From: Piezodorus guildinii | Lineage: Eukaryota > Arthropoda > Insecta > Hemiptera > Pentatomidae | Assembly: GCA_023052935.1 (NCBI GenBank) | Contig: CM041292.1 | Location: forward strand, 99,433,587-99,497,586 | Length of the DNA stretch: 64,000 nt | Direction: 5' to 3' | In this document: piece after piece, positions 1 through 64,000 of the stretch | Layout of the letters: every line of letters starts with the position of its first letter | How positions within the stretch are numbered: position 1 is the first letter of the stretch | Made by a program: the position numbers and the translations under genes | Notes under the pieces: generated by a model | What the model saw: the letters and a program-made list of their open reading frames with translations, nothing else | Told to the model about the DNA's origin: nothing | Database searches by the model: none

Positions 1-104
1 CAATGAATCTATGATAGAAATCCTCTCATCATAAAATAGTTGAGTTCGTGCACCGTTAAATGGATAAAAATTTATATTATTGGCATTCATTCATTTACCG
101 TAAC

Positions 105-236
105 TTTCCTGATGCTGTGACTAATCAGACGATGCTAGAGTATGATTCCTTAATTTTGCATATTTAGGTTTAATTAAGATGGGGATCTTTAACTAATACC
201 TTACATGGCACAGGTTCGAGAACACCTTTTTATTAA
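105..236 (-). repeat. SINE-A fragment (tRNA-derived SINE, 3' part)
   Basis: This piece matches the body of a SINE family seen eight times in the window (I call it SINE-A). Read on the minus strand, it keeps the 3' half with the GTCTGATTAG-like box near the tail and the TGTGCCATGT-like internal box. The tRNA-like head is missing. Divergence from the other copies is high, so it is an old insertion. Confidence 0.6.
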
Positions 237-837
237 AAAAATACGCAAAGTGAAACCTGTCAAAAATATTTTATTTTTTTGTCCGGGTTTGTTCTGTTTT
301 TTTAAACCTATTTTTACTGTACTAGGAGGGCAACATCTATAGCTTTGTTGGAGCTTGTAAGAATGTTAATTATTAAAGTAATTTGATTATTTAAATATTT
401 TAAAGTAGATCTGATCAATTACCATTACAAAAACTTTCAATTATGACAAGATATTATTAATCATCTGTATTTTAAGCTTCCAAATTAAAAAAATTAATTA
501 ATCCCAATAGAATGGATGAATTTTATATATATTTTTTTTTTATTACCAGGCTTATACCACGAAGTTAAAAAATCTAATCATTAATAGATTCCTAATTTAA
601 TTGCCCCTTTATGCCCTATTTATTAGTTTTTGAGAGATTGTTATTTAATTTAAAACTTTTTTTTAATGTTAAATTCGATGGATAGGATTTTAGAATATGG
701 ACATTGTGACTATTGAAATTTATTTATCTAATTTTCAAGAAATATCTCCTGATAATTGAGGCACGTAACCTAACGTAACCTAAACGTAAGCATTACTAAA
801 ATATAATAGAAAAATAATGATTTTTAAGAAATAAATG
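237..837. other. AT-rich sequence without recognisable genes
   Basis: I see no coding region, RNA gene or repeat match here. The stretch is AT-rich with short A and T runs. Confidence 0.5.
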
Positions 838-906
838 AATGATAATAAATAATTAGTTAGCTCCTTAATCTTCCGAAAACAGTTTAATACACATAAACAT
901 CAAAAC

Positions 907-930
907 GAGTCATCCTTCCCCATCATCAGG
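907..930 (-). ncRNA. Degenerate hammerhead-like motif, left arm of foldback 1
   Basis: On the minus strand a GAGTC (930-934) stands directly before CTGATGA (923-929), and GACTC (907-911) lies downstream, giving a perfect 5-bp helix I. The helix II 3' strand and the GAAA box are deleted, so this copy cannot be active. It is useful because it preserves the helix I pairing that has decayed in the other arm. Confidence 0.5.
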
Positions 931-1187
931 ACTCACTTTACTCTCTATCACATTATAATTTCATATTTCCGATAATTTGTAAATAAAATTTCTTCTAATA
1001 TTCTTCATATGGTTGAAACCACCCTCTATATATAAATTCATATTTATTATAAAATTTCATTCTTCCAATTAACCTATTTTTATTATGAATTTATATATGG
1101 AGGGTGGTTTCAACCATACGAAGAATATTAGAAGATATTTTATTGAAAAATTATCGGGAATATCAAAATATAATGTGATAGTAAAGT

Positions 1188-1227
1188 GAGCCCTGATGAT
1201 GGGGAAGGCCCTCGAAACATTAACTCG
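1188..1227 (+). ncRNA. Hammerhead-ribozyme-like motif, right arm of foldback 1
   Basis: CTGATGA lies at 1193-1199, followed by one unpaired T, then GGGG (1201-1204) pairing with CCTC (1210-1213, one G-T wobble), then GAAA at 1214-1217. GAG (1188-1190) can pair with CTC (1224-1226) as a remnant of helix I. The core residues of a hammerhead (CUGANGA and GAAA) are all present. The extra T between A9 and helix II recurs in every copy in the window and is a departure from the textbook fold. Activity is not shown. Confidence 0.55.
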
Positions 1228-1403
1228 TTTTGATGTTTATGTATAATACTCCTTTTCCACACACGGGCTCGCCTTAGTGGGATAATGACTTCTACTAGCA
1301 GTGTAAAAAGTCAATATTTTTATTTGAATAAATAAGTTATTAAAAAAAAATAAATAAACTGTTTTTAGAAGATTAAAGAACCAACTAATTATTTATTATC
1401 AAA

Positions 1404-1696
1404 TTAATTCTTCCATTTAACCTATATTTATCATAAATAAATGATATTTTTCTTCTTCTTATGATTTTTTTTAAACTCTAATTTAGTATCATGTGATGCT
1501 AAAATTTTCTTAAACTTTTTTCCTTTTACTTTATATTGTTTTATTTTAGGGATATTTATGTTCATCTATAATTTTATGTTAAATCTAACACAGATTTGTT
1601 ATTTCTCCTGATAAGTAAACATACGCCCAACCAATTAGTAAACATATTATGAAAGTATAGTTTAATACATGATATAAATGAAATATACATACATAC

Positions 1697-1697
<1 letters not shown>
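1404..1697. other. AT-rich stretch; includes a second copy of the foldback centre motif
   Basis: Positions 1405-1442 resemble the centre of foldback 1 (AATTCTTCCATTTAACCTA). The rest shows no feature that I can support. Confidence 0.4.

Positions 1698-1757
<60 letters not shown>
1698..1757. repeat. (TA)n microsatellite
   Basis: An uninterrupted AT dinucleotide run of about 58 bases. Confidence 0.95.
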
Positions 1758-1760
<3 letters not shown>

Positions 1761-3175
1761 TTAATTTAAGAGAAAATAACGAGAACTTTTCGAGATTATA
1801 AGTCCTTGACCTAATGGGTAAAGAAAAAAGTATGATTCTGAAAAGATTATCCAAAAGTGATTCGCCTTTCTTGGATCAATATGGCCGTTATTAAATTATA
1901 AAGCCTCTCGATAAGAAACTAATCCTAAAACCTTAAAATTATCTCCTGTAATCGGATCTTCAAGGCATCTTCACATTTAATGAACAGAGTTCATCAAGTA
2001 TTCTTGACAGATTAAGCGCATTATTTGGCGTTTCCTTTAATGATTGGAACCCTACCGATAAAAACATATTTTTTTCCTTTATGATTTCAACGCCATGAAA
2101 ATTGCTTTTAATGTTTTAATCGCGATAATGAAGTTGAGGTCCCAAGTAGAGTGAATTATGTTGGCAAAATTTAAATATTTTAAAACAAAGACTGACTTCC
2201 GATTATTTCACCTATAATAGCTCCTACAGTCGACTATACATCCTCAATATAAAGTCTCAATTCATAAAATAATTATAATTTCAGTAAACACAGGCCTGCA
2301 AAGAACATACGACAATGGTCATAAAAAATTGAAAGAACTCGGTATTTCAAAAACTTATAACTCATTAGATATGGAATTTTCCATCAGTGCATACGTTAAA
2401 TGATTCTACCTGAATAAGGCCAGTTGAGTTTTGATTCTTTCAATCGCTTACTAAGGAGGTGTCCTCAGCATTATTTAAATACTGAACATATCGCTAAAAA
2501 CACCTGTCAGCAGGTTGCGAAAACATGCTATTTGCTGATATTTTCCTTATTTATGCATTAATAGAGACTCCATAGAAAGGATTACAAATAGTTAAAAGTA
2601 TCTATGAATGCATTATGTAAAGATTTTTAAAAATTGGTTCAGTAATAAATCCTTATAATAGAAAATTTATATCATTTAGTAGAAAATTAAATTACAGTTG
2701 TGTTAGCCACCACCTCTAATAGTGCAAGAACAAATAAAGTTTATTGTTTGATATAAGTTAATCTCTTTATACTAGAAACTTGATTTTAAGTATATTTAAT
2801 AAAAAAAAAAAAAAAATCAAACCCTTAAGCATTTCTATTCACTAAAATTCTCTGCAGAGATTTTCAGGAGCTAACACCCCCTCAATATGATCATACTTAC
2901 AGATTTGTAACTTCCACTTAAAAAATATTAAAATTATACAAATAGATAAAGAATAAAACAACTTCTCCATGCAAAAATATGATTTGGAGCATTTAAAACT
3001 ACTTCTATAATTGCACAGCTGACTAAAGAAAATATCAAACAGATGAAAAAGTATTCTTCTAAAAACGTGTGATCATACAATATTATTGTGATCAACAATA
3101 TTACAAGTAAATTTAAGAAAATAATCAAATAATTTATTTATTATTTTTGTTATATTTTTCTCAGTTTATTTATTT
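1758..3175. other. Non-coding AT-rich region with one foldback relative (2130-2260)
   Basis: No gene is visible. On the minus strand, 2165-2250 matches the flank of the hammerhead-bearing repeat at 63540-63730: the boxes GAGGATGTATAGTCG and AAATAATCGGAAGTCAGTC are shared. Short A runs occur near 2802-2816. Confidence 0.45.
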
Positions 3176-3179
3176 TTTG

Positions 3180-3370
3180 TTTTTCGGACGAGGCGTCTGG
3201 AAAGAAGATGGCCACGAGACCTTCTTGTGTAGATTCACTACTAGATTGCTGCCAATGGACAGTTTTTCTTCATGTTTTTTTTCATGAGTATTATCATTTA
3301 GCAGCATAATTACTTGTTGTACTATAATAAACATTTGTACATTTTAATAAAATAAACAAAAAATAATTTT
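3180..3370 (+). mobile_element. 3' end fragment of a jockey-like LINE
   Basis: The segment starts with a GAGGCGTCTGGAAAGAAGATG box that matches the ORF2 terminus and 3' UTR of the large jockey-like element at 9695-13940 (read on its minus strand). It ends in AATAAA-type A-rich sequence near 3345-3362. Only the last codons and the 3' UTR remain, as expected for a strongly 5'-truncated retrotransposition product. Confidence 0.6.
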
Positions 3371-3693
3371 TTTTTATATAATCTATAACAATACCATTCA
3401 TAACATACACCAAAAATGTATTTACCAAATAGAATTTGGTTTAAAATATTTAATTTCATTTGTATATATTTAATAAATACATAAAAAATATAATTTAAAT
3501 AACAATCATGTGATAACAGAGTAAAAACATAGCTTTTTAATTTTAGTTACATTAGCACCACATTCTATTTGATGAGATACACTAAACAATGATTTTTTCA
3601 AATGTAATATTTACATGAAAAATAAATAAACATTGAATATTTCTCTGCTATCAACTCTGATTAATAAATCAATTATATGAAATATGATCAAAA

Positions 3694-3716
3694 TAATATA
3701 TATATATATATATATA

Positions 3717-3747
<31 letters not shown>

Positions 3748-3752
3748 TTTTT
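3694..3752. repeat. (TA)n followed by a poly-T run
   Basis: TA repeats with one phase break, then about 22 T residues. The T run could be the tail of a minus-strand insertion, but no partner could be defined. Confidence 0.8.
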
Positions 3753-3769
3753 ATAACAAGCTAAAATTC

Positions 3770-5175
3770 AGTCTTTCCTCTTCGTCGTAAATCTATGACT
3801 TCCTGATCTACAGTATCCTTAAATAACACTCAACTACGACCTGTTGTACCGATTCGATACCTAGGACTTCATCTTGCCAACACTCACTAAACAAACGACC
3901 AAAATTTCCTCTTATCTAGAAAGGCTCATCATTCACATTACTAACATAAGATCAATCAGGACCTACGCAATTTGGCTTTGAGACTCTACACGATCGAATT
4001 CATCCTTTTTCTATCCATACAACCAAACTTCATTCGTAAAAGCCTCAAAGCTTTGCCATCAATAAACCACAATGAATTTTATGCTCCTTTTTTTTTGGCT
4101 GGAACCAGATAGTTCTATTAATGGCAAACCCCTTCCTTTTTATGAGAAATTCCCACTCTAACCTACTGGTATCCATCCTTGCTTCCTCTTCAATTCTCGA
4201 TAGTCCATCGAGACTTTTGAAAAGATGATTCCGCGAGGCTGATTTGAAAACATTTTACAATGTTCCTGCATGCGTATCATGTCCTTACTTTATATTTCAC
4301 TAACATTTACTACATGTATTAATGCAAATAATTGTTAATTATAGTTTGATTAATAGTTTAAGCCATTACACTTTTGATAGTTCAAGAAATATGGCGTGAT
4401 ATCTGGACAGCTCTTCTGACATTCCTCCAAGGGATATTACTCCCAGTTCTGTCATGTTTTATGTTGCAAAACAACCTTGAAGACGTATCAAGTTGGGCTA
4501 CAAGATTAAAAGTAAAAACGAATCATACTAATAGTGTGTTCATTGTTTTCACAATCAAACAGGATATACCTATTCCAACTTCCGACTAAGTATGCTATTG
4601 GGTACTGTACTTAAACAAAAGACTGACATGTAGGACCCACATTAGACTTAGTAGAAAACAGCTGAACAGACGATTAGGACTGTTAGGTTAGGCTTCCTAA
4701 CGAACGATCAAAATTATTCTTGAACACTAAAGTTACTATTTAGAAAGTATTTATCAACCCTCATGGACATACGGGATAGAGCTATGGAGCATTGCCTGAA
4801 CATCTAACATCCGAAGAATTCAGTCTTACCAATGCAAAATTATACGAAAACTTGTGGATGCAGCATATTTTACAAAGGCATGGACTTACTCACAGTAATG
4901 GCTACTGCCACATAAAAATTTCCAAGATAGACTGACTTAAAACATTAATCCATCTTTTCCCAACTAAGACAATTTCACGTTCTTTCAAGGAAAAACAAGT
5001 AGCCGTATAAGCTCTAATTCACTAAATTCTCAACATAATCGCTGACCTAGATTGGGTTGAAAACTCTGAAAGTTCCTTTTGGTCTATGAAATTGAAGAGT
5101 AGACCCGTCATGAGGTGAAAGATCGATTGAGGAATATTTCAATCAAGAAGTTTCCAGTACGTGACCTAGGGCCTT
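3770..5175 (+). pseudogene. Decayed jockey-like reverse transcriptase, C-terminal region
   Basis: Translated in shifting frames, 3775-3900 gives TLRRKSMTS and VPIRYLGLHL, which match TFTLRRKPMTS and QIPYLGLLL in the jockey-like ORF2 at 9854-12507. A second block, 4374-5000, gives a region before the thumb (SSWATRLKVKTNHTNSVF), then HIRLSRKQLNRRLGLL and then YQPSWTYGIELWSIA, the conserved post-RT segment of jockey-clade LINEs. Stops and frame changes are frequent. It may be two overlapping insertions rather than one. It makes no protein. Confidence 0.65.
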
Positions 5176-5699
5176 CAGGTAGCTTGATGTTTTCATCTAT
5201 TGTTCCAGATGTTCTTGTTTCCTAACTCATTTCGTGCTAGCGTTTTCATCCCCATATTATAGTTTCATATCCTTTGTTTCCCTTTATGTTCCAACCTAAG
5301 AAATCTATCATTCACATATTTCACGTTACGTTCCAATGCTAGAAAAAACAATTTATCTAGCTGACGTGATTGGATTAAGCCAATTATTCTGTATTTTGAA
5401 AAAAAAAAAAAAAAAAGAATAGTAAGTTTCTTTTGCCTCGGTAACTGCATTGCATCGGAAACTACTTCGTTAAAAGAGTTATTGTAATTGAGCTACAGGA
5501 TTTCGAAAACAGTCAAGTCCATTTTCCAATTTCAGTTTATACAATATGCTAAACTCGCTTCATTATTTTCGATTATGTTTTTCTCTTGTAAATCAAAATC
5601 TCTAATAAAAAATTCTGAAGCCTGCAACATGTTTTTTTCATTGAAATTTCAATCAAAGACCGTTCTGTTAAACATTGATCATCAATTTAATCAACCCTG
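5176..5699. other. No recognisable feature; A run at 5399-5417
   Basis: No coding or RNA signal was found. The A run may mark the end of a plus-strand insertion whose 5' end I could not place. Confidence 0.4.
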
Positions 5700-6175
5700 C
5701 GACGTTTTGTGAACATTTATACTGGAGTTCTGACACTGGCCAGATCCTCCACTCATGTACTGGATGTTTGTGGCTATTGCGCCCTAACTCAGCCTCCACT
5801 GGCTTACACCAGTGATGCGGCTGACTGGCTGTGGGATCTCTTGGATTCGGCTTTCCCACTTGTGGAGGGAGAAGCCCAGTCCTGGGTCCCTTTAGCAGAT
5901 TGTATATATTGTACAAAGTTAAGTTTGTTTGTATGATGTTTATTCATTACCCAGCTTGTATTTATCTCTACTACACGTTGTAGTTTTTTTCTTTTTATTA
6001 ATTGTTATTTTTTTTTTTTATATTTGAATTTATTTACTTCTGATTTTATGTAATTTGACTTTATCATTATTTTCTGTATATATTGTATGAATATGTATCA
6101 CATCAATAATACTACTGTTCATTATGAAACAAATTGTAATATTTCTCAATAAATAAAAAAAAAAAATAATAATAA
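5700..6175 (+). mobile_element. 3' end of a LINE (tail family T, longest copy)
   Basis: The last 130 bases (about 6045-6175) occur in three other places (31960-32125, 35690-35835, and 47261-47405 reversed). Shared blocks are a TTTGACTTTATCATT box, a TGTATGAATRTG box, a TGTTCAT box and a TTGTAATATWTC box before an A-rich tail. Four independent, differently truncated copies that share one 3' end are typical of target-primed LINE insertion. The GC-richer part (5700-5900) is probably the end of an ORF, but I cannot assign a clade. Confidence 0.6.
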
Positions 6176-7100
6176 AAATCATAATAATACGTGATCTAAA
6201 ATGGCACTTCCGATCAAGTCGATTTTTAGAAAAATATTGCCTCAACACCGGGTCATCTTTCTTTCTTTAATATGGTATTTCAGCTTCGAACTACTTTTGG
6301 TCGATGAAAAAAAAATCACAAAACATCAAATCACATACTTTTACAGACATTTACCCAGGGATACTTATTTCAGGAGAATTTTTTGAACTCAGGGTTTCAT
6401 AAAATGTGTACTTCCTTCGAAATTTTGAAGTTTTGGTATTGTTTCATTATTGAAAATCCCTCCGCGGGTGCCTTCCGACCACAGAATAGAGTTTTTACAG
6501 ATTTGACGTAGATTTCCCAGGAGGCCGACTCCACGATGATCATTGGAACTCGACATTACCATCAGCCACGTATATAAATAGGTTATTTAAAAATATTAAG
6601 ACAAATTTAATTATGTATTTTGGAATAATTAAGCCAATGATTCGAAATGCTAAAACATAGCTCATGAGTTCACCTTGTCTCCACGATTAACATTATTTTT
6701 TTTCCTTTAAACGGCTTAAGAATTTGTAGTTTATGAGAGTTCAAAGAAATAAAATACATACATATATATATATATATATATAATTTATGCAAGAAAATTT
6801 AAGTATCGGATAAATAACACAAAAAAGTTCTATTTTTAACTTAATGTTTTTTATATGATGCTAAAATTAATAATTATTATTAACCGAACTTAAAACTTGG
6901 TTCGTGATTGATAAAATATGTTTTTATGTAGTATACATTTAGTTGCTTTTCATTATTTATATGTCTTAAGTAGTTACTTTTTGAGTTGAAATTTATAAAA
7001 AAAATTGTTGACAATATTATTTTCGACCTCTAAGAATGAAGATTTTTCTCATTTAAACGAAAATTAATAAAATCTAAACTTATCCTTCTTTCTCAAACTC
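6176..7100. other. Non-coding AT-rich region, (TA)n at 6763-6782
   Basis: No supported gene. A moderately GC-rich stretch at 6450-6580 shows no long open frame. Confidence 0.4.
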
Positions 7101-7104
7101 TTTT

Positions 7105-7480
7105 GAGCCTCAGTCCATCACCGTCTCCCATTCCTACATTTGGCCTTTTGGTCCATTTGACCCTAAGTCATTTCCCTTGCTTTTCCGAATCCTTCTAGAT
7201 GTTCTGTATATGTTCAGCTGGGTTGTCCTTCAGGTTTTGTCTCCATATACCATTCAGTCTTTGAGGTTTTCAGTATTCTTAAGACCTGAATTGTATCTAC
7301 TAATTGTTGTTTACACCACTGGGGCTAATTCTAATTTATCCCTAATGACTTAATTACGGAAACAGTCTCTTTTTTTTTTCCAATACGTTTCTCAGAAAAA
7401 TTATCTATGCAGCAGTAATTCTTGAGACATGTTTCTCCAGGGTTGTCCAGAGGTCTGCTCCATGTAGCGAAACTAATATT
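7105..7480 (-). pseudogene. Decayed LINE reverse transcriptase C-terminus
   Basis: On the minus strand the frames read LLHGADLWTTLEKHVSRITAA, then IFLRNVLEKKRDCFRN and VIRDKLELAPV. This aligns with LLYGAESWIMNERLLSRITAS, MKFLRRIVGKTRRDCVRN and RIREELNV in the LINE at 58909-60671. Several stops and at least two frame changes are present. It is an old relative of that LINE and is not expressed as protein. Confidence 0.6.
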
Positions 7481-7859
7481 AAACTAAATACAAGAAAAAT
7501 ATGGTGCGTGAAACACATGCCTTTCACTTCCCTCCGTTGTTAAAATCAATTTAAGAATTTTTAAAGACCGTAAAAGATTAAATATGTTTAAAAAATTAAT
7601 TAAATTGATTTTTGATAGATTATAATTTAAAACAATCAACTGATTTTATCCGCTTTTCATCACTCTCCATTACATTTTACAACTTTGTATATACCATAAT
7701 TTGGAACGATATATCATAAATGTATATTATGGTTCTCATCTTAAAAAATAAAAAAAAAAATACATTAAAAGAACACTTTTTGTTAATTATCAAATTCGTT
7801 CAACTTGTTAATATAAATGTTTTTTATTAATGCTAACAACATGAAATGGTTATTTTTTT

Positions 7860-8262
7860 CTAATCTACAAAATTAAAAATACTGTAAAGAAAGAAAATTT
7901 AAACTATCGGCATTTAAGCCCTGTCGGACTATTTCAATTAGAATAAAACCTGCATAAAATTGAATCCCATTAAATTTTACATAAGTTTAATCAAAATCGT
8001 TAGTGCCGTTCTTGAGAAAATTGGAAAACGTTCAAAATGCATGGTATAAAGTGACTCTTATGGTCAGCTGGTTTTGATGAAAATGTTGCTGTACCATCCC
8101 AGGCATAGACGCTCACACACAAACACCTTTTTACGGGACTTGGTAATTTGGACTCAAGTTACTCTAAAACTTGTATTTCCGTTTGAAAGTGGAATTCGAA
8201 AATATTCACGATCGCAATACTTTCTCTTACTATATATTTCATATATAGGTAAGCGAAAGTAA
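7860..8262 (-). repeat. Dispersed family Y, copy 1
   Basis: Reversed, this begins with the family start (TATATGAAATATATAGTAA at 8233-8251) and runs to the box around 7905-7990 that pairs with GGGCTTAAATGCCGAT at 58268-58283. It includes a GCGATCGTGAATATT-type box and the GGATGGTACAGCAACATTTT box. The family has no coding capacity that I can see. Confidence 0.65.
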
Positions 8263-8571
8263 TAAAATGTCATAAATTTAGCCATAAAAATTTTCTACAT
8301 TCCTGTCAACCTAAGGTAAACTTCTGACCAATCTTATCCCTTTTATTGCCGGATGGATTGCTCAGGACTCTCAGAAGATATAAGTTTTTCTGTCATAGCC
8401 ATGCAATAGATAAGGATGTCCAGTAAATTAGAAAAATGTAATTATTTGTGTTGAAATTTTCATTATTGAAAAAAAAAAGTTATTCTTATAAGTGTATAAT
8501 TGAATTTGATTAGTTAATGATAAAATATTTAGTTATTAATAATATTTAAACATTAATGATAAAATATTTAG

Positions 8572-8829
8572 CTTGAGAAACCTCCGATCAGACATAAAGA
8601 TTCAGAGCGGGATCTTATTTGCACTAAACTCTCTAACAAAATACTCGGAACCGATGATATAAGATTATTTCAAAGGACCAACCCCATACTTTATTTTCCA
8701 GAAATGAAGAAAAGCAGAGAAGATATTGGATAAGGAGAAGAGTACCTATATAAAACGAAGGAGGAGTTATCAGCAAAGACATCACTTCTCTACCTGACCC
8801 CATTACCAAAGGATATTGTTCCTCTGTGA
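8572..8829 (+). pseudogene. Unidentified coding remnant or possible terminal exon
   Basis: One frame is open for 53 codons from just after a TTTAG (8567-8571) to TAA at 8731-8733. It continues in the same frame with protein-like composition for 32 more codons to TGA at 8827-8829. Recognisable stretches are TDDIRLFQRTNPILYFPE and EELSAKTSLLYLTPLP. The TTTAG could be a splice acceptor, although the upstream tract is not pyrimidine-rich. AATAAA follows at 9078-9083 after a GC-richer stretch. I do not recognise the family. Either it is a decayed transposon or gene copy with one nonsense change, or the final exon of a gene lying to the left. Confidence 0.35.
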
Positions 8830-8847
8830 GGTGTCCTCTCCACAGAG
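8822..8847. other. Perfect 7-bp palindromic hairpin, CTCTGTG / CACAGAG
   Basis: CTCTGTG and CACAGAG enclose a nested GAGG/CCTC pair. It overlaps the end of the unidentified coding remnant. Its meaning is unknown. Confidence 0.5.
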
Positions 8848-9694
8848 ATATTTATACACCTCTGGTCCTACGAGTGGGGCATAACCCCCGAATGTCCCCC
8901 CTCCTTTCCTGAAAACAATATCGCAACAACCACAAGGAGGGTTGACAGAGGCCCTCCAATCTGGGCCTACAAGACATTTATTACAACTCCCGGATCCCTC
9001 TCTTGGAGTGGCTGGAATTTTTTATTAGAATTTAGTTTATGCTCTTATTGTGTTTTCTCAAAAGAAGAGGATAAACAATAAAGCCAGGGGAAAATAGAAG
9101 ACTGTAAAAATTTCTGCGTTTCCATTTACCTCTCCAGCCCTTTCTCCTAGTTCCTGTTGAAGGGTTTAATTAAATCAGCAAAAGGTCCTCCACTGTCATA
9201 GGATTTTATAAAGAGAGCTAAATAATAAAGTCCTTTAGTATAGTTTTATTTATTTTTTACTTTATACAATAGCAGTCGAAAAAAGCAATTGTTTGCGTAT
9301 ATAAAAATTAATAATATATTCATTCAATTATCAAGATAAAACTGACGTTTGACCATTTATTTTTCAATTCCGATTTGGTTTATATTTATTACATATTATT
9401 ATTATTTTTTTTTGCAGCAAAAAATCCTAAATCCTTCCATTCCATTACTTTATAAATCCTTAAATTGTTACCTGCTGTGACGAGCTTATATGTTAATTTT
9501 AAGTCTTTTAAACAAAAAGAAATTCATTGATAATTGATCCTTTTTTTCTATAGCTTGTTCATTATCATGTTGGTTTTATACTGTGTTTAAATTTGTTTTG
9601 ATAATTTTGTCACAGTACCTCTACAAAAACCTATGCATTATTATATTTTTCATTAATATCATAAACATTAAAAAAAGCTGTACTCTGTAATGAA
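8848..9694. other. GC-richer tract (8850-9120), then AT-rich non-coding DNA
   Basis: The first 270 bases are C- and G-richer than the surroundings and end with AATAAA at 9078. This could be a 3' UTR or part of an unrecognised LTR, but no matching second copy lies in the window. The rest shows nothing. Confidence 0.35.
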
Positions 9695-9853
9695 TTTTTT
9701 TTTTTTTTATTTATTTATTTATTGAAATTTACAACTGTAATTTACATTACAACAAGTAAATATGCTAAAAGAAAAATCACATGAGACAGATTTGTAGAGG
9801 AACAACCCAACGGTAGCACTCCAGTAACTATTTTAACCTAGAAGGTCTCGAGT

Positions 9854-12507
9854 TCATCTTCTTTTCAGACGCCTCGGAGGATTATCAGGAATCGAACAGG
9901 AAGCCAGGGTTGAAACTAATTGGTTGGGGTGGGAAAGGAGTTTGTCATGGAAGGATTGATATCTGGTTCGGGCCAAATCAGCAACATATGGAACATTTAG
10001 GTCTTTATGAATGATTTTATTTGTGACAAAGTAAGGAGCGTTGAGGATTTTACGAAGGATTTTGGATTGTAAAGATTGGATACGGGAAGAATTCGATGGT
10101 TTAGTAGAGCCCCAAAGCTCAACTCTGTAAGTTCATATAGGCCTTATGATTTTCATGTAGATGAGCCTTTTGTAGTAAAGTGGAGGGTTTGAGCGTCTGT
10201 CTAGTAAGTGTTGAAGTAATCGAAAGCGGCGAGCAGTTTCTTGTCGTTTCAGACTTGTGTGTGGATTCCATGTGAGACGTTTGTCAAGGAGCAGTCCTAG
10301 GTAGGGGATCTGTACAACAGGGACAATTGGAATATTATGAAAGGATACTGGAGGACAGGATGTCATTGGCTTACGACGAAGGGTGAAGGTTATTTGGTGG
10401 GATTTGTTGGAATTTATTTTAATTCTCCAATTCTGACACCATATCTCAAGGTCTCTGATGTGGGTTTGAGAGGCTAAAGTTGGGTCGTTATTGACTGATA
10501 ACATGCAAGTGTCATCAGCATAAGTGGAAAGGAAAGTGTTAGGATTGGTTGGGATATCAGCTGTATATACTGTGTAGAGAATGGGTCCTAGGATACTGCC
10601 TTGAGGAACACCAGCGGACTGAGTAAAAAGAGATGAGTAGGACCCATTGTGATTTATTTTGAAGGATCTGTCAGTGAGGTAGATCTGGATGATAAGGAAG
10701 TATGTTGGAGGGAGGAATTTGCGGAGTTTGTACAGCAGTCCTGGATGCCAGACTCTATCAAATACTTGCTCTACGTCGAGAAAGGCTCCCGTGCAATACA
10801 ATCCGTGCCTCAAAGCAGAAGAGACTACATCCACCACGCGATGACACTGCTGGATAGCGGAATGGGATGTTCGGAAGCCAAACTGATGATCAGGGATAAT
10901 ATTATTGGAATCAAGGATAGGAAATATACGTTTTAGAAGGGGTTTTTGAAGAATTTTTCCTATGATACATAAAAGAGAGATGGGGCGGTAAGAGGATGGA
11001 TATTCGGGTGGCTTTTTGGGTTTATGGATCATTTTGACTATTGATAATTTCCAGGGGTTGGGAAAATGTGTTGTGCGGAGTACAGTATTATAAATATAGG
11101 TAAGAAATAGGATGGCTTTTCGAGGAAGAAGTTTTAAAATTTGGGATGTGATTAGATCGGGCCCAGGAGCTTTGCGGGAAGGGAGACAGTGAATAATGCT
11201 GGAAATTTCTAAGTGATGAAAACCTTTAGGTGGAAGGGACATTTGAAGAGGAATAGATAGTTCTGCTTCAATACATTCAAGGTGAATGGAATTAAGGATA
11301 TCAGTGTGTGGGATAAAAGTTATATGAAGGTGATGACCAAAAAGCTGGGCTTTTTCCTGGTCGGATCTTGTCCAGCTTTGGGATTCGGTAAGGAGTGGAT
11401 AGTTGCAGTCTTTGAACTTGAGCAGCTTCTTAGTGGTCGTCCATAGCGATTTGTCAGTAGTGGTGAGATTTTCTGTAAAACTAATTAAATTTTGAATTTT
11501 GAATTTTTTAATTTCTGATTTTAATTTGTTAGTAAGTTTAGTATAATAGGTTTTGTCGGATGGGTATCTAGTCCTATGCCACATTACTCTTGCTCGACGC
11601 TTTTCCCTTAATAAGATGCAAAGGTGAGGTGGCAAGTTAGTCTGCTGTGAATTGATAGTTGTCCTGTTTGATGTGTTATCTTTTATACTGGTCTGTATTG
11701 ATGTTGTCAGTTTTTTTATGGCTCTGTCAATGTCATTTGTTGTCTTCAGAGGAATTTTCAAGTCTAATCTATTTTCCAAATCATATCGAAATCTGTCCCA
11801 GTTGATTCGTCCTGTAATCAGTGTAGGAGGAGAGGGTCTTGGAGCGAAGTTTGAATTTAATAAAAACAAAACTGGACTATGATCGGATGAAAGGTTGATG
11901 ATTGCTTGGGAAGAGGAAATCTGAGAGGTAACAAATATATCTAGGATATCAGGATGTTTTTTCAGAGATGTAGGCAAATAGGTGGGGTGCATGGGTGAAA
12001 GAATAGAGTAAGAGTTGGAGTTTGAGACATGAGAGAGGATATATCCACGGGAGTTGGATGATCGACAACCCCATCGTTGGTGTTTAGCATTGTAGTCACC
12101 TCCAGCAATAAAGCGCGGTCCGAAGGAACGGAATAAGGATTCAAGATGGTTGTATGAAAGGACATTGCCAGGGCGACAGTATACAGCTGAGAATGTTAAA
12201 TGGTAAGGACGGGTTGTAATGACTACTGAGGTGCATTGAATGGCGTCAGTTGGAATAGAAGGAATAAAGGAATGGGGTAAGGATTTATGAATAAGAATGC
12301 AAGAACCGGCATGTGATGTATTGTCTGGATGGTCCGATCTCTAAGTAATTAATCACGTACGTAGAAATGTGATCGATGAGTGAAGTGAGTTTCAGTCAGA
12401 AGTGCAATATCTATGTGATTGTCATGTAGAAATATGTCGAGTTCGTCACGGTGGTTCAGTATGTCATTAGCATTCCACAAAACAATAGCTAGGGGCTTTA
12501 AACTCAT
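9854..12507 (-). pseudogene. Jockey-A ORF2: endonuclease and reverse transcriptase, disrupted
   Basis: The ATG at 12505-12507 opens an endonuclease domain (VLWNAND, then LLTETHF with the catalytic Glu). A frameshift follows near 12345-12360. The frame then runs through GGDYNAKHQRWG and LSSDHSP (the SDH motif). RT follows: YRPISLL, motif A FLDVEQVFDRVW, motif B AGVPQGSILGP and motif C YADD. From the Met at 11992 these are residues 404-415, 460-470 and 491-494 of a 619-residue open stretch. A TGA at 10130-10132 replaces the Trp of the conserved RPIWTY block, and the reading frame then continues to its natural stop at 9854-9856. The protein would nick DNA and copy the element RNA at the nick. 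Two lesions prevent this. Confidence 0.9.
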
Positions 12508-13605
12508 CGTGGAGTATTAAGAGGAATTTCAGACAGGAATCTTGTGAGGAGGGTGATCAGTGGTCGAATGGTCTCTTGAATTTCGAAAAGGAAGGATGAC
12601 AGAATGGAGGTGATGTCGACAGGATGCTGGTTGTAAAAAGAATAAGGGTCAGGAGGCTGAGGTGGGTAGCTAATGTGGTTATAATTGGTTGCTGGGGGAT
12701 GGATACGCTGTGGTGTACGAGGAGTTGATTCGTTTTTTGAAGGTCGGGTTGGATTTGACCGGATAGGTAGAGTGGATCTTGGGGGTGGATGCGGAGGTGG
12801 TAATTTAACCCGGTAAGTGATGGGGAGGAATCGACTGAGGTTTAGACTGGAAAGATCTGGCTTGAGGTTTGGATTGAGAGATCTGTTGCTTGATTTGAGA
12901 GGTCTGAGGCTAAGGTTGGGAGACCCGAGGCGCCTGAGGTTATTGTTTTCTCGTTGTTTCTGATTGAGGATTAAGGTCCTGTTGACGTGGATGGTTGCTG
13001 GGTGGTGGCTTGAGTTGGTATTTTACCCAATTCAGGAAAAATAGCCGAAGATTGAAACTCAGGAGGCTGGGTGTAACTCTTTTCCGGCCGTTTAACTGCT
13101 GTAGGTAGAGTACGGTTTCTGAGCTGACTTTTGTAGACGGAGCATCCTCTGTAGCTCGCCGGGTGTCCTTCTCCACAGAGAGCGCATTCTGCTGGCTCAT
13201 CTCTAGGTCTGCTACTGAATTTTAAGAAATTTTCTATTTTTGATACGTAAATGGGTGGTGGCTCGGGATCAGTAAAACCCTGTGGCGCCGGAATCGGATT
13301 TGGTTTATTTAGCGTGGTAGTTGGGTTATTGCTTGCTGAGGTACCTGGTTTAGATATGTCTGATGTAATGGCTGCAGTAGATTGGCTGCGAGTGATAAGT
13401 TGAGATTTATTTTGAGGTGGCATTTTAGTTTTTGACGATTTGTTTTTTTTTTCTTGTTCGGTGAATTTCTCGCTGAATTCGGGGCAGAATGACGATTTCT
13501 TTTTTTTAGAGTTCGTCGTTTTAAATATTGGGAGTTGGTTTCGCTTATTTTCGAAAATTGTGTCTCTTCCTCAGTGTCGTCATTTGAGGTTTGCTCTAAA
13601 TCCAT
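12504..13605 (-). pseudogene. Jockey-A ORF1: gag-like RNA-binding protein, disrupted
   Basis: The frame starts with an acidic then Lys-rich N-terminus (13605-13440) and shifts in an A run near 13440. It then reads ITRSQSTAAITSD, PPPIYVSKIENF and a single zinc-knuckle-like CALCGEGHPASYRGC. In jockey-type gag proteins a folded domain and two further CCHC knuckles usually lie between the IYV block and this last knuckle; here they are absent, which suggests an internal deletion. The C-terminal part is Gln- and Ser-rich and ends QETIRPLITLLTRFLSEIP. Its TGA (12504-12506) overlaps the ORF2 ATG as ATGA. Such proteins package the element RNA. Confidence 0.8.
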
Positions 13606-13940
13606 ATTTAATAATCACAAAAAGAAGAGGCAGTAATAAAATATAAATTTGAAAAAAAATTAAAGAATAAAACTATATAACCTATATATGAAAAACAATT
13701 AATTAATCCTTAAAAATTAAATTATTTACATAAATATATGCAATGAAATAAAAAGAACATTTTAGGAAAAAAACAAAAATTATAAAAGGAAAAAAGAAAA
13801 AAAAAAAGAACTTCTATAGTATGTATACGTGAGGACGGCTGGAAGCAGGTTGGTTGCCAGGCTGGCCGTGAAGTTGGTGATAAGTGCCAGAGGATTAACT
13901 GCCTCGTGGCAGCCTTAACTCAGTACCACCACTTAATTTA

Positions 13941-14158
13941 GCTAGTTATAAATTAAAACACACTCACCTCAGTGTTCGATATTGTCATAATGTCCAAATG
14001 TTCTTAATATTACCTTTTACAAAGTCTGATAACTGTTCATAACGATGGACAATAGTTATTAAGTCACAATGAAAGAGCGATATGAATTGAATATTTCACT
14101 GTCGGCCATGACACTCTAATTCCCAAATGAAAGTTATAATTAATTCCTAATTTTCCTC

Positions 14159-14195
<37 letters not shown>

Positions 14196-17100
14196 TGAAA
14201 CTAAACTATTACAGAATTCAGTAAAACATAAGCAAAACAATTTTATATAAACACATAGAACTAATTTATATTTTACATAATAATAAAAAGTGGTTCTATT
14301 TTTTTTCCTAAATTATAATCCATCTTCAAGTAGTAACCGCCTCACCAACTCAATTCAATGAATTATGTACGAAAAAACATGTTTTGTATGAAAATCCCTA
14401 TACGAACACAGTTTTCATGTATTTAATGAGATGATAAAGTATCATATGATACTGTACAGAACTTTTATTTAACTGTGGACCCAATCGAATAAGCCAATTA
14501 AAAATACCTGTTAAAAAGAAACATTTTAAGAACTGCTTATAACTGCATAAAGGTGCAGCTAATTTTTTTTTTGTAATGTGTAGGTATCCAATTTTTGTGT
14601 GATGTACGAATTTATTCAATAGCAAATGAGAGTGGATTTCGAATTTGGGTAAAAATGAAAATATCCTTAAACCTTTGCCGAGTATCAAGGCAATCAGATT
14701 AGTGTTTGTTTGTTTTTTACCAGAGAATGGATATTTCTGTTGAATTTTAGGTTGAAGTTATTCTTTTGATGATTTCCTGTCGCAATGAGGTAGAAATGAA
14801 TGTCTCAGTCATTAAATGTGCAGTGAAGAAAGAATGTAAGTAATATGCTGTGACCTGCCGTCTCCAGTAGGTCTAGCGCCTTGTGGTGTAACGAAATTTT
14901 CAAATAAGAATAATTAGAATTGAAATTATTTCAATTAGTTTTTCATTTGCTTATTACAGATTTTGATAAAATGCCAATTTTTAAAAATATTTATAATTAA
15001 GTATTATCATTATATTAAAAATATCAGAAGTGGATAACATTTTTAAAACATTTATGAAGAACGGTTGCCAATTATTCATGTATACCTCAATTACTTCATT
15101 TGTCCTTGACATCTAAAACTAATAAGTACACTATTGACATCTAAAACTGTCTACTATAATAAGTACACCCATTAGACCGTTACCTTAATCATATGTTGTT
15201 TCTTTGCTGAAATATGTTTCTTACTCCACTTCACCTTACATAATTAAAATAAATCTCATGCGGAAAGTAGACAGAAAGGATTTTTTAGTGAATCATATTT
15301 TTATTCTTTTCTACAGCTTATTTTTTACCAGGAAAATTAGGAAAGTGGCTGGATGAGGAAAGAGTGTCCCTCACTTCTATTAATACCAGATATACAGGAC
15401 AAGTTTTTAGTTTCAACCTTCTGGTTAGCCGATTTTGATGAAAAAGTTTTTGTAACATCTCAGGCGTATAGTTGTCTTAAATATGAATATATTACTATAT
15501 ATTTCATATATAGGTAAGTAAAAGAAAAAAAAAAAAAGGTAAAAACGTTTAAGCAAAGCATGACGTTATATTATATAATTCAGTCACATAAATCTATTTT
15601 CTCAGGAAATTCCCACTCGAAGCGAAATCATTACGTGTTCAGTTCTGGTATTGTTTCTTTTATATATGTTATATGCCTCCGTTTTGTTGTTCCAAAAACT
15701 GTTCACGATAGAGGTAATAATTGCTGCTAAAACTGCTGAGTGACACCGGACCTATGTAATCAAGAAAAACGTTTTTCTCCAACCTGTCAGTAAGATAAAC
15801 TTTCCTTACTGAGAAGCCTTCGTGTACTGTAGGAAAGAGACAGCTTATTTTAACCTTCTTCGAGTAGATTTTCTTTTCCGCGAATGAGGAAAGTATGATG
15901 TAGAATATATGTTACGATTAGCGATATAAGTGGCAAGATGCTTCTACTGAAACCTGTAATACTAAATAAAGTATATATAAAAGATAAATTCCATTAATTA
16001 TTTAATTACTCGAATTTTTAGTATGCATTTAAATCAACGTTGTCTTATCTTCCACAGAACATATCACAGAGGGTTTCTTTAGAATTGATATATACAAAGA
16101 GTCATCACTCTCTCCTTTGTTATTTATTTACAAATAATTACTTCCAGAAACGTTTAATCTTGCATTCCATTATCATACAGTGTCATCAGGTTTTCATCAT
16201 CAAACTATTAAATGGATGTATTTTGTCAGTTATGTCATTAAGGATTAAAAATAAATAGCAGTCAATACATATTTGTAGTATTTCAGTTTATTGCTCCTAG
16301 TAAATAAATGATCAATTAAATAACTTATATTTGTGAATATTTTTTTACAATTGATTTAATGTTTAATTCTTTCAATTTTTTCCCTTTTTAAATTTAGAAT
16401 TTTTTATTGAAAATTCATTAATCCTCTGCTTTTTTTTAAACATATGCCCGTTATTTTTTATTTTATTTTTTTTTTTAACATCTTCCTTATTTTAAATTTC
16501 TTTTATTTATATGCTTAATACATTTTATGGCATCGGTAATTGTAACCCCCAGCTTCATATATTTTATTGTAGTTAATTCTGTGGCGGTCGTGAATAAGTG
16601 GTTAAGTCAAAAGCTTTCATTTTACAGGTGTGAAGTTTTACGCAATACCAAAATAGAGTTATTACAATACAGCTTTCTTTCTACATGAAATTTGATCCAC
16701 CAAGAAATTTCTATAACCAATTTAACACGACGTAGGAGAAGGTCTGAGGGAGCGATGATACGTGAAGTTAACTCATTTTTTATATAATGTCGAGTTGTCT
16801 AGTTTTTCAGAATTTACATTAATTTATGATTAAAGTTACTAAAATAAATATAATTTTTCTACCGTCGATCAGTTATTCTTTTAGCTATTGTAATGTACTA
16901 CGAACAGAATTATTATTTGGTGATCTTGATCTTATTCTGTAAAATTTACATTAGCACACCAGTAGAAGTAGGCATACACATTGACACAATAATACTACGA
17001 TAGTAATGAAATATGGCAACATACATACAATTAATTTAAAATCATAATATTGATAATCAGATTATAATATTAAGATATAATATAAGATTTAATAAAAGGT
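13941..17100. other. Non-coding AT-rich region; poly-T at 14163-14193
   Basis: The T run of about 31 residues is probably the A-tail of a minus-strand insertion lying to its right, but no coding match was found there. A short family Y piece lies at 15440-15525. Positions 15640-15930 are less AT-rich but have no open frame of interest. The remainder shows nothing that I can name. Confidence 0.4.
15440..15525 (-). repeat. Dispersed family Y, fragment
   Basis: It shares GATTTTGATGAAAA, ACATCTCAGGCGTATAG and the ACTATATATTTCATATATAG box with the copy at 7860-8262. Confidence 0.6.
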
Positions 17101-17104
17101 AAGC

Positions 17105-17765
17105 GTAAGCCTTGGTTTGACGAATAATGTGAGTCTCTAAATGAATGATAAGACGAAGCTTACAGAAAAATGCTATCACGTAAGCATTCAAGAGCGTCTA
17201 CACTGTAGCATAAATGCCTCTGTAGGGAAGAAACACATCTGAGGAGGAGAAAAAAGAGAGCATGGGAAAACAAAGCACTTGGTGAAATAGAGGTAGCCTC
17301 TAATGAAAGGAATAACCGTCAATTCTTCCGGCTTGTTAATGAAGAAAGGAAGTCTTTTAACTCGAAGGGGCTAGTTTAAATAGGCAGATAGTTCTCTCCA
17401 TAAATGATAGAGAGGCAGCACTGGATAGATGAGCTGATGTCTTCAGTGTATTGTTAAATAGAGGGACATCAAGGGAGTACCCGGAGAAATACCAGGAAAA
17501 CGAGGCACTGGAGATCAAATTGACCCTCCTGATGAAGAGGAGATCCAGGAAGCTATGTCAAAGCTTCAACAAGGCCCAAGGAATAGATGACATAGTATCG
17601 GAAATTCTGAAGCATAGTGGTCACGAGCTTACATTGCTTCTAAAGGATCTATTTCTGGACATCTGGAACGAGGAAAGGTTACATCTGGAATAGAAGAAGA
17701 CCATCATAATCCAAGGTGCTGTCGGGGGTGTTATTCGGGAGGCTGCTTACGCTTGTCTTATTGCG
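17105..17765 (+). pseudogene. Decayed LINE ORF2 segment (linker and RT fingers)
   Basis: Across changing frames the plus strand reads KPWFDE, EAYRKMLSRK, EETHLRRRKKRAWENKAL, NNRQFFRLVNEERKSF, DIVSEILKHSGHELTLLLKDLF and then EWKKTIII. These are the Arg-rich linker between endonuclease and RT and the first RT motifs of RTE/L1-type LINEs. The catalytic core lies beyond the preserved part. Stops and indels are many. A short open frame at 17451-17693 is only the best-kept scrap. Confidence 0.65.
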
Positions 17766-17769
17766 GTAT

Positions 17770-19875
17770 TTTCTTGCTGACCACACCCCCAACCAACATA
17801 TCCATCAAAATGTTTTTTATCAGGTTAACAAAATTATTTTAAACAAAAAATAACAATTGAAGGTTTTCCTGTGGTGACCTGCACACAATACATGGATACG
17901 AAGTACTTTAATACCTGTGTTATATATTTGGGGTCTTTGATAATACAGGCCAGGTAAAGCCAAATTTGCTTATATGAGGTTAGAAATTTGAATATCATCA
18001 ATGGAATAGTAAACAATTTTCAAGACTCGTATAGTTCTCAAGTTTTTCTATAACCTGAAGTTGTTCTAATATGTATCTTTTTATTTTATTATTGTTTTTT
18101 TTTGTTTATAACTGTTAGAAGATAATTTTTTCTAAACCTAGAATTATTACAAATCTAGGCTATTATATGTAAGAGGATCATCTAAGAAAAGTTTCAGCTT
18201 TATAGGCATTGTCATTTCTTAAATACCGCGATAACTTCAAAAGTGTGTGAACAGTGACTTTAATAAATAAATATATATTTTCAGTTTACGTGGCTTAGTG
18301 TATGCATTATCTGCTTTCGGTTTATCCTTCCTCAGGTATTGTTGTTATATAAACTAACTTTTCACAGTGTGGTTATGCGTATGAAGTGCACTGCTGTGTC
18401 TGGTAGGTGTATTTTTTTTAGAGCCTGGGATCTTTCGTAACGTGTGGAATATATCTTACTATTTCATTCGGTAGTTAATTTCATGTGTGTAAAATAAGTA
18501 TAAAAACATGATTTTTTAAATTCTTTATTTTTTTATTTACCTAATATCTTTGCTCCTAGTTGAATTTAGTTTTCTTACTTTGGTAGGGGCATTGCGATAT
18601 AATTGAAAGAGTGCAACCCTGCGTGCAGTAATGCACCCGGCTCACGGAGGAGGTGACAGCAGACAGTAGCTATTGAGCGGGTCCTGTCGGCAGTTGGAGG
18701 GTTAGCCGCTAGGGGCAGCACTCTACAGCCGAGGGTGGCAACCGCTAGGGGCGCCACCTTCTGCACTGCCCCCAGCACCATCTCTCCGACATACCGTAAA
18801 CTTCTACTACTTGTAAGTTTCCCGCTAAAAATAATTTTTCAAAAAAGCAATTTCTTTGGGCGCGATAATCTTGCAAACGTAGAAGTATCTTTGTAATAAT
18901 TAAATTCTGAGAAAGGTTGTAGATCGCCCTTCCTGTCTACAGACTAGCGATTACTAACTGCATTGCTTTTTTTTCGTCTATTGCTTGAATCACAACTGTC
19001 TATGATCGTAGGTAACTTGTAAATAAAATAAAAAAAGAGTATAACGGGCATAAGAACAAGGATTACCCATTTTCCAGTCTTATTTAAAATTATTCAAGTG
19101 TGTCTCTCATCCAACTCCTTCCCAGCCTTATACGGATGTAGTCAGGCATGCTTTTCTTGGCCATTATTTGAATGTATTTGGAAGTTACTGTACAAATTTG
19201 TTTGTGAATAATGATATGTTCTTTGACAATTGATATGTGTAAGTATATGTCTAGTGTTGTGTTACTTGAAAACTTGTGTAATTGTCCTGAAATATTTCTA
19301 ATTTTAAATATGAATATGTCTTTTATTTATTTTTTATTTTTCGCAACTCCAAATAATTCAGAAGCATAGGTCCAAATTGGTTTTAGTACATAAGTAAATG
19401 TTTCTTTATTCTATATTAAAAGAAAAAAGAGCTGTAAAATACAGTACTACATTTGAATACAAAATACTTTAGCTACAAGAGACGGTGCTGGAAATCGCTA
19501 ATGTATCGAAAAGAAGGACTGTCTACTGATGACGCCAATGTGGTACAAATAGAAAATATTTTGTGTATTCAAACAAATTTATTTATTTGAATTAAAACAT
19601 ATATTTATTAAATACAAATTTAAAAAAAATACTTCTATTGAGACCATAGATAACAAAATAATCATGGAAAAAGGCGACCTGCAAGAATAAGGAATGAGCG
19701 TACCGAGATCCACTACAGGCAATCTAGTTTATATCTCTGTGTGATTGATCCGTTGTAGAACGAAAAGTTAAAAAGCCTAGCACTGCAGTAAAACTTAGAC
19801 TTTGTTCAATTAAGAATTTCTTATACTGGTTAGAAATATTCAGAAGATATTTAAACGTTAATTTGTTAATTGTGT
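17770..19875. other. Non-coding region with a GC-rich island at 18590-18790
   Basis: Most is AT-rich. The island carries two copies of CCGCTAGGGGC, at 18706-18716 and 18742-18752, 36 bases apart. No open frame there has family features. I see no promoter or gene that I could defend. Confidence 0.4.
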
Positions 19876-19879
19876 ATTG

Positions 19880-20100
19880 TTTCTCACGACGCTGCTGTTG
19901 GAGACCTAAATTTTACCTATTTAAGTTTAATCAGGAGTCTTAGGTTCTTAAACTATTAATTGAAATCGCACAAGCACGAGACTAACATTTAACGACGCCT
20001 TCGAATAGCGGCATAACCAAAGATTCTTAACTTTATTTAAAAATTCCTATAGCCATTTAACGGGTTTGAACCCGCGACCTTAGACATAAAAGGTAAATTT
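19880..20100 (-). repeat. SINE-A copy with tRNA-like head
   Basis: On the minus strand GGTCGCGGGTTCAAACCC at 20060-20080 is a pol III B-box-like segment, followed by the SINE-A body (TTAAGAATCTTTGGTTATGCC, then the TTAAACTTAAATAGG box). Confidence 0.65.
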
Positions 20101-20424
20101 TAAATCGTATTTTTTCCAATATATACTTTTTTTTTTTTTTTTACAATTACCTCATATATTGATTATTACGAGAAAATACTCTGGAGTAGACCCTGAAGTT
20201 CTAGTGTGAGTACTAGATGAGCAGGTATGAGATCCAGAAATGTCCAAAAAATATAGCCCATATCTATTACAATATATTACATTTATTTGTAAATCCAATC
20301 CAAACTCCGTTAGATTAAAATGGGTTTGTTTTGAATTCAGTGGATCTTTTAATGTTATATACCGATCTACTGAATTCAATCGGCTGTTATTTATTCATAA
20401 TTAATTATTTATTGTAGATGTTAC

Positions 20425-20695
20425 CTGTAGCATGGTGGTTAGCATAACAGCCTCCTATGCCCAAGGTCCCAGGTTCAAACCCATAGCTAGGATTTTTTAA
20501 TGGAAGTAAAAATCCTTAGTTATGCCATCCTTCAGAGGCGACGTTTAAAGGTGGTCCCCAGCCTGTGCGATGTCAGGTAATTGTTAAAGATACCTATCCT
20601 AATTAAACCTGGATAGGCCAAATTTAAAACTCTCACTGTATTAGCCCCCGATTAGCCTGAGCAACATAAAAGGGCGTTAAATAAATAAACAACAA
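20425..20695 (+). repeat. SINE-A, best-preserved copy
   Basis: The head resembles a tRNA: GGTGGTTAGCATAACAG as A box region, then CCAGGTTCAAACCC as B box. The body has AAAATCCTTAGTTATGCC, GGCGACGTTTAAAGGTGG, TGTGCGATGTCAG and ATTAAACCTGGATAGG. The tail is GTTAAATAAATAAACAAC. With seven other copies (105, 19880, 29028, 32975, 39095, 42590 and 51604) this defines one family that must be moved by a LINE partner not yet identified. Confidence 0.75.
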
Positions 20696-20794
20696 ACATT
20701 ATTCATTGTGTTTGTTTTTAATTTATATATTTTTTATCCACTTAATCTGGACTCAAAACCCTTTAAACAACTAATCTCATTTTTTACTTTTACT

Positions 20795-21310
20795 TACTTA
20801 TATATGAAATATATAGTAATGGAAAGTATTGTGATCGTGAAAATGGATCCAAATGACCAAGTCCCGAAAAAAAGGTTGTGTGTGTGTGTGTGTAAGTCTA
20901 GCTCGAAACAACGAGACAACTATGAGCCCGAGATGTAACTTTTTTACCATAATAGGCTGACTGCCGTTTTAGTGTCATCCGATAGAGAATTAATTCTTGA
21001 AAAATTAAAAAAGAATCATTGAAATTGGTTAAAAACTAGCTTAGATATTGCGTTTTAAAATCAGAGGTACGGATATGATATGATCCTTTGAATTATTGCT
21101 TTTCATATGCCTATCAACAGCTATTTAAACAGTTTTACCCTAATATTGTTATTTGGAAATAATAAACCATTGTGTAATAATTTTCACTTTTTTTTTTTAT
21201 CTCAAATTGTATCTAAAAATTATTTAATTGATTTTAACATCGTACGTAGGTGAAAGTCTTGTGTTGCGCGCACCATATTTTCTTTAAAATAAAACGCTGT
21301 GTTTTTTTTT
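20795..21310. repeat. Family Y copy carrying a family X segment
   Basis: The Y start (TATATGAAATATATAGTAA) lies at 20802-20820 and the Y end box (GTGTTGCGCGCACC) near 21260. Between them, 20945-21200 matches family X in reverse (GTTATTTGGAAATAATAAACC and AATTATTGCTTTTCATAT). A (GT)n run lies at 20876-20892. Either X inserted into Y, or they are parts of one larger element. Confidence 0.6.
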
Positions 21311-22249
21311 TGTTTTTTTTATTTTACCTGTGGCTATTCTCACTATCTGGTTCAAAGTTAACCACATGGTCCAATTACCATGTCAGCATTCAGAAAAGTG
21401 TAGATATAAATAGATCCGAGTGAAATGACACATTGATTTTCTCTGATTAAATCTTTCTACTATCCACTATTTACAGCAGTGATCCCATAACCTTTCTGCT
21501 ATCATGTGGATGACCTTTCTTAAAAACGTCTTCATGTCTTCAGACCCGATTCTAAACAATTTTTCACTATAGGAATTTCCTTTAAATTGTGGGTTAAATG
21601 TATTTTTTTAATATGTTTTCGATTCTTGTTGCATGTCCAGTTCAACAACTTCTTAATTATTCGATAAATCCGTATTGAAAATAAATCGCAAAGTATTTCA
21701 AATATTGTACAGAATTTTCCAATAGCATAATCCTATAAAACTGGAACTTTTCCATTTGGAAGTAAATCCAACAAAAATTGAGTAACTTTTCCTGTCCTAT
21801 AAGCTAACTTTCTATTCGAATGCTAAACATTTCACGTTCGGAAATTGTCATGAATATTTTCTAGGTCATAGCATCAGCTGCCATCAGAGTTCGAAGTTGT
21901 CCAAATAAAAATTCCAATTACTACTCCCATTCTATTCATGGATTAGTTATTGGAATATTCAAATGAGATGTATTCTATATGATAGTATGCATGAATTGAG
22001 ATATTTTCGGTCTGAATTTTAAAATAAAAAAAGTTCGATGTAAATAATTGTTTATATGGTTCCCTTATTCTAAACAAATGTTCTTTCGATTTTTATTTAT
22101 TATTTTTTGTTTAGAAATTATTTATTTGTAAGATGTTTAAATAGAAATATAATATTTAACAGTTTATTTGTTCGAAGGCTAGTATATATGTTCATTGATT
22201 CTTGCTATGTTATTTTTTTTTTTATATTATGCTTTTTGTACATTATTAT

Positions 22250-22290
<41 letters not shown>

Positions 22291-22334
22291 ATATATTATA
22301 TTTATATTATATATTAATAAACCTGTCTGTTTAC
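21311..22334. other. Non-coding AT-rich region, (TA)n at 22254-22288
   Basis: Short open frames here are the microsatellite translated as Ile-Tyr repeats. No other feature. Confidence 0.45.
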
Positions 22335-22640
22335 CCGTGACTGGGTATCTAGCATGCTTGTCAATTACGCAACAGGTTGTGGGTTCGAATCCCAGTTCTG
22401 TTCGAACATTTTCAAGCATATAATCAAAAGGAGATTGACTTATGGCATCTCACCGGGGTATATAGGATCCGTTAGTCAACTGGCGTTCACCCACAAAATT
22501 TGGTGTAGGGAGTGATGGCCTTACCATATAACTTATCATCAAGAATTGCATTATGGAATATTAGAAAACTACAACGCGTGGCTAATGACCTACACAACGT
22601 ATTTTACTCCATCACTAAAAGATCTGCAAAACTAAATAGT
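22335..22640 (+). repeat. SINE-B copy (tRNA-derived), diverged
   Basis: The head GACTGGGTATCTAGCATGC and the B box GGGTTCGAATCCC match the better copy at 61862-62163. The bodies share ATAATCAAAAGGAGATTGAC-like spacing, then CACAAAATTTGGTGTAGGGA and GTGATGGCC. The tail is not resolved. Confidence 0.65.
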
Positions 22641-24985
22641 TTTCTTTTCTTAATTTAACACAGCCTGACTTGTCATTATTAGGCTTCAACAATATCCTTT
22701 TAATGTAGTCAAATATTCATTTTATGTTGTAATATGGCTTTTAGGTTTGTTATTTTCGTTATTATTGAAGCGGTGTTCTGATTAGCATCCTTGTGAGCCT
22801 TGAATCTTAAATCGAGGTAAAAAAAAAAAAAAGAAGAGAGATTTAGATACAAAGAAATATTTTTTATACTTTTGAGAAAATTGGACAGAAACATATTTAG
22901 ACTACTACTTTTATGCTCATTAAATTAACTGAAGACCAAATGACGGCTTTTTTATTTGTTTACAGTAATTTACAACTGTATTAAACCTGCCATCAGAAAA
23001 ACTAAGATCAACTGTTGAAAATGTATTGCTTTTGGAACTAAAGTCAGTACTTCCTCAGGAGTTCAATATCCCATAAGTATTTCCTTCGAGAAACTTCATA
23101 ATATCATTCCACTGACAGTTTGAATCAGGGAGGGTATTGAGGATACCGAGAGGAGTTAATTCATTATTATATTATTTTAATTTTAATCAAATAATTATTA
23201 ATCAGCCTTTTTTGGCAAAAGTTCAAAGCCGTTTACATGCCCTCCTTGGATTCTCAATAGGCCGCCCTCCGCGATACCCCGGATAAACTTCCTATATTCT
23301 AGCTACTAGCCGACAGGAGCTCGACAAAGGCTATACCGGCGACTTCTGGCACTTACCACATCAGCCTCCCTTTGTCATGTCATCGCAATAAAAAAAATAA
23401 AATAGGATTTTTGAAAAGAAGAGGGGATAGAGGTGACGAGGGTGAAAATCGAGAAGCAGAAGAGGTCAGTTGGTTTTTTATCTATAAGAAGAGTTGAGGA
23501 ACGACTGAGACAAACTCCATCTTTCGCTAGCCGGCTCAAGTGTCATAAGGTTACTTTTTGTAATATTGTATGGCAAAGCTAACTGTACGATCTCCTCAGT
23601 ATTCCCAGCCATATTTTTAGGCATTTTGTTAATAGATTCTATATGTACTAGCTAATTTAAAAATATAATGTCATTCATTGAAGCCTGGTTAATTTAATCT
23701 TTCCATGCAAGCCACTTACTGGGATCGGTAAACACGATACCTATAGAAAAGAACTCTAATGGTTCCAAAAAGTAAAGTATATAAATACGTTAAATAATAC
23801 TGTTTTGAAGGTACTGCCGCCTTAGAAAAGAAGCCGGTCATTAAACCCCACAATGTATTATAATTGTTAAAATTAACTTCTAGTATAGAAGAACAAAAAG
23901 AAAAAAAAAAGAACTGCATTAAACAAATACAATAAGTGTACTAGTGGAAGAATATAAGTCGTGATAATGTATTACCCATTGGTGGTTCTTCATTAACAAT
24001 TTTAAGGGAGTAGGCCACCTTCAAACAACAGAATTGAAATAAACATTAAATAAAACAACCAATTTCCAGAAATACTGAAAACTTTAACCTGCTGAAGAGT
24101 TATGGATAAATACGATATTGTCAGTAACACTGCTCCAGCGACTTCCCTCGCTAAAATTGGGAGTAACTTTTCTCTTTACAAAAAAGCACTGCGACATTAT
24201 TGGATTGCCGAGCCGGAACTTTTACTACCCGGCTTGCAAACTAGGAAAGTTGTAGCGGGTACATAGAAAAGGCGAAGACAGTAGAGCTATTTATTAGAAG
24301 GTTATCTAGTGCAGTTGAGAAAGTTTAAAGGAAAAGTTGAAGGCAGGGAGAAGGGGACTGCTGTAGTTGGACAAAAGGCAAGGGTCAGCGAGGGCCGATC
24401 GACTCGACAACTTGACACTGTTCATTACCCATCTCTTCCTCCACAGTTTGCTTAACTCCCTCCTACACAGCCCTTCTAAGTCTCCCTTCAATTGAAGCTC
24501 TCTCTCCGCTACTCTTATTTTTTTATGTGCGGGGTTGATTATAAAACTACTTTAGATGTTTAATTAATTTCAACGCCATCGCATCTTAGGGAAAATCGTG
24601 AAAGTTTACATAATCTTTTATATAGAGGGAGTGATGGCGGCCCTATAACACTGTCCAATCTCCACCTTCCCACTCTCGTTACAATAGGTGGGACATCCCG
24701 TCGTGTTTGACATAATTGAAGTAGGGAATGATAAACACCAAAAAAAGTTTTATAGATACGATTTAAATATAGACTCCTCAATTATTTATTTATTTTTATA
24801 CGGAGTTAAAATGGTGATGGATAAACTAAGCTATAATAGGGCTAGAATCTCCACAAATGCTTCCCTAACTATCACCATGTAGCCCAGTAGAATTAGCTCA
24901 AAAAAGGAGTTGAGTGGAAATGTGGGGTAATTTTTATTTTTAGTTACGATTCTATGTACTGATCATTTCTTTAAAAACCTCTGTT
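22641..24985. other. Non-coding region; possible LINE tail at 23220-23400
   Basis: 23220-23400 is GC-richer and ends in an A-rich tract (23391-23406), which suggests the 3' end of a plus-strand retroelement. Positions 24300-24500 have moderate GC and nothing that I can name. Confidence 0.35.
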
Positions 24986-25540
24986 TTCACTCTCACAGAC
25001 GTGTTTTTTCCGCCAACTTTAAAAAACGCTGCAAATTATTACACAATGGTTTATTATTTCCGAATAACAATATTAGGTATAATTATAAACAGATTTTGGT
25101 ATTTATTTAATTGATTATAGGGAGAAACGGATTTTTTATTTACTCGTTATTCAGGTTCCATGCATCTTGAAACGTAAATTTTGAGGGGGTAATATTTTTG
25201 TTTTGTTCGATTACAACGGTTTAATATTAAAAATAATAAACTAATAGCATTTGTACTATACTGCGTTCCTATTTCATATTATTTTGTTTTATTTCGATTT
25301 TTATTCAAATAATTCAAATAAAATTCCCTGATTCCAGAACAACTTATATTTTTTCTCCATCATCAATAATAACCGAGTCATCAGGGAGTCAGATCACTTA
25401 TAAGTTGAAGCTTGACCATTAAAGATTTCGTTGTTTTTTTTCTTCTCTTCGATTTCAAAAGTCTTTTCGATTTCTCTTCATCTTCAATAATAACCGATTT
25501 TCGATGGAATTACATATATTATAGATTGTTACTTGAATAT

Positions 25541-26006
25541 ACCGTCTGTGAGCTTGGAAGTGAAGAAGAACCTCTGGATGAGCACTGTGCTACCTGCCAT
25601 GACCTATGGTTGCGAAACATGGGTAATAGATAAGAAGACTAGCCACAAGTTGAGAGTAACGGTGAGAGGTATGGAGCGATACCTTCTCGGAGTATCGAGA
25701 CGAGATAGGAAAACAAATAAGTGGCTAAGATCAAGGACCGATCTCCCAGATATTATGGAAAACGTCCATCTAAGGAAGTGGACCTGGACCGGACATGTTA
25801 TCCGGAGAAACATTACAACATGGACCAGGCAGCTTATGGAGTGGTACCCAAGGGAGTTAACAAGGAAGCGTGGACGTCTACCGACAGATTGGGACCAGGA
25901 GATGAAGAAGAGCTGTGGAGGCGTAACCTGGAAGAGAGTGGCACTGGATAGAAAGGAATGGAAAAGGATGGGGCAGGTTCATTACTTAGTGTGGTTACAT
26001 GAATAA
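25541..26006 (+). pseudogene. RTE-like reverse transcriptase, C-terminal 155 codons
   Basis: The frame is open from the truncated 5' end to its stop at 26004-26006. It encodes the region after the RT palm: VLPAMTYGCETWVIDKK, MERYLLGVSRRDRKTNKWLR, WTWTGHVIRR and a Lys/Arg-rich end with WKRVALDRKEW. These blocks are characteristic of endonuclease-reverse transcriptases of RTE/BovB-like LINEs. All catalytic motifs lie in the missing 5' part, so no enzyme can be made. Confidence 0.85.
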
Positions 26007-26158
26007 GCCAAATAAAACTTTCAAACAATCGAACTAAAAAAAAACCTCAACTTAAGGTTGATTTTGTACATATTTATTTGAATTGAACAAAAGAGGAAGT
26101 TTTGTATATATATTTTTTGTTAAATTGTATGTACAAATAAAGGTTATTATTATTATTA
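25541..26158 (+). mobile_element. 5'-truncated RTE-like LINE with exact 11-bp TSD
   Basis: TACTTGAATAT occurs at 25530-25540 and 26159-26169. The insert between has an open C-terminal frame, then a short 3' UTR and a (TTA)n tail (26143-26158). A microsatellite tail instead of poly-A is typical of the RTE clade. A perfect TSD and an undamaged frame indicate a recent event. Confidence 0.85.
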
Positions 26159-26780
26159 TACTTGAATATTTGTATTTACTGATCAACTATTTTTTTTTTT
26201 TTTTATTATCGCATTTTACTGATTCTAAATTATATACACATTTTTCTCTATCTTCAAAAATAACTGAGTTATGGGAGTATTTATGATAAGATTTCAATTT
26301 TTGTCTTCTCTTTTTTATAATTACTAGCGGTTTTTTGGTGAAAAAAACCCTGATAGATGTTTTCTCTTTCTTTAAAAATAACTTAGTTACTCAATTGAAT
26401 CACTTTTAATCAGCCGCCATTTCATAACTAACCAGCTGATATCAACGTCTAGGGGTTAGGATCATCGTTGCATGGACTAGTATTTTTTTGGGAAATTTCA
26501 AAAAATTGGTCCAGTAGATTCGGAGAAATGCCGCGGACGCGTATTCGGATTCTACGCATCTTGAAACGTAAGCCCTTAACTTTAGAGGGGGGGGGAGAGG
26601 GTAATTTATTTTTTAGCCAATTACAATGGTTCATAATTGAAAATAATAAATCAAAAAGCTATTTTTTTAAGTTTTTCCTGAATAACTCGCTTGCAGTACA
26701 TTTTATACAAAACTTTGCCTTTAGCAATGTTAAAGACCATTAAATTTATTGGAAATTCTAAACTTAACATATTGAAGTAA

Positions 26781-29027
26781 TTGGACAGCTTCTAAGATAC
26801 GAAGCAACCAGTATCTAACGTAATAACGAAAACTAGTAAAAAGTTAGTGATATCAGCAATTTATTTTGTCCTAGTAACTTTTATTTAGTTCATTTTTCAG
26901 TGAAATGCATAATAGCCATTCTTATAGATCATAATATACTCTTTACATCCCACACCTCCTAACCTTACCAAGAACATTTTGTCTTTGAAGTTTTCGCGGT
27001 TAATATTCCGTTTATCAATACTTAGTATTATGTGTAGGTATTATTGATATATTTATCGCTGTACATATAAAGACTGTATATAAATGCTGGATCGTTAATA
27101 AACAACTACTCTCTTTCATATCAACGTCTTGGAACATGTTCTAAGGGATAAACAGAACATAAAGTGATCCATTTGGTCAGTTTATTTAACATTCCATATT
27201 ATGGAAAAGTCATTTTATAACATTAGGAAATACATGAAATTTGAATTTGAGAGATTGGCTGGGGACGTAGCTATGGGTACCTGGTATCTGGTACTATTAT
27301 ATATATATCGTCTTTTCCCACATGACGCGTGAACGGCTTGACCGATTTTACTAAGGCATTGTTCAGACAGGACATCTGTCGGGTCAGCTAGTCCTTTATA
27401 AAATAAATACTCTACAAAGTATAAAGTCACAAAAAAAAACCAAGCATTTTATTCTACATTTTAAGCTTGTTGAGGATATACTGTTGACTGAGCCATATAA
27501 AGAATGACTGAATTGAAAAAAATAAATGTTTTATTTAATATTATTACTCTTCGCACAAGTGAACTTAGAGTTGTGAGAATGATAAGCAAGGTTGACGTTT
27601 TATTAGACAAGAAATATACACCTTAGGGTAGCAGTCCCAGCAGGCCTCTGGATGACATACTAGGAGTGCGTCGGCCGTATCTTCAGAAGGTAGGGAATAA
27701 AACTTTTCTCAATGATACGCTTCACTGGTGTAGCTCACAATCAGTACACGAGAAACGTATTTGCTCTCGACAAATATAACCCAGCTCTGGAGGGCAGCTT
27801 TATTGGGTTGTGGAATAAGAAAAATATTTTGAAACTATTATTTATTATGAAGAGTTCCTATCTTGTTAAATTTATTACCGAACAATCCTCCCATTTAAAT
27901 TTCTTACTTATATAGGAACGTATATCATCCAAACAATACCTAACAACCATTTGTTATATCCATTTAGCAAAAATAATCAAAGATAATTATACCATTCATG
28001 TTATAGTGAAAGTGTTCTTTAATCCCATACTATTTAATTTGACTACTTTTTAGCTATAATTAATCCCATAACTACTTTTTACTTTCATTAGTCAATATAT
28101 GAAATAAATAGTAAAGGAAATTCCTGCTGTTAGAGAGAGGGACGACAGCGCAATTGCTCGCAGCCTCAACCCGTTCGTTATTACGAGTCGCCGAATCCCT
28201 TAATTATTTATCTAGGGTCGACGACGATGGCGACAGCGACTTAGAAACCAGCGACCAGTCCCTCCTGTAACTCCCAGCGCTCTTGCGTCTAAATTTAATA
28301 TTAACGAAATATTTACAAGAAATTAATGTTGTCAATTAGTATTTTCCATTCTTAACACTTGCGATTCTTAAAATTTTCGAATTTTGCTTTCTCGGAAAAT
28401 ACTCATTTTGCGGTCACCAAATGGTCATTTAGCCAAGTATCACAAAACAGTTTGTTTTAAGGGATGTATTTTTCTTAGAGGTGAAATTGCTATAAACACA
28501 GGACAGGACAAGTGATTATTGTCCTTATGAAGGGATGTTCCTTAGAGAGAAGTGTGATGAGATTACAATATTTTTAGAAACATTTAATTAGGAAGAACAC
28601 GAAAATATTGTGAGGCTGTTTGCGAGTTTTCATTTTGACCTATGGACCACTAGAAATCTCTGTATAATAAGAAAATGCTGTGTGAGGGAGCATATACACC
28701 AGGGGGTTGGGGATAAGTTATGCCAAGATAGGGGTGAGCCTATACGTGGGCCCCCTAAACAATAGCTAACTTAGATTTAGGAGGCACTAGTTTCCCAACC
28801 TTTCCTCCTTCCACGGCAATTTTATTTTATACCGCCAGCTCCGGAAACAATACTCCTATTATTTTTCCTCTCTCGCTTAGAAGAAAAAGAAGAAACTTTA
28901 CTGCTTTGTTATTAAATATCTCTGAGCTTATATTTTCCTCTTCAGAGAATAATCCAACTAATTGTTTCTATGTGTATATTTTGTATCATGGTGTAACTGT
29001 TATATTCTCTAAAAATGAACTATTTTA
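26781..29027. other. Non-coding region; family Y start box at 28090-28120
   Basis: No supported gene. The stretches at 28130-28270 and 28680-28870 are GC-richer than average, without coding features. An open frame at 27712-27915 has no family features. Confidence 0.4.
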
Positions 29028-29250
29028 TATAACGTCGCTTCACGCTACTGTGGCTAATCGGACGATGCTTCAGTAGGATACTTAAATTTTGCCTATCCAG
29101 GTTTAATTAGGGTAGGGGTCTTTAACGATTATCTGACATCGCACAGGTTCAGGACCACCTTTAAACGTTCCCTCCGGCATAACTAAGGATTTGGGATTGA
29201 ACCCTTGACCTTTGGCATAGAAGGCTGTTATGCTAGGTGATCCCAAATAA
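29028..29250 (-). repeat. SINE-A copy
   Basis: On the minus strand it runs from the CAAAGGTCAAGGGTTCAATCCC B-box region (29200-29220) to the GTCCGATTAGCCACAGTAG box near the tail. It is well kept apart from small indels. Confidence 0.7.
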
Positions 29251-29552
29251 CCAATAAATGTTTAGTTAATCTTAATCATCATATTTTGTTCCTCTTCTAC
29301 TAAAATGTAGAGGTTTTTGAAGAAGTAACGCCACTCCTCCCTATTGTCGGCCCTGATCCCACGTCAGTCCGCGTAATCTTAATCTATATTTATAACCTGA
29401 TACCAAGAAAAATATCGAGACATAGTTGAGATGTGACATAGTTCCGAATGTAATATGCTTATGAACTTACGAAAATATTCTTAGTTCTAATTAATTATAA
29501 GGTATGAGTGTGATTCATATTTCTTTTATTTATTTGTTATCCTTGTGTTTTA

Positions 29553-29568
29553 GGGTTAGGGTTAGGGT
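29553..29568 (-). repeat. (CCCTAA)n-type LINE tail
   Basis: On the minus strand the element ends ACCCTAACCCTAACCC directly against the TSD. A short tandem repeat here replaces poly-A. Because it lies inside the TSD, it is part of the retrotransposon and not a telomere. Confidence 0.8.
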
Positions 29569-29577
29569 ATTGGAGTA

Positions 29578-29605
29578 GGTGCTCAACCTCTTGGTTATTA
29601 GCACC
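29578..29605 (-). other. 3' UTR stem-loop of the I-like LINE
   Basis: GGTGCT pairs with AGCACC, with a nested AACC/GGTT pair. It lies ten bases from the repeat tail. Some LINEs (UnaL2 of eel is the worked example) need such a 3' stem-loop plus short tail repeats for recognition by their own reverse transcriptase. That role here is inferred. Confidence 0.6.
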
Positions 29606-29746
29606 GAATAAATTTGTAGTAACAGATTTGTTTTACTCTTTTTTCTTCTTTTTATTTATTTATTTTTCCTTCTATTTTTTTTTTATTTATTTTTTTTTTT
29701 TTTAATTTATTTATTTATTCTTTTTTTTATTGTTTATTTTTTTTTC

Positions 29747-31894
29747 TTATAGTTCCGGGAGCAGAGAACATTCTTTGACGAACCTAATCAGTGAACTAAC
29801 TGTTTCACTAGAGTCCTTCAAGCTCTCACTCAACGATCTAGCTAGGTTAAGTTTATCCATTTGTACCTGAAATTTGGGGCAGTTCTCAATTATGTGTTTT
29901 ATTGAGAGAGGCACTCTACACAAGTCACAAATTGGTACGGGCTGCCTGAGGATGAGATGGAGATGTGTGAGTCTGCTATGTCCTATGCGAAGTCTCGCCA
30001 AAGCAGTTTCCTCGCGGCGATTACTTCGCAATGATGTATTCCATGGATCAGGCGATTGCTTGATATTTCTTAATTTATTGGTGTTGTCAAGTTCCGACCA
30101 CATCTGTTCCCATGCCTGATATATTTTGACCTTAAGGTAATTTTTTACGTCTTCCTTGATGTAAGTTGGGTGGATTTGGACGTTTGACAATGCAGCTTCT
30201 TTCGCAGCCCGATCCGCTTCCTCATTGCCATCAATGCCTACGTGGGATGGAATCCACAAGAACACAAGTTCTTTTTTCAGTATTTTTAAATCTCCCACAT
30301 ATTTTCTGATCTTATTAATTAGTGGGTTATCAATGCAAATATTATGAAGGCTCTTAAGGGCGGATAGGGAATCAGTGCATATAACGAACTTTGACTCATC
30401 ACGTGACCTAATGAATTCAAGTGCATTTAATATTGCTACAAGTTCCGCAGTATATATGCTACTTAGGTTAGGCAGTTTGAATTTAAGGATACTTACGGGT
30501 GTAACAATAGACAGCCCAACTTGATCATTTATTTTGGAGCCGTCTGTGAATATTTTTGTGTAATCTGAATGATCACATATAATTTCATTGTATTTTTCTC
30601 TTAGTACATAGTGCGGTGTGTCAGTTTTGTTATACTTTGTCAGAGTTAAGTTTGTTCTTGGTACTGTTTGGTCCCATGGTGCTTCTATTGTTTCTGTTGT
30701 CTTATTGAGATGCATGTGAAGAAGTTCTTCGACGTAAGCCCTCGATCTTATTCCTAATGGTGCTGGTTTGCTCGGATTATTCTGATAAACTATTTTGTAC
30801 TTGGCTTGGTATATATATTTGTAGGCAGGGTTATCGGGTTGTGTGGCCAGTGATGAGATATAATTACATGCTAATTGCAGACGCCTGAACTTAAGTGGTG
30901 GAATTCCAGATTCTGCACACAGGCTAAGCACTGGACTTGTCCTGAAGGCACCAATAGCAATCCGGAGGCCTGTGTGGTGGATTGTGTCCAGTTGTGTTAA
31001 AATTCTTGATTTTGCTGACCCGTACACAGGACTGGCATGATCAAGTTTTGATTCGACGATACATTGGTATATCTGAAGTAATCTAGTTCGGTCAGATCCC
31101 CAACTTGTTCCTGCAAGGACTTTCAACACATTAAGTCGCTTCAGGCATTGTTCCTTTATGTTTTTTATATGTGAGCCCCATGTCAGCTTGGAGTCTAGGA
31201 TGAGTCCTAAGAATTTGCACTCATTGTGGAAGGATAGAGCCTGGTCATATAGCTTGATTTGAGGTGGAGGGCTTGGGTGTCTTCGCTTTGAAAATAGCAT
31301 ACACTTAGTTTTATTTGGTGAGAACCTGAGTCCTGATTGTTGTGACCAGGTTTGAAGTTGATCTAGTATGGATTGGACAAATGCTTTATCTCTTGTGGAA
31401 CCAGAGTAATTTATTAGGATCCCTAGATCATCTACAAAGAGGAAGGCTTTTAAGGATCTGTTGGTGAGAGCTTTATGGATATTACTAATTGCTATCATAA
31501 ACAATGTTCCACTTAAGACACTGCCCTGGGGAATACCATTTTCAATAAGTCTTTTGGAAGATACTTTGTCTGCAACTCTAACTTGGATGTACCTTGACAG
31601 GAGAAAGTTTTGAATAAATAAAGGAAGTGCACCTACCATGCCCCACTCATTTAGTTGTTTCAAGACTAGAGGGCGCCAAATCGTATCGAAAGCTTTTTCG
31701 ATATCGAAAAATATTCCTAGGCACTCTTTCTTGTTTATGAAAGAGTTTAGCACTTCTGCTTCAAGAGCTACCAGATGATCTAGTGTTGATCTTCCTTTTC
31801 GTTGTCCACACTGAATACTAGGTAGGCAATTATTGCTGTCAAGGAACCATAAGATGCGCTTGTTTACTATTTTTTTCCAGGACTTTACAGACAC
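29747..31894 (-). CDS. Reverse transcriptase with RNase H domain (I-like LINE ORF2, N-terminally truncated)
   Basis: The 715-residue frame starts inside the RT domain. Motif A FFDIEKAFD is at residues 62-70, motif B GIPQGSVLSG at 120-129 and motif C FVDD at 153-156 (Val where YADD/FADD has Ala). RNase H follows: FTDGS (449-453), TAELVAI with Glu484, CTDSLSAL with Asp508, WIPSHVGIDGN, then EADRAA with Asp561, so the D-E-D-D set is complete. A C-terminal C-X2-C, H-X4-C cluster is at 656-672. RT plus RNase H on one LINE protein points to the I group. The endonuclease and first RT motifs are lost by 5' truncation, so it is a dead copy with a clean frame. The Met at 31894 is just the first in frame. 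Confidence 0.9.
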   Translation of the reverse strand: MSVKSWKKIVNKRILWFLDSNNCLPSIQCGQRKGRSTLDHLVALEAEVLNSFINKKECLGIFFDIEKAFDTIWRPLVLKQLNEWGMVGALPLFIQNFLLSRYIQVRVADKVSSKRLIENGIPQGSVLSGTLFMIAISNIHKALTNRSLKAFLFVDDLGILINYSGSTRDKAFVQSILDQLQTWSQQSGLRFSPNKTKCMLFSKRRHPSPPPQIKLYDQALSFHNECKFLGLILDSKLTWGSHIKNIKEQCLKRLNVLKVLAGTSWGSDRTRLLQIYQCIVESKLDHASPVYGSAKSRILTQLDTIHHTGLRIAIGAFRTSPVLSLCAESGIPPLKFRRLQLACNYISSLATQPDNPAYKYIYQAKYKIVYQNNPSKPAPLGIRSRAYVEELLHMHLNKTTETIEAPWDQTVPRTNLTLTKYNKTDTPHYVLREKYNEIICDHSDYTKIFTDGSKINDQVGLSIVTPVSILKFKLPNLSSIYTAELVAILNALEFIRSRDESKFVICTDSLSALKSLHNICIDNPLINKIRKYVGDLKILKKELVFLWIPSHVGIDGNEEADRAAKEAALSNVQIHPTYIKEDVKNYLKVKIYQAWEQMWSELDNTNKLRNIKQSPDPWNTSLRSNRREETALARLRIGHSRLTHLHLILRQPVPICDLCRVPLSIKHIIENCPKFQVQMDKLNLARSLSESLKDSSETVSSLIRFVKECSLLPEL

Positions 31895-31959
31895 AACTTG
31901 TTAGAGAGACAGGTCTATACGCATTACTCCTTGTGTTTTATTTTATCATTTATTTTTAT

Positions 31960-32125
31960 TTTATTTGTATTTTGTTATTACATACATTCATTTATTTTTA
32001 CTTTCACTTATTTTAAATATAATTTGACATTACAATTGTTTATGCTGTAAATATTGTATAAATATGATCTCATAGTGTTATTATTATTTTCCAATTGAGA
32101 GAAATGTATTATATTTTAATAAAAA
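31960..32125 (+). repeat. LINE 3' tail, family T
   Basis: It shares TTTGACATTA, ATTGTATAAATATGATCTCATA and the TGTATTATATTTTAATAAAA end with the copies at 6045 and 35690. The I-like LINE inserted just to its left. Confidence 0.5.
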
Positions 32126-32848
32126 TTATCAAAATGAAATTAATTATAAAAACAAATATTATAGTATATGACGCCAACATCGTTGTATAATGCATCTTCA
32201 TAAATAAAACGCTCTACTTGCTAGATTACTATTGATACATTTGATGAGTAGAACTATTTATAACTTAACTAGATCCTCTCTAACTAATATTATGTAAGCG
32301 GTTTAAAGTTTAGTGCAGTTAACTGAGAAGAAATATTTCCGAATTAAATAAAACAATAAACAAAAACAACTTATTTACTAAGAATAAAAATAAAGGAAAA
32401 GTATATAATGGTTAAATACTGAACGGTGGCTTTGGAACGGAATTAAAAGTCGGACAGTTACCTTTTGAGCCGCTGGATAGCAGCACCATTCACCATGATA
32501 ATCACTCAGAATCAAAGACATAAAAGTTATTTAATTTGTAAAATTTGCCGAAATCAAATTGTAATAGTTTTCAATTCCAGCCGCTCCTTATTTCAAATAG
32601 TTTTGATTTTCTGTTTTGCTTTGGAACTGGTCCATAAAAACCAAAAAATATTCTCTTAGAAATTGTATGGTTTCAATTTTTCCATTTTATTTGTATAAAA
32701 TATTTCTGTACAAATAGGCAACTAATGACAGGTAGTCATGATAATATACAATGATATAGACAAACGTAATTAATTAGCTCATATAAAGAAGGAAAATAAA
32801 ACAAAATATAAGTTCGATATACAAATTTGCACAAAAAAAAATATAACA
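32126..32848. other. Non-coding AT-rich region
   Basis: No feature recognised. Confidence 0.45.
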
Positions 32849-32867
32849 TACACACACACACACACAC

Positions 32868-32943
<76 letters not shown>
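32849..32943. repeat. Compound microsatellite (CA)n-(TA)n
   Basis: About nine CA units followed by about 37 TA units. A SINE-A copy follows closely. Confidence 0.95.
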
Positions 32944-32947
<4 letters not shown>

Positions 32948-32974
32948 ACTGTGCCTGGGTCACATGTGGAGTAG

Positions 32975-33178
32975 TGTCTAACTAAGGTTGTGGTTTCGCA
33001 CCCGGCTGATGGTCCTGGGATTCCCTAATGGAAGTAAAAAATCCTTAGTTATGCCATCATTCGTGAAAAAGTGGTCCCAAGCCTGTGCGATGTCCGGTAT
33101 TCGTTGAAGTTCCCTATAAGTATCGTCCGATAAACCAAAATGGGATAAAGTGACGTTAAATAAATTACACTTCAAGAA
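32975..33178 (+). repeat. SINE-A copy
   Basis: It keeps AAAAAATCCTTAGTTATGCC, GCCTGTGCGATGTC and AAAGTGACGTTAAATAAAT. The tRNA-like head is worn (GGTTTCGCACCCGGC in place of the B box). Confidence 0.7.
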
Positions 33179-33179
33179 A

Positions 33180-34200
33180 CAAACGATAACTTTATCAATA
33201 CAATCTATGAAGGGTCAACAAGAATTGTTTTACTGTTATTATGAATACGAACACGTTTTGTATCAATGTAAATATTGTAAAACATCTTTTTGGGAGGGAT
33301 TAAGATAATTGAATATATAGATATGATTCCTAAGTTCTAGAAACCAGAAACTTAGTAATATAATAAATATAATAGACAAACAAACAAAACAATAGTGTAT
33401 GGATTTACCGTTTGCATTCAAAACAACTAATTCTAGCAAACTACCCCTCAATTCTTTTCCATTATATTTATCTTAGCTGGGAAGATATCAAATACACTTC
33501 TTCGGACTCTAAAGGATGACTTTATGGTTCTTGGCTGATCCCTTCAATTTTCTGCAAAACTTACTTTTGTAGCCATAAGTGACTTTCTCCACTTCTTTAT
33601 ACTTTCAAGAACCATCAAAGGGAATTATTCGGTCCTTTTAGTACGAATAGTACCTTTCTCAACTGAGCCTCCAGTTGTTCCGGACGAAGTGAAAAGGTTT
33701 TCAAAGAGAACTCTTTAACTCTTGATTTACGACTTTTTTCCGAAGGCAGCTTCATCGTTGTTTTTTATAAAAAATGTATGTTTGCATGGATGTCACGTAG
33801 AATAGCATATGCATTTCAAATTAGATTTCATTATTTTAGAGAAATATATTTAATGCCATTGCAGTAAGGGCTTTAACAAGGATAATAAAATGCCGCTCCA
33901 CTCTGATCAAATCCGGCCAATGTTAATTGAATTGGAGTCACTAATGAAATTCATAGTCTCTCACTGATTAATTTATTTAGATCTATCAATTTTAGTATTC
34001 ATTCAGCGCAAATCGGATTTATATTATGTAAAATAAATAAAAAATGCTAAATATAATTAAAAATCACATATCCTCCATTTTCATTACATACTGAGTTATC
34101 TAAGTTTACAATACAATTTCAATTTTCTCTTGCAAAAATAAGCTATTAAAATGAAGTAAACATATAAGATGAGTTACTACATTTTAATTAACTTTTTATA
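33180..34200. other. Non-coding region
   Basis: No coding or repeat match that I can support. 33470-33760 is less AT-rich, without a useful open frame. Confidence 0.4.
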
Positions 34201-34204
34201 TCAA

Positions 34205-34640
34205 GTTAATAACTGAGTTAAGGGCGTTTATAAGGGCAAGATTACAATTTGTTTTTCTGTTTCTTGTTTATCGCGCCTAAAACTCGCTATACATTTTTCT
34301 ATATCTTCAAAAATAAATGAGCTATGGGCGTATTGGGGATAAAATTTCAATTTGTTTTCTCTTTTTTATTATTATTCGTGATTTTCTGCTTAATAAACAT
34401 TCATAGGTGTTAGGATTATCGTTGCATACCCTAGTATTTTTGTGACGAATTTCTAAAAATTGGTCCTGTAGTTTCAGAGAAATGCCCTACGGCCGACGGC
34501 AGACAAAGAGATTTATTTTTATTCGTTATTCGGGTTCTACGCATCTTAATATATAAGCCCTCAAATTTGAAGGGAGGTAATTTTTTTTTTGATCGATTCC
34601 AAAGGTTCATTATTGAAAATAATAAACCAAAAGCTTAAGG
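34205..34640 (+). repeat. Dispersed family X, copy 3
   Basis: It shares GTTAGGATTATCGTTGCATA, TTCAGAGAAATGCC, TTCGTTATTCGGGTTC and the GGTTCATTATTGAAAATAAT end with the other X copies. Confidence 0.7.
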
Positions 34641-35340
34641 CATATGAATTTTAATAATAAAATATATTTTGAATAATATCTGTTACTCTTTAACATACAT
34701 GCTATATCGAAAACTGATGACAGTGATAGCAGATTATCTTAAGTGGCTGACAGAGGTGTAGAAAAGGTCTTAAACAAGTAGCGGATTCCTGGAATGTTTT
34801 AATCTGAGAAGATGGGACGAGAAATGTTATGAAAAGGATAATGGAAAATGTCATTCGGGGATAGGCGGAGCATTCTCCGCGAGCCGGCGAGATAATCTCC
34901 TCAACAAACTCCCTCCTTGTGTTTACTTTCAATATATTTCAAACAACATTTAGCCCATCTTCGCTCCCAACAAAGCCTTACCAGTCTTACTTTTCAGCAT
35001 CTCTGTCCTACCCTAGGTTCTCTTCATCGTCTCGAATTGCATTAAGGCTGAATTTTTGAAAATTCGTCCTCTAAGTGGTTGAGAAAAATTCCTAAAACAG
35101 TACTATGTATCTCATAAAAAATTATAAGTACTAATTTGAAAGGTAATCTAATCTAAGGTAATCATGAAAGCAATTATAATCTGACCAGTAATAGCACGGA
35201 TACTACAGTCGCGGTCGTAGAAATTGCAACACTCAACAAAAAAATGGCTCCTACAAAAAACATGATGGTACGTTTTAAAAAAAAAAATTTGATAACACAA
35301 ATAAATAATATTACGTTTTGAAAATTAAATAGAAGTACGT
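34641..35340. other. Non-coding region
   Basis: No feature recognised. 34700-35040 is somewhat GC-richer. Confidence 0.4.
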
Positions 35341-35344
35341 AAAA

Positions 35345-35420
35345 ATCTATAAAAAATAATAATAATAGCTTTATTGACGTCAGTATTGACAAAACCCTCT
35401 CCAATAAGGAGGGATTTATA
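35345..35420 (-). mobile_element. LINE 3' tip with (TTA)n-type tail
   Basis: On the minus strand GTCAATACTGACGTCAATAA leads into GCTATTATTATTATT. This is the usual form of a very short 3' copy of an RTE/CR1-type LINE. Confidence 0.45.
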
Positions 35421-35689
35421 GTAGTTGGATATTGTAATGAATAATATATAGAAGATTGAATTCGTAAAATGAATTATAATAATAATTTTATTATTATACA
35501 GTGACCACTGTAGATTTGTGTCACTGCTATTGTCCATAAAGATTCTTCCACATCATATAACCTAACTTTGTTAATTGTTTATGATAGCAAAACCCTTACA
35601 ATTCTACATAATTAAAGATTATCGTTTTATTTATTTTAATTATAATTTATTTTATTTTATTCTTTTTATTGGTTTTTCTTCTCTAAATA

Positions 35690-35835
35690 TATGAATTTTT
35701 TCTGTATATTTTTGTGTAATTGGACTTTATCATTGTTTGATGTAATTACTGTATGAATGTGGTCTCATACAACTGTTACTACTGTTCATTTTGAAACATA
35801 TTGTAATATATCTAAATAAAAAAAATATAAAAATA
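35690..35835 (+). repeat. LINE 3' tail, family T
   Basis: It shares GGACTTTATCATTGTTT, CTGTATGAATGTGGTCTCATA, CTACTGTTCATTTTGAAACA and TTGTAATATATCTAAATAAA with the copy at 6045-6175. Confidence 0.6.
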
Positions 35836-35885
35836 CAGATTATATTCTGGAAGTAGCTAAAACCACCAATCAAAAATAAGAAGCC

Positions 35886-36725
35886 TTTTTTTTTTTTTTT
35901 GTAGTTTCTTTATTTTGTTAAGCTTATGATATAAATAAGTAGACAAAACAAAAATATTCGGTGAAACGTGTTTTCACTCACATCCACAATCTCTTCACAA
36001 TATCTCTCCCTGGTCTGCCTTGAAGTATTCACATATTTAGTCTTTTCCCTATTTACTTTATGTCCTATATCTTGTGCTGCTATCTCAAATTCCACTACAA
36101 CACCAGTCAGAGCTCTTTTGGCTCTTTCTGTGATGGCTACATCATCAGCATATATGGTGTGTGTGCCTGTTGCATATGGTGCTCTCGAGCCTCATTGTCT
36201 TTATTTTTCAGATTGCAACTTCTAGGACGAGGTTAAATACTACTGGTGATAATAGATCTCCAGATCGTAAGCCACTATTAACCCAAAAGCTATTTGGGAT
36301 GCCGACTCCCGTTTTCATCTTACAACTCGTCCTTTCAAGGGTTATCTTAGTCAGTCTTAACTTGCTGGATATTCCTAGTGATTGTAATGCCTTTAGTAAT
36401 TTTCCCCTGTCCACACAAACATAAGCCTGTCCGAAGTCAATAACGAGGTGGTATAAGTTGAAATTGTACTCGTACGATGTTGATGACCATCCCGGAGGCA
36501 AACCGCTCTAGTACTCGCCCAGAAGTTTTTTTACTCCTCTCAATCATCCGCCTACGAATTGAGCTCTTTGTAGACTTGTAGACTGTTGGCAGAAGCGCTA
36601 TGCCTCTGTAATTTTCACATTAATTTTATTCCCTTTCTTATATGTAGGGACTATAATAGCTTCTCTCCAGTCAGCTGGCATTTTTTTTCCATCCATATAT
36701 CTCGTATCAACCTAAATATCCGCTC
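35886..36725 (-). pseudogene. Decayed RTE-like reverse transcriptase fragment
   Basis: On the minus strand the frames read LYHLVIDFGQAYVCVDRGKL (motif A), LRSGDLLSPVVFNLVLEVAI (motif B region) and, after a frame change, IYADDVAI (motif C) and DIGHKVNREKTKY. The Asp pair of motif C is kept, but stops and shifts break the frame. A T run at 35886-35900 on the plus strand is the A-tail. These blocks fit RTE-like and related LINEs. Confidence 0.75.
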
Positions 36726-37685
36726 CTTCCCTTGTCTCTGTGTCTCCCCTTTAATTATATAATATGAAAACAACAGGAATGGAAATATTCGTAAGAGATA
36801 CATGCAATACTCAGATGTAATTATTTTTTTGAATTTTTATTCAATGAGACATGTAACCTTTAACAAAATTTGGTTTATAGAAAGGATGAATGTATTTCAA
36901 AATTGTATTTGCTAGCATGAATACTAAAAATTATGATTCCAGTTCGTTAATGTTAATGTACTTTGGTTAACATTTGCAATTAGTGAAAACCAGTGGGCAG
37001 ACTCAACTTTAACAACGTGAGGACCGGAGTGTGGCTGAGGGAATTAAGACGGGGGTTGAGATCCTCATTAAAAGTAATGCTGCCATCCACCTCCGCCATC
37101 CACTCCCACCATCCACCCCCAACAGACCCTCACCTAAATTAAATTTAATAATAGCTAATTAGCTGAGTAGTGACGTGTTTATAGCTGCTAACCAAACCTA
37201 ATCCCCGGCTGGAATTGACTCCTTTACGGCTAACCCAAATGGCCAGCTCCTCACCCTTCTGCCCGACAAAGCACTGATTGTATCTGTGGCTTAATGCCCC
37301 CCATCTCCCTAACTGCCTCCTCCCCCCAAATGATACCCCAATCGAAGGATAGCTGAGATATCTCGCTGGCTGCCTTATAGCCTGCGTTCTCGTCCATTAG
37401 CCAGAAACCATTAGAACTGTCCCTCATCCTCTGGCTGACCAATCGGGAATCTATCGAAATTCCTGAGCAGCAATCAATCTATTTGAGGGCATTCTGTTTG
37501 AAAAGTAATTAATATTTTCTTTTCTACTACAGCATTAAAAAGTAATTTAAATCAAATCTTTGTTTTTGTTGTTCTTCTATCCTTTATTGTACAAAAAACA
37601 AGTAACAAATGCTGCGATCGAAAAAACAGTTTAGGCTTCAGTTTACAATAAACCACCAAATTTAATTTTATATTTTCAATTACCT
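36726..37685. other. Non-coding region with a GC-rich tract at 37010-37450
   Basis: The tract has short imperfect CCATCCAC repeats (37082-37126). I see no gene in it. Confidence 0.4.
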
Positions 37686-37922
37686 ATATATTGAATACTT
37701 ACTTAATAAGGGAATGTATCGGTATCGTGAACTTTTTTTAATTTGAGTTTTCACTGAGTCGAAATGACCAAGTCCCCTTTTAAAGGTCTGACTGTGTGTG
37801 TGGTCAGCCGAACTCGAAACGATTTATTTTTTAAAACTGAAATTATATATTTTGGTAGCAATAATGCCTTAGATGCTACAGCAACATTTTCAAAAAGATC
37901 TTATGTCCAGAAGTAGTACTCA

Positions 37923-38497
37923 ATTCTATTTCTTTTTTTTTTTTTTTTTTCGTAGGCGTAAACCACTTGGGTCATTTTCGGCTTAAATCACTTTGATAAA
38001 GGGATTAAATATTATTGTACAAGTCGGTCTGTCGTAGGAAGTCAAAAAGTTTTGCTGTTGTCTGTATGTTGTCTTGTAAAACGGTTGGTAAGTCAGTGTC
38101 AATTGCAATATGTGCTCTGTGATTATCATAAGCCCTACACTCTGTCAAAATGTGTTTAACAGAGATTGGGCAACCGCATGTTGGGCACTCCGTAGGAGGT
38201 TCCCGTGCCATGAGATGTCCGTGAGTTAGACGGGTGTGTCCAATACGCAGGCGCGCCAAGATAACCTCTTCCCTTCGCTTTTGTCGTAGGGACGAATACC
38301 AATGGGAGATGTCCCTTCTTATTTCCCTTAATTTGTTATCAGTAGTGTCATGCCAAATCTGTCCTCACTTCGACCGACTCCGCTGCTTGATGATAGAAAC
38401 ATAGTCGCCAACAGGCACCCCAGTAAGGGGAATGCCGTCTGTTATTGCTTCTTTGGCTGCACGATCTGCGAGTTTATTGCCAACTATTCTATTTCTT
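37923..38497 (-). mobile_element. 5'-truncated LINE (RNase H end) with 12-bp TSD
   Basis: ATTCTATTTCTT lies at 37923-37934 and 38486-38497. The insert has an A-tail (T run at 37935-37950). The 5' truncation falls inside the RNase H domain. Confidence 0.8.
38005..38485 (-). pseudogene. RNase H C-terminus and zinc cluster of an I-like LINE
   Basis: From the truncated end the frame reads VGNKLADRAAKEAITDG (end of RNase H with the last catalytic Asp). It meets a TGA inside QRSRSK/GQIWHD, then continues with REEVILARLRIGHTRLTHGHL and CPTCGCPISVKHILTEC, a C-X2-C, H-X4-C cluster. Compared with the LINE at 29747-31894 it is the same domain order but a different family. There is one nonsense change. 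Confidence 0.8.
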
Positions 38498-39094
38498 AAG
38501 AGTGTTTTTCTGATATCCTCTAAAACGGCCAGAATGATTTTCATAAACCCACTAAATGTAAAACTTAATGGGGTGTGTTCTTCCTATAAAGTTATTTTAA
38601 CCGTGTACATTCAATAAAACTAACCATATCCTTTTTTTAGCTTGAATAAAAAATGGGTAAGTAAATAAAATGTAGGTTTTGTAAAAAAATTGTAAATATT
38701 GTAAACAATATCAAACGAATTATAGATAACTAAAAGAAAAAAAGGGTGATAGTATTTTAATGTATTTTTTTTAACATGAGAACAGTAATATAAATGTGTT
38801 ATGTTAATGTTAGTTGAAAAGTAAAAAAAAAATATAAAAAAAATTACCTTATACACAAAGTTAGAAAATATAATAGGGAGGGATGAAAAGTGGATACAAC
38901 TTAGATTATATAATAAAACACATGTTTCTCAGTGCTTTAACTTTTTTTTTTCATTTCTAACTCTAATGTTCTTAAATTGATTTTAAGAACGAAGGTATAT
39001 GTCAAAGTGATTGCGCACTCCAGATCTTTTAAGATCATAATCAGATTTTTTTTCTTATTTAATTTATAATAAGTAGTTTCTTTATGTATTTATT

Positions 39095-39370
39095 AATTTA
39101 ACGTTGCTTTATGCTATCGTGGCTAATTGGACGATGCTACAGCGGGATTTCTAAAATTTGTATATCCAGGTTTTATTAGTATAGGGATCTTCAACGAGTA
39201 CCTGACATCCCACTGGCTTAGGGCCACCACTTTACGTCCCCTCTGAAGGACTGAATTACTAAGGATTTTTACTAACATTGAAAAAATCATGGGGTCGTCT
39301 GCTGGGTGTCTTCTCTCGACGTTTCTGCTAAAAGGCTGTCATTATAGCCATTACACATAGCACCTTAGCT
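39095..39370 (-). repeat. SINE-A copy
   Basis: On the minus strand the body (AGTAATTCAGTCCTTCAGAG, then GTCCAATTAGCCACGATAG) and the GTTAAATTAATAAAT tail are clear. A SINE-A-like head is present but altered, with an extra segment at 39290-39330. Confidence 0.65.
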
Positions 39371-39993
39371 GTTACTGTTTAGCTGTAAAAGTTTATTTAT
39401 TTGAAAAGTGGAGCTATTGAGATTCAGTATTTTCTGGAGCGCTGTAACTTCTACCTTCGGCAGGAAAAATCTTTAGAGAAGGTATAGAAAGAAGTTTGAG
39501 CTAGTCATATTGTTGGAATTGGAGGGATATATCAGTTGCAGCCTATACCATTATTTTTATTGACAATAATTCAAGAAGAGCTCTGTGTGGATGCTACATG
39601 CAGTTTTAGGAAAGGTCGATCCCCATACATCAATCCAAGTTGAACACGTTTCAAGGAAGACGGGATAGATAACTAGCGTCATCACAACACTTCTAATCAG
39701 CTGTGAGCAGAGCAGAGAGCTGATAGCTACCCTTTGTAAAGAGTAAAAAGAATTCTTTGTAAGTTTTGATCTCTACATGAATATAAGTTTATTGGCAAAA
39801 TCAAATGACCATAAAACCATTATGATTGTAATTTGACTAAATTATATAATTATTGTCTCTGTTTATAACTAGCTGATTCACATTAATAGCCATTGAAATA
39901 ACCCAACCATAGTTATTTTCTGAAACTATAAATTAAATATTAAGACTGAAATAAACAAACAGACATGGTTATTACATTTTAAAAATCGATTAT
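39371..39993. other. Non-coding region
   Basis: No feature recognised. Confidence 0.4.
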
Positions 39994-40270
39994 TCAATTT
40001 TATTTATGATGAGACAGAAGTGGGAATGGTTGACTCTGGGAGTAAGTGAGAGAAGTTCGTTCAGGGTGCAGTCAAAAGAACACACAATTAAGACATAAAC
40101 TTAATAATCTGGTGTCGACGTTTCGGCCTAAATTATAGGCCTTCATCAGGGTGTTTCAAGGAGAGCGTCAGACAATGAAGCAACAAGGTCGGCACCAGTT
40201 TATTAAGTTTGTATCTTAATTGTGTGTTCTTTTGACTGCACCCTGAACGAACATTTCTCAATTTTATTTA
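39994..40270. mobile_element. Foldback element 2 with 13-bp TSD and a hammerhead-like motif
   Basis: TCAATTTTATTTA lies at 39994-40006 and 40258-40270. Inside, 40055-40119 pairs with 40188-40252 over about 65 bp (GTTCGTTCAGGGTGCAGTC against its complement at the far end). A hammerhead-like motif on the minus strand lies between the arms. The left flank of the insert (40007-40054) has no inverted partner. A TSD of this length suits target-primed reverse transcription better than cut-and-paste transposition. Confidence 0.75.
40112..40155 (-). ncRNA. Hammerhead-ribozyme-like motif in foldback 2
   Basis: On the minus strand: CTGATGA (40143-40149), one extra A (40142), helix II GGCCTA/TAGGCC of six perfect pairs (40136-40141 with 40125-40130), GAAA (40121-40124), then CGTC and GAC. 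The palindromic ACGT after GAA is the two-pair helix III of minimal hammerheads, and the C after it is the expected cleavage residue. Only the first pair of helix I (G-C) can form in this copy. Confidence 0.55.
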
Positions 40271-40284
40271 TCTTTAAATATAAA

Positions 40285-40375
40285 AATGGCCAGCGGGCTA
40301 GTATCTATTGCCAAAGGTTGTGAGTGTCAATCCCAGTCCAGCGGGACTTTTTCAAACATATAATTAAAAACATAT
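40285..40375 (+). repeat. SINE-B head fragment
   Basis: CAGCGGGCTAGTATCTATTG and the B-box-like GTGAGTGTCAATCCC, then TTTTTCAAACATATAATTAA, match the SINE-B copies at 22335 and 61862. Confidence 0.55.
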
Positions 40376-41164
40376 GAAAGAAAAAAAATCAAAAAGTTAA
40401 TATAGTAGTTTAGTTTTCTTTAATTTTCTAAGATTAATATATTTATATACCAATATTAAGATAGAGATAGATTCAATTATCTTTGTAGTTTTGTGAATAA
40501 CTAAAAACAGTCAGGGGTAAGTGTATTACAAAAAGTTGATGGGGTAATGGCAGTGCTGACTAAAAGTATTTTGAGAGTTACATGATGGTAAAAATAATTT
40601 TCTATACAATATCTGTTATATCTATCTGCTTTATCCATTTATTATCTTTCACTATCCATTGGTTTACAATATTTGTCTTATGATTTAGTAAAAGATAAAT
40701 TTCAATAATAATTCTAACATCTGCTAAACCCTTTTATAAAAAATCATGTTAAACAGGTCTGATGAAAACATATTTATAAGTTGCATGGAATGGAAAAGCA
40801 TCGAAATCAATGGTAACATGAATATTGTAAAAGGTTACAACAGGATTGAAACGGAATTTTATCTCAGGGTTGACCTGCTTTTGGAAAACCTAATGATATT
40901 GGTTTTGTTTCATCAGGGGAACGAAATAATAAAGTATTTTAATCAGTTCTTTTGTCAATAGTTAAATTTTATTACTGGGTCCACTGCATGTTTAGGCAGG
41001 AATCAGAGCTTTAGTAAAACCAGAGTGATAAATAAAATCACTAAGGAAAATGGTAAATAAAAATCAATAAATAACATTCAGAAAATATTTTTGTAATTCA
41101 GTATATAGTTATGCATCGATGTAAATCTCTCTCGTCATGCCACTATAGTTAAAAGTCAATTTTT
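40376..41164. other. Non-coding region
   Basis: No supported feature. An open frame at 40746-40961 has no family features. Confidence 0.4.
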
Positions 41165-41945
41165 TATTGTGATTTGAATAATTTTTGGTTTACTAATTTC
41201 AAAAATGAACCTTTGTAATCGACGAAAATAAAAAAATTACCTCCTTCAAAATTTGAGAGATAGTTTCAAGATGCGTAGAACCAGAATAAGGAATAAAAAA
41301 AAAAGTGTTTGTCCGCCATCTGCAGCACTTCAACGAAACTGCTGGACATATTTTTTGAGATTCGCCAAAAAGTACTAGGGCATGCAACGATGATCCTAAC
41401 ACCTAGACGTTGATATTAGCTGGTTCTTTTTAGAATGGCGGCCGATTGAAAGTGATTTAATTCTATAACTCAGTTATTTTAAAGACAAAGAGCAAATATT
41501 TTATAACGAAAACCGCAAGGTAACGCAGTCTAATAAAAATGCTTTTGGTTTATTATTTTCAATAATGAACCTATGTAATCGACCAACAGTAAAAATAATA
41601 ACCCCCATCAAAATTTGAGGTCTTACGTTTCAAAATGTGTAGAACCCGAATAACGAATACAAAAAAAACCTTTTCTACTAATTAACAAATCAATAAATAG
41701 AAATTAGTGTTATTTAATAGATTATCAATTGTTTTACAAAATGAAAAAAAGAATATTTGGAATTCGTTTAGAACTAGCAGAGATATAGCGTAGTGAAATA
41801 ATCATTGGTGATGTGTCATATGAATTATTTATTGCTTTTCATATCACTCAATGGCCTATCTACAGATTTATAAAGAGTTATACGCTAATATTGTTATTTG
41901 GAAATAATAAACCATTGTGCAATAATTTGCAGCGTTTTCCAGCTT
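41165..41945 (-). repeat. Dispersed family X, copy 4
   Basis: Reversed, it runs from the GCTGCAAATTATTGCACAAT box (41918-41937) through TATTCGTTATTCGGGTTC and the CGTTGCATGCCCTAGTAC box to GGTTCATTTTTGAAATTAG. It is uninterrupted and serves as an empty-site reference for the copy at 43990-46620. Confidence 0.7.
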
Positions 41946-42589
41946 TAATAAATCATTCTAACAAATCTAAGAAATTTAATTTTCATAAATAATACTTAAT
42001 AATTAAAAAAAACAACGTGTATTTGTGAGTTTACCTTATTTTTTTACTGAAATAAAGATCTTAAAAAAAGACATTACACGAAAGTCGATCCAGAGATAAT
42101 TATTATAACAATTTCATAATCCTGTCATAATGGTTTTTATAAATTTGAAAGAATCTGTAAAATTGGTGTTACCGCAACTTCAGTATAATAAATTGTAACA
42201 ACTATAAGTAATCATAAAATATGGAACAATAATAGAAAAAATATTGTGTCTAAGCAGCTGATGGGAACCAAAGGACAGATAAAAAGGGTTTTTAATCAAG
42301 GTCTAGGGAAATGCAGGTGAAAGCATGCGACACTACATGGAAAAGGCTGAAGAAAACCTATTTCCAGGATTGTTTTTTACTACTCTTCCAGGGGCATGGA
42401 GAAAATGAATAGATTCTGTAGGCCTTCTATAACCAACCTTAAGGATATAAATACATATAAATATATGTATATTTTTCTCCATAGTACACGATTCTGAGAA
42501 GAGTTGTTTATATTAAATATATATGTTTTTAATAAATTGATTGATAATGAGCCGTATTGATTTAAAAATATTTAGTAGAAACATAAATC
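41946..42589. other. Non-coding region
   Basis: No feature recognised. Confidence 0.4.
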
Positions 42590-42895
42590 CGTTCCATAGG
42601 TGATAGATCTATTATCTAACATCACAGCGTCCTATGCCCAAAGCCGTGGGTTCAAACCCTCCTACACAAATCAAATCGGTAGATGACCCAAGGATTTCTT
42701 AAAGGGAGTAAAAACTTCGTGGTTATAAAGTGCTTCGAAGGGGACGTAAACATTCCTAGTACTATTTTAGGTACTCGTTGATTCCTATGCTAATAAAGTC
42801 TGGATAAGCAAAACTTACTCCCGCTGTAGCAACGTCCGATTAGCCTTTGATGCAGAAGCTGACGTTAAGGAAATAAACAAATAAACTATTTCATA
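42590..42895 (+). repeat. SINE-A copy
   Basis: The head has CAGCGTCCTATGCCCAAAGC and the B box GTGGGTTCAAACCC. The body and the TTAAGGAAATAAACAAATAA tail are present. A 20-base insertion separates head and body. Confidence 0.7.
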
Positions 42896-42984
42896 TTGCA
42901 ATACACAACTATTACATGGAACTATTATCAAAACCGTAGTTAATTATTAATGATGGAGTTATTTTAGACGGTTGAGAATATACG

Positions 42985-43110
42985 ATAAAAAAGTTGGTTG
43001 AGGGTGCGGTCATATAAATAAAACACACTAATAAAGTGAGGTTATTTTTGAGTGCCGACGTTTCGGCCTACATCTTGGCCTTCATTATGGCTGACTCTGA
43101 GAGAGCATCT
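42985..43110 (-). ncRNA. Solo foldback arm with a hammerhead-like motif
   Basis: It is homologous to one arm of foldback 2 (GGTTGAGGGTGCGGTCATAT). On the minus strand: ATAATGA (43082-43088, two changes from CTGATGA), an extra A, GGCC/GGCC helix II, GAAA, CGTC. Helix I is well kept: GCC (43089-43091) with GGC (43054-43056), a CA bulge, then GAGT (43094-43097) with ACTC (43050-43053). The bulged helix I resembles natural hammerheads. The core changes should abolish cleavage. Confidence 0.5.
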
Positions 43111-43442
43111 CAAGAAGTATTGGAATACTTATCTAATTGTTATTCGATGATATTTCAAGGAAAGTAACTTTTATACTTCCTTGTACTTCACTAATTTTCC
43201 GTTTCATTCACCTAGAAAACGTTTCAATCTTCTCTCCATTTTTATTATTATATAATAGTGTTGGTCACACCAAAGGGTAATTTTTATCATACGATTTCGT
43301 TTATTACGACATTCAGAAAAATGTTTTCATTTATTTATCAGATCTGAAAATACTGTGGCATATACTGTTTTTTTTATTTTAAACATTACATCCCTTTAAC
43401 AAATAGCATCATTTTAGTCGTGATTTAAAGGGGAAAAAATGT

Positions 43443-43513
<71 letters not shown>

Positions 43514-43989
43514 ATTTTCTTTTCATTACTTATCTAGAATAGGCCTTTTTTATTTAACTGTAAATTGAAAAGTTTATCCTAAACTAAACTAAACACTTTC
43601 AAAAGTGCAAAGCTCCTAAACTTCACCAACCGAACCATTAGCTTAGGCCAAACGCAGGTAAGCCTCAGACCAAACTCATTATATTCTAGGAACCACTTAC
43701 TGTAATGGAAAATCCACTCTTCTAAATACTAACAGCTATGGGCACATATGAATCCGAAACGAATTACAGTATTCAACAAAATAAGGCAAAGGGTAAACAT
43801 TCCACAAAAGACTCGGGGTAGTTCTTGGGACATGATTAGAAAATATTTAGGGATTTGAAGGAAAATAAACTCATGTTAATGTTTATCTAACGTCGATTTT
43901 TTTTATCAAAGGACTTTAAAAATGGCATATTTTTATGTAAATAAGGAATATTTTTAAATTTACTTATTGTAGTTAGTGTTTAAAACTGA
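43111..43989. other. Non-coding region; (TA)n at 43445-43508
   Basis: Apart from the microsatellite no feature is recognised. Confidence 0.45.
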
Positions 43990-44149
43990 CATAACGGCAT
44001 AATAAAAACGCTGCGAATTATTACAAAATACCCTGGTTTATTATTTCCAAATAACTATATTACGGCGTGACTGTATATATAGTTGTTAATACCCAATTAA
44101 GTAATTTGAAAAGCAATAAATAATTTAAAGGAAAATGCCATTTCACCAC

Positions 44150-45671
44150 CGCAGGTCTGTTAACTTAACATCAGGCGGCAACCTGCTAACTTCCGGAGAA
44201 CAGGCTGAATTCCTGGTCGAGTGATTTGCTGCGAAGAAATCTGAACGGAGGAAAGATGCACCCAGGCTTCCAGAAGGACGACCACCAATTCCAAACAAGA
44301 AGCTCATATTCTTCACCTTCAAGCAGCTTGAGTCTGTACTACGGCGCACTAATGGAAATAAATCGTCAGGGCAGGATGGTATTTCGTATGCCTAGGAATT
44401 CTTCCTAGGAAGCGTAAAGCCTTTCTATTGAACATCTTCAACTCCTGCGTGCGGATTTCGTACTTTCCTGGTGAATGGAAATGTGCGATTGTGGTACCAC
44501 TACTTAAAGGAGATTTAACAAAGCACTATCGTCCGATCAGCCTTCTTTCGCACATAAGCAAAATCTTTGAGAGGCTGGTCCACAACGCACTGATGAGACA
44601 CTCCGACGAGAAGAATATCATTCCACCAGAACAGAAAATCACTAGTGAGCACCATTTGGCGAAACTTCAGGTACACACCATAGAGCAGATGCGTAACAAC
44701 AAAGCTACGGCGTTCATCTCCGTGGACTGCATACAGGCTTTTGACAGTGCGTCTCATACACTTCTACTTCGCCGCCTGGAGGAGTTTAGGTTCCCTGCCT
44801 CCCTTTGTCGATTGTTCCGAAGCTACCTCAGTGGAAGATCATTCGTCGTACGGGTTGGCGGGGAACTATCGACTCCGCGCATCACCACCTGCGGAGTACC
44901 TCAAGGGTTTGTGCTGGGGCCACTACTTTTTGTTGTTTTTACAGCGCCGGTGGTTTCAGTCAAGCATCCAGGAACAGTAGTAGCAGCCTATTCTGACGAT
45001 ATCGGGATATACGCATCTAGTGTAAACGCTGAGAAAACCCTATTGAAAGCACAGGTGGCTTCAACTTTGAAAGTCTAAGGAAAAACGGCATCAAGGTGAA
45101 CCCGGCTAAGACGGATGCCCTCATGTTTCAAAAGGGTAAGAAGCCTCTACCAAGAACTTTCAAGCTGGAAACCAAGGACCTACCTGTTTCCCAAACTATT
45201 CTCTACCTGGGCGTGACATTGGACAGACTTCTTACCTTCTCCAGTCACGTTCAAGAGAGATTAAAATTGACTCTATTAAAGACGCATAGGCTCTACTATC
45301 AGTTGACATCGCTGCAGCTCTCTTTACGTCTGAAACTTCAGATTTATAAGGCTTTATCAGGCCTACCCTGCTCTATGGTACACCATTGTTACGCCATCTG
45401 TATAACACGACTCTTCAGAGGCTGCAGAGCTACCATCCATTATATTTTAAAAAGCCTGGAAAATGGTTTCTCCCCATCTAGTAAAGTTGAGGCGAAAGCC
45501 TGCAGTTGGAACCATCACACACAGTGGACTTAGGAATGTTCAACTTTAAATACCAGAACGGTAGTGTAAGTTCTAAAAGGTCTGTACTCTTGCACTATAT
45601 TTGTTTTGAAATATTGTTTATTTGCTACTTGTTTTTGAACAATAAAGGAGATAATGAAAAATAAAAAAATA
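44150..45671 (+). mobile_element. 5'-truncated jockey-like LINE inserted in family X
   Basis: TCACCAC repeats at 44143-44149 and 45672-45678. Extended outward, ATTTCACCAC and ATATCACCAC differ by one base, so the TSD is 7-10 bp. The insert carries the RT half of a jockey-like ORF2 and an A-rich tail at 45655-45671. It is a sister of the element at 53711-58133 and more decayed. Confidence 0.8.
44180..45533 (+). pseudogene. Jockey-like reverse transcriptase, truncated and frameshifted
   Basis: The start matches EQAEFLVE and TFKQLESVLRRTNGNKSSG with a stop near 44391. The main open frame 44428-45078 has YRPISLLSHISKIFERLVH, motif A SVDCIQAFDSASHTLLLRRL and motif B CGVPQGFVLGPLLFVVFTA (Phe replaces the usual Ser of PQGS). 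Motif C reads YSDD where YADD is expected. After a shift, 45096-45533 has NPAKTDALMF and TILYLGVTLDRLLTFSSHV. The end is scrambled. The Ala-to-Ser and Ser-to-Phe changes in catalytic blocks are signs of relaxed constraint. It still shows the intact CAG codon where the sister copy has TAG. Confidence 0.85.
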
Positions 45672-46629
45672 TCACCACTGCTAATTTTGAAACGACATAA
45701 CTATGATAGTTTTTAACCAATTTCAATGATTCTGAAATAACACTAATTTTTGATATTTATAAATTAGTATAAACATATTTTTTATTCGTTATTCGGGTTC
45801 TACGCATCTCGAAATGTAAGCCCTCAAATTTTGAACGGGGGTTGCGTTGTTTTTTTTTTTTCTTGTTTTTTTTGTCGATGATAAAGATTCATTTTTAAAA
45901 ATAATAAACCAAAATTATGTATACTAGACTGCGTTACTATATCCTATTCTTTCGATTTTCATTCAAATACAATGTCCTGATTCCAGAACATCTTACGATT
46001 TTTCTCTTCAATAATAACCGAGTTTTCAGAGAATCACATCTCTAAGTTGTGCCTTGATCATATAAGATTACTTATTTTATTTTTCTCTTTGTTCATTGCG
46101 GTGTCTTGATCTCACAAAACATTTTCGATTTTTTTCCATCTTCAATAGTAACCAAGTTTCAATGGAATTACATCCATTATAATTCATGATATACACAAAT
46201 AATTGTGTATACATTTTTAAATGGATTTTTTTTTCTGATTATGGCGCTTTACTAATTATAAAACTATATACATATTTTTCTCTAGCTTGAAAAATGTCTG
46301 AGTTATAGAATTAAATCACTTTTAACCGACCACCATTTGAAAAATAACCAGCTGATACCAATGTCTAGGTGTTAGGATCATCCTTACGTGGCCTAGTATT
46401 TTTGTGCAGAATTTAAAAAAAAAATTGGTCAAGTAACTTCAGAGAAATGCTCCTGACGGCGGACAAATGGATTTTTTTAAATTCGTTATTCGGGTTCTAC
46501 GTATCTTAAAAAGAAAGCCCTCCAATTTTGAGAAGTGGAGGAGATTATGATTTTTTTTTTCTTTTGTTGTTCGATTACAAAGGTTCATTATTGAAAATAA
46601 TAAATAAAATTGGCTTAACGAATCCGAAG

Positions 46630-46805
46630 GATCAATGGAACTTTAAACAATCTTTTCCTACACAGTTCAATCCAATGACTACGATCGTCTAATCTACATC
46701 TCGGTCTACCTCTTGGACGCTTATACATCAGTTCAGCGTATATCAACATTTTAATAACTCGTTCTGTACAAAGCCGACCAATTCTCTTTTCCATTTGAGC
46801 CGATA
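46630..46805 (-). pseudogene. LINE ORF2 C-terminal scrap
   Basis: On the minus strand one frame reads MEKRIGRLCTERVIKMLIYA, then KRPRGRPRCRLDDRSHW and ELCRKRLFKV. The Pro-Arg-Gly-Arg-Pro-Arg block is the usual end of RTE-like ORF2 proteins. It resembles the scrap at 51705-52085 (HPKGRPKRRREDCV). Confidence 0.6.
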
Positions 46806-47204
46806 TTACCGATCAAAGAAGATATTTAGTTAAAATTTACTTACGCTTAGGCATGAAAACGGAGCCACTATTCTAACCTGAAAAGAAAAAAAATATTAGT
46901 TAAAAGAATTTATTCGCTCCATTATTAGGAGCTTATAGTAGTAAAATGGTTCAAAATTAAGAAGTAATACTCAGACTACCTCCATTGGAGGTTAAAAATA
47001 AAAAGGATAAATTCAATCATAATTATAAAATTGGATAGTATGGATTAGATACAAATTAAGCAGCCTTGACCATTTATTACAATAGTTTTCTCTCACATTT
47101 TAGCTCTTCAGCAAGGTAGGTTAGTGAACAGGAGTTAAGAAATGTCTGAAGTTATTAAATGTTTCTTATTTTTCAAGCCACTTTCGATTTTTAACTGATG
47201 TATC

Positions 47205-47240
47205 CTGTTGAAGACGTGGGTCGAAACACCGGCCGTGAAT
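47205..47240 (+). ncRNA. Hammerhead-like motif, diverged
   Basis: CTGTTGA (47205-47211, one change in the core), one extra A, GAC (47213-47215) pairing with GTC (47220-47222), GAAA (47223-47226). It lies within 47060-47250, a repeat of which only this copy is in the window. Helix I is not convincing. Confidence 0.35.
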
Positions 47241-47255
47241 AGTTGAGACTTTGCC

Positions 47256-47407
47256 ATTGTTTTTTTTCTTTTCTTTTATTTATTGAAATATATTACAATT
47301 TGTTTCTATATGAACATTAGTAATAGTGATATAAGATCCCATTCACACAATATATACAGTATACAATGATAAAGTCAAATTAAATAAAATATAATATTGT
47401 TTTTTTT
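47256..47407 (-). mobile_element. LINE 3' tip, family T
   Basis: Reversed, it matches the T-family tail from TTTGACTTTATCATTGTAT to the A-tail (T runs at 47260-47275). ATTGTTTTTTTT flanks it at 47256-47267 and 47396-47407. This may be a TSD, but the low complexity makes it uncertain. Confidence 0.6.
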
Positions 47408-47409
47408 AA

Positions 47410-47915
47410 CGCCAATCTTTAACGTCTTGGTTCCTTTTCACCAAAACTAGATCCGACAAATTGTTAGGAGCCATAGATAATGAAAAAAAGTAATAAATAG
47501 TATAAAATTATTTATAGAAACAGAAGACAGATATTTTTATATTGCTTGATTATTGAGATAATTTTGACATATTGCTGTCACTATAAAAAAAAACAATCAA
47601 ACAACGACACAAATTCAACAATTCGTTTGGAACAAATATTTAGAACAGTGTCTTTTTTACCGCCAAACGGACAATCTCTGTTCTTTTTAATCGAAAAAAA
47701 AATATAAAGATGGAGTTTAGTACGATCATAAGAAACACAAATTAAAAAGTAGTAGCTTACTTTTCACTACTTTTTAATGTGTGTTTATTTCTGATGACCG
47801 CAAATCCAACTATCTTCCTTATCTCATGAAAAAGTATAGATCATTAGCTAATGAATAGAAAATGATTAATGGTATAACAATATTTAAAAAAATAGAAGGG
47901 GCATATTTTACTTAC
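47410..47915. other. Non-coding region
   Basis: A short imperfect inverted repeat around AAGTAGTAGCTTAC/GTGAAAAGTAAGC occurs near 47747-47785. Nothing else. Confidence 0.4.
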
Positions 47916-48611
47916 TTATATATGAAATATATAGTAAGGGAAAATATTGCGATCTTGGAAATTGTCCAGATTTTAACGGAAATACACGTTTTATGGTCCC
48001 CAAGTTCAAATAACTAAACTCAAATAAACAAAAATTCTGTGTGTCCGTGTTTGTGTTTGGTAAGAGTAGCATGAAATCGAAAAGTAATACAACACTGAAA
48101 TTTCATATTTAATACAACTATAAGCTCGAGATATTACAACAATTTTTCATCAATTAGGGCGAATTATGCTGTGCGTTTTGCACCTTCTTACGATTTTATC
48201 AATAACAGTTCAAACTATTTTGATTAAACTCGCTATATCAATGTAAAATTTAACGGGCTTTAATGTCATAGGTTTCATTCTGTATGAAATAGTTTGATGA
48301 TGGTTAGATGCCGATATTTAAAATTTTCTTCTTGTAAATTACCTTTAATTTAGTAGATTCGAGAAACATAACCATATCATATAGTTAGTTTTGATAAAAA
48401 ACGTTGAAATACATAATTTGAACGAATTCGTAATTTAACTGAAGAAGAAAAGTTAAAGAAACACGTGTTGTTTTAATGCAATTTTTATGTTTTTGAGCAT
48501 AGGCGCTTTAATATAAAATTATTATAGGAACATTTAAAAAAGCACATACTACCTTCCATTCATCATCTAATCACTTTATTTCATAAGTCTTTTAACATTT
48601 TTTTTCATCCT

Positions 48612-48649
48612 AGTCTACGTTTCGGGGTTGTTTCCCCATTTTCAAGACT
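48612..48649 (-). ncRNA. Hammerhead-like motif, left arm of foldback 3
   Basis: On the minus strand: helix I AGTC (48646-48649) with GACT (48612-48615), core TTGAAAA, extra T, helix II GGGG/CCCC (perfect), GAAA, CGTA. The core differs from CTGANGA at the first C and at the G, so this copy is probably inactive, but all helices pair. Confidence 0.5.
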
Positions 48650-48738
48650 TATTCCTTGTGTATAATTATAATTATAATGGAAACAGTGAGCCAATATAGA
48701 CAAGTAGTGAAGGATGAAAAATGTGTAGAAACGGAATA

Positions 48739-48776
48739 AGTCTTGAAAATGGGGAAACAATCCCGAAACGTAGACT
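48739..48776 (+). ncRNA. Hammerhead-like motif, right arm of foldback 3
   Basis: The same motif as in the left arm: AGTC (48739-48742) with GACT (48773-48776), TTGAAAA, extra T, GGGG/TCCC (one wobble), GAAA (48765-48768), CGTA. Confidence 0.5.
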
Positions 48777-49215
48777 AGGATGAAAAAAAAATGTTAAAAG
48801 ACTTATGAAATAAAGTGATTAGATGATGAATGGAAGGTAGTATGTGCTTTTTTAAATGTTCCAATTAAGAAAACTTCCAAAATTAAAAAAGAAAAGAAAC
48901 TTAATTTATTATATACCGCTGGAAAGCTATTGATTTTAGAAAAAATATTCTCTTATACACAAAATTGTAAAAGCTAATGGAGAGAAATAGAAGGCCGAAA
49001 CAATTAAATGATTGTTGCAGATAATTATAATAGATTATTTAATAATACACATGTTTTTATCGAAACTCAACTTAATGAATTCCTTTTTACCTTTTCATAC
49101 CTATATATTTCATCTCTAACTGTATTTAAAATCCTTAAATTGACTTTAAAAACGGAATTAAGTGAAAGAAGTGTGTTGCGCACACTAGATTTTTTGTATT
49201 GCTTCCTAAGATAAT

Positions 49216-50072
49216 TTCGAATAAGTTCTGTTGCTGTATAGCACCAACAGGTAAAAAAAAAAAAAGCTAAACGTACATTGACTTTTCAAAGCTGCAGAGA
49301 AGTTTTGTGAATGGGTATCGATGATGTTTTTTTTAACTTCCAAACAGACAAAAATATATATAAGACTAATATAACGTTATTAGGCTAATGATATAATCCA
49401 TAACGTAACTGAAAATACATATAAATGGGAGTATTGGTAATATAGAACAACTCTTTATTCGCGATCCATACGATCCGTTGTTAAATATGGTTATGCTCGG
49501 TGTGAATCGGAATATTGTGGAACGTTAAAGTACTGGACAATGTTTGCGAGGGCCATTTCCGAACGTTGTTTTCTTTCACAAATCAGAAGTATTTGCTCTT
49601 GCCATAGCCCGGTATTTACGCGCCATACACACATGATGCGAATTCCATACAGTTTTTTACTCAAATAATAAAATAAAATTTAAATTGTTATAAACAATGT
49701 TGTGGCCAGATCAATTGATACATTAACTAAAAACCGTTAGTCGTTATTTTTCGTATTTAGCACTGTATTTAAAGTTATTTAATCTAAAGGCTTATAATTT
49801 ATCATTAACAAATTTATATCTTAAGTAATCTGAATACTATATAATTTAATAACAAAGAAATACGATTTGTTTTACGATGAAAGAGTCGATTGTTTGACTT
49901 AATTTCTAAAACATCGAATATTATAAATATTACAGGAATAGTAATAAAAATTCAAAATGAATCTTTGCGGACAATAGTACAATTTTTTGTGACCATATAT
50001 TCTGAAATATTAAATAATATGGTGAAATATTAGACATTCTATTAGAATCGATTGAATAACGGTGAGCTTACT

Positions 50073-50138
<66 letters not shown>

Positions 50139-51093
50139 TGTTAGTACCCACTGATAGGAGGTTACTGTTATGTATAACCATTTGTATAAATATAATATAA
50201 TTATAATAATACATGTTTTGATAATTATTTACTAAAATTATATTATAAGAAAACTACAACTCAGATATGCATCTTCTATATAACTACAAATAATTTGTTT
50301 GAAACTAGTATTTAAAATTATCGAGTCAATAAAACACGTGATATATGATGGGTAATTATGACCTGAAATCAGATGTAATACGTTACAACCACCTAGAACA
50401 GTTAACTAATTTCGACAAAGATCTACTTTCAGGAGCTTCGTAGTAAGCATTGGAATTGTAATCTTTCTAGTGTGCGTTATGTATTGATAATACTGTCGGT
50501 GAGTTATTATGCATTATTATTTAAATTAAACAGAAAGGATATAAATAAATATTTGGATCCCTTAACAATGGTTAACATTTCCTAGCCTACAGTAGAGGAC
50601 ATCTATCTATCTTGGTGTACCTGTCCGTGGTTCCTCCCAAGTGCGACAAGACGGTAAGGGTGTGAATAACGAGACTCAGTATATAGATAAGCATACCCTC
50701 TTTAAAAAAAATTGGTATCGCTTTGGAGTACTAAGAATATCCTTGAAAATATCTTGATAGCTTGATCTTGAGACAAGTAAAAGGTGCGAATTTTGAATCA
50801 GAATATGTCAGTCTGGGGTTGTCATGAAGTGGTGATTAAAGTGCAGTGTAGTCTCAGCCTATGGGAAGTTATATAGAAAGTGCGGCACAAAGTAGTTGAA
50901 ATCAATGCAATATCTATTTATGCCATTCAACTAAGGATTTCTTATTACAGGAGTCCACGACTTCGATAATAAGTTTAGCGTCCTAACGTCCAACTTAAGC
51001 ACTTTTTATGTAATGTGTGGATGGTCATGATAAATTCTCAGCATCAATATTCTCATTCACATCAGATACAATATGTAAATATCGGTTGATTGC
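49216..51093. other. Non-coding region; (TA)n at 50072-50134
   Basis: No supported gene or repeat besides the microsatellite. Confidence 0.4.
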
Positions 51094-51552
51094 TTAACAC
51101 GCCGGGGCAAATATATACGTCTTTTGCGTTAGGCGGGACTGTTTTAGCGGCTTACGTTTCGTGGGGCGGGGCGATACCGTTTCAAGTTCCAACGTGTTTA
51201 ATGCGAGATCACAACAGGTCGAGACTCCCAACGCGCTAAATGCTAGATTGTAACAGTTTTGAAATATACATATGACTTGAAGGAGAAATTATACAAATAC
51301 TTAGAAATGATTCTTATATTGGCAGAATCGGAGATAAAAATATGAACAGAAATCACCATAGCTAATAAAAACCCTTAAAGAAGAATAATCGAATTAAATT
51401 TACCAATAAGACTATATTATAAAATATATAATTTTTTAAAATACTTATTTTATGAAAACAATTGACCTTGATGCACGTCACCCCACAAGATAATTAAGTG
51501 TGACCCATCGGCGTAAACACGCCATAGGGTCACGCCGTCGTAAACGTCTTAA
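51094..51552. mobile_element. Candidate TTAA-flanked non-autonomous DNA element (piggyBac type?)
   Basis: TTAA stands at 51094-51097 and 51549-51552. The ends are GC-rich and CG-containing, unlike the flanks: CACGCCGGGGC on the left; on the right, inward on the minus strand, GACGTTTACGACGGCGTGAC. Inside the right end a perfect two-part hairpin lies at 51500-51533, and near the left end a 29-base block is repeated with a 39-base period (51189-51217 and 51228-51256). The terminal repeats are not clearly inverted. Assignment rests on TTAA and composition only. Confidence 0.3.
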
Positions 51553-51603
51553 ATAAATAGTTAATTTAATATTAATAATAATTTTAATTCAATTATTTCG
51601 GGA

Positions 51604-52175
51604 TCACTTGTAGCTGGGTGGCTAGAATAACAGCCTCCTATGCCAAAGGTCACGGGTTCAAACCCGCAGGTGGTCCTAAGATTTTTTGGGATGGGAGTGA
51701 AACATCCATGGTGGCCGATACCACGAAATTCCGCTTACACAGGTTCGTCCAATGATCGCCGTTTAAGCCTATGTTCCCACGATCAGCCTTAACGCAATCC
51801 TCCCTTCGACGCTTCGGTCTACCTTTCGGATGCCTACCAGTCGGTTCAGCGTATACAATTATACGTATACAATTATATTCACATGGTATAAGCTCTGCAA
51901 TTCAGCGTTGTGCAACCTTCTAAACTCCCCAGTCCATCATCTCTCTTCGGACCAAATATTTTACGCAGTACCTTATTTTCTAAAACCCTAAGCCGCTGTT
52001 CATCCTTCAAAGTAAGTGGCCACGTTTCATATCCGTAAAGAACCGTCGGAAGAATAATAGTTTTATAAATTAATAATAGTTTAATAATACCTGGATAGGC
52101 AAAATTTAGGAATCCCACTGTAGCATCGTCCGATTAGCCACAGTAGCATAAAGTGACGTTAAATAAATAAACAAC
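51604..52175 (+). repeat. SINE-A copy interrupted by a LINE scrap
   Basis: The head (GTGGCTAGAATAACAGCCTC and ACGGGTTCAAACCC) and the first body block lie at 51604-51710. The last block (ACCTGGATAGGCAAAATTTA to GTTAAATAAATAAACAAC) lies at 52085-52175. The part between is not SINE. About 80 bases of the SINE are missing at the junction. Confidence 0.7.
51705..52085 (-). pseudogene. RTE-like ORF2 C-terminus
   Basis: On the minus strand, YKTIILPTVLYGYETWPLTL, DEQRLRVLENKVLRKIFGPK, then after a one-base shift EFRRLHNAELQSLYHV and HPKGRPKRRREDCV. These are the conserved blocks after the RT palm of RTE-like LINEs. The copy is short and frameshifted. It lies inside a SINE-A. Confidence 0.75.
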
Positions 52176-53470
52176 AATCTTAATTATTTCAAAAATGTTT
52201 GAATACTACATACTACCTTGCACGATGGTGAGTTGGTAAACACGACACCTCTGGATTAGAGTTTCAGAAATGTGGTAATAAATAGGAACAAATAATAAAG
52301 CAAGTTCTTCACGATTTTTGTTTTCTTATTTAAGTTGTTACATAACAATGTTTTTCTCCTTCGTTATAATATGCATTTTGCCATAGGTCTGAATTTGTTC
52401 GCGCCTTTACATCCATATCCATATTATAAGCATATCCAACGGATCTCTCTGTCTGTATTATTTTATCATCCTGTTGTTGCGCCATACTCACACAACGATA
52501 TAATCTATTAAGTAGAATTCCTCTAAGGGATAACGTACGTATGCTAAGATAGCGGGTAGGGCTGAATTAAAGCGGTAGTAGCCTGGGATGGGGGATTAAG
52601 CTTAAGCCGCCCGTAATGCGATCCTCGCTGGCTTACTATTACGCTCTATCTGCATCTTCTCCAGTTCATTCCAGCAACTTCTGCTCCATTACGGTTATTG
52701 ATAATAACTTGAGCGATTTACTTTTATTTTCAAAACGACATTTTTATAATTTCATCGTGATAATGACATGAAACCTTTATACTTGCACTGAATTTAAACA
52801 CTGGGATTTACCTAAATTTTAGAATAATTGTACTACAGTTAACATTCACTCATATCAGGTAAATTAGGGATCATTAAAGACATGTATACATACATGTTAT
52901 TTATATATATTTAAATAATTTAAGTTTAATCCTAAAATTATTTTATATATATATAACTTATGTATTTTTATGTATTTTATGTATATAACTTATAACTATA
53001 TATATTTAATAATGGAATTTTTAATATTTTTGGTATTCCTCCTTCCCTATTTAATTTTTATGTACACTACATAGACACTTAAATTTAACATGTCTAGCCG
53101 ATAGTCCAATACAATTAATTAATTAATTTTATATATACAATTAACAAATCTGTAAAACAAAAAAAAAAAAAAAAAAAAAAAATGAAAATAAACAAACATC
53201 CCCTTAATAAGAAAAAAGATACAAGAGCTGAAGAAACTTTACTACTTATTTTTCCACATTTAAATTTTGTCATCATTTAGGGAGACTTTTTAATCAGCAA
53301 AATATTTAATAGAAAAAAAAATAAGGTAAAACTTAAGAAATAGATGAATTATTGGCCAAGGAAAATGTAAATACATTTTATTTTACTTAATATTATAATT
53401 CAGAAAATGATTTCTGATGAAAATTATGTAGTATGTAAGTTACGAAATTGTAGTTACAGAGGATTGTAAC
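52176..53470. other. Non-coding region; A run at 53159-53182
   Basis: 52370-52700 is moderately GC-rich, without coding features. The A run may be an insertion tail on the plus strand with unresolved 5' end. Confidence 0.4.
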
Positions 53471-54093
53471 CTGTATTTGAAATATATAGTAAAGGAAAGC
53501 ATTGGGATAGTCATAATTTTTTTATTCCGGTTTTAAACGGAAATACACATTTTAAGGTCCCTTGTGTCGCACGATAAAGTATGTGTGTGGTAAGTCTAGC
53601 ACAAAAATATTAAATCGTAACTGAAATATCATATCTAAAACAACTATATACCCGAGATGTAAAAACTACTTTTTCATCACAATTGGACAACTAGACTTTA
53701 TTCTATGCAAAAAGTTAATTTCTATATTGGTATATTTTTGAGCGATTTTCGTCATAAATGATTTAATTTGTTTTTCATGCGGACATTCGAAAAGTCAAAT
53801 GCATTCAACCTCTTTCTACTCGTGAAGTAAAAAGGTTTAACTGCTAATTATAGTTTTTGGCGTGGTTTCAACCACGGAATATCATCGCTTAGCAGTAAGA
53901 AGCACGGTCGAACAGCAGCTTGAAGATCTCTGTCTGAAGCCGAAGACTCCTCCTTTGCTCCGAATACTTCTCTCCTTGTCTAGCTTAGCATCTGTACGCT
54001 GTTGGGGTCCACACTTATCCCGTGGACCCAACCCCATCAGCCAAGGTAGCGTCGCGCTGACAAGGCTTTACGAGGTACCTGGCAACAGAAGAT

Positions 54094-55252
54094 ATGGCTG
54101 CAGGACCAGCTGGCCCTAGCGATATGGACGTTGCCCCGACCGAAGCCAGGGGTGAAAAAGGAACCCTCACCGATAGCGAAGGTTTTATACAAGTGACGAA
54201 AAAGAATGCTCTAAAACCCCGCCCGGTCCCTGTGCCGCCACCGGTGTCAACATCAAATAGGTTTGAGGTAATCACACCAAAGAAAAAGCTCCCTCCCCCC
54301 ATCATCATTTCGCCACCCATATCCTTTACGTCCTTGAAGGAAGAATTATTCCAGATAGGCATACAAGAATTTAAGACGAACTCTTCTCCCAAGGAGACGA
54401 GATTATATCTGACAAATGATCTCGATCACGACATAGCTGTGAAGTTGCTACGGCACAATGAAAAAGTGCTGTTCCACTCCTACGCCCCTCGTGGAACCAA
54501 AAAATCCAAAAAATTTGTCATTCAAGGGTTCGATCTCGACCATCCTATAGAAGAAATAACAGAGGAGCTGAAGAACAGATTGTCTGGTTTCAGGTTAGCC
54601 AGGAGGCTAACCCGAAGAAACGAAGCTGGAGTGGCTTATGAGATTGAAGGAGTACAAGTCATTACCGACCCTTCAGTCAAGATTGAAGACATAAGAGCCC
54701 TCCGCAGCATCGGGAGGGTAATTATAAGGGTTTACCCCTTTAAAAAAGATGGGGCCCCTGCCCAGTGCAGGAACTGTCAGCAGTTTGGGCACATTATGAA
54801 GTATTGTGGCCGCATAGCCGCCTGCCCGTGGTGTGGGGGAACTCACGCCAACCAAAACTGCCCTCGTCCGACCGCGGCCAAATGCGCCAACTGTGGAGGA
54901 AGCCACCCTGCCTCTTCAAAGGACTGCCCACGAAGACTGGAGCTAATGAAGAAAAGAAGAAACGAAGCCACTACAAGAGCTGCTGCTTCTTCAAGACAGC
55001 CCAGCAGGGAGGAACCACAGCGCCAGCACAGCAGCAGCAGTACCAGCGCCAGGACCTGCCCCACCACCACAACCTACTGAAGACGCACCAATGACAGGTA
55101 CCCCTCTATCCCAATCACCGGGCCAGAGTGGTACATTAGCCGACGTATTAGCGGCTAATGCAAAACTCAGCTCCCAGATCACCCAGCTGATGACGTCGAT
55201 AAACAGAATAATGGAGATGATGATGAAGGTGATAAGTAAACATTATGACTGA
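54094..55252 (+). pseudogene. Jockey-B ORF1: gag-like protein with three CCHC knuckles, one frameshift
   Basis: From the ATG at 54094 the frame runs 328 codons. A disordered Pro-rich start (1-70) is followed by the folded domain that precedes zinc fingers in jockey gag proteins (about 75-215, with FVIQGFDLDHPIEEI). Three knuckles follow: CRNCQQFGHIMKYC (225-238), CPWCGGTHANQNC (244-256) and CANCGGSHPASSKDC (264-278). The Ser/Gln-rich tail then stops at 55080. The true end lies in the +1 frame (TGTPLSQSPGQSGTLADVLA to ISKHYD, stop 55250-55252), so one indel occurred near 55000-55050. The protein would bind and package element RNA. The stop overlaps the ORF2 ATG by 8 nt. Confidence 0.88.
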
Positions 55253-57894
55253 ACATCTCGTCATCAACTACAATATCCGAGGCCTACGTCAGAAGCAGGC
55301 TGAAGTTAAACTCCTCCTACAGCAGTATCGGCCATCGGTAGTGGCGCTGACGGACACCGTTCTTCCTGCATCTGAGTGGTTGTATATCCAGGGTTACATC
55401 GCGTACCGGGAGATGTGCAATCCGGGGACTGATGAGAGTGTCGTCATCTTGGTTAGAAGAGATGTTCCTTCACGGTTAATACCCAACCCGGTTGCTTCTA
55501 CCAAGGGTACTCACATAGTCACAGTCGATGTTCACCTGAAACATCGGTACACTTTCTGCTGTGTCTATAGGAGACCCAAGGCTATAGCAACGTCTATGAA
55601 GCTACTGCTGCAACACGCCCAGGGTAGAAGTCGATTTGTCGTCCTTGGGGACTTCAACGCTCGACATACAGCCTGCATGATGGGTACTTACATCTCCAAG
55701 ACCAGGATGGCGGTCTTTCACCCTGGGGTGCACACCTTCAGGCATGCGGCCCGACCTTGCTGGACATCCACACTAGACCTACTCCTGACCAGAGATCAGC
55801 ACACCGTCACGGGGTGCCTCGCACTCCCGTACGGGCCGTCTGACCATCGGCCTGTGATTTACACCTTCGAGGGAACGCCCCCCACACCTCCGGCGAGCAA
55901 GTACCTCTTTCACAAGGCCGACTGGAAGGGCTATAAGGCTAGTGTCGATAATACACTACCCAAGATACAGCCTCTGAGATCTGAAGCCGAGGTGGATGGC
56001 GCTGTGGCCGTCATCACCACTACCATACAGAAGTCAGCGAACTATAATATCCCTAGGTTCAGCCCCCAGCCGATCGCTCTCAGAAAGCCTCCGAAGCACC
56101 TACTCGCCTTGGTAGCCCAAAGGAACAACCTGAGGAACGTCTTTTACCGCACGGGTGATTACGGCTTGAAACCGGCCATCAATGCGATGACCAGGCAGAT
56201 AGCCAGCCTCATGCGTGCCTGGAAGACCGCCCTCTGGCACGAACAGCTCCGGAGGACTCATGACGACCAGAAGCAATTCTGGAAACTCATCAGGACTCAT
56301 GTCGCCAAGGAGAGGACTGTGCACCTGACGTCTGAAAGCGATCTGTTGACCCCGGTTGAACAGGCTGAACTCCTGGCTACCGACTATGAAGCGAGGGAAG
56401 AGGCTCGTATGAGTGCTACTCCTGGACTTCCAGAAGGGAGACCTCCGTCCCCCAATGAGAAGCCCATCCACTTCACCTTCAAGCAGCTTGAGTCGGTGCT
56501 ACGACGTACTAAGGGCAATAAGTCCTCTGGGAAGGACGATATTCCTTATGTCCTGTTGAAGATGCTCCCTAGGAGGGGTAAAACCTTCTTATTGAACATT
56601 TTTAACACGTGCATCCGGTTATCGTATTTTCCTAAGGCTTGGAAAGAAGCGATCGTAGTGCCGCTACTCAAACCGGGGAAGAGTGGAGATTCAACGGAAC
56701 ACAATCGCCCGATCAGTCTTCTCTCGCACATGAGTAAGAACTTAGAAAGGCTAGTTCACCACCATCTGATGAAGCACTGTACGGAGGAGAACATCATCCC
56801 ACCTGAACAGACAGGATTCCAACGAGGGGTAGCCTGTGAACACCATCTGGCGAAGTTGCAGGCCCACACCATGGAGCGGATGAGGAAGAACAACGATGCC
56901 ACAGCACTAATCTCCTCGGACTGCACATAGGCCTTCGACTGTGTGTCTCACACTCTATTACTCCGCCGTCTGGAGGAGTTCAAGTTCCCTGCCTCCCTAT
57001 GCCGATTGATCCGAAGCTATCTTAGTCAAAGATCTTTCGTTGTAAGGGTCGGCGGGAGCCTGTCGAATCCACACGATACCATCTGCGGGGTACCTCAAGG
57101 GTCTGTGCTGGGGCCACTATTATTTGTCGTTTTCACGGCACCGGTGGTCTCATTAAAGGATCCGGGAGCAACAGTAGCAGCCTATGCGGACGACATCGCC
57201 ATTTACTCCACCAGCATGAGCGCCACCAAGGCACGTGACCCAGCTCAGAAAGCAGCAAACGTCATAGTTGGGGAATTGAAGAAGATCGGAATCAGGGTCA
57301 ACCCAGCCAAAACGGACGCCATCATCTTGTCCTTCCAGAAGGGGAAGAAGAAGTTACCCACCGAGTTTGAGATAGACACTTCCTCTCTCCAACTCAATTC
57401 TTTACCTAGGTGTGACCTTGGACCGACACCTGACATTCTCCAGCCATGTACGGGAAAGAATCAAGCTGGCCCGCAGGAAGTCCCATAGACTCTACCACCT
57501 ACTCATCTCGCCGCAGCTCTCACTGCGACTCAAGTTGCAAATCTACAAGGCCGTTATCAGACCGACTCTACTCCATGGTGCGCCCCTGCTCCGCCACCTC
57601 TACCAGTCCACGATCAAAAGGCTGCAGAGTTATCAGAACTCCGTCCTAAGGATGATAGCCAGAGCAACCACACTCCAGCGGGCGAGAAATGCCACCATCC
57701 ACGAGGAACTCCATCTTCCCTCGGTGCCAGAGTTCATCAGCAGGAGGCACGTCAAGTTCTTTGACGGGTTAAAGGCTTGTGCGAACCCTCTCTTCAGGGA
57801 CGTAGTTCCACCACCTGCGCCTGGAAGGTGGCAAGGCTCTCTCCCCCTGGTCGACGTGGTCGCCCTGGGAAGGGGTATGGACTCTGCAGTCTGA
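55245..57894 (+). pseudogene. Jockey-B ORF2: endonuclease and reverse transcriptase, two lesions
   Basis: The first 561 codons hold the apurinic-like endonuclease: NIRGLRQKQAEV, LTDTVL where jockey-A has LTET (Asp replaces the catalytic Glu), GDFNARH at 135-141 and SDH at 199-201. The start of RT follows (FTFKQLESVLRRTKGNKSSG, RPISLLSHMSK). A TAG at 56928-56930 replaces Gln in motif A, and AFDCVSHTLLL continues in frame. Motif B is CGVPQGSVLGPLLF and motif C AYADDIAIY. A one-base loss near 57395-57405 moves the end (YLGVTLDRHLTF, IRPTLLHGAPLLRHLY) to another frame, ending at 57894. Apart from these lesions the frame is clean, so the insertion is fairly recent. Confidence 0.9.
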
Positions 57895-58895
57895 CCCGCA
57901 TACATTTAACCACCAGCAAAATGGTTCCTCCCCATTTTACTTCAACAAAGGCACAAAGCCACCCCACTCCTCAAGCGCACACCGCGCCTAGTGCGAAAGG
58001 AACCTTAGAATGCCAACGGGCAGTACGAGCCGTGGACTGTATATACCATTGTTGCCGTATATACATGAAATGTTTGTTGTGTATTTATTTAGTAAATAAA
58101 GTTGTGGAGGATAAGAAAAAAAAAAAAAAAAAAATTCTATGCAATATGCACCTTTTCACGATTTTATCAATAACGGCTAAGACGATTTTGATGTAACATG
58201 CTAAATGGATATGATATTTGACGGGCTTTATTATCTTATTGGCTTGATTCTGACTGAAATAGTCTGATAGGGCTTAAATGCCGATATTTTAAATATTCTT
58301 CCTCTAAAGTGCCTTTAATTTTGTAGATTCGAAAAAGGATAAAATGCTATTTTAAGATTATTTTTTTTTTAAATAACACAGACGTATATTTTGCCTTTCG
58401 ACAGCTAAAGATTTTAGAAATAGTATTATCTTATAAACAAAAATTTGTAAGATGATGGAACTAACTGATTGTTGAAGCTGATAAAATAATAGATTATCTA
58501 CTGAAGCACATATCACAAATTAATTTGTCAACATTTTAACTTTGAATTACACATACACTATATATTTAATCTCTCACTGTATTTAAAAATGCTTAAATTG
58601 CTTTTAACAACGGAGTTAAGTAGAGTGTTACCTGCACCACTTTTTTTTTTTTTTTTAATTAAGTATTTTCTCTTTCACTTGTTGACATTAAGGGGCGTCA
58701 GAGCAATTCAATTTCGTTAGACTTTCTTTATTGAATAAATTATTTCTTTCTGAAAATGTTATAAAGAAACTACCGATTGGTAGGGAGCCATTAACGATTC
58801 TATTCTAAAAGCAATTTTATTAATTTAGAAAATCCCTATATGATCTCAAAGAATTATTATTATCGTCCACTTTGAGATAAATTCTAATTTATATC

Positions 58896-60684
58896 AATAA
58901 AACTTGTTCTTCTTCTTCTTTCTCTTCGACCCATTTGCCTTTCAGCGTGGGCGAGCTCCCAGCCATTGGTACCAACTGTCTCTGTTCCTGGCAAGGTTTC
59001 TAATCTCGCCCAGAGTTTTTCCTCTACGCATCCCTATTCGCTCCATGTGGGTGATATAGGAGGTCCTAGGGCGTCCTCTAGGTCTTCGTCCTAAGGGCCT
59101 TACCTCCATTGTTTTAATTGGGTTCCGGTGGTGGTCCATTCGGCAGACATGCCCGTACCATCCCAATTGCTTCTTGTCTAGGACTTCCAGAACAGAGCAT
59201 ACATTAAGCTCTTCTCTGATCCTTTCATTTCGGACACAGTCTCTCCGTGTCTTCCCCACAATTCTCCTTAGAAACTTCATTTCTGAGGCAGTGATGCGAC
59301 TTAGTAGCCTTTCATTCATAATCCAGCTCTCTGCTCCATAGAGAAGCACTGGTAGAAAGATGGACTTGAACAGGTGTAACTTCACGTTCCGTGCTATTTC
59401 TCTTTTTCCGATAACCGTGTTGCAGATATGGTAATAGACGGAATTAGCTTTGGAAATTCTACTTGAGATTTCAGAGTCCAATTTCCCAGATCTACTGATC
59501 ACTGTGCCTAGATACGTGAAATCTGTCACCACCTCCATCAATTCTCCACCACAGGAGATCTGTACATCTTCTTGAGCTCTACCAACTTGAAGAACCTTAC
59601 TTTTTCTGGAATTGATAGTCATTCCCTTTCTCTTCAGTTCCTCATTCCACTCCGTCACTGCCTGCTGAAGCTGCTCTGGGGATTCCGCTATAAGGACTAT
59701 ATCGTCAGCAAACAAGAGGAACTGTATAACAACAGGATACAGGTTCCATTGGCCCATGTGCATTCTGGCTGTGCGTCTTTTGCAAATTGAGGCAATCTCA
59801 TCTATGTAAACAATAAACAAAAGGGGACTTAGCGAATCGCCCTGTTTTACTCCCTTTTCCATCCTAAACACTTTCGATTCTTGCCCATTTAAGCGCACTA
59901 CACCCTTTGGCTCTTGATATGTTGACTTTATAGCCCTCAGCAACTTTTGAGGGATGTTCTTTGCCCTCAAGGCTTCCCAAATTTCTTTCCTAGGTACCGA
60001 ATCGAATGCCGCCTTCAAGTCTAAGAACGCCAGATAGACGTTTCGGCCATGGTCCCAGGACTTCTCGATCACGTTCCGCAGGGTGAAAATCTGATCCTGA
60101 GTTTGTCTGTTGGGTCTAAATGCACTCTGTTCTTCCTGCAGAATAGGCTCCACTATTGGCCTCAACCTGCTCTCGAGAACAGAGGTATACACTTTATAGA
60201 TCACGGGAGACAGGCAAATAGGTCTGTAGTTCGAGCAGTCACTTTGACTTCCTTTCTTGTAGATGGGGACTATAACATTGTACTCCCATTCCTGAGGGAT
60301 TTTTTTCATCTTCCCAAACTCTTTGGAAGAATTTTTGTAATGTCCCTATCAACTCTGGTCCTCCGTATTTAAGAAATTCTGGGACTATGTTGTCTCGCCC
60401 TGCTGCTTTTCCTATCTTCATCTTCGCAATGGCCCTTTCAACCTCTTCCTCCTCAATCGGGTCATTTCCTTCATCTTCGATTTCGGATTCCCTGTTGAGA
60501 TGATCGATTTCTTCTTGTTGGTTGCCCTCGAACTGTCTTGCATAGTGCCTACGCCAGGTCTCCAAGACCTCTTTCTCCTCAGATACCACCTCTCCTTTTT
60601 CATTCTTTATGTTTCTTATTTGTTTGGGCTTTCTGCCTCTGAGGGTTTTTATTTTCCTCCATAACTTCCAAAATAAAACTTGTT
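58896..60684 (-). mobile_element. 5'-truncated LINE with (GAA)n tail and 13-bp TSD
   Basis: AATAAAACTTGTT lies at 58896-58908 and 60672-60684. The insert is 58909-60671, read on the minus strand. It has the RT region of ORF2, a short 3' UTR and a tail of GAA units (CTT repeats at 58909-58920 on the plus strand). It is a young insertion with a single frame lesion. Confidence 0.9.
58942..60671 (-). pseudogene. LINE reverse transcriptase (RTE/L1-like clade uncertain), one frameshift
   Basis: The 5' part (60671-60310) reads RGRKPKQIRNIKNEKGEVV, VLETWRRHYARQFEGN, VERAIAKMKIGKAAGRDNIV. An indel in an A run near 60303 shifts to the 455-codon frame. That frame has VPIYKKGSQSDCSNYRPICL, FRPNRQTQDQIF, motif A FLDLKAAFDSV (95-105), motif B GVKQGDSLSPLLF (153-165), motif C FADD (200-203), then FTYLGTVIS, LLYGAESW and a Gly-Arg-Pro-Arg-rich end. 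All palm catalytic residues are present. The endonuclease is lost by 5' truncation. The decayed piece at 7105-7480 is a relative. Confidence 0.85.
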
Positions 60685-60739
60685 TAAAAGTAAAATAAAA
60701 AATAAATTTATACTCCTAGACAATGGCATTTTTTTTTAC

Positions 60740-60935
60740 ACCTCTGGAGATTATAAGGAATTAAAAAGGGCAGGGAGTTTTAAAACGATAGGGCATGGAG
60801 AGGAAGGATGGAGTTTGTCATAGAAGGAACGGTATCTTGTTCGGGCTAAAACCGCAAAATTATGGATGATTTTTAGCTTAACGAAGAACGTTGAGGATTT
60901 TGGATTGTGAATATTTGAAGTCCTGATAATCATTT
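60740..60935 (-). pseudogene. Jockey-like ORF2 C-terminal scrap
   Basis: On the minus strand the frame reads VLARTRYRSFYDKLHPSSP, close to LARTRYQSFHDKLLSHP near the end of jockey-A ORF2. Outer parts are decayed. Confidence 0.6.
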
Positions 60936-61852
60936 TGATAAAATAAAAGTTAAACCATATATATTTTTTTTTTAATCCAATCCTGTGTTTTCAAGTTAGA
61001 CATACGTTATAGGAAGATGGTTTAATATGGTTGAAAAGGAATGAGTAGAATATTAAGAGTGAATCAGATATCTATCATTGAGAAAAATAGACAAATATAA
61101 ACTTTTTGACATCTGAACTAAGAAAATATGTAGTATACGAGAACCATTGCCTATTGAATCGATTAATACCATTCAAGATAAATAGGTTGAATAAATTCTT
61201 TATTTATAGTTACATTTTATCAATATTTTTTTTTTAATCGCTATATTTAAAATTCGTGCCAGGATAATTATTCCTTTTTTGATATTTAAAGAGCTTAAAA
61301 AAGCTTTGATATTTAATCAGAACCAATAAAGATGAAGTATCAATTAAAAAGGCAAGCCGAAATTGATACCAAATCCATTATAGGAATTTACTGCAGAACG
61401 ACTTTCCGTACGAGTCGACAGTTATAACATAATTAGCATTTTATTAAGTTTTCGAATAAAAATAGAAATCCGAGAAATGAGGAAAACGGTCGTGTTGTTA
61501 ACAAGGTATCATTGAAAAGTGAACAGCTACCAGGACTTCAGGAAAATACAAAATTAAATTTATAATTTAATTGTTTTATTAAAACAATGGAAATGTCGCC
61601 GGTGTGATTAATTGTTTCCTGATCCATTGTAAAAATAGAACTATGCTTGGAAACATTGATTTAAGGAAGTCGTCACATGTCTTCCATTTATCAGTTATTT
61701 GGAACTTCTAAACAAAATCTATCTCTATTTTTCAGTAATAATATCAGTAGTAGTAGCAAATAAACTCATGTCGTAAAAATATAACTAAAGATAGAGGCTG
61801 TTTGTTGTGGACCATCGCTCCACTTAAAAGGGATAAATAAATAAGTATGGGT
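60936..61852. other. Non-coding AT-rich region
   Basis: No feature recognised. Confidence 0.45.
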
Positions 61853-62172
61853 AAGGACGTACTGGGGGAGCCCGTGGCTGAGTGGCTAGCGCGCTAGTCT
61901 CTCATGCTACAGGTTCTGAGTTCGAATCCAAGTCCCGGCGGGGCTTTTATAAGGATTTAAAAAAATGTGGATTCACTCACAACCTCTCCCCCGGGTATGT
62001 GAGACCCGTCAGCCAAAGGGTGGCCACTCACAAAATTAGTCGTAGGGAGTGATGACCCTGCACTAAAAAATTGCATCGTGAAACGTGAGTGTAAATTCGC
62101 AAAAGTTTACACCGCGAGGCCCAGGGCCTACACGGCCTGTCGCGCCCCTGGAAGAAGAAGAAGAAGGACGTA
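61853..62172 (+). mobile_element. SINE-B, complete copy with 9-bp TSD and (GAA)n tail
   Basis: AAGGACGTA lies at 61853-61861 and 62164-62172. The head (61868-61939) resembles a tRNA gene: GTGGCTGAGTGGCTAGCGCG as A box region and GAGTTCGAATCC as B box, both pol III promoter parts. The body includes CCGGGTATGTGAGACCCGTC and GTAGGGAGTGATGACC. The tail is GGAAGAAGAAGAAG. The tRNA part lacks a cloverleaf that I would accept as a working tRNA. It shares its GAA-type tail with the LINE 1.2 kb to the left. Confidence 0.8.
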
Positions 62173-62284
62173 AGCCCGATTTTCATAAGGGAGAGTGCAA
62201 GTAGAGTAAAACTTAAAGTAGAGTTGAAGGTGGTTCAAAAAATAACACATTGCTTCTAAAATTGTCTGTATGCATATGAAATGA

Positions 62285-62540
62285 AAATTAATAAATAGTA
62301 GGTCCCTAATCCTTCCATAAACAGTTTATCTCAGATAAACTTTAAAACGAGTAAATATTTCGGGGCCCTTCTCCCATCATCAAGACACACTTTACTTTTT
62401 TATCACATTATAGATCAATACCTCCATATACAAATTCATAATAAAAATAGATTAATTGGAAGAATGTAATTTGATATTATTTATTAATGAATTACATTAG
62501 TCCAATTAGCATGTTTTTATTATGAAAATTAAAGGCATGG
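62285..62540 (-). repeat. Solo arm related to foldback 1, with a hammerhead-like motif
   Basis: It shares the order of boxes of foldback 1: TAATCCTTCCATAAACAGTT, AAAACGAGTAAATATTTCGG, CCCATCATCAAGACACACTT, then the centre GATTAATTGGAAGAATG. On the minus strand the motif is TTGATGA (62376-62382), extra T (62376/62375 region), GGG/CCC helix II and GAAA (62358-62361). Helix I is mostly lost. Confidence 0.55.
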
Positions 62541-63539
62541 TTGGATTGTCTAAAACAATTTATAACATTTCATTTTATACTAATACATTTATTTATTTTT
62601 TTATTTTATTTTTTCCGACCTGAAAATTGATCCTAAATCGTCTTGAAAGGTCCCCTCATATAAGATACGTATTTTGAAATGAAAATTCTTTAGCTACATT
62701 TTCGTGATCGTGTGTTTTTCAAATTAAGGTATTAAGTTAATCTATTGTATGGAAATATATTACCGTTAAGGACTTTAGGATATGAAACAAACCATCATAA
62801 CCAAATAATTAATATTTTCAATAATGTTCTAGTGAAAACTAGTTATTTAAGGACTCAAGTCTTGTAACCTTGTATTACCGACGACGTTGCTTAAAAAAAA
62901 AAAGTTCTTACCCGGGTATTTTTTACGTTTTCCTAAACTTGCTCAGTTCCCGAGTCATGTTGTTTTCCCCAACGACTTTTTCTTACGACGGACCCTCTTA
63001 ACGACTCTTTCTTCCAGAAGGGATGAGAAACTCATTTCACTTTGAGAACGGCATCAAGTAGGTTTAGGCCGAAATATTCAGAGAAAAAGGATAGGACTGT
63101 GAAAGGAGAAATATTTCGTAATGATGTATCCGGTATCAAAGAAGAAATACTAAAAACTGTATGTAATCATTTGATAGTCCAATGGGGTACCCTTCTAATC
63201 TATATTCTAGCAAACAATTTTTTTTTTATTAATTGATAAATCGAAATAGATAATAAAATTATTTTTAAATATTGTATTTCACCAATTCACTTGATGTATT
63301 CAATAATATAATTGTAAATTTCAATAAATATTATTTAAAAAATTAAATAGAATTGCATATTTAGTGTACAGCAGTAATATTGTAAGATAAATCATTATTT
63401 TTTTCGGAACAATCTGTGGATATAATACATTGAATGTTCTATTAATAAACTATTAATTGTAATTTATTCCATATTTTCATCATATCTCAATTTTTAATTT
63501 TTGTTTTTGTATGGTAACAAGGAAATTTTTTTTTATTAT
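62541..63539. other. Non-coding region
   Basis: No supported gene. 62880-63060 is less AT-rich. An open frame at 63042-63236 has no family features. Confidence 0.4.
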
Positions 63540-63730
63540 TACATTTGAGGATGTATAGTCGGCTGGAGAAATTATCTTTGTTAGAAATAATCAGTCTTTT
63601 TTAATAACCAGTTTATGCTTGACATGGCTCAGTAATGCATTGATGATGGCTCACAAGTTTGAGCCGAAACTTCGACAAAATGAAAATATTATAAAAGACT
63701 GACTCCCGATTATTTCGACCTACTATTATT
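63540..63730 (+). repeat. Foldback-like repeat with the best helix II among the hammerhead-like motifs
   Basis: Short arms (63584-63606 against 63686-63716, AATAATCAGTC with GACTGACTCCCGATTATT) enclose the motif. The left flank matches 2165-2250 in reverse. Confidence 0.55.
63640..63675 (+). ncRNA. Hammerhead-like motif with 6-bp helix II
   Basis: TTGATGA (63640-63646, C to T at the first core base), one extra T, GGCTCA (63648-63653) pairing perfectly with TGAGCC (63660-63665), GAAA (63666-63669), then CTTCGAC. Helix I does not pair convincingly here. Confidence 0.45.
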
Positions 63731-64000
63731 ATTTTATAATCGAGAAGAAAGTGGAGAAAATACAGTGACCAAAAAGGAAAAAAAAATTGAACTGTTCGAA
63801 AATTGCAACTCCTAACAGTACATATTTCTAATCAATAATTCCTTGAAGCCGGAATTCCACTGAGGTGACACAGAGTGACATGTAGCTCGATTCTAGTGGC
63901 CTGGTGTTGCCTTTGCGACTGTCCGACTTTGTGGCACGAAATTGATGCGAGGTCGCATGCGACATTGGTTGCCCCAGGTCGCATGCACCTTGTCGTACAT
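63731..64000. other. Start of an unassigned GC-richer element running off the window
   Basis: From about 63850 the composition changes. GTCGCATGC recurs at 63952-63960 and 63980-63988, the first inside the palindrome GTCGCATGCGAC (63952-63963). This may be the edge of a DNA transposon, but the other end is not in the window. Confidence 0.3.

Follow-up and report, generated by a model that had tools for sequence, protein, structure and literature searches.

Eight of nine dispersed sites in the window, the whole 64,000-nucleotide stretch of Piezodorus guildinii DNA analysed here, are very probably minimal type I hammerhead motifs belonging to Penelope-like elements (PLEs) and to short non-coding elements with the same mode of insertion. 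The initial annotation had ascribed one common layout to all nine sites, and a covariance model (R2) recovered eight of them with E-values from 1.7e-10 to 0.005 (Table 1); R2 was built from 26 rows, all outside the window, picked by eye from 54 with chance-like and near-identical rows dropped. The window search gave 31 matches at E <= 10, the best beyond the eight sites being 19834-19866(+) at E 0.04, and the ninth site, 47205-47240, was absent from these 31. With a core of CTGTTGA and with GAAAC followed by ACC rather than GUH, this site was dropped as a hammerhead and is most likely a chance match.

Hammerhead-like motifs in the window and the genome

A scan for the exact core (CTGANGA, a one-base spacer, a stem of at least 4 bp and GAAAC) gave three matches in the window, whereas 30 simulated sequences averaged 0.1, with the full exact layout present at 1193(+) and 40149(-) only. 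The third match, at 13574(-), precedes GAAAAT and resembles a chance match. When one core mismatch was allowed there were nine matches in the window against a simulated mean of 1.6 and maximum of 4. The core C3 U4 G5 A6 N7 G8 A9 with GAAA is present at family level in A, B, D and others and is kept in two window copies, while the core or box is altered at the 43050, 62347 and 63633 sites; that most window copies are decayed counts against the preferred reading. A search of the flanks of the 43050..43095 motif found no surrounding inverted repeat.

Table 1. Positions of elements, target duplications and hammerhead motifs in the window
Feature	Position	Strand	Basis
Target duplication AAATAAATGA, left copy (family A)	829..838		Position counted on sequence
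Family A element, head-to-head arms, left end short, right long	839..1434		Ends and arms; 210 genome matches
Family A hammerhead motif with a deletion of GAAA and the 3' half of helix II	905..936	-	R2 19.6 bits, E 0.005
Family A hammerhead motif, intact core, GUU -> AUU	1186..1228	+	R2 30.9 bits, E 3.4e-6
Target duplication AAATAAATGA, right copy (family A)	1435..1444		Position counted on sequence
Target duplication ATAAATAAAATTGA, one copy (family B)	39994..40007		Position counted on sequence
Family B foldback, one end short, other long	40008..40257	-	Arms and ends; 83 genome matches
Family B hammerhead motif, intact core, weakened helix I	40110..40156	-	R2 38.7 bits, E 2.2e-8
Target duplication ATAAATAAAATTGA, other copy (family B)	40258..40271		Position counted on sequence
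B-like solo motif, helices I and II retained, core ATAATGA	43050..43095	-	R2 30.6 bits, E 4.2e-6
Family C: truncated PLE 3' ends, head-to-head pair, left short, right long	48524..48897, right limit approximate		Arms, PLE comparison
Family C hammerhead motif, U3/A8 core	48609..48652	-	R2 46.3 bits, E 1.7e-10
Family C hammerhead motif, U3/A8 core	48736..48779	+	R2 44.1 bits, E 7e-10
Second, diverged family A copy	about 62282-62560		Similarity to 838-1089
Decayed family A motif in the second, diverged copy	62347..62390	-	R2 20.3 bits, E 0.0031
Family D motif, core (TTGATGA) and box (GAAACTT) both decayed	63633..63680	+	R2 21.9 bits, E 0.0011

In the 26-row alignment the core positions outside the helices are conserved across families, and the motif families have in common helices I and II with covariation, the core and a GAAACGUH box. 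Helix II does not stand directly on A9 and G12, with a T or A following A9 in this alignment, and this extra base, common to all the families seen, counts against the preferred reading. With a two-pair helix III and this additional base ahead of helix II, the sites are, as judged from sequence, minimal type I hammerhead motifs of PLEs. In keeping with this, such hammerheads (Cervera and De la Pena 2014; Lunse, Weinberg and Breaker 2017), as described in papers citing these studies, have a tiny helix III with no loop contacts described and occur as thousands of scattered copies, both in animal genomes at large and within PLE pseudo-LTRs. The Poseidon PLE of Anolis carolinensis likewise has hammerhead stems I and II, with C3 and G8 ahead of the ATG that opens stem II (PMC11167929). 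That layout, with the ATG at the start of stem II, also fits an extra base after A9 (PMC11167929).

Genome-wide, the motif pattern (N7 restricted to A or T) had 18,680 exact matches in 1.2 Gb and the reversed pattern had 0. Helices I and II covaried above background (0.502 against 0.202 when shuffled and <= 0.177 when slid), with nine of ten helix pairs showing change on both sides, bearing out the proposal of compensatory change in the hairpin; in a separate 12-row comparison of the helices the rows were placed by hand and L066 and L049 represent one family. The further claim that the flanks pair as helix I held in part: helix I covaries, but the long arms of family B are the foldback itself, its helix I beside the core comprising 3 bp (GCC/GGC) in most copies and being broken in the window copy. 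The Rfam hammerhead models that had been put forward as a check missed every site, with no family passing at gathering thresholds in the window and no hammerhead family appearing there at E <= 10, a result that counts against the preferred reading. A genome search with RF00163 gave 0 matches, which says little because RF00163 matched in none of the control genomes.

Insertion architecture of the elements

Full-length PLEs and the foldbacks share one architecture, in which two copies lie head to head with their 3' ends outward. The arms are mostly one short and one ~27-45 nt longer, often with a target duplication of ~8-15 bp that varies in length. Orientation was tallied for PLE GIY-YIG and hammerhead-motif copies alone. 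GIY-YIG neighbours <= 12 kb apart were 13 '-+', 0 '+-', 5 '++' and 3 '--', while among the first 100 matches listed same-family motif neighbours <= 3 kb apart were 18 '-+', 2 '++' and 0 '+-' and U3/A8 motif neighbours were 20 '-+', 1 '++', 1 '--' and 0 '+-'. A further orientation tally, taken without the window copy (which had been counted twice), gave 18 '-+', 7 '++', 8 '--' and 1 '+-'. The mirror-image repeats around the motifs appear to be the mark of the PLE insertion mode.

Families A and B are short and without a reading frame, and both have the head-to-head order, the tail on one arm and the target duplication of PLEs. In family A, where 21 of 30 loci were retained as non-overlapping, 13/20 copies had one short and one long end, 2/20 had two short ends and 5/20 were unclear (P = 0.004, calculated after the data were seen and on 15/20 copies). 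In the window element the right arm has ~105 bp of additional sequence. Flank words of at least 8 bases were shared in 7/20 family A copies against 25/380, and in 6/13 family B copies against 10/156. One short and one long end were found in 12 of 13 family B copies, with the long end on either arm, and the copies compared have a single fixed internal junction. No matching partner PLE for A or B was found among the GIY-YIG loci listed, and A, B and D were linked to no specific PLE protein, a point against the preferred reading.

Penelope families of Adineta vaga similarly have inverted pLTRs, mostly head to head, with 8-10-bp target duplications and an optional 31-bp tail on one inverted pLTR (PMC3846280, in the portion available), although hammerheads have 0 occurrences in that portion and the present genome differs in its short foldbacks at very high copy number. 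In the Anolis PLE, priming takes place on both strands at two start sites with the tail between them (PMC11167929), as would be the case here. The PLE endonuclease would make a staggered cut in the target, after which both target 3' ends would prime reverse transcription of the element RNA, starting downstream of the hammerhead at two neighbouring sites. Head-to-head joining of the resulting pair of cDNAs would follow, such that truncated pairs give short foldbacks. An alternative put forward for rotifer PLEs, in which self-priming on antisense RNA or cDNA produces the palindromes, is rather unlikely here. This was offered for the head-to-head order in the available portion of PMC3846280 and would suit those copies with very short centres, but self-priming alone would not explain why each arm ends at one or other of two positions resembling start sites, and in Anolis the PLE protein both cleaves and extends the two strands (PMC11167929).

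Autonomous PLEs and the hammerhead core

The GIY-YIG genome search gave matches above the cut-off, including the L066 region. The family C motif was found in 21 of 30 GIY-YIG loci (L036-L065) and in L067 and L068, located in the pLTR flanking an RT/GIY-YIG frame, and the window family C is a truncated copy from this autonomous PLE family. In the L066 and L067 frames, YIDD and GIY-YIG-like segments were recognised by eye and RVT_1 was present in homologues, although a Pfam hmmscan of the two frames found neither RVT_1 nor GIY-YIG, which counts against the assignment. The covariation, the family C motif at GIY-YIG loci and the PLE-type palindromes together favour the initial annotation in its view that these are transposon-borne hammerhead motifs in an inverted-repeat setting.

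Both family C window copies have the core TTGAAAA. Family C and its relatives have U3/A8 instead of the paired C3/G8 of the core, a difference from the minimal type I PLE hammerheads as citing papers describe them. The case for compensation is the 4,043 genome matches to U3/A8 against 702 to U3/G8, counts that are of copies rather than events and that come from patterns accepting any N7, unlike the 18,680-match pattern. One double change inherited by a single amplified lineage would yield an equal U3/A8 count. Since the C3-G8 pair has been exchanged for a U3-A8 pair, catalytic capacity may persist in family C. Natural variants in which U3 and A8 replace C3 and G8 by covariation are reported to be active in vitro, with several examples in the available part of PMC3088659 against 4,043 matches in the present genome.

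A different core is found in the L066-type PLE, which has been copied recently. L066 comprises two head-to-head copies, 99.97% identical over 3,479 bp, with motifs near both outer ends, and the L066-type core is CAGAAGA (U4 changed to A4) in 9/11 rows; the 28 locus rows used for the family C and L066-type cores include overlapping loci. A PLE frame starting at the motif's ATG found no support in L066, where by arithmetic the ATG is out of frame with the long frame, unlike Anolis Poseidon. In vitro, Anolis elements with a mutated hammerhead show normal insertion, and cleavage by the motif requires added protein (PMC11167929). Because the L066-type U4 mutant was copied recently and these Anolis mutants insert normally, cleavage may be dispensable for insertion. 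These observations, the protein-dependent cutting in Anolis included, would also suit a fold kept for a non-catalytic role, such as PLE protein binding beside the reverse-transcription start, with self-cleavage residual. That reading is nevertheless judged rather improbable, as the U3/A8 family retains a core pair of known catalytic role and the core outside the helices is conserved across families.

The link of family C to the 3' end of a GIY-YIG/RT element, together with the same order in full-length PLEs, also counts against a transposase-driven origin, in which these would be foldback or MITE-like DNA transposons and the hammerhead-like motif a conserved but incidental piece of their terminal inverted repeat. 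Such an origin is very unlikely: the long palindromes, the high copy number and the one fixed junction of the family B copies compared are in its favour, but the arm ends differ by ~27-45 nt with the long end on either arm, the target duplications vary in length, and the ends of families A and B vary where fixed terminal inverted repeats would be expected. Chance matches in AT-rich DNA fit 47205-47240 and the exact-core match at 13574 but are a negligible explanation overall, being refuted for the other eight sites by the 18,680 matches against 0 reversed, the R2 E-values and the covariation.

Retrozyme-like elements and implications for PLE biology

Metazoan non-LTR retrozymes are short tandem non-coding units of ~150-450 bp, low in GC, with a type I hammerhead per unit (PMC7229834, in the part available). 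Family A also consists of tandem non-coding units in this size range with a type I hammerhead, 11/15 same-strand spacings lying between 202 and 246 nt, and by its sequence appears retrozyme-like, being short, non-coding, repeated in tandem at ~240 nt and bounded by PLE-type ends. It differs from the retrozymes in its minimal hammerhead, head-to-head order and PLE-type ends. The hammerhead would probably release single units from tandem transcripts and would do so as a dimer, given that a single copy forms a helix III of just two pairs; a unit-length, perhaps circular, family A RNA would account for the ~240-nt tandems.

A fuller account can be proposed tentatively, in which family A RNAs are inserted by PLE machinery via both-strand priming at two start sites, a large PLE lineage relies on a U3-A8 hammerhead and a young L066-type PLE lacks the canonical core, with catalysis retained wherever RNA of unit length is required and the autonomous element able to do without it.

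PLEs have been proposed as the movers of animal retrozymes (PMC7229834 and PMC7761336, in the parts available), and the PLE-type ends on the retrozyme-like family A support this proposal and make it testable by helper-dependent insertion assays. The pairing of one short with one long arm is a constraint on models of PLE integration. With its natural copies running to thousands, the U3/A8 lineage allows the weight of the catalytic core pair to be read from sequence, the U4-mutant PLE serving as a contrast.

Fold, covariation and abundance of the motif

At the family level the motif is, by its predicted fold, a minimal type I hammerhead in which helix I abuts the core directly (see table), A9 is followed by one additional T or A, helix II, GAAAC and then mostly GUH, and helix III consists of AC/GU without a loop, in keeping with the two-pair helix III described in the initial annotation. 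In an alignment of 26 rows, picked by eye out of 54, pairs were formed in 83.1% of cells compared with 63.3% for shuffled and at most 49.2% for slid partners, both sides had changed in 9 of 10 pairs (shuffled mean 6.6, reached by 12 of 500 shuffles) and covariation stood at 0.502, compared with 0.202 after shuffling and no more than 0.177 for slid partners, the rows being kin such that these figures do not count independent events. The excess of covariation over both controls bears out the compensatory helix changes proposed earlier. Likewise, in 12 rows placed by hand the first three helix I pairs were formed in 34/36 cells, where shuffling gave 22.1, and those of helix II in 35/36, where it gave 28.1.

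Helix I of the motif by family, with window positions of elements and target duplications (L066 and L050 are loci elsewhere in the genome)
Family	Element in window	Helix I	Target duplication	Duplicated sequence
A	839-1434	GAGTC/GACTC	829-838 and 1435-1444	AAATAAATGA
B	40008-40257	GCC/GGC	39994-40007 and 40258-40271	ATAAATAAAATTGA
C	48524-~48897	AGTC/GACT		
D	63633-63680 (motif)	GCC/GGC		
L066 type		GCAC/GTGC		
L050		CTT/AAG		

The window is part of a 222-Mb contig (C1) in a 1.2-Gb genome. A covariance model trained on copies from outside the window recovered eight of the nine sites first credited with the shared layout (E 1.7e-10 to 0.005), with 47205-47240 absent from its window match list, while the Rfam models suggested as a check recovered no hammerhead in the window. 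Three exact cores with a one-base spacer and at least 4 bp of stem lay in the window, compared with a mean of 0.1 across 30 simulated sequences. Genome-wide, the pattern CTGAWGAWGG-N8..20-CCGAAACGTH gave 18,680 exact matches and its reversed reading none; the first 100 matches listed, classed by helix II and loop sequence, comprised 46 D, 30 B-like, 11 B, seven L066-type, three A and three others. A borderline covariance-model match at 19834-19866(+) (E 0.04) is perhaps one more decayed copy.

Penelope-like elements bearing the motif

A GIY-YIG search gave 103 matches in the genome, with frames of up to 961 aa. L066 comprises two copies of one Penelope-like element (PLE) head to head, 99.97% identical across 3,479 bp, with motifs near each outer end and one internally. 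Precomputed RVT_1, PF28514 and PF26215 matches were present on four homologues, RVT_1 being checked in two of them, and hmmscan found neither RVT_1 nor GIY-YIG in the frames of L066 and a further locus, L067. Among the loci listed, the arms of the window family C foldback match DNA beside GIY-YIG at ~84-94%, and the family C motif was present in 21 of the 30 GIY-YIG loci L036-L065 as well as in L067 and L068. These loci and the motif-bearing L066 pair uphold the suggested Penelope-type origin, and on sequence grounds the window motifs belong to a known kind, the PLE hammerheads. Long open frames resembling LINE-type reverse transcriptases by eye lie in the window at 10133-12340(-), 29747-31900(-), 54061-57894(+) and 58942-60715(-).

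Arm orientation, end lengths and insertion

Neighbouring GIY-YIG matches up to 12 kb apart comprised 13 '-+', five '++', three '--' and no '+-' pairs. Among the first 100 pattern matches listed, same-family motif neighbours within 3 kb were 18 '-+', two '++' and no '+-', with one '--' and one '+-' between different families; the first 100 listed motifs with U and A at core positions 3 and 8 (U3/A8) gave 20 '-+', one '++', one '--' and no '+-'. Family A arms up to 700 bp apart, counting the window copy once, gave 18 '-+', seven '++', eight '--' and one '+-'. This order places 3' ends outward.

The arms have two end lengths. L066 has its long end on the minus arm and its short end on the plus arm, L068 has the opposite, and window family C is short on the left and long on the right. 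One short and one long end occurred in 12 of 13 family B copies (long left in three, right in nine; one scored same), while 20 two-ended family A clusters included 13 short plus long, two both short and five unclear. The two flanks shared words of at least 8 bases in 6/13 family B copies against 10/156 mismatched pairs, and in 7/20 family A clusters against 25/380; window family C showed no clear target duplication.

The protein of an Anolis PLE cuts and extends both strands of the target, and it begins reverse transcription at two adjacent sites within the ORF; the stretch between these sites forms the genomic tail (PMC11167929). Two cDNAs with 3' ends outward would result if both target strands served as primers, one short and one long end if each strand used a different start site, and the target duplication if the cut were staggered. 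Passages on rotifer PLEs describe head-to-head order, one tailed inverted pLTR and 8-10-bp duplications, and the authors proposed self-priming on an antisense template (PMC3846280). The family B copies L069-L088 have one fixed internal junction in common, the left arm stopping near GAAAC. This suggests that the palindrome is itself inherited, which both-strand priming at each insertion leaves unexplained.

Retrozyme-like tandems and altered cores

Same-strand family A arms were spaced by 202-246 nt in 11/15 cases, and family A is read from its sequence as a non-coding unit in short tandem arrays, every unit carrying one hammerhead. Metazoan retrozymes, in the passages of PMC7229834, are likewise short non-coding tandem units each with a hammerhead, whereas family A combines a minimal hammerhead with PLE-type ends. 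PLEs have been proposed as candidate movers of retrozymes (passages of PMC7229834 and PMC7761336); no earlier report of PLE-type ends in retrozymes was found among the titles, abstract openings and passages covered from the CC-licensed literature. In the window, the right arm of family A holds a ~105-bp stretch (~1249-1352) missing from the left, perhaps a later insertion, and its palindrome centre at 987-1138(-) matches the Rfam family WsnRNA46 below threshold (37.6 bits, cut-off 65.3), probably a by-product of long pairing. On the minus strand of L031, at ~5307, a motif whose helix I is GCAC/GTGC follows a possible coding sequence and lies ~240 nt, one spacing, upstream of two same-strand family A units.

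The family C core is TTGAAAA, with U replacing C3 and A replacing G8 jointly in 28/28 locus rows, some from overlapping loci, and in both window rows. In passages of PMC3088659, C3 pairs with G8 in the active fold, and several natural hammerheads have U3/A8, such ribozymes being active in vitro. The U3/A8 motif had 4,043 matches genome-wide, with A, G or T at N7 among the 100 listed; U3/G8 had 702, the 100 listed being spread across many families. The L066-type core is CAGAAGA in 9/11 rows, three being from L066 and two (L042, L043) from the same region; the others are CTGAAGA (L049) and CTGATGA (L031). L066, L045, L046 and L047 are near-identical PLE copies with this U4-changed core, L049 being a relative.

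The Anolis hammerhead cleaved solely with added protein and its mutants inserted normally in vitro (PMC11167929), so cleavage may not be needed. Worth following are the lineage with U3/A8 and the occurrence of PLE-type ends on a retrozyme-like tandem, and the U4-changed L066-type copies may offer a natural test of the need for the ribozyme.
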